Made by a program: the position numbers and the translations under genes. The notes under the pieces were generated by a model. It had not been told where the DNA came from and did not search any database. It saw nothing but the letters and a program-made list of their open reading frames with translations. DNA of 64,000 nt. Source: Asterochloris sp. CNOR1. Taxonomy: Eukaryota; Chlorophyta; Trebouxiophyceae; Trebouxiales; Trebouxiaceae. The DNA is taken from contig OZ017747.1 in NCBI GenBank assembly GCA_963969365.1, positions 3,348,001 through 3,412,000 on the forward strand, in the 5' to 3' direction. Position 1 is the stretch's first letter; each line of letters starts with the position of its first letter. Positions 1 through 64,000 of this stretch are shown here, piece after piece.

Positions 1-3000
1 ACTCTGCTGGACCTGCGCAGTCAGCAGTGCAGAGGGGGCTTCCCAGACAACCTTTGTGGGTGCCTGGTCAAGGTGCAGCATTTGCTGTGCAGGATGTGCG
101 CAACGAGCGCTTTCGCAGGAGCCGGGAGGCTGCCAAACTGCTCACCCAGAAGCTGGTGCCTCCCAAGGAGCTGAAGGCCATGCATGGTGAGGCCAGGCGG
201 GCCGCCAAGGAGGGCAAGGAGGGCCCTGCGCCTCTGCAACAAATGGACCTGGGGGACTCGTCCCGCAAGGTCAGCCTTCGACCCAACAGCAGGCATGCCA
301 CTGGCTTTCTTGCTTTGTAACTTCTTTGATTGAATGAAAGGTAGTTCCGTGTCTTGTTGCAGAGCTGATACCACAGTGGAGGTGGCAATCACTAGATCGC
401 AAGGCTGCAGCCCCTTACAAGCAGTGTGCAGTGTGCTGATGAACAGGGCTGTCAGCCTGATGGCGTTGCCGTCAGTCCTCACCGACGCTGCACCACACCA
501 CCCAGGGCATTGCTTCAGTCAGGCAACTTGGGGCTGAGGGGTCCTTGGTGTCGCACAGGCATGGCAGCTGCATTCAGGTAAGAACCAATCTACCACTACT
601 CATGTGAGCTCTGCTTGCTTCAGGTGAAGGCCAGGATGGCCACCATCACAGACACTGCGGCAGCCCTGCAGAACAAGGCTGGCGGCTCCACTGCCAGTCT
701 TACCCCTGCCGACATGGCCCAGCCTTCGGAGCCCATCAATGGCAAGGCTGCTGCTGCCAGCAATGAGGACATCCTGCAGCAGCTGATGATCCAGCTGGAC
801 GCTGTGAAGCAGCTGTCCCAGAACTTCAAGGCCGAGGTGGCTGACTTTGGAAAGGAAGAGTGAGCAGAACTTCAGGAGTTGCATGAGCACCTGGCCTGGT
901 CACACCAGCGAGGCACACCTTTAGCAGGGGAGGACAAGCAAGCTGATGAGAAACCGTTGCTTGCCAAGAGCTGCTGCAAGGAAGGCTGAGCACCAGCTTG
1001 CTCTCAGCCTGCATGTCAGTCACATTGCAGGCTCTACCTGGCTGCTGCCTATGACTTGAGCCAACGAGAAGGCCACGTCTTCATGTGCATGCCATGCTGG
1101 AGGCCTCTGGTTCCCTGTGGTCTTGGCATCCCCCATGACTGCTGCCCTGAGCTGTCTGCAGGTACAGGACGGCGTGGCGGCTTGGCCAGGTGGGTGTGCC
1201 TGACGACGACCCCTACAAGAAGATGTACGACATTGGCCAGGACAGGGCCAAAGCCAGGGTCAACAAAAGCGGAAACTTGCTGTTCCATGGTGAGAGTGCC
1301 AGCAGCAGAGCTCGCTGCGCTTCCAGGGAGCTCTGCCAGGGCAGTGTGCCTGGACAGTTCTCATGTATTGCAACAGCTTCACCTGCCAGAATGGCTATGT
1401 TGACCTGAGAGTGCATGCTGGGATGTCTGCAAGCAATGACATTTGGACGAGGCGGCACCGTCAAGCAGCCTGGTGGCCCAGATGCAAGTGCTCTGGCAAG
1501 CTCAGCCCTGTGTGAGGCAAATGCTGTATGACCAACTGCATTGGTGTACAGCAAGCTGGCAGTCAGCTCTGGGTGCCTGACCAACACCCTGCTGCAGGAT
1601 CAATCTATTCCAGGGGTGGGTATGCTGAGTGCGGGACCCTGCTCAGTGAGGAGACTCAGGCAGCCCTGGCAGCTTGCGAGGGTCTTGTGCTGAAAGTGCG
1701 CGGGGATGCGCACAACTACACCTGCTTCCTCACCACAGGCAAGCCTCCAGCACCAGCTCCTGCGCTGGCAAGCTACCTTTGTGTGAGGACCACCTGGAGG
1801 AATAACCACAGGCGCTGACGGGCGTCTGGAACATGAGCTGCACGTAGCACTGCTGAGGCACCATACACACGTCTCACAGCTGCACCAGATCAGTCAATCC
1901 CTCAAGTATGCACCACTTGCTGTACCTGAGCATCAGGCGAGGCCTGCCATGCCCACGTCTGCGATGCCCGATTTGCTGCCTGGCATGCCCGCAAGCACTG
2001 GCCAGGCCTGCGTAGCCTCGCACCCCACACACTGCTACAGTCCCACAGGCATGGTCTTCTGACAGTGCGCTGCCTGTCTGTGGCTGCAGCATCAGGCAAG
2101 TCCTACTCGGCCCGCTTCCCCACACAGCAGGGCTATCAGAGCATCCGCCTGCCCTTCACCGTGTTCCGGCCAATGGATCCCTTTGACGAGGGCTTTGACG
2201 TCAAGGCCAGCCCTATCGTGCAGATGACTCTCAGGCGAGAACCTTAGACGGCCCTCCCATTGGCGCCTGATTGCATGTGTTGTGCTGTGCCACATCACTG
2301 GCATGTGCATGCTGCCTGCAGTGCAAGCACGCTGCCCTTTATGACTTGTCTGCTATGCTTGCATCGTGCACGGTGCTGCCTATGCCATCATTGAATGTGG
2401 GTCAACCTGGGTCCGCCATCGCTCATGGGTGCCAGCTCCCCTGATGGGCAGTGGGGCTGCAGCGCATGCTTGAGCATCAACAAATCGGTGCACAGCAGCT
2501 ACAAGTGAGTAACACAGTCTCCACGCAGCATGTCTGCCTGCTGCAGGTATGAGCCCCGTGCGGTGCGTCTGCCCAAGGTCATCCTACCTGGCGACGAAGA
2601 CAAGGCTGAGCCTCGCAGCGACAAAGACTTCAGCCTGGCCATTGACTGGATTCGGGTGAGGCATTGAAATCATGCAACTTTCTGCTGTGGGCTCAATATG
2701 TGGTGCGACTTGGGCCATGCAATCTTAGCCGCCTTACCATAGGTGACATCATGCGGGCTGCAGGCTGTGAGCTTTGTGATCTGCTCTCAGACATTTACAG
2801 ATTCCTTGCTGAGAGCATCGAGCTGTGATGGGTCCGTACAGTGCCTTGAGGGTGGCCTGCAGCCTCAATCAAGTGTGCCAGCACCATGAGGAGCTGCAGC
2901 CGGCGTAAGACTGCCTGCTTGTCATGTGATGCCTATGTGGACTTAATAAGTCTTCTGCTGACTGCAGGCATTTCCGTCAGCGCCAGAAGCCGACTTCATC

Positions 3001-3931
3001 CTGGTCTCCTGCGCACGCGGCACGCAGAGCATCCCAGGGTATGAGGGGCAGCTGCAGGCCGAGCGCGTGCTGGCCGCTAAGCTGAGAGGCAAGCATTTCA
3101 CTGTTTTAGCATGCCCTCTTTTGTAACTCACAGCCACTTCATTTGGACCAAAAGTTAGACCTGCTGTCCTCAGTTTTCCCTTGTGTTGGCAAGCACTGCC
3201 TGATATGGATGCTAAGTCACTGCAAACAACCATGAGCTGGCATTGCTAGATTAGCATCCCAGATTTCTTGGCCTTTGGCACTGTGTCATTGAACTGACAA
3301 GGCTGGACACAACTGCATGGTGTGCTGCAAGGCATGCAGCAGCTCACTTGTCTTCCATGGCCTCGCTGCAGGAGAGACATTGTTGAAGCGATCCGGCCTT
3401 GGCTACACAGTGGTGCGCCCAGGGACGCTGCTAGAGGAGCCAGGGGGCTACAAAGCTCTGGTGTTTGACCAGGTTGGTTGGGCTGCTGAATGAAGCTTGG
3501 CCTGCCTGCTTTTAAGACTGTTGGGGTGCACTTCCTCATGATCATGGTAGCCTCCTGAGCTAGGGCTGAGGCTCAACAGAGTGAGCTGGCAACGCACCAG
3601 CTGGCAATGCAGGGTACCGAGGACGGCGGATTGGCAGCTTCAGGCCTGGCAGCTAGGTCCTGCGTGTTCAGTGTGGTGCACCAGTGAGTGCACAGCTCTG
3701 CCCTGTGTGCTGCAGGGCAACCGCATCACCGAGGGCATCAGTTGTGCAGACGTGGCAGATGTCTGCCTCAAAGCGCTCCATGACCCAGCAGCGCATAACA
3801 AGACCTTTGAAGTCTGTTATGAGTACACTCCTCAGGCAGGGTTGGACATGTATGAGTTGGTGGCCCACCTGCCGGACAAATCCAACAATTATCTTGGCCC
3901 TGCACTCCAGACGCTACAGAAGAACACGTGA
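1..3931 (+). CDS. HCF173: HCF173, psbA translation/stability factor (SDR plus CIA30), 5' partial
   Basis: Plastid factor that in plants binds psbA mRNA and is needed for its translation (family knowledge). Exons I support: <1-269, 624-859, 1162-1289, 1598-1738, 2096-2234, 2547-2655, 2968-3088, 3372-3472, 3716-3931, all in phase. The protein is an atypical NAD(P)-binding SDR fold interrupted by a CIA30 domain. CIA30 covers the exons from 1162 to 2655, with segments DPYKKMYDIG, YSRGGYAEC, LKVRGDAHNY and RLPFTVFRPM. The SDR half resumes with DFILVSCARG, RSGLGYTVVRPG and GISCADVADVCLKALHD, and ends YLGPALQTLQKNT, the typical HCF173 tail. Three introns have GC donors (after 1738, 2234 and 3088); each is forced by reading phase. 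The first exon may start at an acceptor near 91 rather than at the window edge. Start and transit peptide lie outside. Convergent with PGK. Confidence 0.9.
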
Positions 3932-4751
3932 CAACTCTCTTGACCATTCATACCGCCTACTGAAAGCAGGCTAGCACTTTTGAATACATGACAAGACCGA
4001 GACAGCTTGCAGTTGCAGAGTGCCGGCAGGACACCCTGCCGTTCTTGGATCCCATGGCTTAGTTCAGATGTGGCAGCATTTTTTGCTGGCCCACACAGCT
4101 TGCTGGAGAGGCAGATTACCAGATCAAGTCCTGACCCTAGTCAAAGCATGCTTTTGGCAGCCAATTACATGACCAGGATGTTTAGATGACTGCGCACATG
4201 TTGACCTCATAAACTCAGCCAAAATTAGTGGATGCAGCATGAGCTGCGCTCAGGTGGCTGAGGCAATGTGCCCCAGGAACAAGGAAATGAATGCAGAGAG
4301 GTGGGCTGACTGCGCAAGACTGCAGTTGAGCAAGGCAGGAAGCAGTACCAAAAATTGTGTGCTTGCATCAGGCGAGCTCTGCTGCAAGTGAGGCCCATAT
4401 GACAGAACACCAGGCTCAAGTGTCATAAACCCTGCAGCAGAGCAACAGCATTTTGCATGGCTTCCCTCAACAAGGCGAGCTCAGGCAGGGTTGCAGGCTT
4501 TGTGAAGAGGCAGGCTGATCTGCCTGTAATCACCAGATGCAGCCCTCACCGGCACTCGTCAGTCTCTGGGTTGTCTTCACAGTACGCTTCCAGGGGGTCT
4601 GCGCCGTTTGAGCTGGACTTGCCCTCTCCCTGCACATCACAGAACAGGCTGTATAGAGGTGTCAGGATAATGCAACATAGGGCTTCTTCAAATTTGGCGA
4701 TGTGCCTGGGGTGCCTGCTCAATTGATGCCAACCAGCATAGCAGCTTTTAC
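3932..4751. other. Intergenic, convergent 3' ends of HCF173 and PGK
   Basis: About 820 bp between two stop codons facing each other. I see no gene. The chlorophyte poly(A) signal TGTAA first occurs on the + strand at 4525-4529 (for HCF173) and on the - strand at 4165-4169 (for PGK), so the two 3' UTRs would cross by about 360 bp if these sites are used. Confidence 0.5.
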
Positions 4752-7700
4752 TTAAGCCGAAGTTGGGGCAGGTGCTGCCAGGCGCAGAGCCTGCAGTGAA
4801 GCTGAAAAGGGCCGGTATAGCCTACCTCGTCCAGGGCTGCCTTCCCCTGGCACAGCACAGTCGACTTGACAACAAAGCAACACACAGAAAGCCCACCTCG
4901 TCCAGTGCTGCCACACCAGGCAGGACCTTGCCCTCCAGCAGCTCCAAGGAGGCACCGCCACCTGTGCTGATATGGCTCATCTTGCTGGCCAGGCCAGCCT
5001 TCTCCACAGCTGCCACGCTGTCACCACCACCGATGATGGTGATTGCGCCCTGCAAGCCGGCCTTGCTACCTCAGCATGCGGGCCAGGGGCGGCTACCGTG
5101 GCAGAGCCCTTCCTGACACGCGCATACTTGACTGGCTGCTGGCCTGACAGGTAAAGCGTCAAGAGCACTGCTACATTGCAGCAGCTGTGCACTTGCGCAG
5201 AGTCTGTGTGTGTCAGGTGCACTGATGTGCATGCAGGCCAAGGCTGGTTAGGTCCTAGTCTTGCCCACCTTAGCGCTCAGCTCTGCCAGGGTCTTGGCCA
5301 CGCCAAAGGTGCCCTTGGCAAAGGCCTCAAACTCAAAGACACCCATGGGGCCTGTGGAGCAGGTAAACAGCTGCTTAGTGCTTTACAAAGGGACTGGACC
5401 TGATCATGTCGAACACTGCAGCAGGTGCATGGTGCAGCTGTCAAGCTGCTGAGGCAGCACGGCAGATTGGCTCAAGCAGAAGCCTCAACAGCATGCAGCA
5501 GGCCCCACCATTCCAGATGATGGTTTTTGCATCAGCCAGAGCTTCCTGGAAGGCTTTCAGAGAGTCGGGTCCAATGTCCAGACCCTGCAAAGCAGCAGGG
5601 GTGTCGTCTCAGACCTGCAGGACTCGCAAGTCAAGCAATATGGCGCCAGGGTCGGCTCCTCTCTCAGTGTGACTGGCGGGTGCTCACACCCGGTTTCTGA
5701 TATTCTTTCTCTGCAGGCAGGGCCTGGTGGGCAGATGCCGTCCTGACAGCTGCTGCTCGACTGCTGGAACACGATCAGTTGATTCACTACGCCAGCCTTG
5801 AGACACAGCCGGGCCAGGCCAGGTTAGCATGCCAGCCCACACAGTCCACAGGACTGCCATCAGCACATCAGCCAACAGCTTGCCAGACCTTGCTTTGGCA
5901 CACACCCATGCCCTGCTACCTTTCGACCACAGCATGCAAAGGGGCCCCATGTGTCTGGCACATGAACTCTGTTGGCTGAGATCTGCTCCTGCTCATGACC
6001 ACAGCCTGGCTGTTGGCATTCCCAGACCAGCTTAAAGTTGAGAGCACTGCCCATCGCTCACCATCCAGCCGTCAGGGATGTCGCCTGCGGCCACGACCTG
6101 CGTCTTGGCATTCTCATCAAACTTGTCGGCGGCCACGATGTCAGTGGGCAGGATAAACTCCACCCCCTTCTTCTTGGCCAGCTCCTCCAGGGACTTGGCC
6201 AGCTCCAGCTTGTCGTCCTCCACCAGGGAGCTCCCCACGCTCATGCCACGCGCCTTGTAGAAGGTGAAGATCATGCCACCACTGCAGGCACGAGGCCACA
6301 CCAATGTCTGATGTGCTGGAGGTGAGACGCTGGCAAGGCGGCGAGAATTCTGTGCCGCCTCTGCAGCGCAGGGAGAGAGGCGCCCTGTGACATGGGGTCC
6401 TCTGGTGCAGGTGCCTGCTGGGGTGGACGCTGCAGCTGCCGGTAGCCTCCAGGTGCTGTGCACTGGAGCCCAGCGCATGTCTGAGTTTGAACAACCTTCA
6501 GAAGTGCAGCAACCCATGTCGCAAGGGCAATACGCGCAGGCTCATGCATCTGCAGCCTGGCGGGACAGGCTGCTTGTTACAGGAGGTCCCCGCCGCTGCA
6601 TACAGGAAGCCTTCTGTTCAGAAGCTACATAGGGGCCTGCAGCGGGGCAAGCTTGTGCTCCTCCCACATGTGGACCTTGGCGCTGCTGTGCTGACATCCC
6701 AGCGGTGGCATACAGGACAGGCGTCTGCATCACTATGGGGTGAGGTCCTACTTCCTCTGCTTCCATTGCATGCAGCCCTTGTCTCCGTAGGGCTCACTGC
6801 TGCAGGGTCAGGTGAACAACGCCCCTGCAAAGGCGCTGCCCCCAGCTCACCCCAAGATGATCTTGTCGGACTTGTTGATCAGGGACTCCAGCACACCAAT
6901 CTTGGAGGACACCTTGGACCCACCCACAATGGCCACAAAGGGACGCTTGGGGTTGCTGACGGCACCGTCAAGGTAGTCCAGCTCCTTCTGCATCAAGTAT
7001 CCTGCCCGGAGAGAGAGGAGGGCACTCAGCAGAACGAAGGCAGCAGGCAGGCACAAGCCCCAAGAAGCAGGTCTGATCTGGTGCTGCGAGGCAGGCACAG
7101 CGGTGCCGCAGTGTTGCTTTGGAAGTCAGGCAGGGCTGCTGTGCCACTCTGCCTGAGGGCCAGCTAAGCCAGCAGGCGACCTGTTGCTGCCAGTTGCTGC
7201 GGAGTTCCAGGCAACTGATCAGCTGAGAACATGTCCAAGCAGAGTATCCTGCTGGCCAAAGAGCTGCCGTGGTTGGCGTGCGCACCTGCCACAGATGGGT
7301 GCAGGTACTTTGTGACGCCCTCTGTGGAGGCGTGTGCCCTGTGGGCTGTGCCAAAGGCGTCGTTCACAAAGATGTCGGCGTTGGCGGCCAGCTGCAGGCA
7401 GGCACAGGGCCGCTTGCAGAGGGGCAGTGCAGGTGGGCTTGCAGTGCAGGCGGGCTGCATGGTGAGGGCCCCCGGCCACTGCAGCCTGCCACCGGGGTCA
7501 CCAGAAAACTGGCAAATCTTGCTAGCAGGGGTACCTGCAATGGCGCCTTGCCCTGGGGCGCCTGGCAGTGCACCTGTCCTCTATCAGGGGCCCCACAAGC
7601 AGCAGGTCTGGTGACCTGAGCTGTGCATGGCGGCATGACCCCATCAAGCTTGCTCGTGATGTCTGACAGCCCTGCGCAAGGGGATTACCCCACCTTCTTT

Positions 7701-9539
7701 GCGAACTCGGGGTCGTTCTTGGTCTCCTCCTTGTAGAAGCGCACATTCTCCAGAATCAGGACCTGCAGGGGCATGGGCATGTGTCAGCACGAATGGGCAC
7801 CTGCACACCTGTCTCACTGTTGCATAGACCTTGCTACCTGTGCAGGACAGACAAGATAAACAGGCAGTCTGGGCCGCTGATTCATGAGGAGGGGCTTGCT
7901 GGAGGGCCAGAGCTCACAACCTCCTGTTGCCATTGCAGGGCCCTGCCATGCTGTTGTGGGCTGGTTGCTTCACAGCAGTGATGCTGCTGAGGCATCAGCC
8001 AACCTGGCCGTTCTTCAGAGCCTTGGTCTTCTGTGCGACCTCCTCGCCGATGCAGTCATTGGCCTTCTCCACCTGCAGTGAGAGCTTGCTGCTCAGCAGA
8101 CTGCTGCAGCAGGCAGGCTCTCAGATGCCAGGCTGGGCCGTCCGGCAGGGCAAAGCGTTGCCTCAGAGAGAGCAGGCACTGCATGACATGGATGCTCACT
8201 GGGGCGCCTGGCACAGCAGAGCGCCACTGCAAGGCCAGGCCAGGCGCCTAGCAGGGCAAGGCAACAAAGAGGCAGGCAGGGCCCTAGCTTGGGTGCTCAC
8301 TGTGATGCGGAGGAGCTCAGCAAGGCACATAAGCAGGCAGGCCAAGCTGGGGGCTCACTTTTGTGCCGAGGAGCTCAGATAGGCGGGGGACGACGGGGGT
8401 CAGACGGAACTTGTCCTCTGGGCCATCCTTTGGGCGCCCCTGCGCACAGTGAGCACGGCCTGAACAAACGCAGCCCTTGCGCTCCTCAGCGGTCGCTGAG
8501 AGCTCTCCTCAGTCACAATGCAAAGGTATGGCTTCCCTTGTCTCTGACTGCGGCATTCTGCATGCCTACTGAGGGCCCCTGCATGTAGGTAGACACCGCA
8601 GCGAGAGGGCGTGCTGCGCTTCAACCCGTGCTTGCTCCAGGCTGCTGACTGGACGTCGCATCAGGTCTGCACCTGTACAGGAGGTGCCTAGAAACAGGCT
8701 GACTGCATGAATGGCGATGCAGGGATGCTACTTTGCATGGCTGCCCGCCTGCCTGCCTGCCCATTGTCCCTCTGCCCCAAAAGAAGGCACCGCCTGCTCG
8801 AGCAGCAGCTACGGCTTCCTCAAGCTCCTCGCCTCTGTGGTCTTTGCTGCACATATACAAAAGGCCAAGCATACTGCTTGACGATGGCCTTGCCTGGCAA
8901 CCTCCCTCTGCATGCTGATGCAGCAGCCAAAAGTTCTCATATGCATCAGCCAGCCGGAGGGGTCACCTTGTGCCTTGCAGGCAGTAAGAAGACAACCCTT
9001 CTCAAGCAGACCACCAGGTCCTTGCTGAGCACCACGACAGATGATTCCTGCGTGCAGCCGCCATGCATAGCACATGCCGTCATTCATGCTAATGCCATCT
9101 GATGCAATATGCACGGCCTCTCTGTTGCGGGCCCTCGCCCCTGCCTCACCAGATGGGAGGTCAGCAGGACCTTGGCGCCATTGTTTATCAGGTACTTGAG
9201 GGTGGGCACAGCCGCCCTGATCCTGGTGTCATCTGTGATCTTCTGGTTCTTGTCCAGGGGCACGTTCAAGTCTGCCCGGACCAGCACGGTCTTCCCCTCC
9301 AGGTCAGACTTGCTGAGGTCCCCGACATACTTCTTGGCACAAACGGTTTGCAGGGCTGCCCGGCTCCTAGACACGACCTGGGTGCTGACGGCTGACGAGA
9401 AGATGCTGGAGCCTGCGTAGATGGAGGCCCTGCGGCTGGCCAGCCTCATGCGCCGAGTGGCCACGGGCATGCACCTTGGGGCATTGCAGGGCTTGCTGCA
9501 TGCCACAGGAGCACCTCTTTTGAGCAACATGGTGCTCAT
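4752..9539 (-). CDS. PGK1: Phosphoglycerate kinase, plastid-type, 11 exons
   Basis: Transfers phosphate between 1,3-bisphosphoglycerate and ADP; in the plastid it serves the Calvin cycle. Exons (5' to 3' on the - strand): 9539-9150, 8439-8359, 8072-8004, 7762-7694, 7391-7286, 7001-6851, 6281-6062, 5584-5509, 5351-5269, 5049-4897, 4790-4752, giving 478 aa in one frame. About 70 N-terminal residues rich in Arg, Ser and Ala precede [20 protein letters not shown], which fits a chloroplast transit peptide. Visible motifs: [80 protein letters not shown] and the nucleotide loop [11 protein letters not shown] with STGGGASLE. The end reads [21 protein letters not shown]; the last 11 residues are an unusual extension. 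The intron before the last exon repeats the end of exon 10 (4821-4841 against 4892-4912), and the intron after exon 2 repeats its donor edge. Confidence 0.96.
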
Positions 9540-10139
9540 GCTGCCAGCTGCTTTTTGAGGTCAGTTTTGCAGATAGATCAGGTCGTTGCGATTTGACCAA
9601 GTCGAACTTCAGAATGTCTGGGATGCAGCTGCTGGTGTGATCTAGTCTGTATCAGGCTGTCTTCAAATCGGATGTAACCAACATCAGGGTGTTGACAAGC
9701 AGCTGCACAGCCCATGTGGGGCTTTGCGCAGCAGGCCCGTCCAGATGCCCGGCGGCGGGCGTTTGCTGCTACAGTGCAAGGATCTTGGCTGGCTGCCGCT
9801 GCATTCAGCCTCGATGAGTCATGACACATGAAATGCTTGCTTTTCCCCTTCTGGGCTGTGGAAGCCATATGGCCTAAAGCTAAATACGCACCTCAAGTCC
9901 ACAGAGCTTCAGCTTCACATCCAACTGCTGTGGCGACAGCCCACACTCGTTTGAACGGCACATCTTTCAAGGGGTCCCCTCGTTGGACTAGTGCCCAACA
10001 GTTGACGCCAGGGGGTGAGGACTTTGTAGCTGGGCGCGAGAGATCTGGCTGGTAGCTACCCTTAAATGACAGGGCTGTCCCTCCTGAACCTGTCCAATGC
10101 TGTCATGTCCAGGTGCAGCAAGGAGGGGCTGCAGCATAC
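9540..10139. promoter_or_regulatory. Divergent intergenic region between PGK and PPM1G
   Basis: About 600 bp between two start codons pointing apart; it must hold both promoters and 5' UTRs. I recognise no TATA box or named element and no open frame with coding character. Confidence 0.5.
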
Positions 10140-13100
10140 ATGGGCGCTTACCTCAGCAGGCCTAAGACAGAGAAGGTATGCTCACAGCCTGGAATTGTTA
10201 TTCACTGCGACTTAGTCGCATCGCCGTGATGAATGCCTTCTGTGCAGGACTCTGCCGAAGGCGAGAACGCAGACTTTGAATGGGGAGTCTGTGCCATGCA
10301 AGGCTGGCGCATGGACATGGTGCGCTGCACTTCATGCTGGGCTGCCGGGGGGTTTGTGCTGCAGACGTTCAGAGTCCCTGCAGTATCGCAGGCAGCCACT
10401 CTTTTTGTGCAGCCTTCACCTGCCAGCTTGGCACCACTGAGCTGCTTACCCCTGAAGGGGCCAAACCTGTTAGACAACAGCTTCAGGGCCTCACCTGCCG
10501 TGGCAAACCTCCTGTTGCAGGAGGACGCTCATGCCATTGAGTTGGACCTCCAGTCGGATGGCAAGCCCAAGGCCAGCATGTTTGGAGTCTTTGACGGCCA
10601 CGGCGGGAAGGAGGTGGCACGCTTCACAGCTATGCACATTGTGAGCTTTGATTGTAGACCTGTGCGCAGCAGACAACTGCACTGCCGCCGTGCAACAGCT
10701 GATGTGGCAGCCATGCTGCCACCTGTTCCCACCACCTGGAGTAGGCCAGCCAGAGGCCTGGTGATGCCGTCAGCACTGAAGCCACACATGAGGCCATGTG
10801 CAGCTGCCTCCTGATGCACTGGCCAAGCCATCCAGTGCTCCCACTGGAAAGTCAGCAGCAAACATGTCCTGTTCTTGCTGTTCAGGCCAAACAATTGCTG
10901 GGCACCCAGCAGTTTCACCAGAGCCAGCTGAAGGAGGCCCTCGTGGAAACATACCTTGGGCTGGACGAAGTCATGGCGCAGGAAGAGACTCGGGAGCAGC
11001 TCCGCGAGCTGGCAGGGGGGTCCTCAGAGAAGGGCGCGGATGCCGAGTGAGCCTCGGGGCTGCGCATGTCAGCTGCGCTGGCAGGCTGCATGCTGCTGAG
11101 GTTACACTGCAGCAGGGAACGGCAACACAAGCTTGAGCTGCTTCTGGTATGCCAGCGCTGATCTTTCTGTTATGTACGAGGGGGGGGATCAGCGGGAAAA
11201 GACTTTGCAATCGTGCGGAGGGGTGCATCGCTGTCCCCTTTGACTTTGTCCATAAGAACGACCCATACCTCTGCCTGGGTGGCACATGAGGGTGGTGACA
11301 CCGCCAAGGCCTGGGGCCTGCTGTGAACTACTTCTGGCACGTGCAGGGTGGAGAGCGTGCAGGGTGACCTGCCTGCTGAGCTGATGGAGGCCCTGAAGAA
11401 GCAGGCGCGTTCAAGTTACCTTGGGTCCGAGGAAGACAGCGACGAGGAGGACCCAGCTTTTGACCCTGACGTTGATGACGATGCCGAGCAGCAGGCCTCA
11501 GGCGAGCAGCAGTACACGCAAGGGGCCGACTGCGTACGCCTGCGTGAGGGTAGACTGGTCACTTGGAGGCATGCTGCTACAGATGTGGAGTCTGAAGCAA
11601 ATGAAGATGCTGAGCAGCAAGCCTCAGGTGTGCAGCAGTGAGCTGGACATGCTTTTTGTCATGGCTGAGCGTATTGAAGAGCAGTGCGCTCCTCCACCCT
11701 GCCCCAGGGACAGTGCCAAGCAATTGGTTCTCAGGCCAGCAGCATGCACCAGGGCTTTGAGAACATGTCATCTACAATCAAGAGGCTACAGTCAAGTGGC
11801 TACCATCTACAATCAAGAGGCTAGAGTGGTGGGGTGCAGCCTGTGGCCCCCGCGCGGAGCACACCGTTCAAGAGCAAGCGTGTCGGTGCACGAGGCTGTC
11901 GGCCGCTGGTGCTGGCCAGCCTGCTCAAGTGACAAAGGCTTTCCTTTGCTTGGGTAGCATAGGACTGCCCCTTTGTGACTCCCAAGGTGTACATTGCACT
12001 GCTGCAATGTCAGCCACTGCAGCTGTTGCAGTCCTGATCCAAGCAGCGGGATGCTGCCTGCAAGTTTGAGCAGACGTGCCCCTGCCCTCACCCCTGCCAT
12101 GCCTGCAGATGAGGCGGCCTTGACCAACCAGTTTGAGGCTGCTGCAGACATCAACGAGGAGGATGCACAGTCGCCCCGTGCAGGCGCCAGCAGCAGCCCC
12201 AGGAGGAAGTCGCTCGGCAAACGGGACTCGGGAGAGATGGACAGCCCCAAGCTTGGCTCCCTGGGCAAACGCAGTTCGGGGGAGCTGCTGCAGCCGGGCG
12301 ACGGGCCAGGTCTGTGCCAGCTCTTTCTCCTGAGGGGTGTGCATGGAGCCCAGGCCTGGCACATGGCGGCAGGCTGACTGACAGGTGCAGAGAGTGGTGC
12401 ATTGCTGAGGCTGCGCACTGGGAGACACCCCGTTGCGTGTCTTGTTGGGTGGAGATGCATCTGTGGAGCTGTGCCCGGCGGGCCACACTCTGGGGCTCAA
12501 CGTGTGCCATACTGAGCTGCCTGGCGTGTCAAGCAGCCATCTGGCCTCCCACTGGTCTGCATGGCCCAGCTGTTGTGCCTCTTTGGAGGCCTCACCCAAA
12601 GTTTGCATCAGCAATCAGCTAGCTCGTCAGTCAGCAGTGTACTCGTCAGGACACACAACGTCACTGCTGCAGGGGAAGTGTGCCTCCGTGTGGTGGGCCT
12701 TGCTCCAGCTATGGTCAGGAGCACCTGCTCACGTGCTCAAGTGTGTTGCAGAGGAGCAAGAACGAAAGCGGGCCCGTGGGGAGGATGGCCCCAGTAAGCA
12801 CTCGCGACTCAACAGCAGCATCGCCAGTCGCAAGGTCAAGATCCGGACCGAGCCCCTGTTCAATTTCAGCAGCAGCGGGAGCGATGCTCGCGCCACTTCT
12901 GTGGCTGACCTCATGGAGCAGGTCACCAACTCCGACCCAGAAGGTGAGTGGAGGCCTCAGGGCAGGGCCCTTGCTGAAGTTGCATGCAGTTCCAGAGCCT
13001 GGCTTGTGGAGGTTGTGGGAATGCCTGCTTGCAGCCACGCTGCAGAATGTCTCTGGCTGTTACCTGTCTGGGCTGACGCTTGCTGGGTGCTTGCCACCTG

Positions 13101-16016
13101 AGCCACGTCGCAACGGCAGAGCACATCATCATTTCTGTTACTGCAAGTGCAGCCCTGGCTGAGATGATGAGGCTGTCTCAGCAGTCGCCGGTTGGTCAGG
13201 GGACGGAATGGGGTATTGTCAGTCACAGTCAAGAGATTGTAGGACTCCTGTCTGCTGGGCCATCTGATGACCTACATCTGATACTTGAGCAAGCTGCTGC
13301 ATTGCATCTGCTCATTGGGCAGCCTGGACCCACCACGCAGCCCTTGACTTCTGGCTCGGACCACTTTGTGGAGAGCAGAGCCCTAAACGACAGCCAGGCA
13401 GACACGGCTGAGGCCTATGACACCACCCTGCTGCAGCCAGTGAGCAGGCTGACGGCGAGCCCTGGTGACCCTGCTGCAGCCAACGAGGAGGCTGACGACG
13501 GGACGTTCCCTGACGACGCGGAGGCTGGCGAGGCTGAGGACAGCAGCGAGGGGGAGGGTGAGGAGGACCCCATGATCACGCTCAAGCAGATGCGGCAGCT
13601 CAATGGGGGGCGGCAGGAGTACGTCGGGCCCATGGCAGGGTGCACTGCTGTCGTCGCGCTGGTGAGCGGGTCCTGCCTGCAATAGGCTTGCAGGCTGGGG
13701 GTGGCAGCCTGCGGGGCGCCCCCTCAGAACCTCACAGTGCCCCCCCCCCGGCTGGAGTGCATTGCCATCTTTGCACTTGTGAGCTGGCGAGGGCTGGCCT
13801 GGCATGAGATGGGGGCGCACCTGGTTGAGTGACCCTGAAGCCCATGACTTTGCGCGCTGCGTCAACTGCCGTGATGAGCAATCTGCATGTGGGGCCACAG
13901 CTCGCAATGGGCAACACTGCGCTGCAGGCTGCAAATTTTGAGAAAACTGTGACTGTGCCTGAAACTTTTCAAGGGATTGTGCAGCATGCCTGTAAAGGCC
14001 GAGCTTCTGTGGTGCTCTGCCTGCATAGCAACATCAGCCGCAGTGGCGGCCACATCAGCGATCGCTGCTGCTGAGGCCAACCTGTGCTACTCCTGCATGC
14101 GGGCAACATCAGCTGCAGTGGTGGCTCTCTCAGCATAACTTGCTGCTGAGACTGGGCTTCTGGACCCTTGCCTGCAAGTGGAAGCCAATGCATTCATGGC
14201 CCCCTCAGCGTCTTCTGCTGCACGCGCTAAAGCTGCTATGCACTGCCAGCAGGTGGACACAGCAGTGGGACACCCTGGCAGTCCTGTGCTGCTGGGGCTG
14301 AGCTCCTGTGGTGCCTTCATGTGGACATGGCCAGCCGCATCGGTGGTCCCCTGAGCGTGTCCTGCTGCTGAGACTGAGCTATGTGCCTACGCTGCAGGTG
14401 GACACGGCCAGCAGGAAGGTTGTCGTTGCCAATGCGGGCGACTCACGCTGCGTGGTGTCCAGGCGTGGCCAGGCAGTGGACATGTCGCATGATCATAAGC
14501 CCACAGATCCACGCGAGGAGAGTCGCATCAACAGGGTGAGCCGTTGACCTGCCTCCGCACAGACATCCCTCAGGCAGTGCTGGCAGTGGCTCTGCTGACC
14601 AGACTGCCAGCATCATTGCTTGGCCTCACCTGCAGGCTGGTCCATGGCCAACAGCCTTTCCAAAGCAGCCTGCCCCACAGCTTCTGGTGCAGGCAACATC
14701 GGGCAGAGGAGCAGGCAAGGCAAAGCATAGGCCCACCACTGTGCTGGCCAGTGCTTGTTGTGGCTGACGGACACAGTAAGACAGCTTGCTGTGCAGCTTT
14801 TGTTGCAGGCAGTACTCTCTTCAGTGCTGGGCACAGAGGTCAGGCAATCAGACTGCTGGCCCTATGATGGGCACGCTGGGCAAATCAGGGCCACAAGTGC
14901 CTCAGGAGCAACCTGCAGGCCTTTGCCCCCGCAGGCACCCTCATCAGTGTCAGAAGTCAATAAACATATGGCTTGTTTACTGCCATGCAGGCTGGCTGCT
15001 TTGTGGCCGATGGGCGTATCAATGGCAGTCTGAACCTGTCACGTGCCCTGGGCGACTTTGAGCACAAGCAGGCCAAGGACCTGCCTGTTGCTGAGCAGGC
15101 AGTCACTGCCATGCCTGACGTGCTGGAGCTGGACTTGGAGGATGGCATCGAGTTCATGGTGAATTCACACTCTTTACATATTTTGAGAGAAGAGAGACAA
15201 GCAAACCTCACTGTTGAATAGGACTGTGGACCAACGGGTCAATCTGCAGCTTCAATCAACAGCTAATCCCCCATTGGTCCACATTTCTATTCAATGTTGA
15301 GATTGCTTGTCTACGATGGTAGTGCTGTGCCTTTGCAAATCAGCAAAGCAGGCAGCTTGATTTAGCTTCAGGCATGCGCTTTGCTTTGCCTTCTAGCCTC
15401 CTGATGTTCTCAGCAGCCACCGTTTGCAGTTCTCTCATCAGTTCTCTTCTTGAGTCAAGAAGAGAACTGATGCCCCATCCTGACATGCCAACACATTCAG
15501 TCGCTGCCGCAGATTTTGGCCTGCGATGGTATCTTTGACGTCTTGACCAATCAGGAGGCAAGTGTAGATGGCTTACAGCCTAGACTTGATGCAGAGTGCC
15601 TTTCATCGCAACCTCTGCCCTTGCAGCAGTTGCAAAGCTCTGTCTGGCTGTCTGGCAGACATGCCTCGTCCTGGTCATTCCAGAACTGCATGCATTGTAC
15701 CTCTTTTTCAGGTTATAGACTTTGTGCGAGAGCGCTTGAAGGCTGGCGAGAGCCCCAAGGCCATCTGCGCGCAAGCCTGTGATCACTGCCTGGCTGAGGA
15801 CACAGAAGGATGCGGCAAAGGGTGAGATGCTTGTGCAGATCCTGTGACCTGAAGGAGGCTGCTGCTGAGCTTTCACTGACCTCATTGCAAGCACCTGAGG
15901 AGTCCTGCTACTGCCGTGCTGTCACTGACCTCACTGCAACATGCTGCAGATGTGATAACATGAGCATCATGGTAGTGGTCTTTAAGCAGCTGGCTAATGG
16001 GTACAAGAATGGGTGA
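10140..16016 (+). CDS. PPM1G: PP2C protein phosphatase, PPM1G (PP2C-gamma) type with acidic insert
   Basis: Metal-dependent Ser/Thr phosphatase; animal PPM1G acts on splicing factors and histones. Exons: 10140-10175, 10248-10319, 10521-10640, 10886-11046, 11347 to 11549 or 11627, 12109-12309, 12752-12943, 13402-13661, 14398-14535, 14991-15158, 15513-15557, 15712-15821, 15950-16016 (590 or 616 aa). It begins [12 protein letters not shown], a likely N-myristoylation start shared with PPM1G, then [86 protein letters not shown] and [11 protein letters not shown], so the metal-binding acidic residues (EDAH, DGHGG, CDG, CDN) are present. The catalytic domain is split by a long acidic, Ser-rich insert (exons 5-8), also diagnostic of PPM1G. 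The intron after 15557 has a GC donor. Introns here hold echo arrays and hairpins. Confidence 0.94.
11480..11639 (+). repeat. In-frame duplicated acidic segment at the end of PPM1G exon 5
   Basis: A 35-bp unit encoding DAEQQASG is present at 11480-11514 and again, diverged, at 11605-11639. The reading frame stays open from the first to the second copy (stop at 11639). The second copy offers a GT donor after 11627; the first has only GC at the same place; a third donor lies after 11549. The downstream exon joins in phase after 11549 or 11627. Confidence 0.7.
11769..11823. repeat. 20-bp perfect direct repeat in a PPM1G intron
   Basis: The same 20-bp unit (CATCTACAATCAAGAGGCTA) occurs at 11769-11788 and 11804-11823, 15 bp apart. 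It lies in the intron after exon 5. No function assigned. Confidence 0.9.
14028..14413 (+). repeat. Degenerate ~75-bp tandem array ending in PPM1G exon 9
   Basis: Units start near 14050, 14126, 14199, 14275 and 14347, each with a version of CAGC(N)nTGCTGCTGAG followed about 45 bp later by a version of the exon 9 edge GCAGGTGGACACGGCC. The edge copies begin at 14179, 14253 and 14321; the functional one begins at 14398. Two of the earlier units also share GCAACATCAGC-GCAGTGG. The last unit is the real acceptor plus exon. Confidence 0.65.
15195..15312. repeat. 44-bp-arm imperfect inverted repeat in a PPM1G intron
   Basis: Left arm 15195-15238 and right arm 15269-15312 are about 80% complementary across a 30-nt loop; arms begin AGACAAGCAA and contain TTGAATAG and TGTGGACCAA. 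Transcribed, this would fold into one long hairpin. It may be a small MITE-like element or a hairpin RNA precursor; I see no transposase. Confidence 0.75.
15436..15472. repeat. Perfect 37-bp palindrome (18-bp arms, 1-nt loop)
   Basis: CATCAGTTCTCTTCTTGA is followed by one G and then by its exact reverse complement. It lies in the same PPM1G intron as the hairpin at 15195-15312, about 40 bp upstream of exon 11. Function unknown. Confidence 0.95.
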
Positions 16017-16278
16017 TGGCAGAGAAACCCATTATCACTTCTGAAGTTCTTCCTCTCATTATTGTGACCCTTGTGCATAAAGTAGGCTGCTGGCAAACAC
16101 TGCTTGCAGACAGCATGATGGTGACAAACGAATCAAAGCAAAGAATCCAGATACATCTGCGAAATTTTTACAGATCCTGTGTGCAGCTTGAATTAAGTAC
16201 ACTACAGTGTAGCAGGCATGTCTCGATTATCTGCTGCTGAGGCTTACTCATTGCCAACGAGGGTGCAGCAGTAAGGTG
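16017..16278. other. Convergent 3' region of PPM1G and CHMP1
   Basis: 262 bp between two stop codons. The - strand TGTAA (16168-16172 as TTACA) could serve CHMP1. The first + strand TGTAA after PPM1G that I find is at 16571, inside CHMP1, so overlap is likely here too. Confidence 0.4.
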
Positions 16279-17920
16279 TCACCTGCCACGAAGCTCAGCC
16301 AGCCGGGCTGTCAAGTCATCCTGCTGCTCTGACTGGCCAGCCTTCTGCTTGGGTGCTGCCTGAGCCTGCGCCCGGCTGGCTTGAGGCATCTCCAGGTTAA
16401 GCGTGAGCTGGTGCTCATCGGCCACCTGCAGCACCACAAATGAGTTGTCACACAAACGGAGGAACAAAAAGGCACAAAGGATCTTAGAGCAAATGACCAA
16501 GTTCAGATGCCATGAGTTGGCCCCTGACAATAAAGGAGGGCGACCCAACATGATCAGACACAAAACCAAATGTAAGTAACAACCCCAGGCAGCAAGAACC
16601 CACCAGAGCCGTCAAAAGCCCTGCAGAACTGATATGCAAGTACAGCAATTATTGGTGCTCTGGCATGGCTTACCTGGTGCAGCAGGTCGGTAACCTCATT
16701 CTCAGGCGTGGAGATGGCTGCCTGGTTGCTCATGGCGTCTGCCACAAAAGAGGACCGCACGTCCAGATTTTCAAACTGCTTCTCGAACTTCTCCATTGTC
16801 TCAGCCACCTTCTCAGGGTTGTTGGAGGCCATGGCGCTGTCCAGTGCCTTCACGATGCCGCCCATGCTGCGGGTGATGTCCTGCATGGAGCAGGGCACAG
16901 TCAGTCAGGGGTGGTGCAGCAGGCAGCGCCTCTGTGCCCCTGCTGCATGTGGTATCCTGCAGGCCATCACGGCATGCCGCAGGAGACGACACTCTGCAGC
17001 ACGGCTGCACATGCTGTGACTGGGACTCTGCAGGCGCCAGAGCAGAGTCCAGGGTCGCTATAGCAGCCCAAAGCAGGGCCGCCAGCACCACAGCTCTGGT
17101 GAGAACATGGGCACAAGCTGCATCTAGACCCTGTAAAGCTCATAAGCACCCGCAGGAGCCCTGTGCAGCCATCTGCCTCCTGTCATGCGTCACTGATGCT
17201 GCCCAAAGACAGCTTCTGGAGGCCACCACTGCGTCAGCTCTGCCTCACCCAGCAGCTGCTCCTGCTGCATAAGGGTCAGAAGGGAAGGGCGTGCTGGGAG
17301 AGCTGGCACGCCTGTTCCAGTAGCTCAGTGCACAACACAAATCCGCACCTGCATCTTGGACTGCGTATCCAAGCGGCTGACCACTGCATCCAAGCGAGAG
17401 CCCAGCTGGAGGTACTGCAGCTGCTCATTCTTCTTCCTGATGGCGTTCTGTGCATATATCTTGGCGCCCTCCATGTTCCCCTTCTCAATGGCCTTCTTGA
17501 TCTGCACAACCAAGCCTAGAGAGGTCAGATATGGTGATGGCATTCTGATGGCAAGCTATCAAGGCATTTCGCCATGGCATATGAAGCATTGGCACATAGC
17601 ACGCCATGCAGGGCACCATTCAGCTCTGAATGACCCAGAGCCGATCCAGTGCAGCGCATGCTGCGGCTGCCATGCTGGAAACCTGTCAGGCTGAGCAAAC
17701 TGCATGGCAGTTAAGGCTTGGCAACAGCAGACCTTCAGCTTCTCTGTCTTCTCCTCCTTCTCACACTTCTTGGCCTGCCGCACAAGCTGCTTGCTTGTAA
17801 ACTTGAGGTCGAATATCTGGTCCATCAGCTTGTTGCCTGCACTGGAAATGAACTGAATTGGTGAGCCAGGTGCCAGCAGTGATGCATTTGTGAGTGTCAT
17901 GCCTCATCCTCACCTCCCAT
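16279..17920 (-). CDS. CHMP1: CHMP1/VPS46 (Did2), ESCRT-III-associated protein
   Basis: Small helical ESCRT-III family protein that recruits the VPS4 ATPase in multivesicular-body sorting and membrane scission. Exons: 17920-17914, 17836-17733, 17501-17349, 16880-16674, 16425-16279, giving 205 aa in frame. The first coding exon is only seven bases (ATGGGAG), so the protein starts [15 protein letters not shown]; this start was chosen because it joins in phase and matches the usual family N-terminus. The basic N-terminal half ([43 protein letters not shown]) and acidic C-terminal half are typical. The tail [13 protein letters not shown] matches the MIM1 motif (LxxRLxxL) that binds VPS4 MIT domains. 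No regulatory site seen. Confidence 0.94.
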
Positions 17921-18412
17921 AATGTCTTTGCGCCCTGGAGAGGCTCCGAAAGTCCCAAGAGCTGAGGGAAAGCACTATCTGGAAAACGAGCCCCCAATCT
18001 ACTGCTCGTCCAGCACCACCAAGTGGGGACACATGTGCGCTGGCAGGGCGGTATCGATCTGTCTGTGACTTCGCCCAGCTGCAAACCTAGAGTAGTCATG
18101 AAAGCCCCTCTTGACCCCCCGTTGCATCGGGGAGGCAGCTCTGCGTTGAGCATGTCAGCAATGGGCAGCTCGATCGCTGGAGATGGCAGGATCAAGATTG
18201 AACTATGGTCTCTACATGGACTATGGACAGCTGGCAGGATTGCCGCAACAAGCTCTGTGCTTGCCGGCACACATAAGCCCTCTCTGCCAAGCTACCATGC
18301 ACAGACTGCGCTGTTGGCAGAATCGCAGCTGCAGCTGCCGACTCCAGAGCCAGCTGCGTTCTGTACATCTGCAGCTGGCGCGACAGCCTGCAGTGAGGGG
18401 CCATCTTTGGTG
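17921..18412. other. Region between CHMP1 start and the coiled-coil gene
   Basis: About 490 bp upstream of CHMP1. It should hold the CHMP1 promoter and the 3' end of the - strand coiled-coil gene. A - strand open frame (18270-17761) crosses it but runs on through CHMP1 exon 1 in another frame, so I do not call it a gene. Confidence 0.4.
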
Positions 18413-19819
18413 TCAAGCAAGCAGCCAGGTGAAGACTTGAGGGCTAGGCAGCCTACCGTGTGACCTCCAGCATCTCAGCTGGGCTTGCATATTGGACACA
18501 CCGCGCTTGCAGCCTGGCGTCGGTCTCTGCAGGGCTGCCTTGCAGGCCTGCAGTTCTCTTGGCACTTCTCTTAGCACCAACTCACAGAGAGAAGCACTTC
18601 TGACCCAGGAGCAAGCACCTTCACCTGCTGGCCTGAGCTCTGCGGGCTGTGGAAACAACACGGCCCTCATGCATCTGTTGCGCCAGCGGGCAACTTGAGC
18701 TCTCTGCTGGTCCTGACATGTCATCACAGCATGCTGCTGCTGCACCTGCAATTATACTCATGCAGTGAGCATGGGCAGCAGCATGTTACACAACCTTTGT
18801 CTATGAATGCACGAGCTGGCGGTCTGCAACTGAAGTGTCACCTCCAGCAGCAGCTGCAAAAGCTGTTTGAGTGGCAACCGCTTGTCCATAGAGGCAAGCC
18901 CCTGCCTCTCTGAGTCAAGCAGCTTCAGCTGTTGCAGCACCAGCCGCTGACCCTGCACCAGGGCTGCCCATCTGAGGTGCCTACAGCATCAGACAGAAAG
19001 TTAAGGGTGTTGCACAGGCCGCTGCTCAAGTTGCTGCAGTCGCACCGCTGCGCAGCGGGTTGACGCCATGCTGGGATGCATCTAGCGGTGCCTGCAGCAC
19101 TGCCGCCTCGCAGTGCCTTGTCATAGTTGTCCCCTGCTTGGCTGATCTGCTGCTGGGCCAGGGCAACAGCGGCGCTGAGGTTGACAAACTCTTGGCTTTC
19201 TCCACTGTGGCCCTGGTCTGGCTGCTCAGTCACTCTGCATCCCAGAAAATGGAAACATTTAGACAGACAGGCCTCTCCTGCCTGTTTGGCATGCACATCA
19301 CGTTGCCTTACCTGAGGTTGGCCAGGTCCTGTTTAAAGGCTGCAGGGAGCTGCAGCCTGACCTGCGTGTTTGGCGTTGACAGAGCTGCACTGGCCGCAGT
19401 GATGTGCATCTTGGCCCCTGGCTGCTGGCTCCTGCAACGGCTGCTCCGACTGAGCTGCTGCTGGGGCTGTTGTACGTCACCAGCCATGCACTGTGCCTCC
19501 GCGATCGCCTTTGCTGCAGGCACCAAACCAGTGCTGAAGTGCAGCATCTACAACCAAGCGCAGAAGGTGCAGCAATGCCGCACCTTGCTGGCGCTGCAGC
19601 TCCAGCAGGGTGGCAATCACTTTTTCATTCTCATTCACTGCACAGGTTAGCTCCCCTGCATGGTGGCAAAGATCAACATAGACCTGCAATGGCAGTCGTC
19701 TCGTTGTCACCTCACTGCTTGGGGTGACAGGGCAAGGACTAGGAGGGGGCAGGGGGACTTGCCTTTCCTGTGGCTGCCTGACTGGCCCTGAAGCTCTCTG
19801 TCAAAGCCAGGGGATCCAT
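18413..19819 (-). CDS. Uncharacterised coiled-coil protein
   Basis: I do not recognise this family. Likely exons: 19819-19763, 19683-19584, 19417-19312, 19204 to about 19100 or beyond, 18952-18842, and from 18745 on; the 3' part is uncertain and the stop at 18413 is only the end of the open frame. It starts MDPLALTESFRASQAATGK, chosen because a short exon with a purine at -3 opens here, 106 bp from the divergent lipase start. Exon 1 ends at a GC donor (AAG then GCAAGT). Later exons are Gln/Leu-rich and helical: NENEKVIATLLELQRQQ, LPAAFKQDLANLR, SAAVALAQQQIS, RLVLQQLKLLDSERQG, PLKQLLQLLLE, VQQQHAVMTCQDQQRAQVARWR. A structural or cytoskeletal subunit is possible, but this is a guess. Confidence 0.45.
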
Positions 19820-19925
19820 GTCAAGCAGCTGCTTAGATACAAGAAGGCAAGTGAAAACCTTCCCAGATGTGCTGACATGAAGCGAGCCCGGGAGCAGATG
19901 AACAGGCCCCACTGAAAGCCTTTAC
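19820..19925. promoter_or_regulatory. 106-bp divergent promoter (coiled-coil gene / lipase gene)
   Basis: Only 106 bp separate the two proposed start codons, so both 5' UTRs and a shared bidirectional promoter must fit here unless either start is wrong. No named element recognised. Confidence 0.4.
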
Positions 19926-22834
19926 ATGAAGAAGCCTCGAAAGTTCAGGACTGTCCTTTCAGCTGTTGATGAGCTACAGGGAGATGAGCCTGCTGCAGCT
20001 CATATCCTTAGCACAGCTGATGAGAGCCTTTCTGAGCCTGCTCCAGATGTCGGGAAGGCTCACTACTTGGAACCTGCAGCACTGTGTGAGCTGGTGAAGC
20101 CTACAGATGCCCAAATGGCCCTCTGCTCGCTGTACGCTAACAGGTCAGCCAGCTGTGTCCAGATGTGCAGCTTTTGGCCTGACTAGCTTGCATGGAGCAC
20201 CCTTGCTCTCTTGTGCACAGTGTCACTTGCAATGCATTGCCTTGGGCCTACATGTGCACTCACGGTGCACTGGCAATGCTGAGCTGGCAGGCAATGTGAC
20301 TGGCCATGTCTTGCTTTCTGGGCCGCAGGTGGTACACAGTGCGGCCCCTGCAGAGGGTCAGCAGGAGGCTGGGCATGAAGTTGGACCTGACAGTCTGGGA
20401 CCAATTTGTGGATGGTCGCTCAGGCATGCGCATGGTCACCTTTGTCTCTGAGCCGCAGGCTCTGAGCACTGGCGGCAAGGTAGGGCCCTCACCTAGCTTT
20501 GATTGCACACCCTGTGTTATGGCAAGCTGACAGGGTACCCTGGTCCCAGCAGCACTGCGCCATTGTTGAGTTGCTAGACAACCCCCTGCTGTGTCTGGGT
20601 GCTGCACAGCAAGTAGGCCTGACAATGTGGGAGCATTGCTGCCACAGGTGGCGGCAGCAGTGTTCTCATTCCGCGGCACCAGGCTGAACAAAAGCGCCAA
20701 CCTGCGGGCAGACCTGCAGCTGATGCGGGACCTGGATGCTGAGCTCTTTGTGACACAGCGAGCCACAAAAAAGGTGGCCAAGCACATGCATCGGCTTAAA
20801 GAGCAGAGCCCTGATGTACAGTGGGGGTTCTTTGTCACAGGTAAGGCACGCTGAGTAGATGTTGCCTGGGCTGGCTGACAGGCAACAGTCCTTGGCAGTC
20901 TGCGATTGCAGCTTACTGTCTACAGAGGTTTAGCATACAGGGTGTTTGCCACAGAGTGCCTCAGGATCGGCTGACCTGCGGCATTATTGCTGCTGACCAG
21001 CAGCACTATCCCTCCACCGCGTTTGTTGCCACAGTCAGACACCCTGCAGCTGCCAACCTGCCTGGTAACGCATACACTGCAGGACACTCCCTGGGCGGCT
21101 TTACGGCAGCATCCTGCTGCATTCTAGATGAAAGGATACTGCACGCTGTGACATTTGAGAGCCCTGGCTTGACCACCTTCTACCACAAGCTTGCGGGGCA
21201 GATTGGCAATGAGCAGTATTGGCAGGTGCGCCTCACAGGGCCTCCTGCCCTTGTATGGTGCTTTCATGCACAGCGTGACACTAGCACAAGAAAGGCAACA
21301 TTGTGCAACGGTTCCATGGGTTGCCCACGCTAGATGTCTATACTGTGATTGAGTGCATGCAGGAACGTGTCACAAACTATTTGGCGCTGCCCAACCCAAT
21401 CAACATGTGCCAGATGCATCTGGGCAGGCTCCTGAGAGTGTACACTAGAATCGAGGCGCGCACTGACATGTACCACATTTGCAAGTGCTTATTTGGAACT
21501 TCCATCAGGTGACAGGCTCTGTGGCTCTGCTGTCAGCTTGCTGTTCTCCTGCGCCTGCATGTGGGGCACTCCCTGGGTTCATGCAGTATGCTCCTTCCTG
21601 TCTGCTTTGTTTGTCCAGGACTCATGCATACTGCACCAACGCATGCTGACCCTTCTGCAGAATATTGAACTGGATGCTGGCAGCCAATTTGTGCCTGACC
21701 TTTCTGAGAATCCTTACCGGCGGTGTCTCCTCCCTCTGGGCCTGCTTTGGCATTCTCACGGCTGACAAGGGTTGGCGTGCTCTCAGGGCAAGTCAGCCAT
21801 CTTTGCTTGCTGGGATCGTTGACCTTGCCATGTCTGCCTTTGGCGACTCAACAGAAGCAAACTGCTGCCCCCCCAACACAGTCTGCCCTGGAACAGGTGT
21901 TTATTTCGAATGAGTGTGGCATCGAACTCACTGTGGGCCCTGGGGCCCTGGCCAGCTCTGCTTTCTGGACGTTGCGAGGCGCCAGCGCATATGTTGCTGG
22001 CAGGCTGGGCACCACCCTCACACACATTTTCCAGCAGCACTCCATGTATAACATGGTCAAGGTGTGCCACACTTGGCAGATGCAGCACAGCCACCCAGGC
22101 TGCAGGGGCATGCGGCACACCCCATTGCAGACCCCAGCTGATGCTCTAGCTCAAGCTGTGAAGCCCCATATCAACCTGTACGTACACAGCTGTCACAGGC
22201 GGTCAGGCCAGGCACAGCTCTTCTGTTGCTTGCCAATGGCCCCTGCACTGCAGCAATTGCCTGCATCACAGGCATGCACTGGGCCGTGCCGCAGGCATTC
22301 GATGGCTCCACTGGCCTGCCACGGCGCTGTGTTGAGATGAGCAGCTGGCCCCGCATGGACCGCCTTGGGGGCTCCTTCTGGCTGCACCTGAAGAGGGCTT
22401 TGCTGGAGAGCTTCTTTCCCACAAGCACCTCTGAAGGGGTGTCAGTCATGTTTGACAGGTGACTGTAGAGCATGCTGGCCTGCAGACTGACTCGTTGTAT
22501 TGTCTAGCTACATATCATGCCAGCGGCCAACCTTCTTCACTAAAAGGATTGTCAGCGACAGCAGGCAGGCGCAAGGCTGACAAACACCTGCAGGAATTTC
22601 TTGATTGAGGCCAGAGTGCGCCTCTTGCCTGGCTATGATGAGCTCATCAAGCCTGCGCTGGTGGACTTTGAGGCCGAACCAGACCTGGACTTCCTTACCC
22701 ACAACCTATTTGCGGAGGTAGACCCGCTGGATGTGGAGATTCCTTTCCACTCTCACGATGACGAGCTCAGCCATGATGAGCCTGACCTCATGACAGAAGA
22801 TGAGCTACTTGAGGCACGCAGGCTAGCTGCGTGA
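19926..22834 (+). CDS. Class-3-like lipase / alpha-beta hydrolase
   Basis: Probable serine hydrolase. Exons supported: 19926-20143, 20329-20479, 20648-20840, 21083-21225, 21363-21508, then a poorly resolved middle, about 22270-22458 and 22594-22834. It starts MKKPRKFRTVLSAVDELQ. A strand and helix typical of the fold (AAAVFSFRGTRLNKSANLRADLQL) precede the nucleophile elbow GHSLGG, which is created by splicing at 20840/21083. Then VTFESPGL supplies the likely region of the acid residue, and VTNYLALPNPINMCQMHLGR is typical of this lipase-like group. The C-terminus is acidic (FHSHDDELSHDEPDL). The catalytic His cannot be placed because exons between 21508 and 22270 do not join cleanly: the obvious acceptor at 21620 leads to a stop. 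Substrate unknown. No signal peptide seen. Confidence 0.75.
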
Positions 22835-23238
22835 GCAACATGCACTGCTCGATGTGCAGCTGTCAGTGAGCTGCCTTGCACAGCTTGTGCTGCCTTGAGC
22901 CATGGAGGAGGCTGTGCAGCCACCTTCATGCAGGTCTGCAGCAGTGTGTGATCATAAATCCCCGTTTCCTGTGCCCACCAGTTTCCCTGAGCACCCCTGC
23001 CTCTGATTTTGATGCACAACGCAATGCAGTACTGGGCTTTCAGTCATGCACCACCTTTGCACAGCGCAGCACTGCTGAAAACCTAGTGAATTTCATTAAG
23101 CATCTATTGAAAGAGGTAATGAAGAGTCCCCACCCACAGCAGGGTCTGTTCAATGGCTGTTGAAGATCGCAATGAGAAGTCACACTCAAAGCAGTGCACT
23201 ACTGGCTGTTGGAGCAGACGCTTCTAGGTGGGGCGTGT
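22835..23238. other. Convergent intergenic region
   Basis: About 400 bp between the lipase stop and the NDUFC2-like stop. A + strand open frame (22876-23163) lacks splice or homology support and is most likely 3' UTR. Confidence 0.4.
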
Positions 23239-23520
23239 TCAGGCATCTGCCCCTGACTTCAGCTTGGCATTCTCAGCTGCTCGCTTTTGCAACAGGACCT
23301 CAATGTCTTTGGCTGTGCTCTCTTCCAGCTTCACCACTGCACTGCCCAGGTAGCCGCCCACACCCATGGCGATGAGGTGTTCCCAAGGCTGGCTCATGAG
23401 GGGGACCTTGCGCACTGCATTGCTGTACAGGTTGACGCCCAGCCCAAGGGCAGCGCCTACCAGAGTTGGGCTGGGCATCACCCAAGGGTTACTGATCCAG
23501 AAAATTAGATACTGCAGCAC
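23239..23520 (-). CDS. Small membrane protein, NDUFC2-like (complex I accessory subunit?)
   Basis: One supported exon encodes about 93 residues: LQYLIFWISNPWVMPSPTLV, a glycine-rich hydrophobic stretch (GAALGLGVNLYSNAVRK), PLMSQPWEHL, a second hydrophobic stretch (MGVGGYLGSAVVKLEE) and a charged helical tail. Two short membrane segments, an Asn-Arg pair between them and a Glu after the second resemble NDUFC2-type accessory subunits of mitochondrial complex I. The resemblance is by pattern only. The 5' end is unresolved: 23520 sits next to a possible TAG acceptor (CTTGCTAG) and the first codon is GTG, so the real ATG is probably in an upstream exon between 23520 and 23758. An ATG at 23591 would join in frame, but its intron would be only 47 nt. 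The gene is divergent from the U2AF-like gene. Confidence 0.5.
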   Translation of the reverse strand: MLQYLIFWISNPWVMPSPTLVGAALGLGVNLYSNAVRKVPLMSQPWEHLIAMGVGGYLGSAVVKLEESTAKDIEVLLQKRAAENAKLKSGADA

Positions 23521-23758
23521 CTAGCAAGGTGTGAGGGCCAGTGACAGGCAATTGGCTCAGAGTGCACCGCAGCAGGCAGGGCAAGGGCCATGCCAAGCTT
23601 CACCTAGGGAAACACAATGACAGGACCAGCTGTTTGAGTCAGCTATGGCTTTCTGTGCCTCTGTTTGGGCTCGGTGAGCTCTGGAGGAAGATTTATGTGT
23701 TTTTGTAAACGGCCTCGACTCTTGCTGCAGCACAATTGCTGCCCTCGGGCCTGTCATC

Positions 23759-26700
23759 ATGGCGGAGCAGGCAGATCCCATGGAATCTCAGCCAGCACCG
23801 GAGAAGCATGATGTGGGCAACGGGGCTGCACCCCCGGCGGCAGAGGGCACCACCATGTCAGATGCTGGCAGATCAGGGGACAAGGATCGAAGGTCAAAGG
23901 AGAGAGACAGACCCAGGGGGGACTCCAGGCATGGAGACAGGCGGGCCAGGGATGACAAGGGGGAGCGCAGCAGCAGCAGGCGGGACAGGCGGGAGCGCAG
24001 CAGAAGCAGGGAGAGACAAAGGTCCCGCAGGTCAGCTTTACAAAGTGCATGCTGGGATCTGCTCGAGAGCACGCACAGGATGCAGTACTGATGAAGCCTG
24101 TGCTTGCTCACACAGCATTGACTCTTGGTGCAGACCTTGCTCACAGGCATGGTGCTGGAGCCCACCACTGACCTGTTGCTGCAGGTCGCGCACGCGCTCC
24201 AGAGACCGTGACTTTGGCGTCAGCTCGTGGGACAAGGAAAGAGACCGCCGCAGCCGGCGATCTTCGCGCTCCAAGTCACGAGACAAGTACAGGTGATTTG
24301 AACTTGTGTGTGCTGGGCTGCCCTCCTGCCGCTTGTCTGCTTGCCTGCTCTGCCATGCACCAGCGGGCCACTTCTGCTGCAACGACAAGCAAGGCATAGT
24401 AGACTTGCTGCTCAGCTGCCAGACAGAATGCTCTCCAGACCAAAGCGGCCCTGGTCTGGCTGTCCCAAGTGTATCAGCCAATGCAAGCCAGGCATGCTGT
24501 GCACCAGCAGCATGATCCCCTGCCGCAAGGAGAAGCTCAGTCAGCACAAGCCTGCCGCCCGGCTGACTGCTCTCCCTGGTCAGTGCACTCAAGGCCTGAG
24601 GCTCTGCTGCAGGGAGAAGCACAGTCGGCGCCGGCGGTCTCGCAGCAGAGGAGGTGAAAGCGATGACGAGTATGGTGGTTATGTTCCTCGCAAGAGGCAG
24701 GATATCCCCTCAACATGTGAGGCTGCCTGCCTGTATTGTGCAAAGTATTTGAGCTTTTGCCCAGCCTCTGTTGCACCCCTCCCATGCTGTTCATGTTCTG
24801 TTGTGGGGCCGCCCCGTCCTGACTGCAGCTGCTCCCTAGGCTGATGTCAGTTCGTTCTGGTGCAGACCCTCAGATCAACTATGCTGACCCCTATGCGGCG
24901 CTGCGCAACAAGCTGCCTGCAGTGCCCCAGGACCCAAAGGAGAGTGAGTGCAACAACAGGCAGTGCATTGTCACTGTGGCACTGAGGAGTTGACGAAATG
25001 CTGCACAAGGATCGGCACGCCTGCAGCTCAGCTGCAAGTCATGCAAGGTGTGCCTCTCAGATTTGGTGCCGGTGCCTGTGCAGTGGCGCGGCAGCTTCAG
25101 GAGCAGCAGCTCAAGGCGCGGCAGCTGGTGCTGCAGCAACAGGCGGCCTCGGCCACCGCTGCTGCCAGCAAGACCCAGAGAGAGGTGCGGTCTGGCAGTG
25201 CTCTGCAGAGGTTTGCTCAGCCAGTCCCTGCATGCTGGGTGCCCAAGCACCTTCAGCCTCGGCCATTGGTAGCCTGCCTTGAGACCCCTCCCTGCTTGCA
25301 CTGCAGGCTGCCCTTTCACCTGCTACGCTGACAGAGGGTGCCGCCTGCTGACATCCCCTCCGCTGTGTGCTGCCCCCTGTGCAGGTGTACGTGGGTAACC
25401 TGGTGGCTGGTCAGGTCACAGAGGAGGCTCTGCGCCAGCTGTTCAACAGCACAATGATGGCTGCCTTTCCCAATGCCATGACCCCCGGGGTGGACCCCGT
25501 CGTGAATGTGTCCATGCACTCTGAAGGACGGTACGCCTTTGTGGAGCTGCGCACGCCGGAGATGGCCACTGCAGCGCTGCAGCTCAGCAACCAGGTGCAG
25601 CTGCTGGGGCAGGCCATTTCCGTGGGGCGTCCCAGCGGGTATGTTGACCCCAGCAAGGCGCAGGCCGCCGCCCAGGCTGCTGCTGCTGCCCTGAGTGCCT
25701 TCCAGGTGGGCCTGCACCCACTGACTGCATCCACCTTGATCATGCCTTGGGTGTGCCTTTCACGTTGCATGCTCTCCAGACAAGAATGGTAAGGGCTGCT
25801 TGCCATGGGATGCTGATTCTCATCATCAGCAAAGAAGTGGTTTGCCACTGCTCAGTGCTCAGGCTGAGTGCTGCAGCATTGTGCTCTAAGTGCTGTTCCT
25901 GAGCGCAGGCCGGCGACACAGACAGTATTGAGATGCAGCAAGCTTTGAAGGACCTTGGGGTGCCGGCAACAAACCCCTCTGCAGGTGCGAATCTGGTCGC
26001 TGTGCCAGCGTCCACTACTGAGCTTCCTGGTGGGCTATGACGTGGTGCTGCAGCCTTTCTGCTGCCCCTGACTTCACATGTATGTCTAATGCCTGGGAGA
26101 GTTGGTGAGCACTGCAAGCCAAGCATGGTTCAGATGAGGTTGGCCCTTTTTGTCAAGTCAGCCTGGCAGGCTTCACCATGCTGCAAGCAGTGCATTGCTG
26201 CAGGTCCTCCTGCGGCACCAGGGCTGCCTCCCCCGCTGCCTGGGGCACCCCCAGCAGGGCAGCTGGCAGTAGGTGGTGCGTTGTCTGGTGCAGCTCCCCT
26301 CGCTGCAGCACCGGCGCCTGCTAACCCTGCAGAGCCGAGCCCATATGTGCAAGTGGAGGGCATGGTCAGCGCCCAGGTTCTGGCAGATGATGAGGAGTAC
26401 AAGGACGTAAGCTCATTCTCGTGGCAGAAGCACTAGCACAACTCAGCAGCTTGTCTGGCAGCAGCATGGTAGCACAGGCACATGGCAGAGGGTTAAGCAA
26501 ACGCGCAGCATGCTGCTTGACTCTGCTGCAGGAGGTTGGCGCTTGAGCTCAGCCGCTGGCTTGCCTCCTAGCTGTCAGGTCGTCGCCCTTGCAGACAGCC
26601 TGCCTGATCACCTTGGCTCAGGCGAGTCACAACTGAAGCCCGACAGGCGAAGGCCCAGTCCCAGCTCCCACACTTGTGTGCTGCAGATTATTGAGGATCT

Positions 26701-27033
26701 GAAGGAGGAGTGTGGGAAGCATGGTACTGTTGTCAAAGTTGTTGTGCCTCGGCCTTCTCCGCCCTCCATTGCTCCCCAAGTCTTCGGCACAAAGGGCTAT
26801 GGCAAGGTGAACTGCTGCCCACTTCCAGATTGTCATTTGCCAGTGCTGCATCAACTTGCCTGCTGCAACATCCACCGCTCCCTGCCCCTTTGCAGGCTTT
26901 TGCCCAGTTTGACACCCTGCAGAGTGCTCAGAAAGCCAAGCTCGCCATACATGGCCGTCTGTTTGATGGCCAGACTGTCAACATCGTATACATTTCTGGA
27001 GCCACCTTCAATGCTGCCACATATGGTCTCTAG
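23759..27033 (+). CDS. U2AF65-like splicing factor: RS domain, one RRM, C-terminal UHM
   Basis: Predicted nuclear pre-mRNA splicing factor. Exons: 23759-24030, 24185-24292, 24613-24716, 24866-24943, 25084-25184, 25385-25705, 25909-25984, 26204-26406, 26687-26806, 26896-27033, giving 506 aa. Order: an acidic start (MAEQADPMESQ), a long Arg/Ser-rich region with many RS and RD pairs, a Gln/Ala-rich helix (RQLQEQQLKARQLVLQQQ), one RRM encoded by exon 6 (VYVGNL, RNP1-like RYAFVELRT, U2AF-type insertion NAMTPGVDPVV), a linker rich in Ala and Pro, then a C-terminal U2AF-homology motif domain (DDEEYKDIIEDLKEECGKHG, GYGKAFAQF, GRLFDGQTV). The RLF in the last motif fits the UHM R-X-F signature. Canonical U2AF65 has a second RRM; I find none between 25705 and 26204. 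It could be a U2AF65 paralogue rather than the main large subunit. Confidence 0.85.
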
Positions 27034-27191
27034 CTGAGCTGATCCCTGCTGACAATAGCAAGCCACCCACAGACCTTGAAGCTGCGCTTCGCTGAATTTT
27101 GACCAACAGATGCCGGTCAATTCGGCCGATCGAAGCCTCAGCAGACAAGCCATTGGTAGGCTTGCATTCATCTGCGACAGCATATGCAGCT
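27034..27191. promoter_or_regulatory. Short gap between U2AF-like and CLC genes
   Basis: 158 bp from one stop to the next proposed start on the same strand. An upstream in-frame ATG at 27099 exists, so the CLC start could be earlier. No terminator or promoter element recognised. Confidence 0.35.
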
Positions 27192-30100
27192 ATGCCCAAG
27201 GAGCATGGATGGTCCAGTCACGACGAAATGGCAGCCTTCGATGGCCTTGAGTCCATCAGGGTGCCCAGCAGAGGAGCCCTCACGTGAGGCTGCATTGACA
27301 TGGGCTGTGCACTCATATCGCTGGTTGTGCACCCTGCGCTGCCTGCTGTGCACCTTATAGATGGAGCTGTCAGCCTCCCCCAAGGAGAGTCTGGATGTTG
27401 CAGGAATGCCCTCGACCAATATGAGAGCCAGACAGCCTCACCCAGCCGCTTTGCTCTCAAGCATGAGGCTCCTAAAAAGAAAGGCCTCAGCGACTTCAAG
27501 GGAGCTGTAGAGGACATCAAGGAAAGTGTAAAAGACACCTTTCAGGTGAGGCAAGGGTCATCACAGGCAGGGTGCTGTGCTGCATCAACAGGTGGCGGGC
27601 TTGACTGCCTCCCACTGACATCATGCTGGGTGCTGCACAGCCCTGGTGGCAGCCAAAAGATATCTTCAGTATCTGCTTCTGCATGGTGTAACATTCTGCA
27701 GGTTTTCAAGGAGCGAGGCGTCATTCACCAGACGCAGTATCAGGCAGACGTTCCTTCAGCCCTACATGGAGCACCTAAAAATGCAGAGGTGACCTTCTTG
27801 TCTGAACTGAGGCTCGACCATGCCCAGGCTGACATCCTTGCATGCACCACTGAACGCCGTGAAGGCAAGCCTGCTCTTCAGGCCCTGCAGTTGTGCAATA
27901 CATTGCAAAGTACATCCCAAAGAGTGGCAGCCTGCTATGCTTCCCTGTTGCAGGAGAGCAAGGAGGCTCTGGAGCGACTCAGGCGGATGGGAGCTTATGA
28001 GGCCCAGGACTTTGATGTTACAGTGAGTGTGGCTCAAGCAGCGCACATTGACTGTTCAAGGGGCTGTGCGTTTGCCTTTAGGCTGGATGAGCCAGGCTTC
28101 ATCTTGCTATATATGTCCTTGTTCAGACTCGAAGAGACTGCCAGGTCTTGCTGCAGCCGTCTCCTGAAGCCAGCTGATATCACGCCCCATGTTTTCTGTT
28201 TGCTGGATTCAACCTGGATCTGTGCTGGTGCCCCTACAGGAGAACGACTTGGAGCGGGAGGCCTACCTGAACAGGGACCATCTTGACTACATTGTGGAGG
28301 AAAGTTGGAGATGGGCTCTAGCATGTGAGCCCTGATGCCTGCTTGACAGCGCTTGTACTGAACCAAATTAAATTTGCTGCATCTGCACAGAAGGCAGCAG
28401 AGCTGGAGATGGGCATTGTGTGGGGGTCCTGCTGCCTGCTGTTGCAGCAGTGGCATGGGACCAACGTGTTGCACCCGCAGAGTGCACTGGCAGAGCTGAA
28501 AGGGAGCCATGGCATGTGAGCTGTGCCGCCTGTTTTGCAGCAGCTGCCTAAACCATTCTGGCGTGCTGCATCGGCATGATAGTACGGGAAGAGCTGGAAT
28601 GAGGCCATGGCATGTCGGCCCCTAAGTCTGTGTGAAAGCTGGGCCATTGTGTCACCACGGCTCTCAGCCTACAAAGCATTGCTTAAGACGCCAGGCGTCC
28701 ATGACACTCTCAGCTCACTCCTGCACATCTCTCCTCGCGTCCTGCAACATTGTCACGTACAAACACTGCATGGCCCACTTAATCTTGTCATCATGCTGTG
28801 CAGTCTTCATTGGTGCCTCCATGGGCTTTTGCGCCTTCCTGGTGGACATCTTTCTCCAGATCATGAACAGCGCCAAGTATGAAGCCGTCGAGCATGTTGT
28901 GGGCCACACAAGGGGCTTCTGGGCCCCCTACATTGTGTGGCTGTGCTTTACCATTGGGTTCAGCACCCTCTCAGGGTGCATCGTGTCCTTTGTGGCCCCG
29001 CTGGCCGCTGGATCAGGAATCCCAGAGACCAAGACCTACCTCAACGGCGTCCACATCAAGGGTGGGTCTTGCACTCCAATCTGCGAAAGTTCTTTCAGGC
29101 TTTGGTGCAGGCTGGCACAAGCTGCTGGAGGCAGTGGCACCCTTGACATGCTCCTGTTGCATGCTGTGCAGACCTGGGATGCCTGACTGCATGTGTGATT
29201 CGACTTCAAGAGCTACCTTTTGCAGCCTGCAGATCTCTGGCTCTCCCGGAAATCCCTGCAGCCAAGGGGGGACCTGACATGCTCAGGCCCAGTCCATGCT
29301 TCAGCCCTCATAGGCCCTGCTCAGCCGATCGGGTTCATGCCTCACTGCGCTCGAGGTATGCCTCACCATGCTCGCTGCAGGCCTGCTTTCGCTGCGCACG
29401 CTGGTGTTCAAGCTGATGTCAGTCACCCTCTCCATGGCTGGGGGCCTCATTGCCGGCAAGGAGGGCCCCTTTGTGCACACGGGGGGCATCGTCGGCGGCG
29501 GCTGGGCGGGCATGGGCTCCCGCACCCTGACCGTGACTCTGAACAAGCTGCGCTGGTACAGAAAGCCTGTGAAGGTGCCCCGCAAGTATGGCGGCTACTT
29601 CAGAAATGATGCAGACCACCGGGATTTTGTCAGCATCGGCACTGCGGCAGGTGAGCAGCTTGTGCACACTGCGGCAGCTGTTGTTGTGATGACAGTCGGG
29701 CTGAGGCTCAGCGTCTGCTGTCGGTGCTCCTTTGGTACCCGATGGTGTTCAAGAGAGAGGGTTGCTCTCTGAACGCTTTGGGCAGGATGGCAGGGATGCC
29801 GCGCAGGTGACTTGCTGTATGCACCTGCCATTACTGCCTCACTCGACGCATGCAATTCCCGTCCACCAGCACATGTGACGTGCCAGCATCTCCTGTGCGT
29901 CTGCCACTACCAGCAGCTTGTGGCTGACTGCCTGGCAGCCTGTGTCCATGCCATCTGCAGTGGTGACCATGCAAATGGTTGCCATCACTGTTGCCTGAAG
30001 CCCTCCACGATGCCTTTGGTGCCCATTTTGTTGTTTGTTTGCTGACAGGGCTGGCTGTCAGGCGGCCTGCTCCCAGGACCCTCGACTTGGGACCCGCCAT

Positions 30101-33100
30101 GCATCTGTGCTCAGCTCTGCAGTCTGCACTGACAGGCAGCCCAGCCATGTACCATTCCTGGCTGCAGGCATCTCCTGTGCATTTGCTGCTCCAATTGGCG
30201 GCCTGCTGCTGGCCATTGAGGAGGGCTCCTCCTTCTACAGCACCAGCATGTTCTGGAGGGGCTTCCTTGCCACCTGCACGGCCGTGCTGACGGTGCACTT
30301 CCTGGCCCAGCTCCATGAGGAGCCCTGGGGAATAATGGAGTCCAAGTTTGGCATCCGCAGGGACCTCGGGCTGTACGACGGTGAGTGTGCTGTGCTGCTA
30401 GTATCTGAGTTTGACGCCTGCAGGGGACTTCAGCTGTACAACACTCTGTGTGCGGGTGCTGCTGCCAATTGGATGTGTGACGCCTGCAGGGCCATGTGGC
30501 TGTGAACGACTGTTGTTGGTGTGGTATCTTGCTTAGCATTGCCATCTGATCAGCCCTGGTGGTGGATGATGTCCAGCAGCCTAGCTGGCTCAGCTGAGTA
30601 GGTCAAGCAGACTGGGCTGGGCCTGCTGCATTGGCGGGCACCTGCCTTCTATCATGTCCCTGACCAGTGTTCTGCTTGGTGTCTGCAGACAACATTGCCC
30701 TATATGGCAACAAGTTTTGGTACTTCATCTGGGAGCTTCCGGTGTATGTGGTCATGGGCATCATTGCCGGCCTTGGCGGAGGCATCTTCTGCAATGTCTA
30801 TGTTCACGCAGCCGCCTTCAGGAGCAAGCACATCCCCGCCTCCAAGCCATGGAGGCGCCTGGGAGAGGTCAGGCACCTCTGGCGGCTGCAGATGGCGCAG
30901 TGTGCACTGCTTGTAGCTTGATCACCCTGCACAACAATCTTGTTGGGGTGACTTGCTGATGGGCCATGGCTGGCTGTGGCGCCATGCTGATGATGTGTGT
31001 GCTCCGCAGTTTGCTGACCAGCATACAGCCATTCAATGGCAGTTGACACTCTTGGCCACATGGAAGTCCTGCTGGTGATGCCTGTGCCCTGCAGTGGCTG
31101 CCACGCATGCAGCTGCTCAGTGGCACCAGCACTCTCGGCCCCTAGGCATGCAACCTGTCAGCTGGCAACACCGCCGCAGCCGGTTCATGCCGCAGCCGCT
31201 TCATGTCGCAGCCTTGCCGAGGGGGCGCCTCTCCTGGCTGTGGGGGTGGCGGCGACAAGTCTGCGCCACGCCGCTCCGCATGCACTGCGCCATTTCAGTG
31301 CTGGTCCAGCATGCTGGCAATCACTGGCGGTCCTTTGCACAGGGAGATTCTGCAAAGTCCTGTGGCAGCCTGACTTGATTTGCCAAGATGCCACAATGGA
31401 CTGCAGGTCGTGTTCGTGGCATGGCTGACAGCCACGGTGTGGTTCCTGGTCATGTACCTCGGCCCCTGCCACAAGCTGCCCAGCCGGCAGCAGCTGCACT
31501 ACTATGAGATGTCAGGGAATGATCAGGACATCTATGCCGGGGTCACGGGGGCAGACTCGCGAGGCCTGCGCTTCTTTCCCCAGCTCTGGTGAGTTTGGCG
31601 GTTGCTGCGCCCCTGCCCCTGCCAGCAATGAAAAGGGCTCAAGCAGGGTCTGCGCTTCTCCAATCAGCTCTGGTGCATTTTGCTGGCAGCGCCTTGCATC
31701 TGCCAGCAGTTGAGGCTGTGCTGAGGCTGCAAGTGCTGTTCCATGTTCTGTGGTGGGCCAAACTGGCAACATCTTGCACCCACCCCCATTTCTGTGCAGG
31801 TGCCGCAACGACGAGTTCAACCCCCACGGGCAGCTCTTCTTCACGCCCCTCATCCAGGCCATGCGCATGATTGTGCACTTTGGGGAGACGCTGCCCCAGG
31901 AGCTGGAGCCGGAGCACATCATAGGGGCTGGCATGCTTGTGCTGTGGTGCGCATCCATCTACGGCACCCTCATCTTCACATTTGGCATCGGCGCGGCCAC
32001 AGGTGTGTGCTTTAGTTCGTGACAATGTCGGCACCCTTGCCCTGCCACTGCAGCGCTCTGGTGTGCAGCAGTGATATCTGCCTGTGGCTTCAATTTTTGC
32101 TGCACTGTTGGTCAGCCTCCTTGTTGGTTAGCTCTGTGTGTAAAATGGCCTGGACCCTTGCATCTGGGCAGGCTGGAAGTCAGCGCTTAGCTTTCTGCAC
32201 TACACCTGCAGCCTATACAGCAGCAATCCCGCAGGTCTGTCCACCCTGTCACCTGCAGTCACCACAGCTGCAAGCCTGCAGGCCTGTTCATCCCATCGCT
32301 GGCACTTGGGGGGGCCTGGGGCCGCCTCGTGGGCATGCTGGTGCAAGGCTTCCTGCGGGAGGTGGGCAGTGAAGCTGTCCTCTCCATGCCTGCATATGCG
32401 GTGAGTCCCTGCCAGGGTAGAGGGAAATTGGGGGGGTTTCAGCATGGGCCTTGTGGAACGGAAACATGTGAAAGTCATGCAGCAGCTCCCTCAGATCACC
32501 CACAGCAAGTTCTGAGTGGTTTCACCTTGGCAGAGAGCACATGGCAGCCACATTCTGAAGGGCTCGGCTCTGCCTTTGTTCTTTTTTCCAACCAGATGGT
32601 AGACCTTGCCGCAGGTTCCACCTCAAACCCCACACACTGCCACAGCTTCCTGCAAGCCAGGCCTGTCCTCCCCCCCTGCAGGCTGTGACTGCTGCTGCCA
32701 TGCTGGCTGTAAGTGCAGCCGCCTTGCTTGGAGGCATGACCCTTTGACTGATGACAGCACTGCTGCTTTGCAGGCCGTGGGTGAGGCCGCCATGCTGAGG
32801 GTCGTGACCAGCACATGTTGACAGCACTGCCGTCGCCTTGCAGGCTGTGGGGGCAGCTGCCATGCTGGGAGGTATGACGCGGATGACCCTGTCCATCACG
32901 GTGCTGGTCATGGAGGGCACGGGGGCCCTGCAGATGATTGTGCCCATCATGCTGGCCGTGTTCATCTCCAAGATGGTGGGGGACACCCTCTCCCTCAGCA
33001 TCTATGATGTGCAAGTCAAGATTCGGGGAGCACCTGCGCTGGTGAGTTGGGTCGGCTTCATCTGAAGGGCAGGTGGCTGCGCATCATTGGCAGGGCTTCA

Positions 33101-35874
33101 GGATGCCTGCTCATGCCCGTTGTGGCCAACCGAGTTGAGCACATCAGAGCCGCATGCCAGCACCACGCATGGCACAGAGATGCTGGGGCCGGGTGTCTCA
33201 GGTCCTGCTCAAGTTACTATTCGTGCTTGACCAAGGTCAAGCCACTGGCCATGGCGGCCTCAAAGGCAGCAGCAGCACCCCCAACCAGGCTGACCAGATG
33301 GCACTGCCTGCAGATGCTGCATCTCCTGTCAGCTCTGCACGCCTTGCCGCCATTGGCGGAGGGGTGATGCCGACGGGTGCTGGTGCCCTGCAGACTGAGG
33401 CGTCCCTGGAGTCCCACCAGCGCATGGTAGCTGATAAGCTCAGCGTGTCCGAGCTGATGACTACGCAGCTGGTTGCGCTGGAGCCTGTCATGCGGGTGAG
33501 GCCAGCTCTAAACCCTAACCCCTACCACCCTGTCCCTGATCTGCTCCTGCTGTCCTGGACACTGCAATGCGCCAGCCTCTGCCACGCTCTGTCCACCCTG
33601 TGACCTGAGTGTGACAGCCCTGTTCACCCGTGCTGTCCCTGTCTTGTGGATGTGCAAGCATCTGCCGTGCTGCCGCTGCCAGCACTGGACTGCTACCAGT
33701 GAAGAGCCCTCGCCCTGGTGAAGTGAGGCATCCAAGCACTGCTCGCTGGAGTGTGCCCAGCTGGCAGCAGCTCACGTGTCGGCACGTCTGGGGCTGGCAC
33801 CAATCCCTGCCCATGCACGTGTGTGGCTGTAGGTGCATGACCTGGTGAAGGCGCTGTCCAAATGTGTGCACCAGGCCTTCCCTATCACCACCGAGCCTGC
33901 CAAAGCCTTCCACTCAGGTCAGTCAGTCTACAAGCTCTGTCCTGCTGTGAGGCAGGGTCACCTTCCTGCAGGTCCCCACACCCATCATGCGCTGTGTCCT
34001 CCTGTTGCACCCACCGCCTTGGCAGTGCGTGGCAAGCTCTGTCGCATGACATATGCCCCTTCTGAACTGTCACCCAGCCTGCTGTCCGGGCTCGCAGCTC
34101 ATGCAGAGAGCTGAGGCGTGATGGCACCCCACTGCTTGCAGATGAGGCCTTCCCTCTGCACGGAGTGATCAAGCGGGTGGCCGTGCTGCGCATGCTCAAG
34201 TTCCGCCTGGGCATGTTCACCCACAACGGCAGCGCCCAGTTCCCGCCTGCCCGCTCCCATGTGCCCAGTGAGCAGGTGAGCTGCAGCACTTCCCCTGTGC
34301 CTTGCAGCAGGTCAAGGGCCTCAAAGGAGCTGCTCTTGCAGAGCACACCAGACTGACAGCTACAGGGCACCTGCTCCAGCGAGGAGGTACAGTCTGCTGC
34401 GGTGGCACTCCTGTGATGGCCCCGTCCAATGATCTGACTCTGGGAGTCTGGCTGGTGTTCTGCATCCACCTATGCAGCAGAGAGGTCCAGGACCTGGCCT
34501 CCCCACGGTCTCTGCTGAGGCTGAGGGTGTGTGCCAACCACCACTCATGATTGCAGACGGAGCGGTGGCATATGATCGGGCAGCTGGAGCAGTACCCTCT
34601 AAAGATCAGGGCCAAGGAGGAGGAGGAGGACATCATCAGGTCAGGGTCTTTGCTTGGTGCAGAAATGGGAAGTTGGCCATTGCAGCCAGCAGCAGCACCC
34701 CAGCTCATAGCAGCCCATGATGGCTGCCACATGCCTGATCTGTGCCCATCCCACACCTGTCCCATACCTGTCTCATATTACTCCAGGCCTGTTTCCCACA
34801 GCGTGAAAGTTGCTGCTGCACAGCAGTGTCAAAGTTTGTGGGCCTCAGACTGCTGCCTGGCCTGTGACCCTCCCTCCACGCCTGTGCAGGAGCCTGTCCT
34901 CCAATGAGCTGGACATGCACATCGACTTCCGCCCCTTCATGCAGCGCACGCCCTTCCTGACGCACTCCAACGCCAGCGTGTCACGGGCCTACCGCCTGTT
35001 CCGCACCATGGGCTTGCACCACCTCTTTGTGGGGCCCTCCAAGCCCATGGTGACCGGCATGCTGACCCGCAAGGTAAGTCGGGGCAGCTGGGGACACGTG
35101 GTTGGGGGCAGGACTTGTATCAGCTTGCAGCCGCCTGCAGCTCAAGGCCTGACGCGTGTGGACAGCCTTGTGTGCTCCCCTCTGGGCCAATGCTGCCTGC
35201 CTGGACAGCGCTGCGTATCTTGAGAAGGCTGCAGCTCAGCGGGTGGCACGCTGGAGACAGCCCAGCCAGCAGCAGTGGAGCATGGCAGCAGTCCCATGTC
35301 ATCCTGCAGCATTATTCAGCCATGCTAGGTCTACGACTGCCAGCCCTGCCTTCCACGCATCTGCTTGGCAGCCAGGAACAGTGCCTGTCCTGACAAAGAC
35401 GTCAGTGCTGCAGGATGTCACAGAGGAGAATGCTGAGATTTGCCTGGGAGTGAAGGCCAACATGGGCATGGTGCCCCCAGGCACCGCCCCTCGAGCCCTG
35501 AGTGAGCCTTGCCTGCATGCAAGCTTGACCGATGCTGAGGTGCTGCCAGACCTTGCACCCTCTTCATGTGCCCTGCTGTGTGTCTTAGGCCTCGTTGCGC
35601 TACGCTGATGGGCTTGCCTGGAGTTTGAGCGGCCCAGCTGTTTGCAGGCCGGTCCAACTCCCTGCCGTACCTTCCCTACGCGCCTTACGGGCCCAGCACG
35701 GTGAACCATGCTGAGCTGCGCCCTGTGAAAGAGAGCTTCGATGAGGGCATTGAGGAGGTGGACCTGGGAAATGAGGAGGTGGACGCTGATGAAAGCGTAA
35801 GGCTGCGTGACTTGAGTACATGGCTGCTGTCTGAGGCTGGCATGAGTGATGGCAAGGTGACTCTGTGTGCGTGA
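27192..35874 (+). CDS. CLC: CLC-family chloride channel or Cl-/H+ exchanger with CBS domains
   Basis: Membrane anion transporter. Exons: 27192-27283, 27404-27545, 27702-27788, 27954-28022, 28240-28324, 28804-29061, 29381-29650, 30168-30380, 30689-30867, 31407-31588, 31800-32002, 32282-32400, 32844-33041, 33394-33495, 33833-33917, 34142-34275, 34557-34639, 34890-35073, 35414-35501, 35648-35874; 999 aa in frame. Signature motifs: GSGIPETKTYLNG, GKEGPFVHTGG (gating Glu) and GLFIPSLALGGAWGR. GLLLAIEEGSSFY keeps the second Glu typical of proton-coupled exchangers. Ser, not Pro, in GSGIP suggests chloride rather than nitrate preference (known from plant CLCa). Two C-terminal CBS regions follow (around VSELMTTQLVALEPV...FPLHGVIKR and FRPFMQRTPFLTHSNASVSRAYRLF). 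The N-terminus is long, charged and cytosolic. The last exon is read to the stop at 35874; a donor at 35799 is an alternative. Confidence 0.95.
32608..32870 (+). repeat. Tandem copies of the exon 13 edge in a CLC intron
   Basis: Three copies of TTGCAGGCYGTGnnnGnnGCYGCCATGCTG end in the real exon. Their GCAG tetramers are at about 32678, 32770 and 32840. A weaker one lies near 32612. Upstream copies code for AVTAAAML and AVGEAAML, against AVGAAAML in the functional exon. Spacing is about 70-92 bp. Confidence 0.75.
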
Positions 35875-36237
35875 AGCTGATACACATGGGTGTGGACCAG
35901 CGCTGCTGGATGTTGGCCGAAGTGGTCTGAGGCATGGGTTCATGCAAGATGTTTAGTGGGGCTGTGCTCTGTCAGAGGTGGCCAGAGTTTGGCATGTGGC
36001 TGCAGGCTGGGCTCATCCAAAATCGCAGATGACGGCCGTGTCTGGCTGCCTTTTTGGCATATTTTGCAGACAACATTGCATCTCTAGCTGGCATTCCTTG
36101 CCCTCCCCAACTGTTTGCATGACTGACCTGCAGCTCTAGGGAATGCTTGCAGAACATATGAAATGAATTTGGTGCCTTCATGAACAAAATGGTGCGTTGG
36201 GGCCATTTGTGGACTGGCCAGCACTGCTGTGCTGCTG
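35875..36237. other. Convergent intergenic region, CLC and RPN6
   Basis: About 360 bp between two stops. No gene or repeat seen. Confidence 0.5.
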
Positions 36238-37824
36238 CTATGCTACAATCTTCTGCGATCTCTCATACAGCGTGTCAACTGCCTTGCCCATGTTTTCAAA
36301 GGTGGACAGGGCTGCTGGATAAACTGCATCCTTTGCAGGCTCCTCAAACACTTCTAGGCAGCCAGCACCTTGATCAAGCGTGCCTGCGAACTTCTTGTCC
36401 AGGATCATCTGCAGAGCAGGGACAGATGTGGGCTGATTCGCATGCTATCCAGAGCTGCACAGGAGGCTGCCATGGACTCAAGTCATGGCTTCACTTGTGC
36501 AATCTCTTGAACAATGTTCACCATGCTGAAGCAGGGCATGGCCAGCAGCAGATGCACCACTGCAACAGTCACAAGTAAGAGGCAGCCAGATAAGCCCACC
36601 TGAGACAGCTTTGCCAGCACCACGTCCAGCGGGAGCTTGATCAGCTCAGCCACGTGCTGGATCTCAACCCGGCTGAAGGGCTCAATCAGGCGCACAAGGT
36701 TTTCCTGGAGCAGGGTGTCGTACAGCACCGAGAGGTGCGCATGCACCACCGGGTCATCCTGCAGCTCCTCCTTGTGGGCTGCCAGCGCTTCCTGGAACTC
36801 CTGCACAGCAAAGGCAGCAGGTGCAGGTGTTCTGATGCAGCACAGGTTTCAATGAAGGAGTTCATTGCTGGGGTTCAGCAGCCTGGTGTCAAGCCAACCA
36901 CCAGTGCAGCAGAATGGCTACGTTCATCCCATGTGGGGCAGCAGAGCTGAGGGAGTGGGAACAGATACGATGCGGCACCCAGTGAAGCCAGGGCGTCGCA
37001 GGGCTAGCTCAGCTGCACAGCCGCAGGTTCGCCCCCCACCCCACCTGCAGCGACCTGTCCTGGTAAGCCTTGGCAACGGTGCGCATGGCCTCCACCTGCC
37101 GCCCTGCAGCAAGGAAAAGGGTGCTTACTTGAGGCAGGGCAGATGCCAATGCCACCAGGCGCTTCTCCAGGGGCGAACAGCAGCGCAGGGAGCTTTAGCT
37201 GAGCCTGTAGCGGCACTGTGCGCTTATGCTCATGTCAGGAAGGCATGCTTGGTTCAGGAAGGCATTGTGACACAGCAGACGAGCTGTAAAGCAAGCATGC
37301 CACATGCTGCAGTTGCCTAGAAAGAGTGTCACTCACCGCATTCCACAAAACCACAAACACACTATGCAGCACCATCAGTATGTGCAAAGCCACTGTGTGA
37401 CCCCCCATGAGTGTCTGTCACTCCTGCCTTTGGACGCAATGACACACCAGCTATAATGCCAGCCCCGCTGCATGCTGCAGTGCCGTCAGAAGGCCCACCA
37501 CCCACCACAAGTGTCCACAAAAGCCAGCCATCGAGTGATATCAGTGTGACGCAACCTGACCGGCCACCTGCATGCTTCAGGGCCGCCTTGAAGGCCGTAA
37601 CACAGCAGAAGGGGTGCCGACGCTGGCGCTTGCCGCTGTGCCTTTTTAGCAACGAATACCCACCACAGCTTTCACACAAGCCAACCAGCAACAACATCAG
37701 CATGAGCCAGGCCGCAATTGGCCACCAACCCAACAGCACGAGCCAGGCCACAACTGGCCACTAACCTGCATACTTCAGCCCTGCCTTGGAGGCAATCAGG
37801 GCCGGCACCTCCTCCGCAACGTGC

Positions 37825-37859
<35 letters not shown>

Positions 37860-40417
37860 AAAGACGGCCTTGGGGTCGTCCAGCGCGCTGGACTGCTCAA
37901 AGGCCTCAAAGAAGTAGGAGTAGGCCGTCTTGTAGTCCTTCTCCCCTGCGTGGAGCGTGCCTGACTGGGTGTCAATCTCAGCCTGCACAGTGGAAGACCT
38001 CACAGTCACTCACTCCCCATCTGTGGTCTCCGAGGAGGGCACCGCCCCCAATGCACGTCATACCCAGCCTGCACTGCTGGCAGGCGGCTCAGTGGGCAAC
38101 CTGGCCCAGATGCAGCATGAGCTGCTGCACGTCATTCTCAGCCTGCACATCAGGTATGCAGAGGGGTAACCAGTCCCATTCGTCAGACCCCTGGATAAGG
38201 CGTCTCCGTGGGTGCCCAGTTGCAAGTCGATGCCTAAGCACATGTCAAACTCAGCCTACACAGTGGGCAGACAGCAGAATGATTGGCAAGTACCCGGGAC
38301 ATGTTTTGCCTTGTCGAGGCACCCCAGGGTTGCCAGCCTGCTTGCACTGGGTGGGGCAGCAGAGGCTTCCCCGGATGCCTGATCGCCCTGAGATGGCCCA
38401 GACTGGTGCCTGAATGGTGAGGCAGAATGCCAGCGCACAACAGCCCTGACCAAGCCAGCGACATGACATGCAATCCAGGGAGAGTGGTATGGCCGGCTGG
38501 CGTTGAGGGCTGCTGAGTATTGGGCTGGCCCACCTGCAGCGCTGGCGGGATGTAGATGGCATTGGCTGCCGTGCGCGCCGCCGTGAGCGCAGCCTTGGCC
38601 TTAGGCGCATTGCGCAGGGCAGTGTGCACTCGGCTCTCCAGCAGGTGGATGTCCACCAGCAGCAGCTTGTCATCCAGCCGCTTCACCTGCAGCAGGCGCA
38701 CTGAATGAAGTGCTGCAGGCAGCAGGCAAGGCATTCAGGTGGAGCACGCTTTCGGCTGCTTGACCTGCAGCAGGCGCATATGTGTGGCTTCAGGGTGATG
38801 CTGCGGGTGGCGAGTGGGAGCAAGGGGCCTATTGCCGAGCAGCTTGACCTGCCTACTCAACTCCTCCAGGGCGTTGCTGCAGCTTGCAGGGGCTTGGCGT
38901 CAAGCACTCTAACCTGCAGCAGCTCGTGGCGCACCCATGCGCTGGTGCAGCATCAGCGCCTCGCCCAGAAATGATCTCCCTGTCAGAGATGCCAAGGCAG
39001 CCTGCAGATCATGTCTGCCGTGTGTCGATACCAGGCTGTACAGGTTCCACATGATCACTCTCAGGCTGACAGGGGCGCTAGGCTGGAGGGGACACCCCAC
39101 CTCAGTGAGCAGCTTTTTGATGCCGCAGGGCAATGCAACTTGAGGAGATACCCCTGTCAGCATCTGATTGCTCAATGAAGATGATGTAGGCCAGGTAGGG
39201 CAACTCCATGTGAGCACCCAATGCCAAGCAGGGAGCAACTGTGAGCATCCCGCCAAGCAGGTCAGGACCCACCTCAGTGAGCAGCTTGGTGATCAGGGCA
39301 ATAGCTGCCTGGTAATCGCGGGTCTCCAGGTAGAGGTTGGCCAGCCGCGAGTCGATGCGCTGCCGCAGGAACGTGCGCTTCTCCGCCTGGGCCCACTGCG
39401 CCTGCTCCCGGCACACCTCCAGCTGCAGGCAGCAGGGGGATGAAGTAGGAGGTGGGCGCCCAGCCGCCCCACAGGGGCAGTTGTGCACATCACCAACTGC
39501 AGGCAGTGGGGGCTGAGTGGCTGGCAGCCGTGCACGCCTCCAGTTGCAGGCAGAAGAGGCCAAGGATGTGAGGACGGGCTTTGGGGTGCAGGCCAGAGCT
39601 AAAGGGCAGCAATGCACGCTGCTGGGGTGCCCCCAGCGCACCCCCAGGTACAGGTAGTGGGACCCTCTAGCTGTGCTGCAGAGTGGCGAGCAGGCCCAGA
39701 AGGAAGCAATGCCCGCCGCCAGCTGGGAACAGAGGTTTATACAAAAGTGGTCCACAAGGCAGCCTAGCAGCTTGGGCTTGACACTGGACCAGCTGTGGAG
39801 CTGCACGAGGTGAGCTCAGGACCAATGGCAAGCGGGACTGCATGCAGGCTTGGGGAGTGCTTTCAATTGTGTTGCAATAGGGCTCAGCAGTGCAGCAAAG
39901 GCTGGGCAGTGCAGAGGGCGCACCTGAACCTGCGTTGACCCAGGGACCTTAGCAATGGTGTCGATGATGGTTCGCACCAGTTTGGCTGTCTTGGCCTTGG
40001 GGAGCGCGGTGAACAGCGGTCTCAGGTCTGTCAGCAGCTGCCGCAGTGCCTGAGCATCCTTTGCCTTCACATATTGGTCTCCCAGAACCTGCATTGCGCA
40101 CACCAGCAGAGAGTTTGCATAGTGAATCCAGCACAAGTGTCCTCCTAGGCGTCATGCATTCTGTGAAGCTCAATTTCTGGCGGCCTGCATGTGACCAGCT
40201 GCAGACGCGACCATTTGCGCCTATCCTGCAGCAAACATTTTCAGAATGCAACAACAGCAACACCCTTTCACAGGCTGATGCTTGCCTGAATGGCTTGCTC
40301 CTTAATTTTGATTGATTCTGCATCATTCGGATGCTTTCCCAGAGCCAGATCTCTTAGCTGTGAGACTGCAGCCTGGAAGTCTTGCTGCTCCTTTGCTGCC
40401 TGGAGCTGGGCCTCCAT
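36238..40417 (-). CDS. RPN6: 26S proteasome lid subunit RPN6 (PSMD11)
   Basis: Clamps the lid to the proteasome base and core. Exons: 40417-40286, 40088-39924, 39422-39273, 38686-38534, 37982-37766, 37103-37045, 36800-36600, 36408-36238; 415 aa, all in phase. Helical TPR-like repeats: [59 protein letters not shown] and [35 protein letters not shown] and [14 protein letters not shown] follow, then the PCI domain ([35 protein letters not shown]) and [21 protein letters not shown]. The ATG at 40417 has a strong context (GCAGCCATGG). An in-frame ATG at 40534 would add 39 residues without family support. Exon 1 ends at a GC donor. Four exon edges are echoed in neighbouring introns. Confidence 0.96.
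37969..38270 (-). repeat. Copies of the RPN6 exon 5 acceptor edge
   Basis: The + strand string ATCTCAGCCTGCACAGTGG (exon 5 edge, read from the other strand) at 37975-37993 recurs in diverged form near 38062, 38135 and 38248. The intervals are about 87, 73 and 113 bp, all in the intron upstream of exon 5. Confidence 0.7.
38680..38925 (-). repeat. Copies of the RPN6 exon 4 acceptor edge
   Basis: The + strand string ACCTGCAGCAGGCGCA at the real acceptor (38685-38700) recurs near 38763 almost exactly, and in weaker form near 38847 and 38911, at about 77, 84 and 64 bp intervals. Confidence 0.7.
39095..39560 (-). repeat. Copies of both edges of RPN6 exon 3
   Basis: The donor edge CCCACCTCAGTGAGCAGCTT (39269-39288) recurs exactly near 39097-39116 in the downstream intron. 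The acceptor edge around 39415-39440 recurs in part near 39495 and 39540 in the upstream intron. The exon is thus flanked by copies of its own two ends. Confidence 0.75.
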
Positions 40418-40581
40418 GGCTGCCTCTTCTTCTGAGTGTGCTGCGGATTCTAGTACAGGTACTACCAGGGCCTCCTGCACTGAAAATGTCTCATAGAAGC
40501 AGAAACAGAACCTCGCCATTGCGGCACTTCGCACTCAGTCCTCGCGAGTGAGCCACCAAGCCATCAGGAGTACTGTGAGCC
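40418..40581. promoter_or_regulatory. Bidirectional promoter, RPN6 / DNAI7
   Basis: 164 bp separate the two start codons. The region must drive both a proteasome gene and a ciliary gene. No named element recognised. Confidence 0.5.
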
Positions 40582-43500
40582 ATGGCACCAAAGAAGGGGG
40601 CCAAAAAAACCAAGGAGCAGCTCGCAGAGGAGAAGAGGCTTGCTGAGGAGGCTGCCATAGCAGCTCAGGAAGGTACTATTCGGTGTGCTGAGCCAAGCTG
40701 CATTGCAAGAAGGCAGTTGTGATCAGTGGTGCTGCAAACAGTCTGCTGTGCACCTGACACTATCCGTGACACTGCAGCTGTCAGAGAGCAGGAGCGTCGG
40801 GAGCAAGCGCGCAAGGATGCTGAGGCAGCTGCACAGCAAGCACTCATCAATGCTCAGCAAGCTGCTGAAGCTGAGCGCCTGCAGCATGAAAGGTTTGTGG
40901 GTGCCAGACTGTGCAGAAGCAAGCTCATGGCACCTTCAGGGAACCTGTCGAACCCACAACCATCACTACCGTGTGCAGGGAGGAGGCTGCTGACATGATG
41001 GCCCAGCTGGAGCACAGACGCAGAAAGGTCTGAATGACTTGGCATGCTGATAGAGCCTGTCTGTCAACTGTGCCCGCTGGAACAGCAGCTTGCCTGCGCA
41101 AACCTGGGTCATGCATCCCAGGAATGCAATTCTGCTGTCAGCTTCCTTCAGCTGAGTCAGAAACTGGGCCTTTGCCCAATGTGAAAGGTGCGTGCCCCCT
41201 GCGCTTGACACACGACTGTGCGCCGTAGGAGGAGCATGCAATGCACGCTGCCAGGCAGTGGGAGCGCTTCCTGTCTTGCACTACCCTGCCGGAGGCCACC
41301 AAGGTTGTAGCCATGAACGACTATCTCAACCAGGCATGCTCACTTGAGCCAGTGGAGAGCATGCAGGCCGCTCTGGCTACCTGTCAGGTCAGCCCTGATG
41401 TACGGCCGACCTTCTGCACTCGATGTACAGAGAGCATAGCCCTGGCAGCGAGCACAGGCCAGCTTCAGGCATGTCATCAGCTTCCTCAAGCTGTGCACAT
41501 TGCCGCCCAACCCCACCAGCTCGCTGCAATGCAGCCTCTCGTCGTGTGACATGTTGCAAGGCACAGAGCCAGCAGCGGCTGAGCAACAGGTGCACTTCCT
41601 GATGCGGTCCAGCTGCCCTGCAGGAGCACATGCAGCTGCTCCAGCAGTGTGAGGCCCTGCTCATGCTGGCTCACCACCAGCAGCAGCAGGTGCAGGCCGT
41701 CACGCAGCAGCAGCATGTGCAGCAGCTGTGGACAGCCGTGCAGCACACGCTGGATCTGCAGAGCGCACACATCCTGCAGGTTGGAGGCATGGCCAACCTA
41801 TTCATGGTACTGTAGCATCATTATGTTGCAGCTCATTGAGCCAAGCACAACATGTGTTCAACCTAGAGCATGGTAGGCGCCCATACTCAAGCCTGTGACA
41901 AGGCTGATCTTCAGGCTATCAGCAAGCACCTGGGCAGAATCCGAGTGCCCTGCCAGCCTGTACCTGCAGGAGAGTGAGGACTTCCTGGATGAGGCAGGGG
42001 ATGTGCACCTGGCAGCGCAGGTTGCCTCCTGCCGGTGGGGTCTGCACATCAACGCCTCCAGGAATGCCCGCATTCGGCAGGTGGAGTGGCAGGAGCTGCA
42101 GCTGGCCCTGGAGGTGGGCTGTAAATGGCATCAAGTTCACAGTTTCTGGCTTCTTTTGAGGCTGCCTGCTGCCCCCATGTGTGCATGCCTCACAGAGGTT
42201 TCACACGCCTTTGCCGCTGCAGCCTGATCGCGCTGCTTTGCAAGGACCCCACGAGCGTTCAGCCTGTTGCAAGCTAACAAGTCTGGGCCTTGCAGCTGCC
42301 GAGAAACCTGGCGCTGGCGCCCGTGGCTTTGCAAGCCACGTGGCTGGACCATGATCCCTATGGCGCAGCAGCCAGCACAGACATCATGGCTGTGGGTGCT
42401 CTGCTGAAGCTGGAGCTGCTGGCCCTACCGCCGGCGCCTGTCCACATCAAGAATTGGACGCTGCACCAGCCTCTGGACCAGCCAGGGAAGCTTAAGCTGC
42501 ACAGGTGAGCCCGCCTGCTTACCCAGCCACCGTCCAATCAATTACCCTTGGCCCTCTGCTGTGCAGCCTGGTGCACTGCCAGCCACACCTGAAGTGGCAG
42601 CAGTACCATAGGCTGAGTCAAAGGATTGCCATATTGCAGCACATGCGGGGCCATGCAGCTCTGACCTGTGCGTCACTGCCAGGTGCGATGCTGGGCTGTG
42701 CAGGCTGCCATACCCCATTCCTCCAGCAGGAGCAGACCCTGCCACGTGGGTGAGTGAGGAGGAGCCCCCTCCCATCGGCGTGACAGTGGCAATGCCCACC
42801 AATGTTTGCCTGGCAGAAGCAGAGCAGCCGCAGGTGGGTCTCTGAGTAAGCGTGTTGGCTACCTGAGCGTCATCACGGCAGCTTCAGACAGGTGCTACCT
42901 TCCCATCACATATGCGGCTGCTGTTAAGCGGCCCTGCTGCAGAAGCAGAGCAGCCCCACCTGGATCACAGGGCAAGAAGCGCTGCTGCGTGCTGAGATGC
43001 CTGGTGTCTTTCATGTCAAGCAGTCTGATCCATTGGTGGCAGTGAGCTCTGCCCGCCAGCTGACTGGCAGCAGTGCTGCAGATGGCAAAGCAGACTGGCT
43101 GCGGGGCTGCAGGTGGGCTTGTGGGATGCGTCCAGTGGGACTTGGGTGGCGCGGGGCATCACAGACATCTCCGTGGAGGCTGGCATGCTGTCCTTCCAGG
43201 CAAGGTGACCCCCCACGGCTGGTCTCTGCATTGGCGGCTGCATCCCTGCTGATGGCTTGCTGCTGCATGTAAGGAGTGCTGAGTACCCAGATGCAGCACT
43301 GCTGCTCTGCTCAAGGACAGGCCTGGTTGCATGCCCACAGGACGGTTGGGACCCTGGCCCTGCTGCAGAAGCGCAGCCGGCTACTGCCCTTCAAAGGGTG
43401 GAATGTCCGGCCCACTGGCGGTCGTGGTGGCAGCTCTGCAGCCGTCACTGTGCTGACAGGTCAGCCCAGGTGGCCTCTGTCATTCAGCACTGAGCTGTAT

Positions 43501-44915
43501 GCAAGCTCGCCAATGCTGCTTGTGCACCATCCGCTTCATGAATTTTGGAGTAGACCATCAGACAGCAAGGCTGAAGATTGCGCCACTGCAGGTTCTCCAG
43601 AGGTCACCCTGGTGTTCAGTGTTACCGGCAGTGGGGTTCAGCTTGTTGAGCCTGATCTGCCAGGGCTGAAAGGGCTCCCTGCAACAGCTGTGCCCGTCAC
43701 AACCCTGCTGCGCCAGCTGTCCCAGCGTGGAGTGCATGTTCTGCCGGGCTCCCAGGATGCAGAAGCAGCAGGTGTGAAGCCCAAGGTGAGCTTCAGGCAG
43801 TCAGAGCTCTTGTGGCCGTGAGTAAAACCCTGGACATCACCAGCCGGATCGTCAACGCAGTAAGATGCCCTGCTGCCCTGCAGGTGCCGGAGGTGGCGAC
43901 AGCAATGTGCGACGACCTCGCAATGCTGGCAGGGGCCTTCCTCATCAGCAGCAGCAGGTGGAACCAGGAGCTGCCAGCAGATGAGTGCATCTGCAGGCTG
44001 TCTGAGGTAGGAACAGAGGCTTACAAGTGCTCAATCTGTACATACCACCTGGGCTCTGCTGGAGGCGGCGTGCCAGCTGTGGTTCCAATCTGCTGTGTGT
44101 CGGTGCTTTGGTGCTGACTGCTGTCCTCTGGTGCTGACTGCTGTCCTCTGGTGCTGATAATGTGCCAGCTGTGGTTGCCACCGCAGTGTGCAGGCGCAGA
44201 TGATCAGGATGCTCGCAAGCCGGGTGTGCCACGGCTGTGCTGACATGGTTGGCAAGCTTGCTGTAATGCAGACCTTTGGTGCAGGTAGTGGACTGGGAGG
44301 ATGGCGGCAGGACCTCAGCAGAGCACTGCAAGCGCATCTTTGCAAAGGAGCAGGAGCAGGGGGCTCAGAGGGTGCTGCCAGTTGTGCACAGGTGCGTCTG
44401 GCAGAAGTACAGAGCCGCTGTCAAGGCGTTTGCTGGTCTACTGGCAGGAAGAGCCTGCCTCCATCCTCTGTATGTCAATATTTGTGAAAGCAATGAGATT
44501 TCCTGGAACTGCAATCTTTGAGCAATATTAGGGGCAAGCATACTGGTTGCCGTGCAGGGGCATCAAAGGTGTGAGCTTCTCTGATGGCTTGGACAAGAGG
44601 GAGGCCTTTCCCCAGCGTCCAGCATATGGCTCACCTGACATTGAGACAAGCCCTTACGCTGAGGTCCACAGCTCAATTCATCGTCTACTGGCAGGCGTTA
44701 AGGCTGCAGAGGTAGGTCCAGAGACTGCATGAGGTGTCTGCAGCGCGCCCCAGCATGCTGACTTTAGCTTTCATATGCTGTTGCAGGGGACTCCAGCTGA
44801 CGACCGACTCAGAGCCTCAGAAGAAAGTTTGCAGCAGGCACTCAGCACAGCACCCATGTTCATGCAGAATCTCTCCTTGTTGCTTCGGTGTCTGAATGTC
44901 TTCAGCTTCTCCTAG
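40582..44915 (+). CDS. DNAI7: DNAI7/CASC1 (IC97-type) inner-arm dynein-associated protein
   Basis: Axonemal dynein accessory protein; the Chlamydomonas homologue IC97 belongs to the I1/f inner arm (family knowledge). Exons: 40582-40672, 40778-40892, 40979-41027, 41229-41387, 41624-41779, 41970-42113, 42296-42504, 42704-42833, 43113-43204, 43341-43459, 43592-43785, 43884-44006, 44285-44391, 44558-44711, 44787-44915; 656 aa. The N-terminus is a charged coiled coil (MAPKKGAKKTKEQLAEEKRL; VREQERREQARKDAEAAAQQ). QWERFLSCTTLPEATKVVAM, LPRNLALAPVALQATWLDHD, GLWDASSGTWVARGITDISV and LALLQKRSRLLPFKGWNVRP match the CASC1 pattern. Exon 9 ends with AG and a GT donor (43205), which keeps frame; a GC donor five bases earlier does not. 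Stop TAG ends at 44915. Confidence 0.85.
44110..44158 (+). repeat. 20-bp tandem repeat, 2.4 copies
   Basis: GGTGCTGACTGCTGTCCTCT at 44110-44129 and 44130-44149, then nine bases of a third copy. It sits in a DNAI7 intron. The flanks share GTGCCAGCTGTGGTT on both sides (about 44070 and 44162). Confidence 0.95.
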
Positions 44916-45451
44916 TGTACAGCGTGCGCCTGTGACCTTTCAATCCAGAGGGTCTTTGAATCTAGTCTGACTGCAAACACCTCGGTTGCTGCTGGTCCTA
45001 GCCTCTCCCAGGGAGTATCACAGCAGGACTACTTGAGCGAAAAAGGAAGTATGAGACATAGGGAGGACTGTGAGGTCAGCATACGGCCCCTTCAGCAGCC
45101 TACGGGCCTGCCTAACCCCCTCTTGCCAATTGTGGTTGGTCTGCTACCAGCGCTTGCTGCTCATTCCCATCACACATTGCGCTGTGAAGGCTGTCCAATA
45201 ATAGGTCGAGCATTTCTGCCCCACCAGTTGCCCTGTGATCAGGGACTCCAGTTCAACCATTGTGCCTGGCGTGTGGCAGTTCAACTCCCTGATTAGCAGG
45301 CATAGGTGATCATGCTTGCTGTGCTAGCTGACAGTCATTTTGACATGCTTTTGCTCCCTTGCTTGTTCAATTGACGCTTGCGGCCTGCAGAAGCAACTCA
45401 TATTAGTGCTGTCATTGTATGTGTGCCTGCCCTGCAGGGGAGCTGCCGCTG
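44916..45451. other. Gap upstream of the MYB gene
   Basis: About 540 bp with the end of DNAI7 and the promoter, and perhaps a 5' exon, of the MYB gene. An acceptor (CCTGCAG) at 45431-45437 just upstream of the MYB start implies a 5' UTR intron or an upstream coding exon. I cannot find one that joins in phase. Confidence 0.45.
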
Positions 45452-48400
45452 ATGCCATCAGACGATTTCAAGAAGGGTGCCTGGACAGTTGATGAAGACG
45501 AGCTGCTGAGACGCCTGATCAAGGAGCATGGGGCCAGGAACTGGTGAGCCTGTACTTCAACAAGGCTCAGAGACACAGCACGCATGCAGCCATAATACCC
45601 GCTGGCCTTCTTGCATATAAGATCCTGGAGCTTCTGCAACAAGCTGGTGGGCCTGAGCACCCGGCTCACGTGAGGTCGCCTGCGGCCGCCTGCAGGTCCA
45701 TCATTGCAGCAGGCATCAGGGGGCGGAGCGGCAAAAGCTGCCGGCTGCGGTGGTGCAACCAGTTGAACCCAGCAGTCAAGCGGGGCCCCTTCTCTGAGTG
45801 GGAGGATGCGGTCATCATCTGCTGCCACAAGGTGTGGCCAGAGCCACTTCCTCCCTGCCTTGTGTGGTTCACTATATGTCAAGCTTTCGCAAGAGCAGTT
45901 CTGCCTGGACAGGGCGGCACCCAAGGCTGCCTTGACATTGGCTTCCACACTTCTCCTTCCAACATGCACAGGCCTGCACACAGCTTTGTATAATGGTGTG
46001 CACAGAGCCAACCTCTGTGCTGCACAAGCTCCTCACGAGAATGCTATTGTTCTGCTGCAGCTGCATGGCAACAAGTGGGCCAACATTGCTAAGACTCTGC
46101 CCGGGCGCACCGACAATGCGGTCAAGAACCACTGGAACAGCACGCTCAAGCGCAAGCACCAGTCTGGAACACTGCGCAACCACTTCCTGGACAAGGGGGT
46201 CACCCTGGCCTGGCTGGAGGAGCACAAGGAGGTGAGGCAGAGTACCTGAGCTCAGTGCTGGGTCTGGGCAGGACTGCTTGCCGTGTCATGCACGAAGCAC
46301 GAAACGCCAAGCAAGCACAGGTCGGCCTCAGCAGGACAGCCTGCCAGGTTCAAGCATAGAATAGGCCTAGTGGTGGAGCACAATGCAACAGCTATATCTG
46401 GGCTCAAGTCTGAGATCACCAGGACTGCCTGCCTCAATACATCTACCTGGCCTAGCCGGAGGAACACCAGGCAGAGGGTGTGCCTGAGTCAAATTCCTGG
46501 GGTCACAATGACTGCCTGCAACGGCAACCACATCGCTGGCCTGGCTGAAGGATCAAAACAAGGTGGCACAATGTACCGGTGCACAGTGTTGGGTTCAGCA
46601 GGGCTGCCCGCCACAGCACACACAGGTCCAGCTGATCATTCTCAGAAAGGCGTTGCAAAGGGTGGCTCTGAGCTCAACCTTGGACTCAGCAGGACTGCCT
46701 GCATCTGCCCCTGTCTGCCTGGACAGGCTGGTGGAGCTTCAGGAGATGGGCTGCCGTTCTGGAATGACTGGTGCCCTGTGGGGATGGACAGCTCTCTCCC
46801 AGGGAGGCAGTGCCAGACATGCAGTGCTGCCAACCACTGCCACCATATGCTGCACTTTGTGGATAAGAGCATGCCCCGACTGCTGGAGCACAAAGGGCTA
46901 TGACGCAATGCTGGGCTGTTTGCCATCCGCTTCTGTTGACCATGCATCATTGGCCAGGCACAGCTGCCTGCAGGCCTCCAGCGTGCTATTCTGGCTGTGG
47001 TTGACACTGGCTACAGGAGGACAGTGCTGTCCAGGCCAGCCAGGCACAGCTCTGCTTCAAGCTGCACATAGCCTGCAGGTGTTTGCAGCAGACTGTGCTG
47101 CTGCTGTCAGGTGCTCACCAGCTGTGACAGGTGTGTCTGCGTCAGAGTGGGCTGTTTGGCCTCATGCCTCAGCTGCAGCATGTGTCAGCGTGTGCTCAGC
47201 AGATGGGGCAGCATGCGTGCCTGCCAGCCCGAAGGCACATTTGCAGCTGGTGGACAATTGGAGCCCTGCTGTGGCATGGCACACCCCAGGACATCCAACC
47301 TGCCCTGTTTCCTTGCTCTTCTGTTGCGCCCAAAGCAGTGCACCCATCTCATCTCCTGTGCCCTGCAGCATGGCACTTCCAGTTTTGCACACACCCCGTG
47401 TGCTTTACTGCAGCTGGACTGCTATGCAGAGGTTGGTGTCTGGCCCCCACCCTGGGCGTTGCACACACTGGATCCTACCAGCCTTGCAGCTAGACAGCAA
47501 TCAGAGGTGTCAGAACGTCTTTTGCGCCAGACCGTGTCGCCATTTTATGCCATGTGTCCCGCAGCTGGACAGCCATGCAGAGGTGTCAAGATCTTTTGGC
47601 CCCGGACCTCGTGGCCACTTGATGCCATGTGTCCTGCAGCTGGACAGCGATGCAGAGGTGTCAGACTCCCTGGGCATGGGGACAGAGGGGGCCTCACAGA
47701 GCCATACAGCGCCCTACAGCCAGACGCCAGCAGACAGCCTGGGTGCTGCACGAGGCCAGGATGATCGCGATTACCACCCCGTCCTGGGGGATGATGTGAC
47801 GAGCCGCGGGGCAGGGAAGCGGGCGTACGGGACACGCAGCAAGGGGCGGCGCGCGGTGAGGCATTGCCCCAGGGCTGGAGTGGTCCTGGCGGCTGTCATG
47901 CTTCTGTGGCCTCGATGTGCATCTACCGACAGCGCACAGCACTGCTGACAGGCCAAGCTGCAGTGTTTTGGGAGGCTGCGCAGGACAATGAGGCCCTGCG
48001 GCAGTAAGTGTACCGCTGTGAGGAGCTGAGCTGACACACCCTCAGCCTGCTGCTGCAGTCAGCCAAGCGGGAGGCTCAGGAGGACCGCGAGGAGCTGCAG
48101 CAGCCAGGGGCCTGGGGGCAGCCGCAGGTGCAGCAGGGGGGCCCTTGGCTGGGCTGGCAGCAGGACATATCTCCACAGGGGTGGTCCACCACAGCAGCTG
48201 CCCAGGTGGGGCGCCAACTGGGGTTGCATGCTTCTACGGCAGCCTGCTGGCCTGGCTTGTCATCCCCAGTGCTGCATAGTGCTGCATGATTGTTGTGAAC
48301 AGCTTGCTGCCTCCACGATGTTTGGTTGCTGTGGCCAGGTGACAAGCAACAAGGTGGGCCCTTGCTGCCTGCAGGGGCCTGGCACTGCAAACCGCCCCAG

Positions 48401-50247
48401 CCTGAACACCTCAGTCCAGATGCTGCACACACTGCCCGGGGATGTGCGTAGCTGCTTGCTCCAGGCAGCCCGCCTGTGCTCCCCCACAGCAGGGTTTCTG
48501 CCCAAGGGGGCGAGTGTGGGGACGGGGCTCTTCCGTCCTCCGCTGACTGGGCAGCCAGGTGTGTGCGAGTCCCTCCTTGCAGATGGTGTGGCTACAGGAC
48601 AACGCACTGCTGCACCACGGTCACTGCCTGAGCAGCCTGAGTGGCTGCAGACTGTATGCTACCTTCGCATGCAGCTTGTTTGCAAGCAGACCACACCCAG
48701 ATGTGAGCTTCCATGAAGGCAGTGCCGGCACAGGCTGGCAGCTCGTGAAAGGTGATAGCAGCGCAGCTTCAAGATGTCCGCCCCTGCTGCAGGCAGTGGT
48801 CAGCTGTTACAGTCAGGGTCTGTGCTGCTGCCGGGGAGCCTCAATCACATGCTGGCAGGGTGGGGCAGTGGGCTGGACAGGTGATAGCGTCATTGTGCCT
48901 GCAGCTTTGAGCAATATCAGAGAATGTGGAAAGCCTGTGACCAAGTACTGATCACCTTGGCATGCTGGATCCTGCCGCTGAAGCTTGCAGCCATCTAGGA
49001 ATGCCTCTGCCTCAAAGCGATCCAACCTCAGCCCTACATTGTCTGCTCCAGCTCGCAGCTCCTTGTCTGCCTCCAGTCCTTGATGGCCTACCTGCAGGTT
49101 TGGCAGCGGGGCCCCAGATGCCGCACAGGCCGCGCGGAGCCTGCTCGCCGGGGGTTCCAGCGGGGGCCTCCACCTGGGCTCGCTCTCTATGGACGGGATG
49201 GACGTACTGGGGCTGTCCCAGCCTATGGAGGGGCTCAATGGCATGCGGGGGGGGCAGGGGTCTCAAGCAGCTGGCTCTGGCAGCCAGGCCGGCGCAGGGG
49301 AGGCTGCTGCAGCTGGGGTAAGACCATTTCCATGTAGATGCGGAAGTGCGTGGTCGAGATGGGCAGCATGCTGGAGTGTGGTCAGAGGGGCTGACTGGCC
49401 ATCCAGCCTCCGCTGGTTGTCCAGTGCCTGTCAGCAGCCGGCCCCGCGCTGACCATGCGCCAGCAGCTGCTGCGTGCGGGATCAGATGCCTTGCTTCATG
49501 GAGCGTCCCTGCATGCTGAAATTTGGCAGCTGGCCAGCGTGCTAAATGATTTAGGCTGGCAGATGGGCTGCTGTTGCAGCCTCCTTATCAGGGCATGATA
49601 GGTATCTGTAAAGTGGTGCAGCCCTCTCTGGTTGCCACAGGCCAGTGCATCAAAAGTCTCAAGTTCTGTGGGCGATGGGCACTGTTGCTGCCTACCATGT
49701 GCCTGAAGACACAAGTGCCCTGTGCAGGGCATGCCTTCTCTGAAGCGCATCAGGACTGCGGGGCCCAGCTTCAATTTGACAGACCGCAGCCCCCTGTTCC
49801 GCCACATCTCCAGCGAGTGGAGCCCCAATGCTGCAGACGCCCTCATGCTGAGCATGTTCAACAGGGAGATTGCAGCAGGGATGCAGCAGAGCATCTCCCT
49901 AGGGCTGGGGGCAGATGCGGGTCTGGACTTTGGACTCGCTGGCATCAAGCAGGACCCCAGCGAGAGTGGAGGTTAGCTTGTGCTTGCAGGTGCTGGCACA
50001 CAGTTGCTTCCTTCCCCTTGCACCCAGCTGGGCCCCGCTGGGACTGTTAGCTGTGGTGTGGTCGTGGCCACATGTGACAGCTTGTTCAATTGGGTGCAAG
50101 CTCACTTGCTCTCCCTCATTCTCCTCAGATGGCAAGAATGAGCAGGCCTTCTCAGCAAATGGTCATGTGGCTGCAGCTGGCGCTCAGCAGCAGATGCAGC
50201 CTCAGGACAGAGCTGCCCAGGAGCAACATGCTGTAGGCAGCAATTGA
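45452..50247 (+). CDS. MYB: R2R3-MYB transcription factor
   Basis: DNA-binding regulator. Exons: 45452-45543, 45696-45831, 46061-46231, 47640-47855, 47933-48003, 48046-48205, 48375-48558, a less certain 48583-48640, 49098-49317, 49728-49971, 50129-50247 (about 556 aa). The start [19 protein letters not shown] is chosen as the first ATG after the acceptor at 45437; an upstream exon is possible. R2 has W at [14 protein letters not shown] and the [11 protein letters not shown] core. R3 has the F substitution ([11 protein letters not shown]), then [20 protein letters not shown] and HWNSTLKRK, so all tryptophan positions fit a plant R2R3-MYB. After the DNA-binding domain comes a Gln-, Gly- and Pro-rich region with [19 protein letters not shown] (short helix) and [20 protein letters not shown]. 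Target genes unknown. The 1.4-kb intron after R3 carries a 75-bp echo array. Confidence 0.9.
47335..47670 (+). repeat. 75-bp tandem array ending at MYB exon 4
   Basis: The unit contains GCAGCTGGACAGCnATGCAGAGGTGTCA. Its GCAG starts at 47410, 47486, 47561 and 47636 (steps of 76, 75 and 75), with a weak fifth at 47335. The last unit is the real acceptor and start of exon 4. Units 47561 and 47636 also share TGCCATGTGTCC just upstream. Divergence rises with distance from the exon. Confidence 0.85.
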
Positions 50248-50455
50248 TTGGATTGTTCAGCAAGCCATTTGAGCAGACTTGCTCCCAGCACTGCAGAGCA
50301 CCATTCAGCCCATTTGGAAGTTGTACCCAACATTGACTGTCATGTGAACTCGAGGAGGGCTTGACATTCTGCTCCGGTAATTGCAGTATGAACTATCTGG
50401 CCAGCATACACTAGCATGAAGTAGCACAATGAACACAGATGAATCTCCAGCAGCA
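50248..50455. other. Convergent gap, MYB and AP endonuclease
   Basis: 208 bp between two stops, no gene seen. Confidence 0.5.
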
Positions 50456-52568
50456 TCAAGCATGCAGCAAAGTGATGCCAATAGGGCAATGATCGCTTCC
50501 CATCACGTCTGGCCGATGGAAGGTCTCATACACATTGCCCACCAGACCATCTGACACCTGCAAGTTAAAAACAGCAAGCTTGGCTGTGAGCTGGGAGCCT
50601 GATGAAGGCTGCTCTGGGGTTCTTTGCCCCTCCAGACATGGAACTGATGTCTGACTGATGATCACCAAGGCATAGTCTAGGCGCCATCCCCTGTTTTCTG
50701 TCCTGTAACTCTGCTTCCAGTAAGTGTATCCTGCACACAGCTCTTCCTTGAGGTTTATTGCGAGACAAGCAGAGCGGGTCGAGATTGGTGCAGTCATTGC
50801 CCCCAAGCTGACCTGTCAGACTTGGGAACTGGTGACGAAAGGTGTCAGTGAGCCCTGACTGCAGCAGGACCTTGAGAGACTCCCGCTCTGTCTGCAGCCA
50901 CCAAAAAGTCAGCTGCAGATATAGTGCCATCGGGCCTGCGAGAGCATCCCAGCGGACAAGACACCTCGGTATTGCTGGGCGCCCATTTGTCTTCTTTAGG
51001 ATGGATGTCCAGCTCTTTACTCCGAGTGCTGTTGAGGTCACCTGGAGGGCTACAGCATGCAGTCAGTGGCATGCATGGGCGGAGATGCAGTCACGCGTGT
51101 GCAGGGGCAGAGGGCTCAGCTCGAGGTGGTTGAGTCATTGGACAGGATCCTTGCTGAAATCATGACAGCAACTCACCCATGACAATGACATGCTTCGTTT
51201 CCTGCAGTGTCCCCACGTGCGTCCGGAAAGCCTCATCCCACTGCTTGGTTCTGGCATCAAGCCGCTTCAGATCATGTCCTGTAGGCAGTGGACAAGTCAG
51301 GTCAACCCTGATTCTGGTCTCCAGCGCAGTCCAGTGTGTTTCAGCCCAGTCTGGGACTTGCCTGAGTTAGGGAAGTAGGCTGACACGATATAATACGGCT
51401 TGAACTCAGCTGTTATAGTCCTTCCTTCATGCTCCATATGGTCGTTGGTCATAAGCTTAAAGCCATATTGAACAGATAGTGGCTTGCTCCTTTTGCAGGC
51501 ATTGGCAGCAAACAGGGTCTGAGCTGCACATGCAAGATTGCACTAAGCTGCTGATATTGCAGTCAACTTCATAAGGCAGTGCAACCGCCTGTGAAGCAGC
51601 ATGCTCCAGAAGCCTTACCGGCTCAGTAGGGCTGTCCCCTGCAAAAAGCAGAGGCACAGGACTTGCTTGCCAGGGCTCCAGCTGCCATGACAGCCAACTG
51701 TTCCCACGTCTGCTGAGCAGCCTCACCGCACGGCCCAGAGCAGCAGGCCACTCGGAGCAGGACCAGAGCATGTGCCAGCCTGGCAGCTGTAGATTCCACT
51801 CAAGCTGCCCGTCCACCTTTTGCAAGAGCGTTTCTTGGAGGCAGAACACATCCGCTTTTTCCTCCAGCTCCAGCTGCTCGAAGATGTATGGCTTCTGCAG
51901 GCAGCATGAGGGCATGAGGGCTGCTCCAGCTGGACTGAGCCACACGACTGAGCAGCTCAAAGGCTAAAGTGCAAGTGCACACAGAGTGATGCACGCTTCA
52001 TTTGGCCGGACCAGCCAAGCACCCTCCAGGCAAAGCAAGGTGGTTGCCTGCAGTTGCACTGCCAAGCACCCATGGCTAAGAAGATAAAGCCAGCCAAGCC
52101 TTGAATGTGAAACACAGGGACAACAACGATGGTACACGATCAAGCCACAGGCAACAGGCAGGGCCTCTGGTAGCGACTTGGGAGCGTGACACCACCGGCA
52201 AGCCTCGCTTCAGCCAGGGACCCCACCTTGTTGAGCAGGGTTTTGATGGAGTTGACATTCCAGCTGAGGATGGTGAAGGCTTTGGCGCCCACCAGCTTTG
52301 GCAGCCGCATGTTGTGGGGGTCATAAGGCAACCGCATGATGGGGGGTTCGTGCACAGTCCCTGCAGGTGGCATGCTTTTCTGCACCCTTTTGACACCAGG
52401 GAACACAGCAAGCCTCGTCTGTCGGTGGGGCCGCTCCCAGCGTGCTGACCTTGAGTGCCGCGCGGCCGCTTGAGCGCTGAAGCACCACATGCTGCATGCT
52501 GGCTGCAGAGGAGCACACACCTGTAAGCCAGGCAGAGAGGTTGGGAGCTCAGCTGCTGCAGCAGGCAC
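50456..52568 (-). CDS. APE1: AP endonuclease (exonuclease III / APE1 family)
   Basis: Cuts DNA 5' of abasic sites in base-excision repair. Exons: 52568-52227, 51894-51727, 51638-51619, 51489-51362, 51278-51177, 51041-50965, 50891-50813, 50730-50666, 50557-50456; 360 aa if the first ATG is used. Catalytic motifs in order: FTILSWNVNSI (metal Asn), FCLQETLLQ (Glu), HVIVMGDLN (Asp and Asn, joined across a splice at 51177/51041), GWRLDYALV, and GSDHCPIGI (Asp-His). The third exon is a 20-nt microexon encoding GTALLSR with its neighbours. The intron after 51362 has a GC donor (GCAAGT), forced by phase. The first exon has a long Ala/Arg/Ser-rich leader before MRLPYDPHNMRLPKLVGAK, which could be an organelle targeting peptide; the conserved core could also start at the inner ATG near 52340. 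Confidence 0.93.
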
Positions 52569-53069
52569 ACCTACGGGTCCCCATGGAGTCTATCTTGCGC
52601 TTCCTGCAGTGATCATTGCATCTCAGCTGTGGCAGGCATGAGGCAGGCCCCAAGTAGCATGGTCAGAGTCATACTTGGATGTGACCTCTGCAGTGTCAGC
52701 AAGACCTGCCTCTTCTTCGGAGGAGCTGTCATCCACACGCGAGCCATGGGAATTGACTCGTGGCATCTCTTCAAGTATTGCAGAAGTCCTCCAGATCTGT
52801 GTAGCAAGATATTAGACATCATGGGTGTCAGACATTTGACCTACGTAGGTCCAGTGTAGACATGGAATGCTCAGCTCGAGCTCCGCCATGGGGCTCCTGC
52901 ATGGGCTGCGCTAACATCATGCTCGGGTGAGATCGAGTGAGGATGTGAATTTGCATGTAATGTGAATCACTGCAAAGCATAGCATGGGGACTAGTCAGAG
53001 CTGTCCAGAGGCAAAGCTGCCTCCCATCGTTGCATCGCACACCTTATACTGACTCACAGCACGTGAAGG
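52569..53069. promoter_or_regulatory. Divergent region, AP endonuclease / REV3
   Basis: About 500 bp between two starts that point apart. I see no exon with support; a - strand open frame (52822-52613) has no homology or splice support. It probably holds two promoters for DNA repair genes. Confidence 0.4.
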
Positions 53070-56000
53070 ATGCCTGCCCTCAGCAGTAGCCAGCAAGCAA
53101 ACAGCGGCCAGCCCCTGGCCTTCCGCCTGGTGGACATAGACTACTATCTGGCCAAGCCCCTGCCTGGCCTCGACGTCTGCTACTCTCAGCTGGAAGGCAC
53201 TGCAGTGGAGCAGGTCCCTGTCATCAGGGTGTTTGGCTCCACGCCGGCTAGGCAGAAAGTCTGCATGCACATGCACAGGGTCAGTCTGGTTGCCGCTCAC
53301 AGCTGGCAGCCACTGTGGCAGCCTACTGACTGCATTACATCTTACCCATATGCCTGCAGGTCTTCCCATATCTGTATGTGTCCTACACAGACGATCTGCC
53401 AGATGATGAGGCTGATGGTGAGCAGCTGCAGCCTCAATGCTGACGTGTACAACGAACTTGGACGCCAGCTTCAGCAGGCATAGCTCACCCTGCAGCAGCG
53501 AGACACAATGCCTGACAGCCCCCCTTGCTGGCGCCCTGCATGTCTGCGGCTCACCTCCTGCCTGCAGCGCGACGCAGCAGCAGCAGCAGCAGGGCTCACT
53601 GCCTGGACACCTTGTTGCTCCCACGCTTTCCAGAGCATGACTCAGCTGTTGCCTGCAGCGCAAGCTTTCCTGCGGCATCTGGCGCATGGCATTGAGCTGG
53701 CTCTGAGCCAGAGGCTGGAGCCTGGCTCAACACCCAAGCAGGTCAGCACATTGGGGTGGACAGCTTTCTCGAGGGAAGAGTCAGATGACCTTTCAGTCAT
53801 GTGGCACTTGCTGTTTGAAGGCTGTGGTGGCCAGGCACCACTTGGGTCCCAGTGAGGCTGATGCAGCATGGCACAGAGTTCTGCAGGCCACCTGAGAGTC
53901 CCAGCATCATGCTCTCAAACAGCCGCTGCATCCCAATCTTGGCACTGCACAGGTCAAGCCTGATCCATCATTCGCTGCAGGTGGTCCTCTCCACCGAGCT
54001 GGTGCTGGCGCGGCCTTTTTACGGCTATCATGCTGAGGACAGGCTGTTTGTGAAGATCAAGCTGTACAACCCCAGCCACGTCAACAGGATTGCCACGCTG
54101 CTGCAGGTCAGCTGCTGCATGTGGGTGCTTCCTGCGCCTGCATGCCTTGCTGCACAGTGCTGTGAGGGACAGGCTTGACACTTGATGTCGGGTGCACAAC
54201 CCCTTGTGCTGAGGCCGCAGCAGCAGAGCAAGCAGCGTGCTGATGGGCCCCGGCTGGCTGCAGACTGGGGCTGTGCTGAACAGGGTCTTTGAGATCCATG
54301 AGTCCCACATCCCCTACTTGCTGCAGTTCAAGGTGAGCACTGTCAGTCTAGGTCTCAAGCAAAAAAATTGGTGGGCTCAGTCCAGTCGTGTGCCCACTCA
54401 ACAACAGCTTGACGTCTGTCTTGACTAAGGATGCAACATCAGCCACATGTCTCTGCACTACTTCTCCCTGACTCTCCCACAGCTTACGCTGCCACATCTG
54501 TGTAGATTGATTTCAATCTGTACGGCATGGGCTTCATCAGGCTGAGGGAGGTGCTGTTCCGGGACCCTGTGCCGCAGCACAAGCGGCTGCGGCACCAGGG
54601 CTGGCATGAGCCTCCGACCATTATTGCCTATGAGACAAACTCAGGTGAGGTTGCAGCTGCTGACCAATCATCAAAGATCAGAGTGCACTCCAATGTCTCC
54701 CAGCATCAGTGGGCTGGGCACCCGCGACCGCTGCAAACTGTGCCTTTCTCAATGTAAACGGCTTACCTGCTGTGAACAACCGAAAGGTGCACATTGCCCG
54801 GCGCAAGCCAGAAAGACATGTAGTCTGAGCGGCTCTGGCTGAGCTGTGATGTCTTCTGGGCCTGCAGGGGAGGCGGCTGGGCAGCTGCCGCTGCACAATG
54901 CGCCCAACACTGTCCCAGCCAGCCCCGGGTCCAGCATGGTGGGCAGCCTCATGAGCAAGCACTGGACAGCCAGCACCATCAAACCACAGTGGCTGTGGAG
55001 CAATGTGCCGGGGGCAGGGTGAGGGGCAACCCTCAAGCATCCTGGCAGGCAGCAGCAACACTGCCCATATGAAGTTGCTGCACAATGGGCGCATGCTGCA
55101 TTGGGTTGCTTGGCAGCACACTGCCAGCATGCTAGCTCCTGGGTTGCTGCAGAGGCGCCTGGCCTGTCGCCCTGCAGCACGCCCCCAGTCTGCGGGCATC
55201 AACAGGGCAGATCGCGTAGTCCACGGTCCTCATGCTGTCGTCAAACCTGCATCTGCTGAGTAGGGAGCTCTTTTTGACAGATGCACGAGCAGCAGGCGTC
55301 TCATGCATGCCTGAACACAGCACAAAGCCAGCGTATTGAAGGGCTGGCTGCAGGCACCCTCTGCGCATGAGCAATGTGGAGCTGGAGCTGGATGCCTGCA
55401 TGGAGGACATTCTGAATCGAGACGAGGCAAGGCGGCCTGCCTTTGCCAGCCCTCAGTGACTGCCCACTAACCTCCTGCAGTGGGTGGCTATTCAGCGTCA
55501 GCATCTTAGTCTGATCAGGATCTGTGGGCACACACAACACATTCCCTTCACTTTTGCCCATGCCACCATGCTCTATGTGTCTTTGAGCAATTGACCTGTT
55601 CCTGCAGCTCCCAGCCCACATTCCTTTGACCAGCCAGAGCATCTTGCACAGAGCGGCCCTACATTCTGCTTTGCAGCTGGTGTGCATGTCAACGTCTCTG
55701 ACACTGTTCCACAAGAAAATTCCCACAGATCCTGCATCACAGTCTACTGCTGTGCTTTGCTCTGCAGCTGGTGCACGACACTTAAGCAGGCCTCAACATG
55801 TATTGTCTGTCAGCCACACTGTAGGGCACCAATGGGCCTTCTGTCTGGCTCAACAGCTGCCGCACCTGCCCCTTGCCAAGGCAGTCCCTCACCCTCGAAT
55901 TGATGATGATCGCTGCTCTGGAACCCACTGCTATGCTCTGATGTGCAGCTGGTGCACTTGCCACAAGCCGCCCAATGTTGAGCTGATACAGTCCCTACAC

Positions 56001-59000
56001 CAAGGCACCCACTGCTGTGCTTTGACCTGCAGCTGGTGCGCATGCCCTTGGATGAGGCGGGCCCTGACATCAAGCTGGTGGAGTCTCTGCAGCCCATGTG
56101 GGATGAGGAAAAGCAGCGCCTGGGAGCCAGCCCCCCTGCACCCCCGGCAGGGCCTGAGCGCGTCCCTCAGGTGCTGTGCCAGCACGTGGAGACTGTGCGG
56201 GCCCAATTTCAGGTGCGCAGGTGGCCTGCTGAACTCGGGGAACGTTCCCTGCATAGACAGGCAGGGCCCAATCCAGTCCTTCAGGCGGTACGTCAGCGAA
56301 AGAGACAGTGCGGGCGAGATCACCTGTGCGTGCTCGGTTTGCTGAGCTGGCTCTTGTGCTGCAGCGATTGAGGTGTGTGGTGCTTGATTCATTTGAGTGC
56401 AGCGCTGCCTTGTGCAACCAGCTTCCAAGGGGATCTGCATGCCGCAAAGGCGAGGCTGGCATAACAATGTCTGCCATGAAGGGACATGTTGTCTCCAAGC
56501 CCACGCTGCAGTGCCCCAACGCTGCGTTCCGTGTACTGCATGCTGCGTGACCCACTCTGAGCGACAAGCCTCGCCATGCAGAACATTGTGGATGAGCAGC
56601 AACAGCAGGCAGATGCTGCCATGCGGTCACAGACAGACCAGCAAGGCACGCCACAGGCCACACCGCCAGCTGCGCGGACACCTGGTGGCTCCACCCAGCA
56701 GCTCCCAGGCGCTCCACACCCTAGTCTGCTGCTCAGTACACCCCGTGCCAATCTACTGACGGCCACGCAGCAGGCCCCATCCAGCCCCTCGGACGCGGAC
56801 AGCCCCCTGAAAGAGCTGCGCAGGTTGTGGGAGCAGCAGGCGCAGCATCGAGATACACCACCTGCTGTTGCGGACACGCCTGGCCCAGCCCAGCAGATGC
56901 AGGCAACTCAGGTGAGCGTTTCCTCTGAGTCCAGATACTAAGAGCACAGGTCGCCTTGCAGAATTGCACATGCACATGCAGGAGATGCTGTTTTGCATGC
57001 ACATCCGCAGGCGGCCACACACGCACAGGACAGGCATCCCTGCAAGGGCTGCAGAGCAAATGATGAGGTCTTGCACCCGACTGGCTACAACCTAATCAAC
57101 AAGGATATGCTGCATCAGCTGCTTGAATGGTCAGGCGGCCCTGCAAGGCAGTGCATCATCCTGGCATGCAGCTGCAAGAGGACTGTGACACTCTCCGTTC
57201 TGTACTGGAAGCTGAATGCAAGCTGCTCTGGCTGCTTCAAGACCCTTGGAGCATGCTGTGTGAGCATGACCAGCCGCTTCCCTAGTGAGGCAGTGCTGCA
57301 AGCCACCGGAAGGCCCTTGGTGTCTACCCGGCCAAGCAGGATGCCAGGCATGAGCTGCTCCAATGGCACTCCAGTACTGCAAGCCCATGTCAGGGTGTTA
57401 TCATTCCCCAGCCTGCGACAATTGTAAAGCCTTCCCGCCCATGCAGGACGCTGAGCGCGAGCTGCACCAGCTGCTCCAGTGCATGCGCGAGGAGGGGGTT
57501 CACCAAGAGGTGGAGGACGACTGGCTGCTGGCCCTGGCAGAGGCCGCTGGGCCAGGCTCCCAGAGGCGGCTCAGCTCTTCGCAGCAGGTGCCCCTGCTGC
57601 TTCAGAAGGCGTGCTGTGTGTCCACTGCCCATTATGCATTGCACCTGGCAGAGCACTTCTGTAGAGCAGTGCCATGCTGCCAGGCAGCAGCAACAGCAGC
57701 CTTGGCTCCCGTCCTGTGAGCAGCACACTCTTGCTGCTCCCTGTGCACCCCTGTGCTTCTGACTCATGACTTCGAGGGCGCTGTCCACAGGAAGCGCTTC
57801 AGCGCATGCGCCTGCAGCGCATGCATTCGCTGTCACAGTCCCAGGCAGAGCTGGAGGCGATCCTGCACTCTGGGGGACACCCTGGTGCAGATGAGGGCCT
57901 CAAGGTACCCCAGCCAGGCACACACCCTGCCACAGCGCCATATCAAGCAGGAGCAGCACAGCCCGCTTCTGGTGGCCTTGCAACAGGGCAGCCAGCAGGG
58001 TCAGCAGGCGGGCCGCCTGTCCAGCACGAGCCCACCTCCCCTGAGCCGTGGGCGCTGCACCAGCTGCCCAACTCCACCCAACGGCGCACCAATGCAAGCG
58101 AGGTGCTGCGCCAGGCCACGCAGATGGTCATTGGCCCAGATGAGGATGAGGTGCACCCTGAAGGGGCCAGGGATGGCCTCACTGCAGTGCGCTCCCTGAG
58201 GGAGCAGCTGGACCAGGCTGCCTCACATGAGCATCAAGGCGGTAAACTGAGCTGCAGAAAGTTGCATGCTCCTGCACAGAACAATGGCGCCCCTGAGGGG
58301 CCTGGCCGTGACCACACGGGTGTGCGCTTCCTGCGAAAGCAGTTGTATCACGCTGCCTCACCCAGGTATGATTGCAATGACTATGTTCAAGGATACAAGC
58401 AAATTCTGCAGTTGCGCAGCAAATTGCATGCATCTCGAGGACCAAAAGGTAGCCTCACGGCTGCGCTGTCTCAGCCTCACAGTTGCGCTCTGGCTTTAGG
58501 AGCACCAGGATGCGCCTCTCCTGTGGGGCCTGGACACCATCATAGACAGCACCCATCACAGCCCCATGGGCGGGCCGAAGCAACAATGGACGGCGCTGCA
58601 GTTGCACATTGAGGTGCATGACTGATAGCTGCCTGCAGTCTCAGGAGTTTCAGAGAAGCGGAGCTGCCTGCCTGCCTGTTCTCACAAGACACTGTCTACA
58701 GATCTCATGCATGTGAGGCGCCCAACTGTGCGGTTGCCTGTTTCTCACAGCCTGTTGCCTGCCTGCAGATGCCCCAGACGGTCAGCCGAGTATGAAGCAG
58801 GGATCTCCAGACTGGTGGCAGCAGGCCTGGGGAGAGGACGAGATCCCACAGCTGGACGGAGCTTGGGACGAGGAGGGAGGGGCACCAGCTGACAGCGGCA
58901 GGCACCATCAGCAGCAACAGGGGCTTGCGCAACAGGCAGCAGGGCCATCTGGGCTTGCAGCTGCAGCTCCTGCTGCTGCAGTACCACGCCACCAGGCTGC

Positions 59001-62000
59001 TCAGCAGCCAGCCCAGCAGGCCACGATGCTTCACCCAGGTGCAGTCAGGCTTTACAGAAGCCCTGGGGCTGTGCGCAGGACTGCGGCCGCCGTCAATGCC
59101 ATGCGTGGGCTGCTGCACGGCGACGACTCGTCCGAGAGCTGCGATGTGCTGCCTGCAGAGGGGCCGCTGGAGCCCCCTCTGCCTGAAGGTCAGGCTGGTG
59201 CCAGGACCCAGAGTCTGCAGGGACTGCAGCGCGCTGCTCCTTCTGAGGAGCATGGCAATACGGCTGGGCCTGGATCGCCAACTGGCGACGCTGCCTGCAA
59301 CCAGCCTGCTGGAGAGCCGCAGCCTGGTGCGGCTGAGGCAAGCCGCAGTTGGCAAACAGTTGGAAATGGGCAGCAGCTGGTGATGCCCACCCCCAGCGCA
59401 CAGCAGGGGCAGCTCCTCCTGACGCCCTCTGTGCGGCACTTCCGGCCTGCTGCTGCTGTGCAGAGGACGCAAGTTGCCAGTTCTGCCCTGAGGGCTATGA
59501 TCCATGGCAATGACACCTCAGACGACTCCCGATCACCCCAGCAGCTGTCGCCTGCCAGCAGCAGCCATGTTGCTGCTGGGGGCAGAGAGCGGCCATCAGC
59601 TGTGCAGGCAACCTCTGCGCACCAGGGCCTTGCCGCTCCAGGGGGTGCCTTGCCCATGAATGCTGCTGAGGCGCATGGCCCAGCTGCAGAGGAAGTGGCT
59701 CCTAATGGCGCCGGCCCTGGAGGCCCTCCCGTCAGTGGGGCATTCAGGCAGGTGCTGGGCCTGCAGGGCAGCACTTCCCCTGGTGCTCAGGGCCTGGCTG
59801 CCCGCACCACAGCAGCGACCGACTCCTTGCAGGAGGATCGGGTCTGGGATCCTGGCTCTGGGCAGCAGCAGCCAGAGACTGCGTCTTGGGAGGACCCAGT
59901 TGGGTCCCTCCACTTGGACCTGTCGGGCGGAGTCTCTCACGGCAGCATGGCGGCGGCCCCTTCCCTGCTGCCCTGCCAGCATGCGCCTGCCAGCAGCTTC
60001 CTGGAGCCTGGAGTCTCTGCTCCAGCAATCAGCGCGCAGCTGGCACAGAGAGCAGCCTCTCACACCACAGGGAGGCCACCGCAATCAGAGAGCCAGCAGG
60101 CTCGTGCTGGTAGCGCAGGCCACAGAAGCATCACTGCTCAGGGAGAGCCTGTCCCTGACGGTGAGCCTCAGGTGAACAGCTGCGCAGCACAGGCGGCAGC
60201 AGCAGAAGGCTCCAGGGTCGGGCAGCAGGAGGCCACCGCAGAGGCAGCAGGCTCACATCAGGGGCCGCAACAGGGCACATGCGTTGCCCAATCCCAAGCT
60301 GAAGCAGGGCCCCTGCTGGGGCCTGCTGCACGTAAGTTCCTGGCAGCTGCTCTCCAGAAGCTGGCCAGCAGGACTGTGTCTGCTCCCGCAGAGGATGGCA
60401 CATCTCAAGAGGCCCAGATTTCTGCCAGCTCAGAGCCTGGAAGATCAGCTGATGCTACAGCAGCAGATCCCAGCGCAGAGGGGCTGCATGTGATGATATT
60501 TCGGCACCGACCTCCAACACAGGTGTGCCACAAGAGCATTTCAAGGCATCTAGCAAGCTCCAGTACTTCTGGAAGTGGAGGTCTTGTCTACAAGAGTGTT
60601 GACCACCAGTGGCGCTATTTGATGGCCCTGGAGTCCTCCCAGGACTTGTCTGCACGGATGTTGGCCAGTACAGTTTTGGGTCATGTTGGCGCTTGAGCTT
60701 GTCCTGCTTGCACATCTCTAGCCGCCAGCAGTCTGTGACTCCACGCCAGCAGGTCTGGCGGTCACTAGACCTGCAGTGCTGCAGGCTGAGGTGGATGTCA
60801 GCATCGCTGAGCTGGGGATCCTGCCCATCGTGCATACGGAGCCCTTTTACAGCAACCCCAGGGACATGCCTGAGCAGGCGCCTGTCTTCGCCAGCACCGT
60901 CTGGCACGTGCCCACCTCTGCCGTCACCAATCTGCCCCTCTTTGTCCAGGTGATTGCCTGTTGTGCAGTTGTGGCAACCATTGCACTGCATTGTCAACAT
61001 GGGGTGAGGTGGCTCCCCCGCCATTGTCAACCATATGCTTTCGAAGTGGCAGCTTGGCTGCTCCCCAAGTGTCCAGTGCATCACGCCAGATGTCTGATGG
61101 CCAAGTCCTACAGATCCTGTGCGAAGGGCCAGTTGCAGCCTGCAGAAGCAGCCTGGCAAACAGGTTGGAGACCTGCATGCAGGGCACGACAGAGGTGCGC
61201 CCTCGTCCCATGGCGCGTCTGAAGGCTGCGCTGACACGTCTACACACCGCCAGGCAGCGAGAGCAGCTGCAACTGCCCTGCTGCCCTCCCCTGTTCCAGC
61301 TGGTGCCCGTGCGCCCACCCCCAAAGCCCCAGGAGATCGCTGCCTGGCTGCTCGATGAGGAGCAGCAGCAGCAGTCCCAGCGTGAGGCACAGGTCAGGGA
61401 GGCCAGAGCAGCCTCAGGGAGCGGCTTTGTCATGGATGCCAACACTGGCAAGCTGGTGCCCCTTGTTGGGGGTGCAGACTCTCAGGTGGGCTGGCTCACC
61501 ATGAAAGTTGTCATGGAAATGGGCATCTGTAATGTGCCAGGGTTGGCCTTGTGCCGAATCGTCCTTGGAAAGTGCTCTGACAGCGCAATTGGGGCAGGTT
61601 GCTTCTGCACCAATCAGGCGGAGCCACAGTCTCCTTTGCCCTGTTGCAGGGCAGTCAGGAAACTGGAAACAGTCTGCTGGGAACACCTGCGCTGGCAAGC
61701 CAGGGGCTGCCCACCAGGCAGCGAGCGGCAGCAAAGAGGAGGCTGTCGGTCGTGACCGCCCCAGCCCAGGAAGAGGATGAGGTGCTTTGCTGAGCTTTAT
61801 GGTGTGAATCCTGCTCAGGTTCAAGGCTGCTGGGGTCCTGCTGCCCAGGGCTTGACTGTGCCGCACGACTGCACAGAGGGCAGCTGCTCAGCAGGCCAAC
61901 CTCTATCCCAGCGTCCTGGGTCTGGCCCTGGCTGCAGCTGCTGGGCGGTGCTCTCTTGTGTCCAGCCTCTTCCGTCCAGAATACTTTACGACTGGGGGGC

Positions 62001-64000
62001 CCAAGATAGCAACAGCTTCCCCCTGGCCCGTTTCAAGTACACAGCTGATGCTTTGGATCCACTCTTGCAGGAACCAATCTGACCGCTGCGCCACCAGTTA
62101 CAGTTTTGCTTGCAGGATGACGACTGCTTCCGCCCAGCCTCCCCCAAGTATGACGAGAACAACTACTTCTATCACACGCCGGCCGTTTTCAAGCAGACTG
62201 GCCCCAGCAGCCGCCACTGGGCCACGCCGGGAAAATTTCTGGCTGCTGCTCCTTCTCAGAGGGTGATCCAAGTCCAGGAGGAAGCTGCCGCTGCGGCTGC
62301 TGCTGCAGCCGACAGTGGCAGAGGGTCACAGGAGAGCTCTGCGTGCAAGAGGTCTGCTGATGTCGTCCATGAGCCACAGGGTAAGAATCTTGCCTGCAAA
62401 GCACATCATACCTTGAGGTGGACCTGGGACCAAGGCAGCACAACAGCAGCTTGAATGCTACAGACAGGCAGACAGCAGCGACGCTTTCAACATTTACACT
62501 ACCTTGTTCTGTTTTGACTGCACAGAAGCCCTGTGCCCGCTTGGCTGCAGGTGGGCCCAAAGCATGCCAGGACAGGCCCCCAGCAGTGCCCCAGCTTCCA
62601 GCTGCTCCTGGGGGGCAGCAGCCGCCAGTGCGCCCAGCTGAGCCCCGCCCTGCGCTGGCAGCCAAGCGCCGCAGCTTTGTGTCCCAGATCACCCCGCCCT
62701 CCCCCATGCCTGGCGCGGGGGGCCAGACGCCTGTCAGCCAGTCTGGCTTCAAGCGCCTGGTGCCCGGCAAGGGGCAGCAGCTGACCCTGACCAGCATAGA
62801 GGTGCATGCAGACAGCAGGTGTGATCCTCAAGCAGTTTCGCTGCCTTGGCAGCTCCCCTGACGAGGTACATAATGCCAGTGCTGTGTGGTCTGCAGCGTG
62901 GCTGTCGAGAAGCAGGCAATGCACCACGTCGAACAGAGTAGACATGCGCTGCTGACTGACATGCACTAACTACTATACACTTGATGTGCTTGGAGCTCTG
63001 GCAGCCTGCCAGCAAGTGGTACAATGGCTGAGCTAGCTGATGAGTGGAAGCTTTAGACAAGCCAGCACCTGCTTGCAGAGGCGCTCTGCTGCCGGACCCG
63101 CGCTATGACGCAGTGCGAGCCATTGTCATGGCAGTCAATGATGACAACGAGGACTGCTCTGATGCTCTGTACATGGCACGCATCCTTCTCTATGACGAGA
63201 AGGGCACCACCCATGGGGATGGGCTGCAAGGGGTGCAGGTGAGCTGTGGGGCTGCCGCTGGTTGCTTGCTTTCATGCTGGCACAGCAGTGGGGACAAGCT
63301 GTGGGGCTCTAGCTGGCTTCAGCTGACTCCTTGACCCTTGGTTGGCGTCTGCCAGTTGGGGCACTGCACATCAGCATGGGCTGCAGAGGCAGAGGCTCCA
63401 TATGAGTTCTGAAGTGTTTACTGGCTGCTTGACGTTTGCCCTGCCCTGGCTAAGAGTGATGAGCTGCTGCTGACTGCACCAGGCTGCACAGCAGCTGGCC
63501 TCACAGCTCACTGTGAACAATCTGCCTGCTGGCAATCGTCATCCATTCAGATGAAGCATGCTGTCGCTCAGAGCAGCACTGCTGCCTGCATTCAGCGCTC
63601 GAGCAGGTCAGCCACCTTGATCCGCTTAAAACCCGACTCTCCCTGTCATCAGCCTGTGCAAATAGTTGTCTGCAGATGGGCTTGTCTCACAATCCTCCAG
63701 TGCAATTGCGGCTGCAGCCCCATGGCTGCTGCTCCTGCAGTCTCAGGGTCCTCCGGCGCTGTCGCTCCTTCAGGTGGATGTCTTCCCCACAGAGGTCAAG
63801 CTGCTGGAGGGCTTCATTGAGGCGCTGCAGTCGCTGGACCCTGACATCTTGGTGGGCTTTGAGGTGCAGCAGAGCTCCGTGGGCTACCTTGCAGACCGGG
63901 GCAACCAGCTGGAGATGCCCCTGCTCAAGCTCATCTCGCGCATGCCAGAGGTGAGCCATCTTCAGACAAGATAGGCTCAGACCATTGCAGCAGACCTTGC
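53070..64000 (+). CDS. REV3: REV3, catalytic subunit of DNA polymerase zeta, 3' partial
   Basis: Translesion polymerase of the B family. Exons: 53070-53279, 53360-53417, 53659-53741, 53981-54106, 54264-54332, 54506-54644, 54868-55018, 55354-55426, 56033-56212, 56582-56911, 57447-57587, 57791-58241, 58769-60522, 60785-60949, 61300-61485, 61650-61781, 62116-62380, 62551-62818, 63079-63238, 63774-63950 and beyond; all join in phase. The N-terminus has the REV3 pattern: VPVIRVFGSTPARQK, FPYLYVSYTDD, ARPFYGYHAEDRLFVKIKLY, HIPYLLQFKIDFNLYGMGFI and NVELELDACMEDILNRDE. A very long low-complexity Ala/Gln/Pro region follows (exons 10-13), as in other REV3 proteins, then SIEVHADSR joined to GALLPDPRYDAVRAIVMAV and SLDPDILVGFEVQQSSVGYL, the start of the exonuclease-like domain. 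The polymerase domain lies past the window. The intron after 55426 has a GC donor. Confidence 0.93.
55674..56040 (+). repeat. Copies of the REV3 exon 9 acceptor edge
   Basis: TGCAGCTGGTGYRC recurs with GCAG at 55674, 55764, 55945 and the real 56029. Three copies also share an upstream block CTGCTRTGCTYTG about 10-20 bp before the acceptor. Spacings are about 90, 181 (two units) and 84 bp. Confidence 0.75.
58183..58365 (+). repeat. Copy of the REV3 exon 12 end in the following intron
   Basis: The coding segment at 58188-58226 (VRSLREQLDQAAS) recurs about 130 bp downstream at 58321-58359 as VRFLRKQLYHAAS, ending at the shared GCTGCCTCAC. Between about 58500 and 58613 a further open segment (EHQDAPLLWG...) starts like the spliced junction EHQGDAP, but no splice phase includes it. 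Confidence 0.65.

Follow-up and report, generated by a model that had tools for sequence, protein, structure and literature searches.

The window, meaning the whole 64-kb stretch of DNA analysed here, contains HCF173, PGK, PPM1G, CLC, RPN6, DNAI7, MYB and REV3, together with a gene that we take to be U2AF65-like (acceptor edge at 24604-24629). Within the introns of these genes lie degenerate copies of the neighbouring exon edge, here called echoes (Table 1). The earlier note had described echoes in the first eight genes, and each of them has at least one intron in which the match to its own exon edge reaches p < 0.01. In the rank test used, each intron edge was compared with 300 edges of other genes, and an intron passed with p < 0.01 at either edge. 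Passing introns were HCF173 1739-2089 (acceptor p = 0.0018); PGK 4630-4896 and 8073-8358; PPM1G 11502-12108 and 13779-14397; CLC 28325-28803, 29651-30167, 30381-30688, 31589-31799, 32003-32281 and 32362-32843; RPN6 37104-37765, 37983-38100, 38713-38913, 39002-39272 and 39423-39923; MYB 46232-47639; and REV3 55427-56032, 56221-56581 and 56912-57446, besides those with p values in Table 1.

Table 1 Exon edges and their intronic echoes in the window
Feature	Positions	Strand	Details
HCF173 acceptor-edge echo, intronic	1929-1938	+	decamer AGCATCAGGC, identical to 2088-2097; weakest example
HCF173 functional acceptor edge	2088-2097	+	spans acceptor 2089/2090; copied at 1929-1938
PGK donor-edge echo, intronic	4819-4841	-	lag 71; 21/23 identical to 4890-4912; donor p 0.0000 as printed
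PGK functional donor edge, exon 4897-5049	4890-4912	-	gene model
PGK intronic echo, donor edge of exon 8359-8439	8290-8326	-	lag 58; score 19.5; p = 0.0028
PGK functional donor edge, exon 8359-8439	8348-8384	-	echoed at 8290-8326
PPM1G donor edge, exon 11347-11501	11475-11513	+	score 26.5; lag 126
PPM1G copy of exon 11347-11501 donor edge	11601-11639	+	predicted end of in-frame mini-exon 11583-11627
U2AF65-like gene, intronic acceptor-edge echo	24520-24545	+	lag 84; score 16; p = 0.0028
U2AF65-like gene, functional acceptor edge, exon from 24613	24604-24629	+	gene model
CLC acceptor-edge copy	32674-32706	+	lag 162; score 20.5; overlaps putative mini-exon 32682-32701
CLC acceptor-edge copy	32765-32797	+	lag 70; score 18; overlaps putative mini-exon 32774-32780
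CLC functional acceptor edge, exon from 32844 (AVGAAAMLGGMT)	32835-32868	+	exon aligned to solved CLC-6
RPN6 intronic echo, donor edge of exon 37766-37982	37566-37595	-	lag 198; score 17.5; donor p 0.0016
RPN6 functional acceptor edge (GCTGAGATTGACACC)	37970-37993	-	exon aligned with 8amz_Q
RPN6 acceptor-edge echo	38052-38074	-	edge match
RPN6 acceptor-edge echo	38126-38149	-	gene model calls exon 38101-38142; its 14 residues are a gap against 8amz_Q
RPN6 acceptor-edge echo	38243-38266	-	lag 273; edge match
RPN6 functional acceptor edge (GTGAAGCGGCTGGATGAC)	38677-38700	-	exon start inferred at 38686; VKRLDDK start from 8amz_Q alignment
RPN6 acceptor-edge echo	38755-38778	-	lag 78; score 19
RPN6 donor-edge echo	39096-39121	-	lag 172; score 21
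RPN6 functional donor edge (ITKLLTE)	39268-39293	-	8amz_Q alignment
RPN6 functional acceptor edge (CTGGAGGTGTGC)	39411-39438	-	8amz_Q alignment
RPN6 acceptor-edge echo	39485-39512	-	lag 74; score 15.5
RPN6 acceptor-edge echo	39532-39559	-	lag 121; score 18
DNAI7 donor edge, exon 42704-42833	42813-42840	+	24/28 identical to 42939-42966
DNAI7 downstream copy, at predicted next acceptor	42939-42966	+	lag 126; donor p 0.0031
MYB acceptor-edge echo	47408-47433	+	lag 226; score 21
MYB acceptor-edge echo	47520-47588	+	period 75; score 44; most alike pair in window
MYB functional acceptor edge	47595-47663	+	acceptor 47639/47640
REV3 acceptor-edge echo	55746-55776	+	lag 265; score 24
REV3 acceptor-edge echo	55920-55962	+	lag 84; score 25.5
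REV3 functional acceptor edge	56004-56046	+	acceptor 56032/56033

Own exon edges against the edges of other genes

The material read amounted to 314 kb of the 56-Mb, alga-like genome. Exon borders are those predicted by the gene model; for two genes, RPN6 and CLC, they were set against solved structures. Introns shorter than 60 or longer than 1500 bp, those with weak splice scores, and those beside exons that were shorter than 30 nt or weakly coding were excluded, giving a set of 456 introns, in 124 of which predicted mini-exons had been merged into the intron. The rank test omits introns shorter than 110 bp or lying too close to the end of a sequence, and retained 394 of the 456 and 45 of 49 held-out introns. 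Stricter sets were used for comparing own with wrong-gene edges (259 introns), for a 30-bp query profile (308) and for donor-to-acceptor pairing (374).

The rank test was passed by 82 of the 394 introns against 7.9 expected (77 in a second random draw), by 11 of 45 in held-out regions where the gene model was untrained (0.9 expected), and by 23 of the 114 tested in the window (2.3 expected; 22 in the second draw). At score 13 in the 259-intron set, own edges matched 12 times at acceptor and 13 times at donor junctions, against 1.2 and 0.6 expected from wrong-gene edges; exon-only edges matched 5 and 8 times (0.3 and 0.4 expected), and reverse-complement edges showed no excess (0 against 0.3 and 1 against 0.5). 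Mid-exon tail queries gave 2 matches in 226 (0.3 expected). Leaving out the merged introns weakened the result, which nevertheless held, the match rate being 0.130 against 0.379 in merged introns. The flanks of the matched core were at least 0.56 identical in 31.5% of 124 pairs, compared with 5.4% in the control. Own edges thus outmatched those of other genes in both sample and held-out introns, the comparison on which the earlier note had staked its claim, and the exon-edge copies are real. In favour of chance, through common splice consensus and base composition, one may cite HCF173, which by itself would be insufficient, and the background of about a quarter (~20/88) of short-lag pairs in the window at score 12, but as an explanation chance is practically inconceivable and, given the predicted borders, ruled out: wrong-gene edges of equal consensus and composition match far less often, exon-only queries also give matches, reverse complements do not, and shuffling the introns leaves 5.0 with a match where 98 of 456 were observed.

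Orientation, spacing and intron length

At scores of at least 18 and lags of 30-329 bp, the 314 kb contains 105 direct pairs and no inverted pair; direct pairs number 5 at lags of 400-699, none at 1500-1799 and 1 at 4000-4299. At scores of at least 15, the counts are 186 direct against 7 inverted at lags of 30-329, and 6 against 4 at 4000-4299, with no real inverted excess, and inverted templated insertions were rejected as the source. The pairs are direct, closely spaced and all but absent at long spacing, as short-range tandem duplicates are. In 330 exons at score 13, edges matched the adjoining intron 33 times and the intron across the exon once: exon heads matched their own upstream intron in 13/330 and the next intron in 0/330, and exon tails their own downstream intron in 20/330 and the previous intron in 1/330. 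At scores of at least 11 these counts became 28 against 9 for heads and 38 against 5 for tails. Echoes occur in 28 of 244 introns on the plus strand and 41 of 212 on the minus strand. Acceptor edges are copied upstream and donor edges downstream, and both strands show the pattern, as the earlier note had described.

The spacing of about 70-90 bp given there agrees with the commonest 30-bp lag class, 60-89 bp (38/186 pairs), but lags range from 30 to about 300 bp, with a median of 120 bp for edge matches. Lags modulo 3 (0, 1, 2) number 13, 17 and 13, as expected for frame-free intronic copies. Several arrays are regular, with echoes at 75, 150/151 and 226 bp in MYB, at 98, 199, 309 and 399 bp in the stitched locus L011, and at 88, 172, 256 and 346 bp in stitched L013. 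The first units of MYB (array 47486-47665), 79% identical to the junction unit over 75 bp, and of L011 (0.69 and 0.65 over 99 bp) lie convincingly head to tail; other units show 0.46-0.69 identity in uncontrolled gapped alignments, and the remaining pairs are too heavily decayed to show such contiguity. A growth of divergence with distance from the exon, also claimed earlier, did not hold up: the nearest copy outscores the farthest in 22 of 36 arrays, Spearman's coefficient is 0.04 over 89 matches, and in L013 the two more distant copies (256 and 346 bp) are closer matches than the two nearer ones (88 and 172 bp).

A detectable copy is present in about a fifth of the tested introns overall, rising from 3.9% at 110-180 bp to 53%, about half, of the 51 introns of at least 500 bp (2% expected), which makes the source of intron length directly testable. 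This steep rise supports the suggestion that duplication lengthens introns. Interior matches likewise exceed the shuffled control (39/456 introns against 1.75). Queries of 55 bp drawn at random from intron interiors hit their own intron more often than expected, though 1.4 to 3.9 times more rarely than edges, depending on length class; among introns of at least 500 bp, 10.5% had an interior match at p < 0.01. The duplications are not exclusive to junctions; intron interiors hold them also.

Origin of the echoes

Probably the echoes arose because tandem duplication at short range recurs across splice junctions, after which the exon copy stays and the intronic copy decays. Repeated local duplication of this kind had been proposed in the earlier note, and its traces occur on both strands and are widespread in the material read. 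We infer the following order of events, with neutral drift and echoes left unspliced. DNA stretches, mostly of 60-200 bp, would be tandemly duplicated over and over in this genome, and a unit straddling a junction would duplicate the splice site, giving the gene an extra one flanked by part of the intron on one side and part of the exon on the other. The copy beside the full exon would remain the spliced one and the extra copy would turn into intron, so the protein would be unchanged. Selection would keep the exon copy while the intronic copy drifted, and a junction pair would therefore stay recognisable longer than a wholly intronic pair. Further rounds would produce arrays and longer introns.

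A neutral process duplicating DNA strictly uniformly agrees with most features but fails on the concentration at junctions, and was rejected in that form. In simulations of a uniform process with the exon copy slowed or frozen, edges took a share of 0.45-0.53 of the matches, against 66 of 91 best matches observed (0.73), or 77 of 116 (0.66) when all classes per intron were counted. Coverage of the junction relative to the interior in 505 introns was 3-fold for acceptors and 4- to 6.5-fold for donors, and about 1 in the simulation. For a different intron set, a previous simulation yielded an edge-to-interior ratio of 0.83, whereas the best matches observed there numbered 42 at edges against 12 in interiors. 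The 30-bp query profile at score 12 peaked at the junctions (15 against 1.9 and 11 against 0.9), with 3-6 against about 1 at most interior positions. Matches wholly on the exon side made up 0.47, against 0.24-0.35 simulated, a difference partly due to misplaced predicted borders such as those of RPN6. Freezing one copy can be argued to explain at most an approximately two-fold junction excess, so part of the bias is left unexplained.

These peaks in share, coverage and profile would be expected if the process itself were biased to exon-intron borders, for example if DNA breaks, forks stall or R-loops form at splice sites. We consider this possible but rather unlikely, given the clear excess in intron interiors, the predicted nature of the exon borders, and the part of the bias that longer survival of the exon copy may supply. 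Tentatively, and still with more doubt than confidence, junctions could be preferred sites of chronic local duplication, with the introns of this lineage growing for the most part through stuttered copies of the exon edges beside them. In that case the majority of long introns would be accordion-like series of decayed exon borders, and a true preference for junctions would link splicing or transcription to local duplication.

That the echoes are functional, as alternative splice sites, decoys or selected duplicated exons, is improbable. Some keep the whole splice motif, such as the acceptor echo in stitched L009 (L010; lag 82), and an earlier count on junction-spanning matches, biased in that they were chosen by similarity, found AG intact in 30/35 acceptor echoes, which leaned towards conservation, and GT/GC in 14/21 donor echoes. 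In a fairer test that located echoes from the exon sequence only, the splice dinucleotide was intact in 13 of 27 acceptor echoes (AG) and 16 of 31 donor echoes (GT/GC), or in 8/14 and 15/25 at a stricter score; about half is what decay would give, and conserved splice sites in echoes were rejected. Conservation of the splice motif above its surroundings was looked for and not found, either among these echoes or in mismatch counts (18/102 in splice motifs against 60/399 elsewhere). Mismatches at codon positions 1, 2 and 3 (30/283, 48/286 and 53/289) indicate that the second position is not protected. Stop codons point the other way: the 244 codons that could be aligned in 35 echoes include one stop, fewer than a rough expectation under drift. 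For the putative CLC mini-exons in 32362-32843, merged into the intron here, the residues align gap-free to CLC-6, and the homologue has residues there. The solved Rpn6 (8amz_Q), by contrast, lacks one RPN6 echo called as an exon, and also the predicted exon of the neighbouring intron.

Highly improbable is classical intron gain, in which introns are born by tandem duplication of an exonic AGGT and the echoes are both copies. One clean case exists, in stitched L011 at 15848-15961 (L012 5848-5961), where the copies span donor and acceptor and the lag of 114 equals the intron length of 114; DNAI7 42834-42942 is similar but offset, with a lag of 126 against a predicted intron of 109. Donor-to-acceptor pairing, with the lag equal to intron length, was found in 1/374 introns (1/456 in the larger set), and in the more frequent classes a single edge has its match inside the intron. 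The echo class as a whole is therefore not intron gain, which was rejected as a general cause.

Relation to known duplications, and consequences

Closely spaced short direct repeats are over-represented in genomes, and we know of no tie between these and splice junctions. Intragenic duplications with intronic and exonic segments are reportedly common in eukaryotes; to our knowledge, the study concerned includes neither junction-centred decayed echoes nor a link with intron length. Single cases of duplication have been published. In potato RdRp, a tandem duplication over the 3' intron end and 5' exon end copies the acceptor, the tract and the exon head, and a figure legend mentions a further tandem duplication, of 83 bp, within the first intron (PMC4974935). 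As proposed here, the duplication crosses an intron-exon boundary; the potato case is single and recent, and its copy gave rise to a new intron and an exon insertion (PMC4974935), whereas here many introns carry degenerate copies, most seemingly silent inside an old intron. For Drosophila, a comparison of species yielded 25 novel intron positions, put down to tandem duplication or to the sliding of introns (PMC2891723). There, too, exonic sequence next to splice sites was duplicated and one copy turned intronic, but the reported outcome was novel intron positions rather than arrays within existing introns (PMC2891723). Introners (PMC9860276) also change intron content en masse, but as dispersed mobile copies, whereas here copies match their own exon edge above those of other genes. 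Among the literature matches listed, in which subscription journals are thinly covered, there was no genome-wide habit of junction echoes, nor any report of a chronic, junction-centred one.

Such duplication would offer introns a route to lengthen without mobile elements, with the exon edge as a fixed reference for dating each intronic copy, and hence a readable record. Gene predictors may call echoes mini-exons, as is shown for RPN6 and likely in MYB and REV3. For the earlier suggestion of shifted exon borders, one candidate emerged: PPM1G 11583-11627 is, judged from its sequence, an apparent extra in-frame mini-exon from a 126-bp duplication, and its translation repeats DAEQQASD.

Own exon edges within introns

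The analysis covered 314 kb of the 56.4-Mb, 21-contig genome. The main sample comprised the window and ten 20-kb stretches from nine contigs, and a held-out set added 50 kb drawn from five other contigs. A gene HMM trained on the sample sequence itself yielded 771 introns, with the splice signals CTGCAG/G (acceptor) and CAG/GTGAGC (donor). GC donors made up about 13% of the self-trained donor model, a model-derived figure that would be high if real. Genes such as HCF173 and a PGK with a CP12-type tail give the gene content a green-algal appearance. Pfam analysis of five predicted window proteins, two of them truncated, identified the following domains: NAD-binding and CIA30 in the HCF173-like gene, PGK and CP12 in PGK, PP2C in PPM1G, POL3_N and REV3_N in REV3, and Casc1_N and Myb in DNAI7 and MYB, which the gene model joined into one. 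The RPN6 and CLC predictions match solved structures. The HMM calls too many mini-exons, and predicted mini-exons were merged into introns to give a set of 456 introns. Predicted exon borders and the single genome are the weak points of the result.

Exon-edge echoes, degenerate direct copies of an exon edge and its splice site in the adjoining intron, are a real and widespread feature of the sampled genome. Introns matched their own exon edges better than those of other genes, so that the comparison which the earlier note had named as able to refute the echoes did not do so, and echoes were present on both strands, as proposed there. In 259 strict introns, at a score of 13, junction queries gave 12 acceptor and 13 donor matches (1.2 and 0.6 expected), exon-only edge queries 5 and 8 (0.3 and 0.4 expected), and reverse-complement edge queries 0 and 1 (0.3 and 0.5 expected). 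Mid-exon queries matched in 0/214 and 2/226 cases (0.4 and 0.3 expected). The copies also kept to their own side: among 330 exons at the same score, 13 heads matched their own upstream intron and none the next intron, while 20 tails matched their own downstream intron and one the previous intron; at score 11 the counts were 28 versus 9 and 38 versus 5, respectively.

When 394 introns were put through a gapped rank test, p<0.01 was reached by 9.9% of acceptor edges and 11.2% of donor edges, with 1% expected for each, and p-value histograms suggest true echoes at about 22% of acceptor and 16% of donor edges. Either edge passed in 82 introns (77 with a different random draw), against 7.9 expected, and in 11 of the 45 held-out introns, against 0.9. 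Across five classes of ascending intron length, from 110 to >500 bp (76, 101, 99, 67 and 51 introns), pass rates were 3.9%, 7.9%, 22%, 25% and 53%, with 2% expected; controls were searched in the same intron, so that the search space was constant. Unmerged introns only, in four length classes, gave 4.9%, 7.6%, 18.8% and 28.9%.

Short-range direct repeats and the excess at junctions

Repeats were counted independently of annotation, as ungapped self-matches scoring at least 15 (+1/−1.5) at lags of 30-329. The window held 38, versus about one near lag 5000 and none near lag 12000, and 264 kb held 164, versus 6 at lags 4000-4299. Over 314 kb, direct matches outnumbered inverted ones by 186 to 7, and by 105 to 0 at a score of at least 18; at the latter score, 5, 0 and 1 direct pairs were found at lags 400-699, 1500-1799 and 4000-4299. 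Degenerate short-range direct repeats are common in the sampled genome, because short-lag direct matches far outnumber both long-lag and inverted ones. The lag distribution over 314 kb is wide, with a mode at 60-89 bp. Four of the five held-out regions contained such repeats (3, 4, 7 and 8 pairs), and the fifth, L021, had 0. One short-range array, in stretch L001, begins in a predicted intergenic stretch, and local duplication may therefore extend beyond genes. Strong repeats were also observed inside a predicted L013 exon, in a repetitive protein segment.

Intron interiors contain duplications as well (39/456 introns versus 1.75 in shuffled sequence). Interior 55-bp queries reached p<0.01 in 1.4%, 5.7%, 8.0% and 10.5% by length class, and edges did so 1.4 to 3.9 times more often. 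Over 505 introns, junction coverage relative to the neighbouring intron interior was 3-fold at acceptors and 4- to 6.5-fold at donors, versus about 1 in a simulated uniform process with the exon copy slowed or frozen. Edge pairs accounted for 66/91 best matches, versus a share of 0.45-0.53 simulated (p 5e-6 to 6e-5, background subtracted), and for 77/116 when all classes held by an intron were counted. By a simple argument, pairs in which one copy is fixed decay more slowly, which could account for a junction excess of up to two-fold; the remainder may reflect annotation bias or a genuine junction preference.

Arrays and splice function

RPN6 is the clearest case in the sample. Its exon end ITKLLTE adjoins the counterpart of VKRLDDK in solved Rpn6 with no gap between, which points to the full intron listed below as the true one.

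Coordinates of echoes and other features, in the window unless a sampled stretch is named (stitched, joined pieces)
Feature	Position	Remarks
RPN6 intron, probable extent	38687-39272	includes predicted exon 38914-39001, absent from homologue
RPN6 donor-edge copy	39096-39121	within 38687-39272
RPN6 acceptor-edge copy	38755-38778	within 38687-39272
RPN6 copies of acceptor 37982/37983	38052-38074, 38126-38149, 38243-38266	38126-38149 predicted as exon of 14 residues, missing from homologue
CLC merged intron	32362-32843	mini-exons 32682-32701, 32774-32780
REV3 copies		lags 84, 265, 356
L013 copies	stitched L013, acceptor at 11350	lags 88, 172, 256, 346; weak copy at 529
L011 copies	stitched L011	lags 98, 199, 309, 399
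L001 array	stitched L001 13967-14384 (= L002 3967-4384)	
L013 exon repeats	L013 8628-9005	lags 36, 45, 54, 63, 72
PPM1G apparent duplication	11347-11639	126 bp, in frame
L011 candidate intron gain	stitched L011 15848-15961 (= L012 5848-5961, minus strand)	114-bp intron
PGK C-terminus	4416-4629, minus strand	

The MYB array has a spacing of 75 bp, and its most alike pair is 79% identical. In MYB and L011, the first units are convincingly similar over their full length; older units of the arrays, at 0.46-0.69 identity, are putative full-length copies.

In CLC, the residues of both merged mini-exons align to CLC-6 gap-free. Since such residues need some coding source, at least one of the mini-exons may be, or lie close to, a true exon, and the array may represent duplicated exon edges with some coding content. 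The p-value for this intron depends on merging both mini-exons. The alignment raised very slightly our estimate that echoes are functional, which we still consider very improbable, and equally slightly lowered the probability given to the tandem-duplication reading. Function would fit the single stop among 244 aligned codons and the intact AG in 30/35 echoes of a first, biased count. However, motif-mismatch, lag-phase and dinucleotide tests in the sampled genome gave no indication of echoes being retained as splice sites: splice-motif mismatches were 18/102 versus 60/399 elsewhere, lag modulo 3 was nearly flat, and dinucleotides were intact in 13/27 and 16/31 echoes located by exon sequence alone.

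Precedents and outcomes of duplication

The echoes are probably best read as the outcome of recurrent short-range tandem duplication over splice junctions. The mechanism is of a known kind. Tandem genomic duplication is a genuine route of intron gain demonstrated in vivo, according to a review (PMC3443670, citing Gao and Lynch 2009), and exonic duplication with intronisation is described for Drosophila in PMC2891723. In potato RdRp (PMC4974935), a junction-crossing tandem duplication created a new intron, and a figure legend there records a further 83-bp tandem duplication within the first intron; the Asterochloris copies, in contrast, lie mostly in predicted introns. The literature searched yielded no description of this variant and density, of chronic exon-edge echoing within existing introns, or of a link to intron length.

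A candidate for intron gain through tandem duplication was found in L011, where copies spanning donor and acceptor recur at lag 114, since this lag equals the intron length. PPM1G has a predicted extra 45-nt mini-exon with DAEQQASD repeated, which looks like the product of an in-frame duplication. The predicted PGK protein ends in a CP12-type tail (ADPLEAYCEDNPETDECRVYDT); in the C-terminal part of the model, Pfam assigns residues 1-185 to PGK and 206-229 to CP12 (E 1.6e-8, passing the cut-off). On this tail, the literature searched yielded one general review. If transcribed as one gene, it would encode a Calvin-cycle enzyme carrying its own redox tail.
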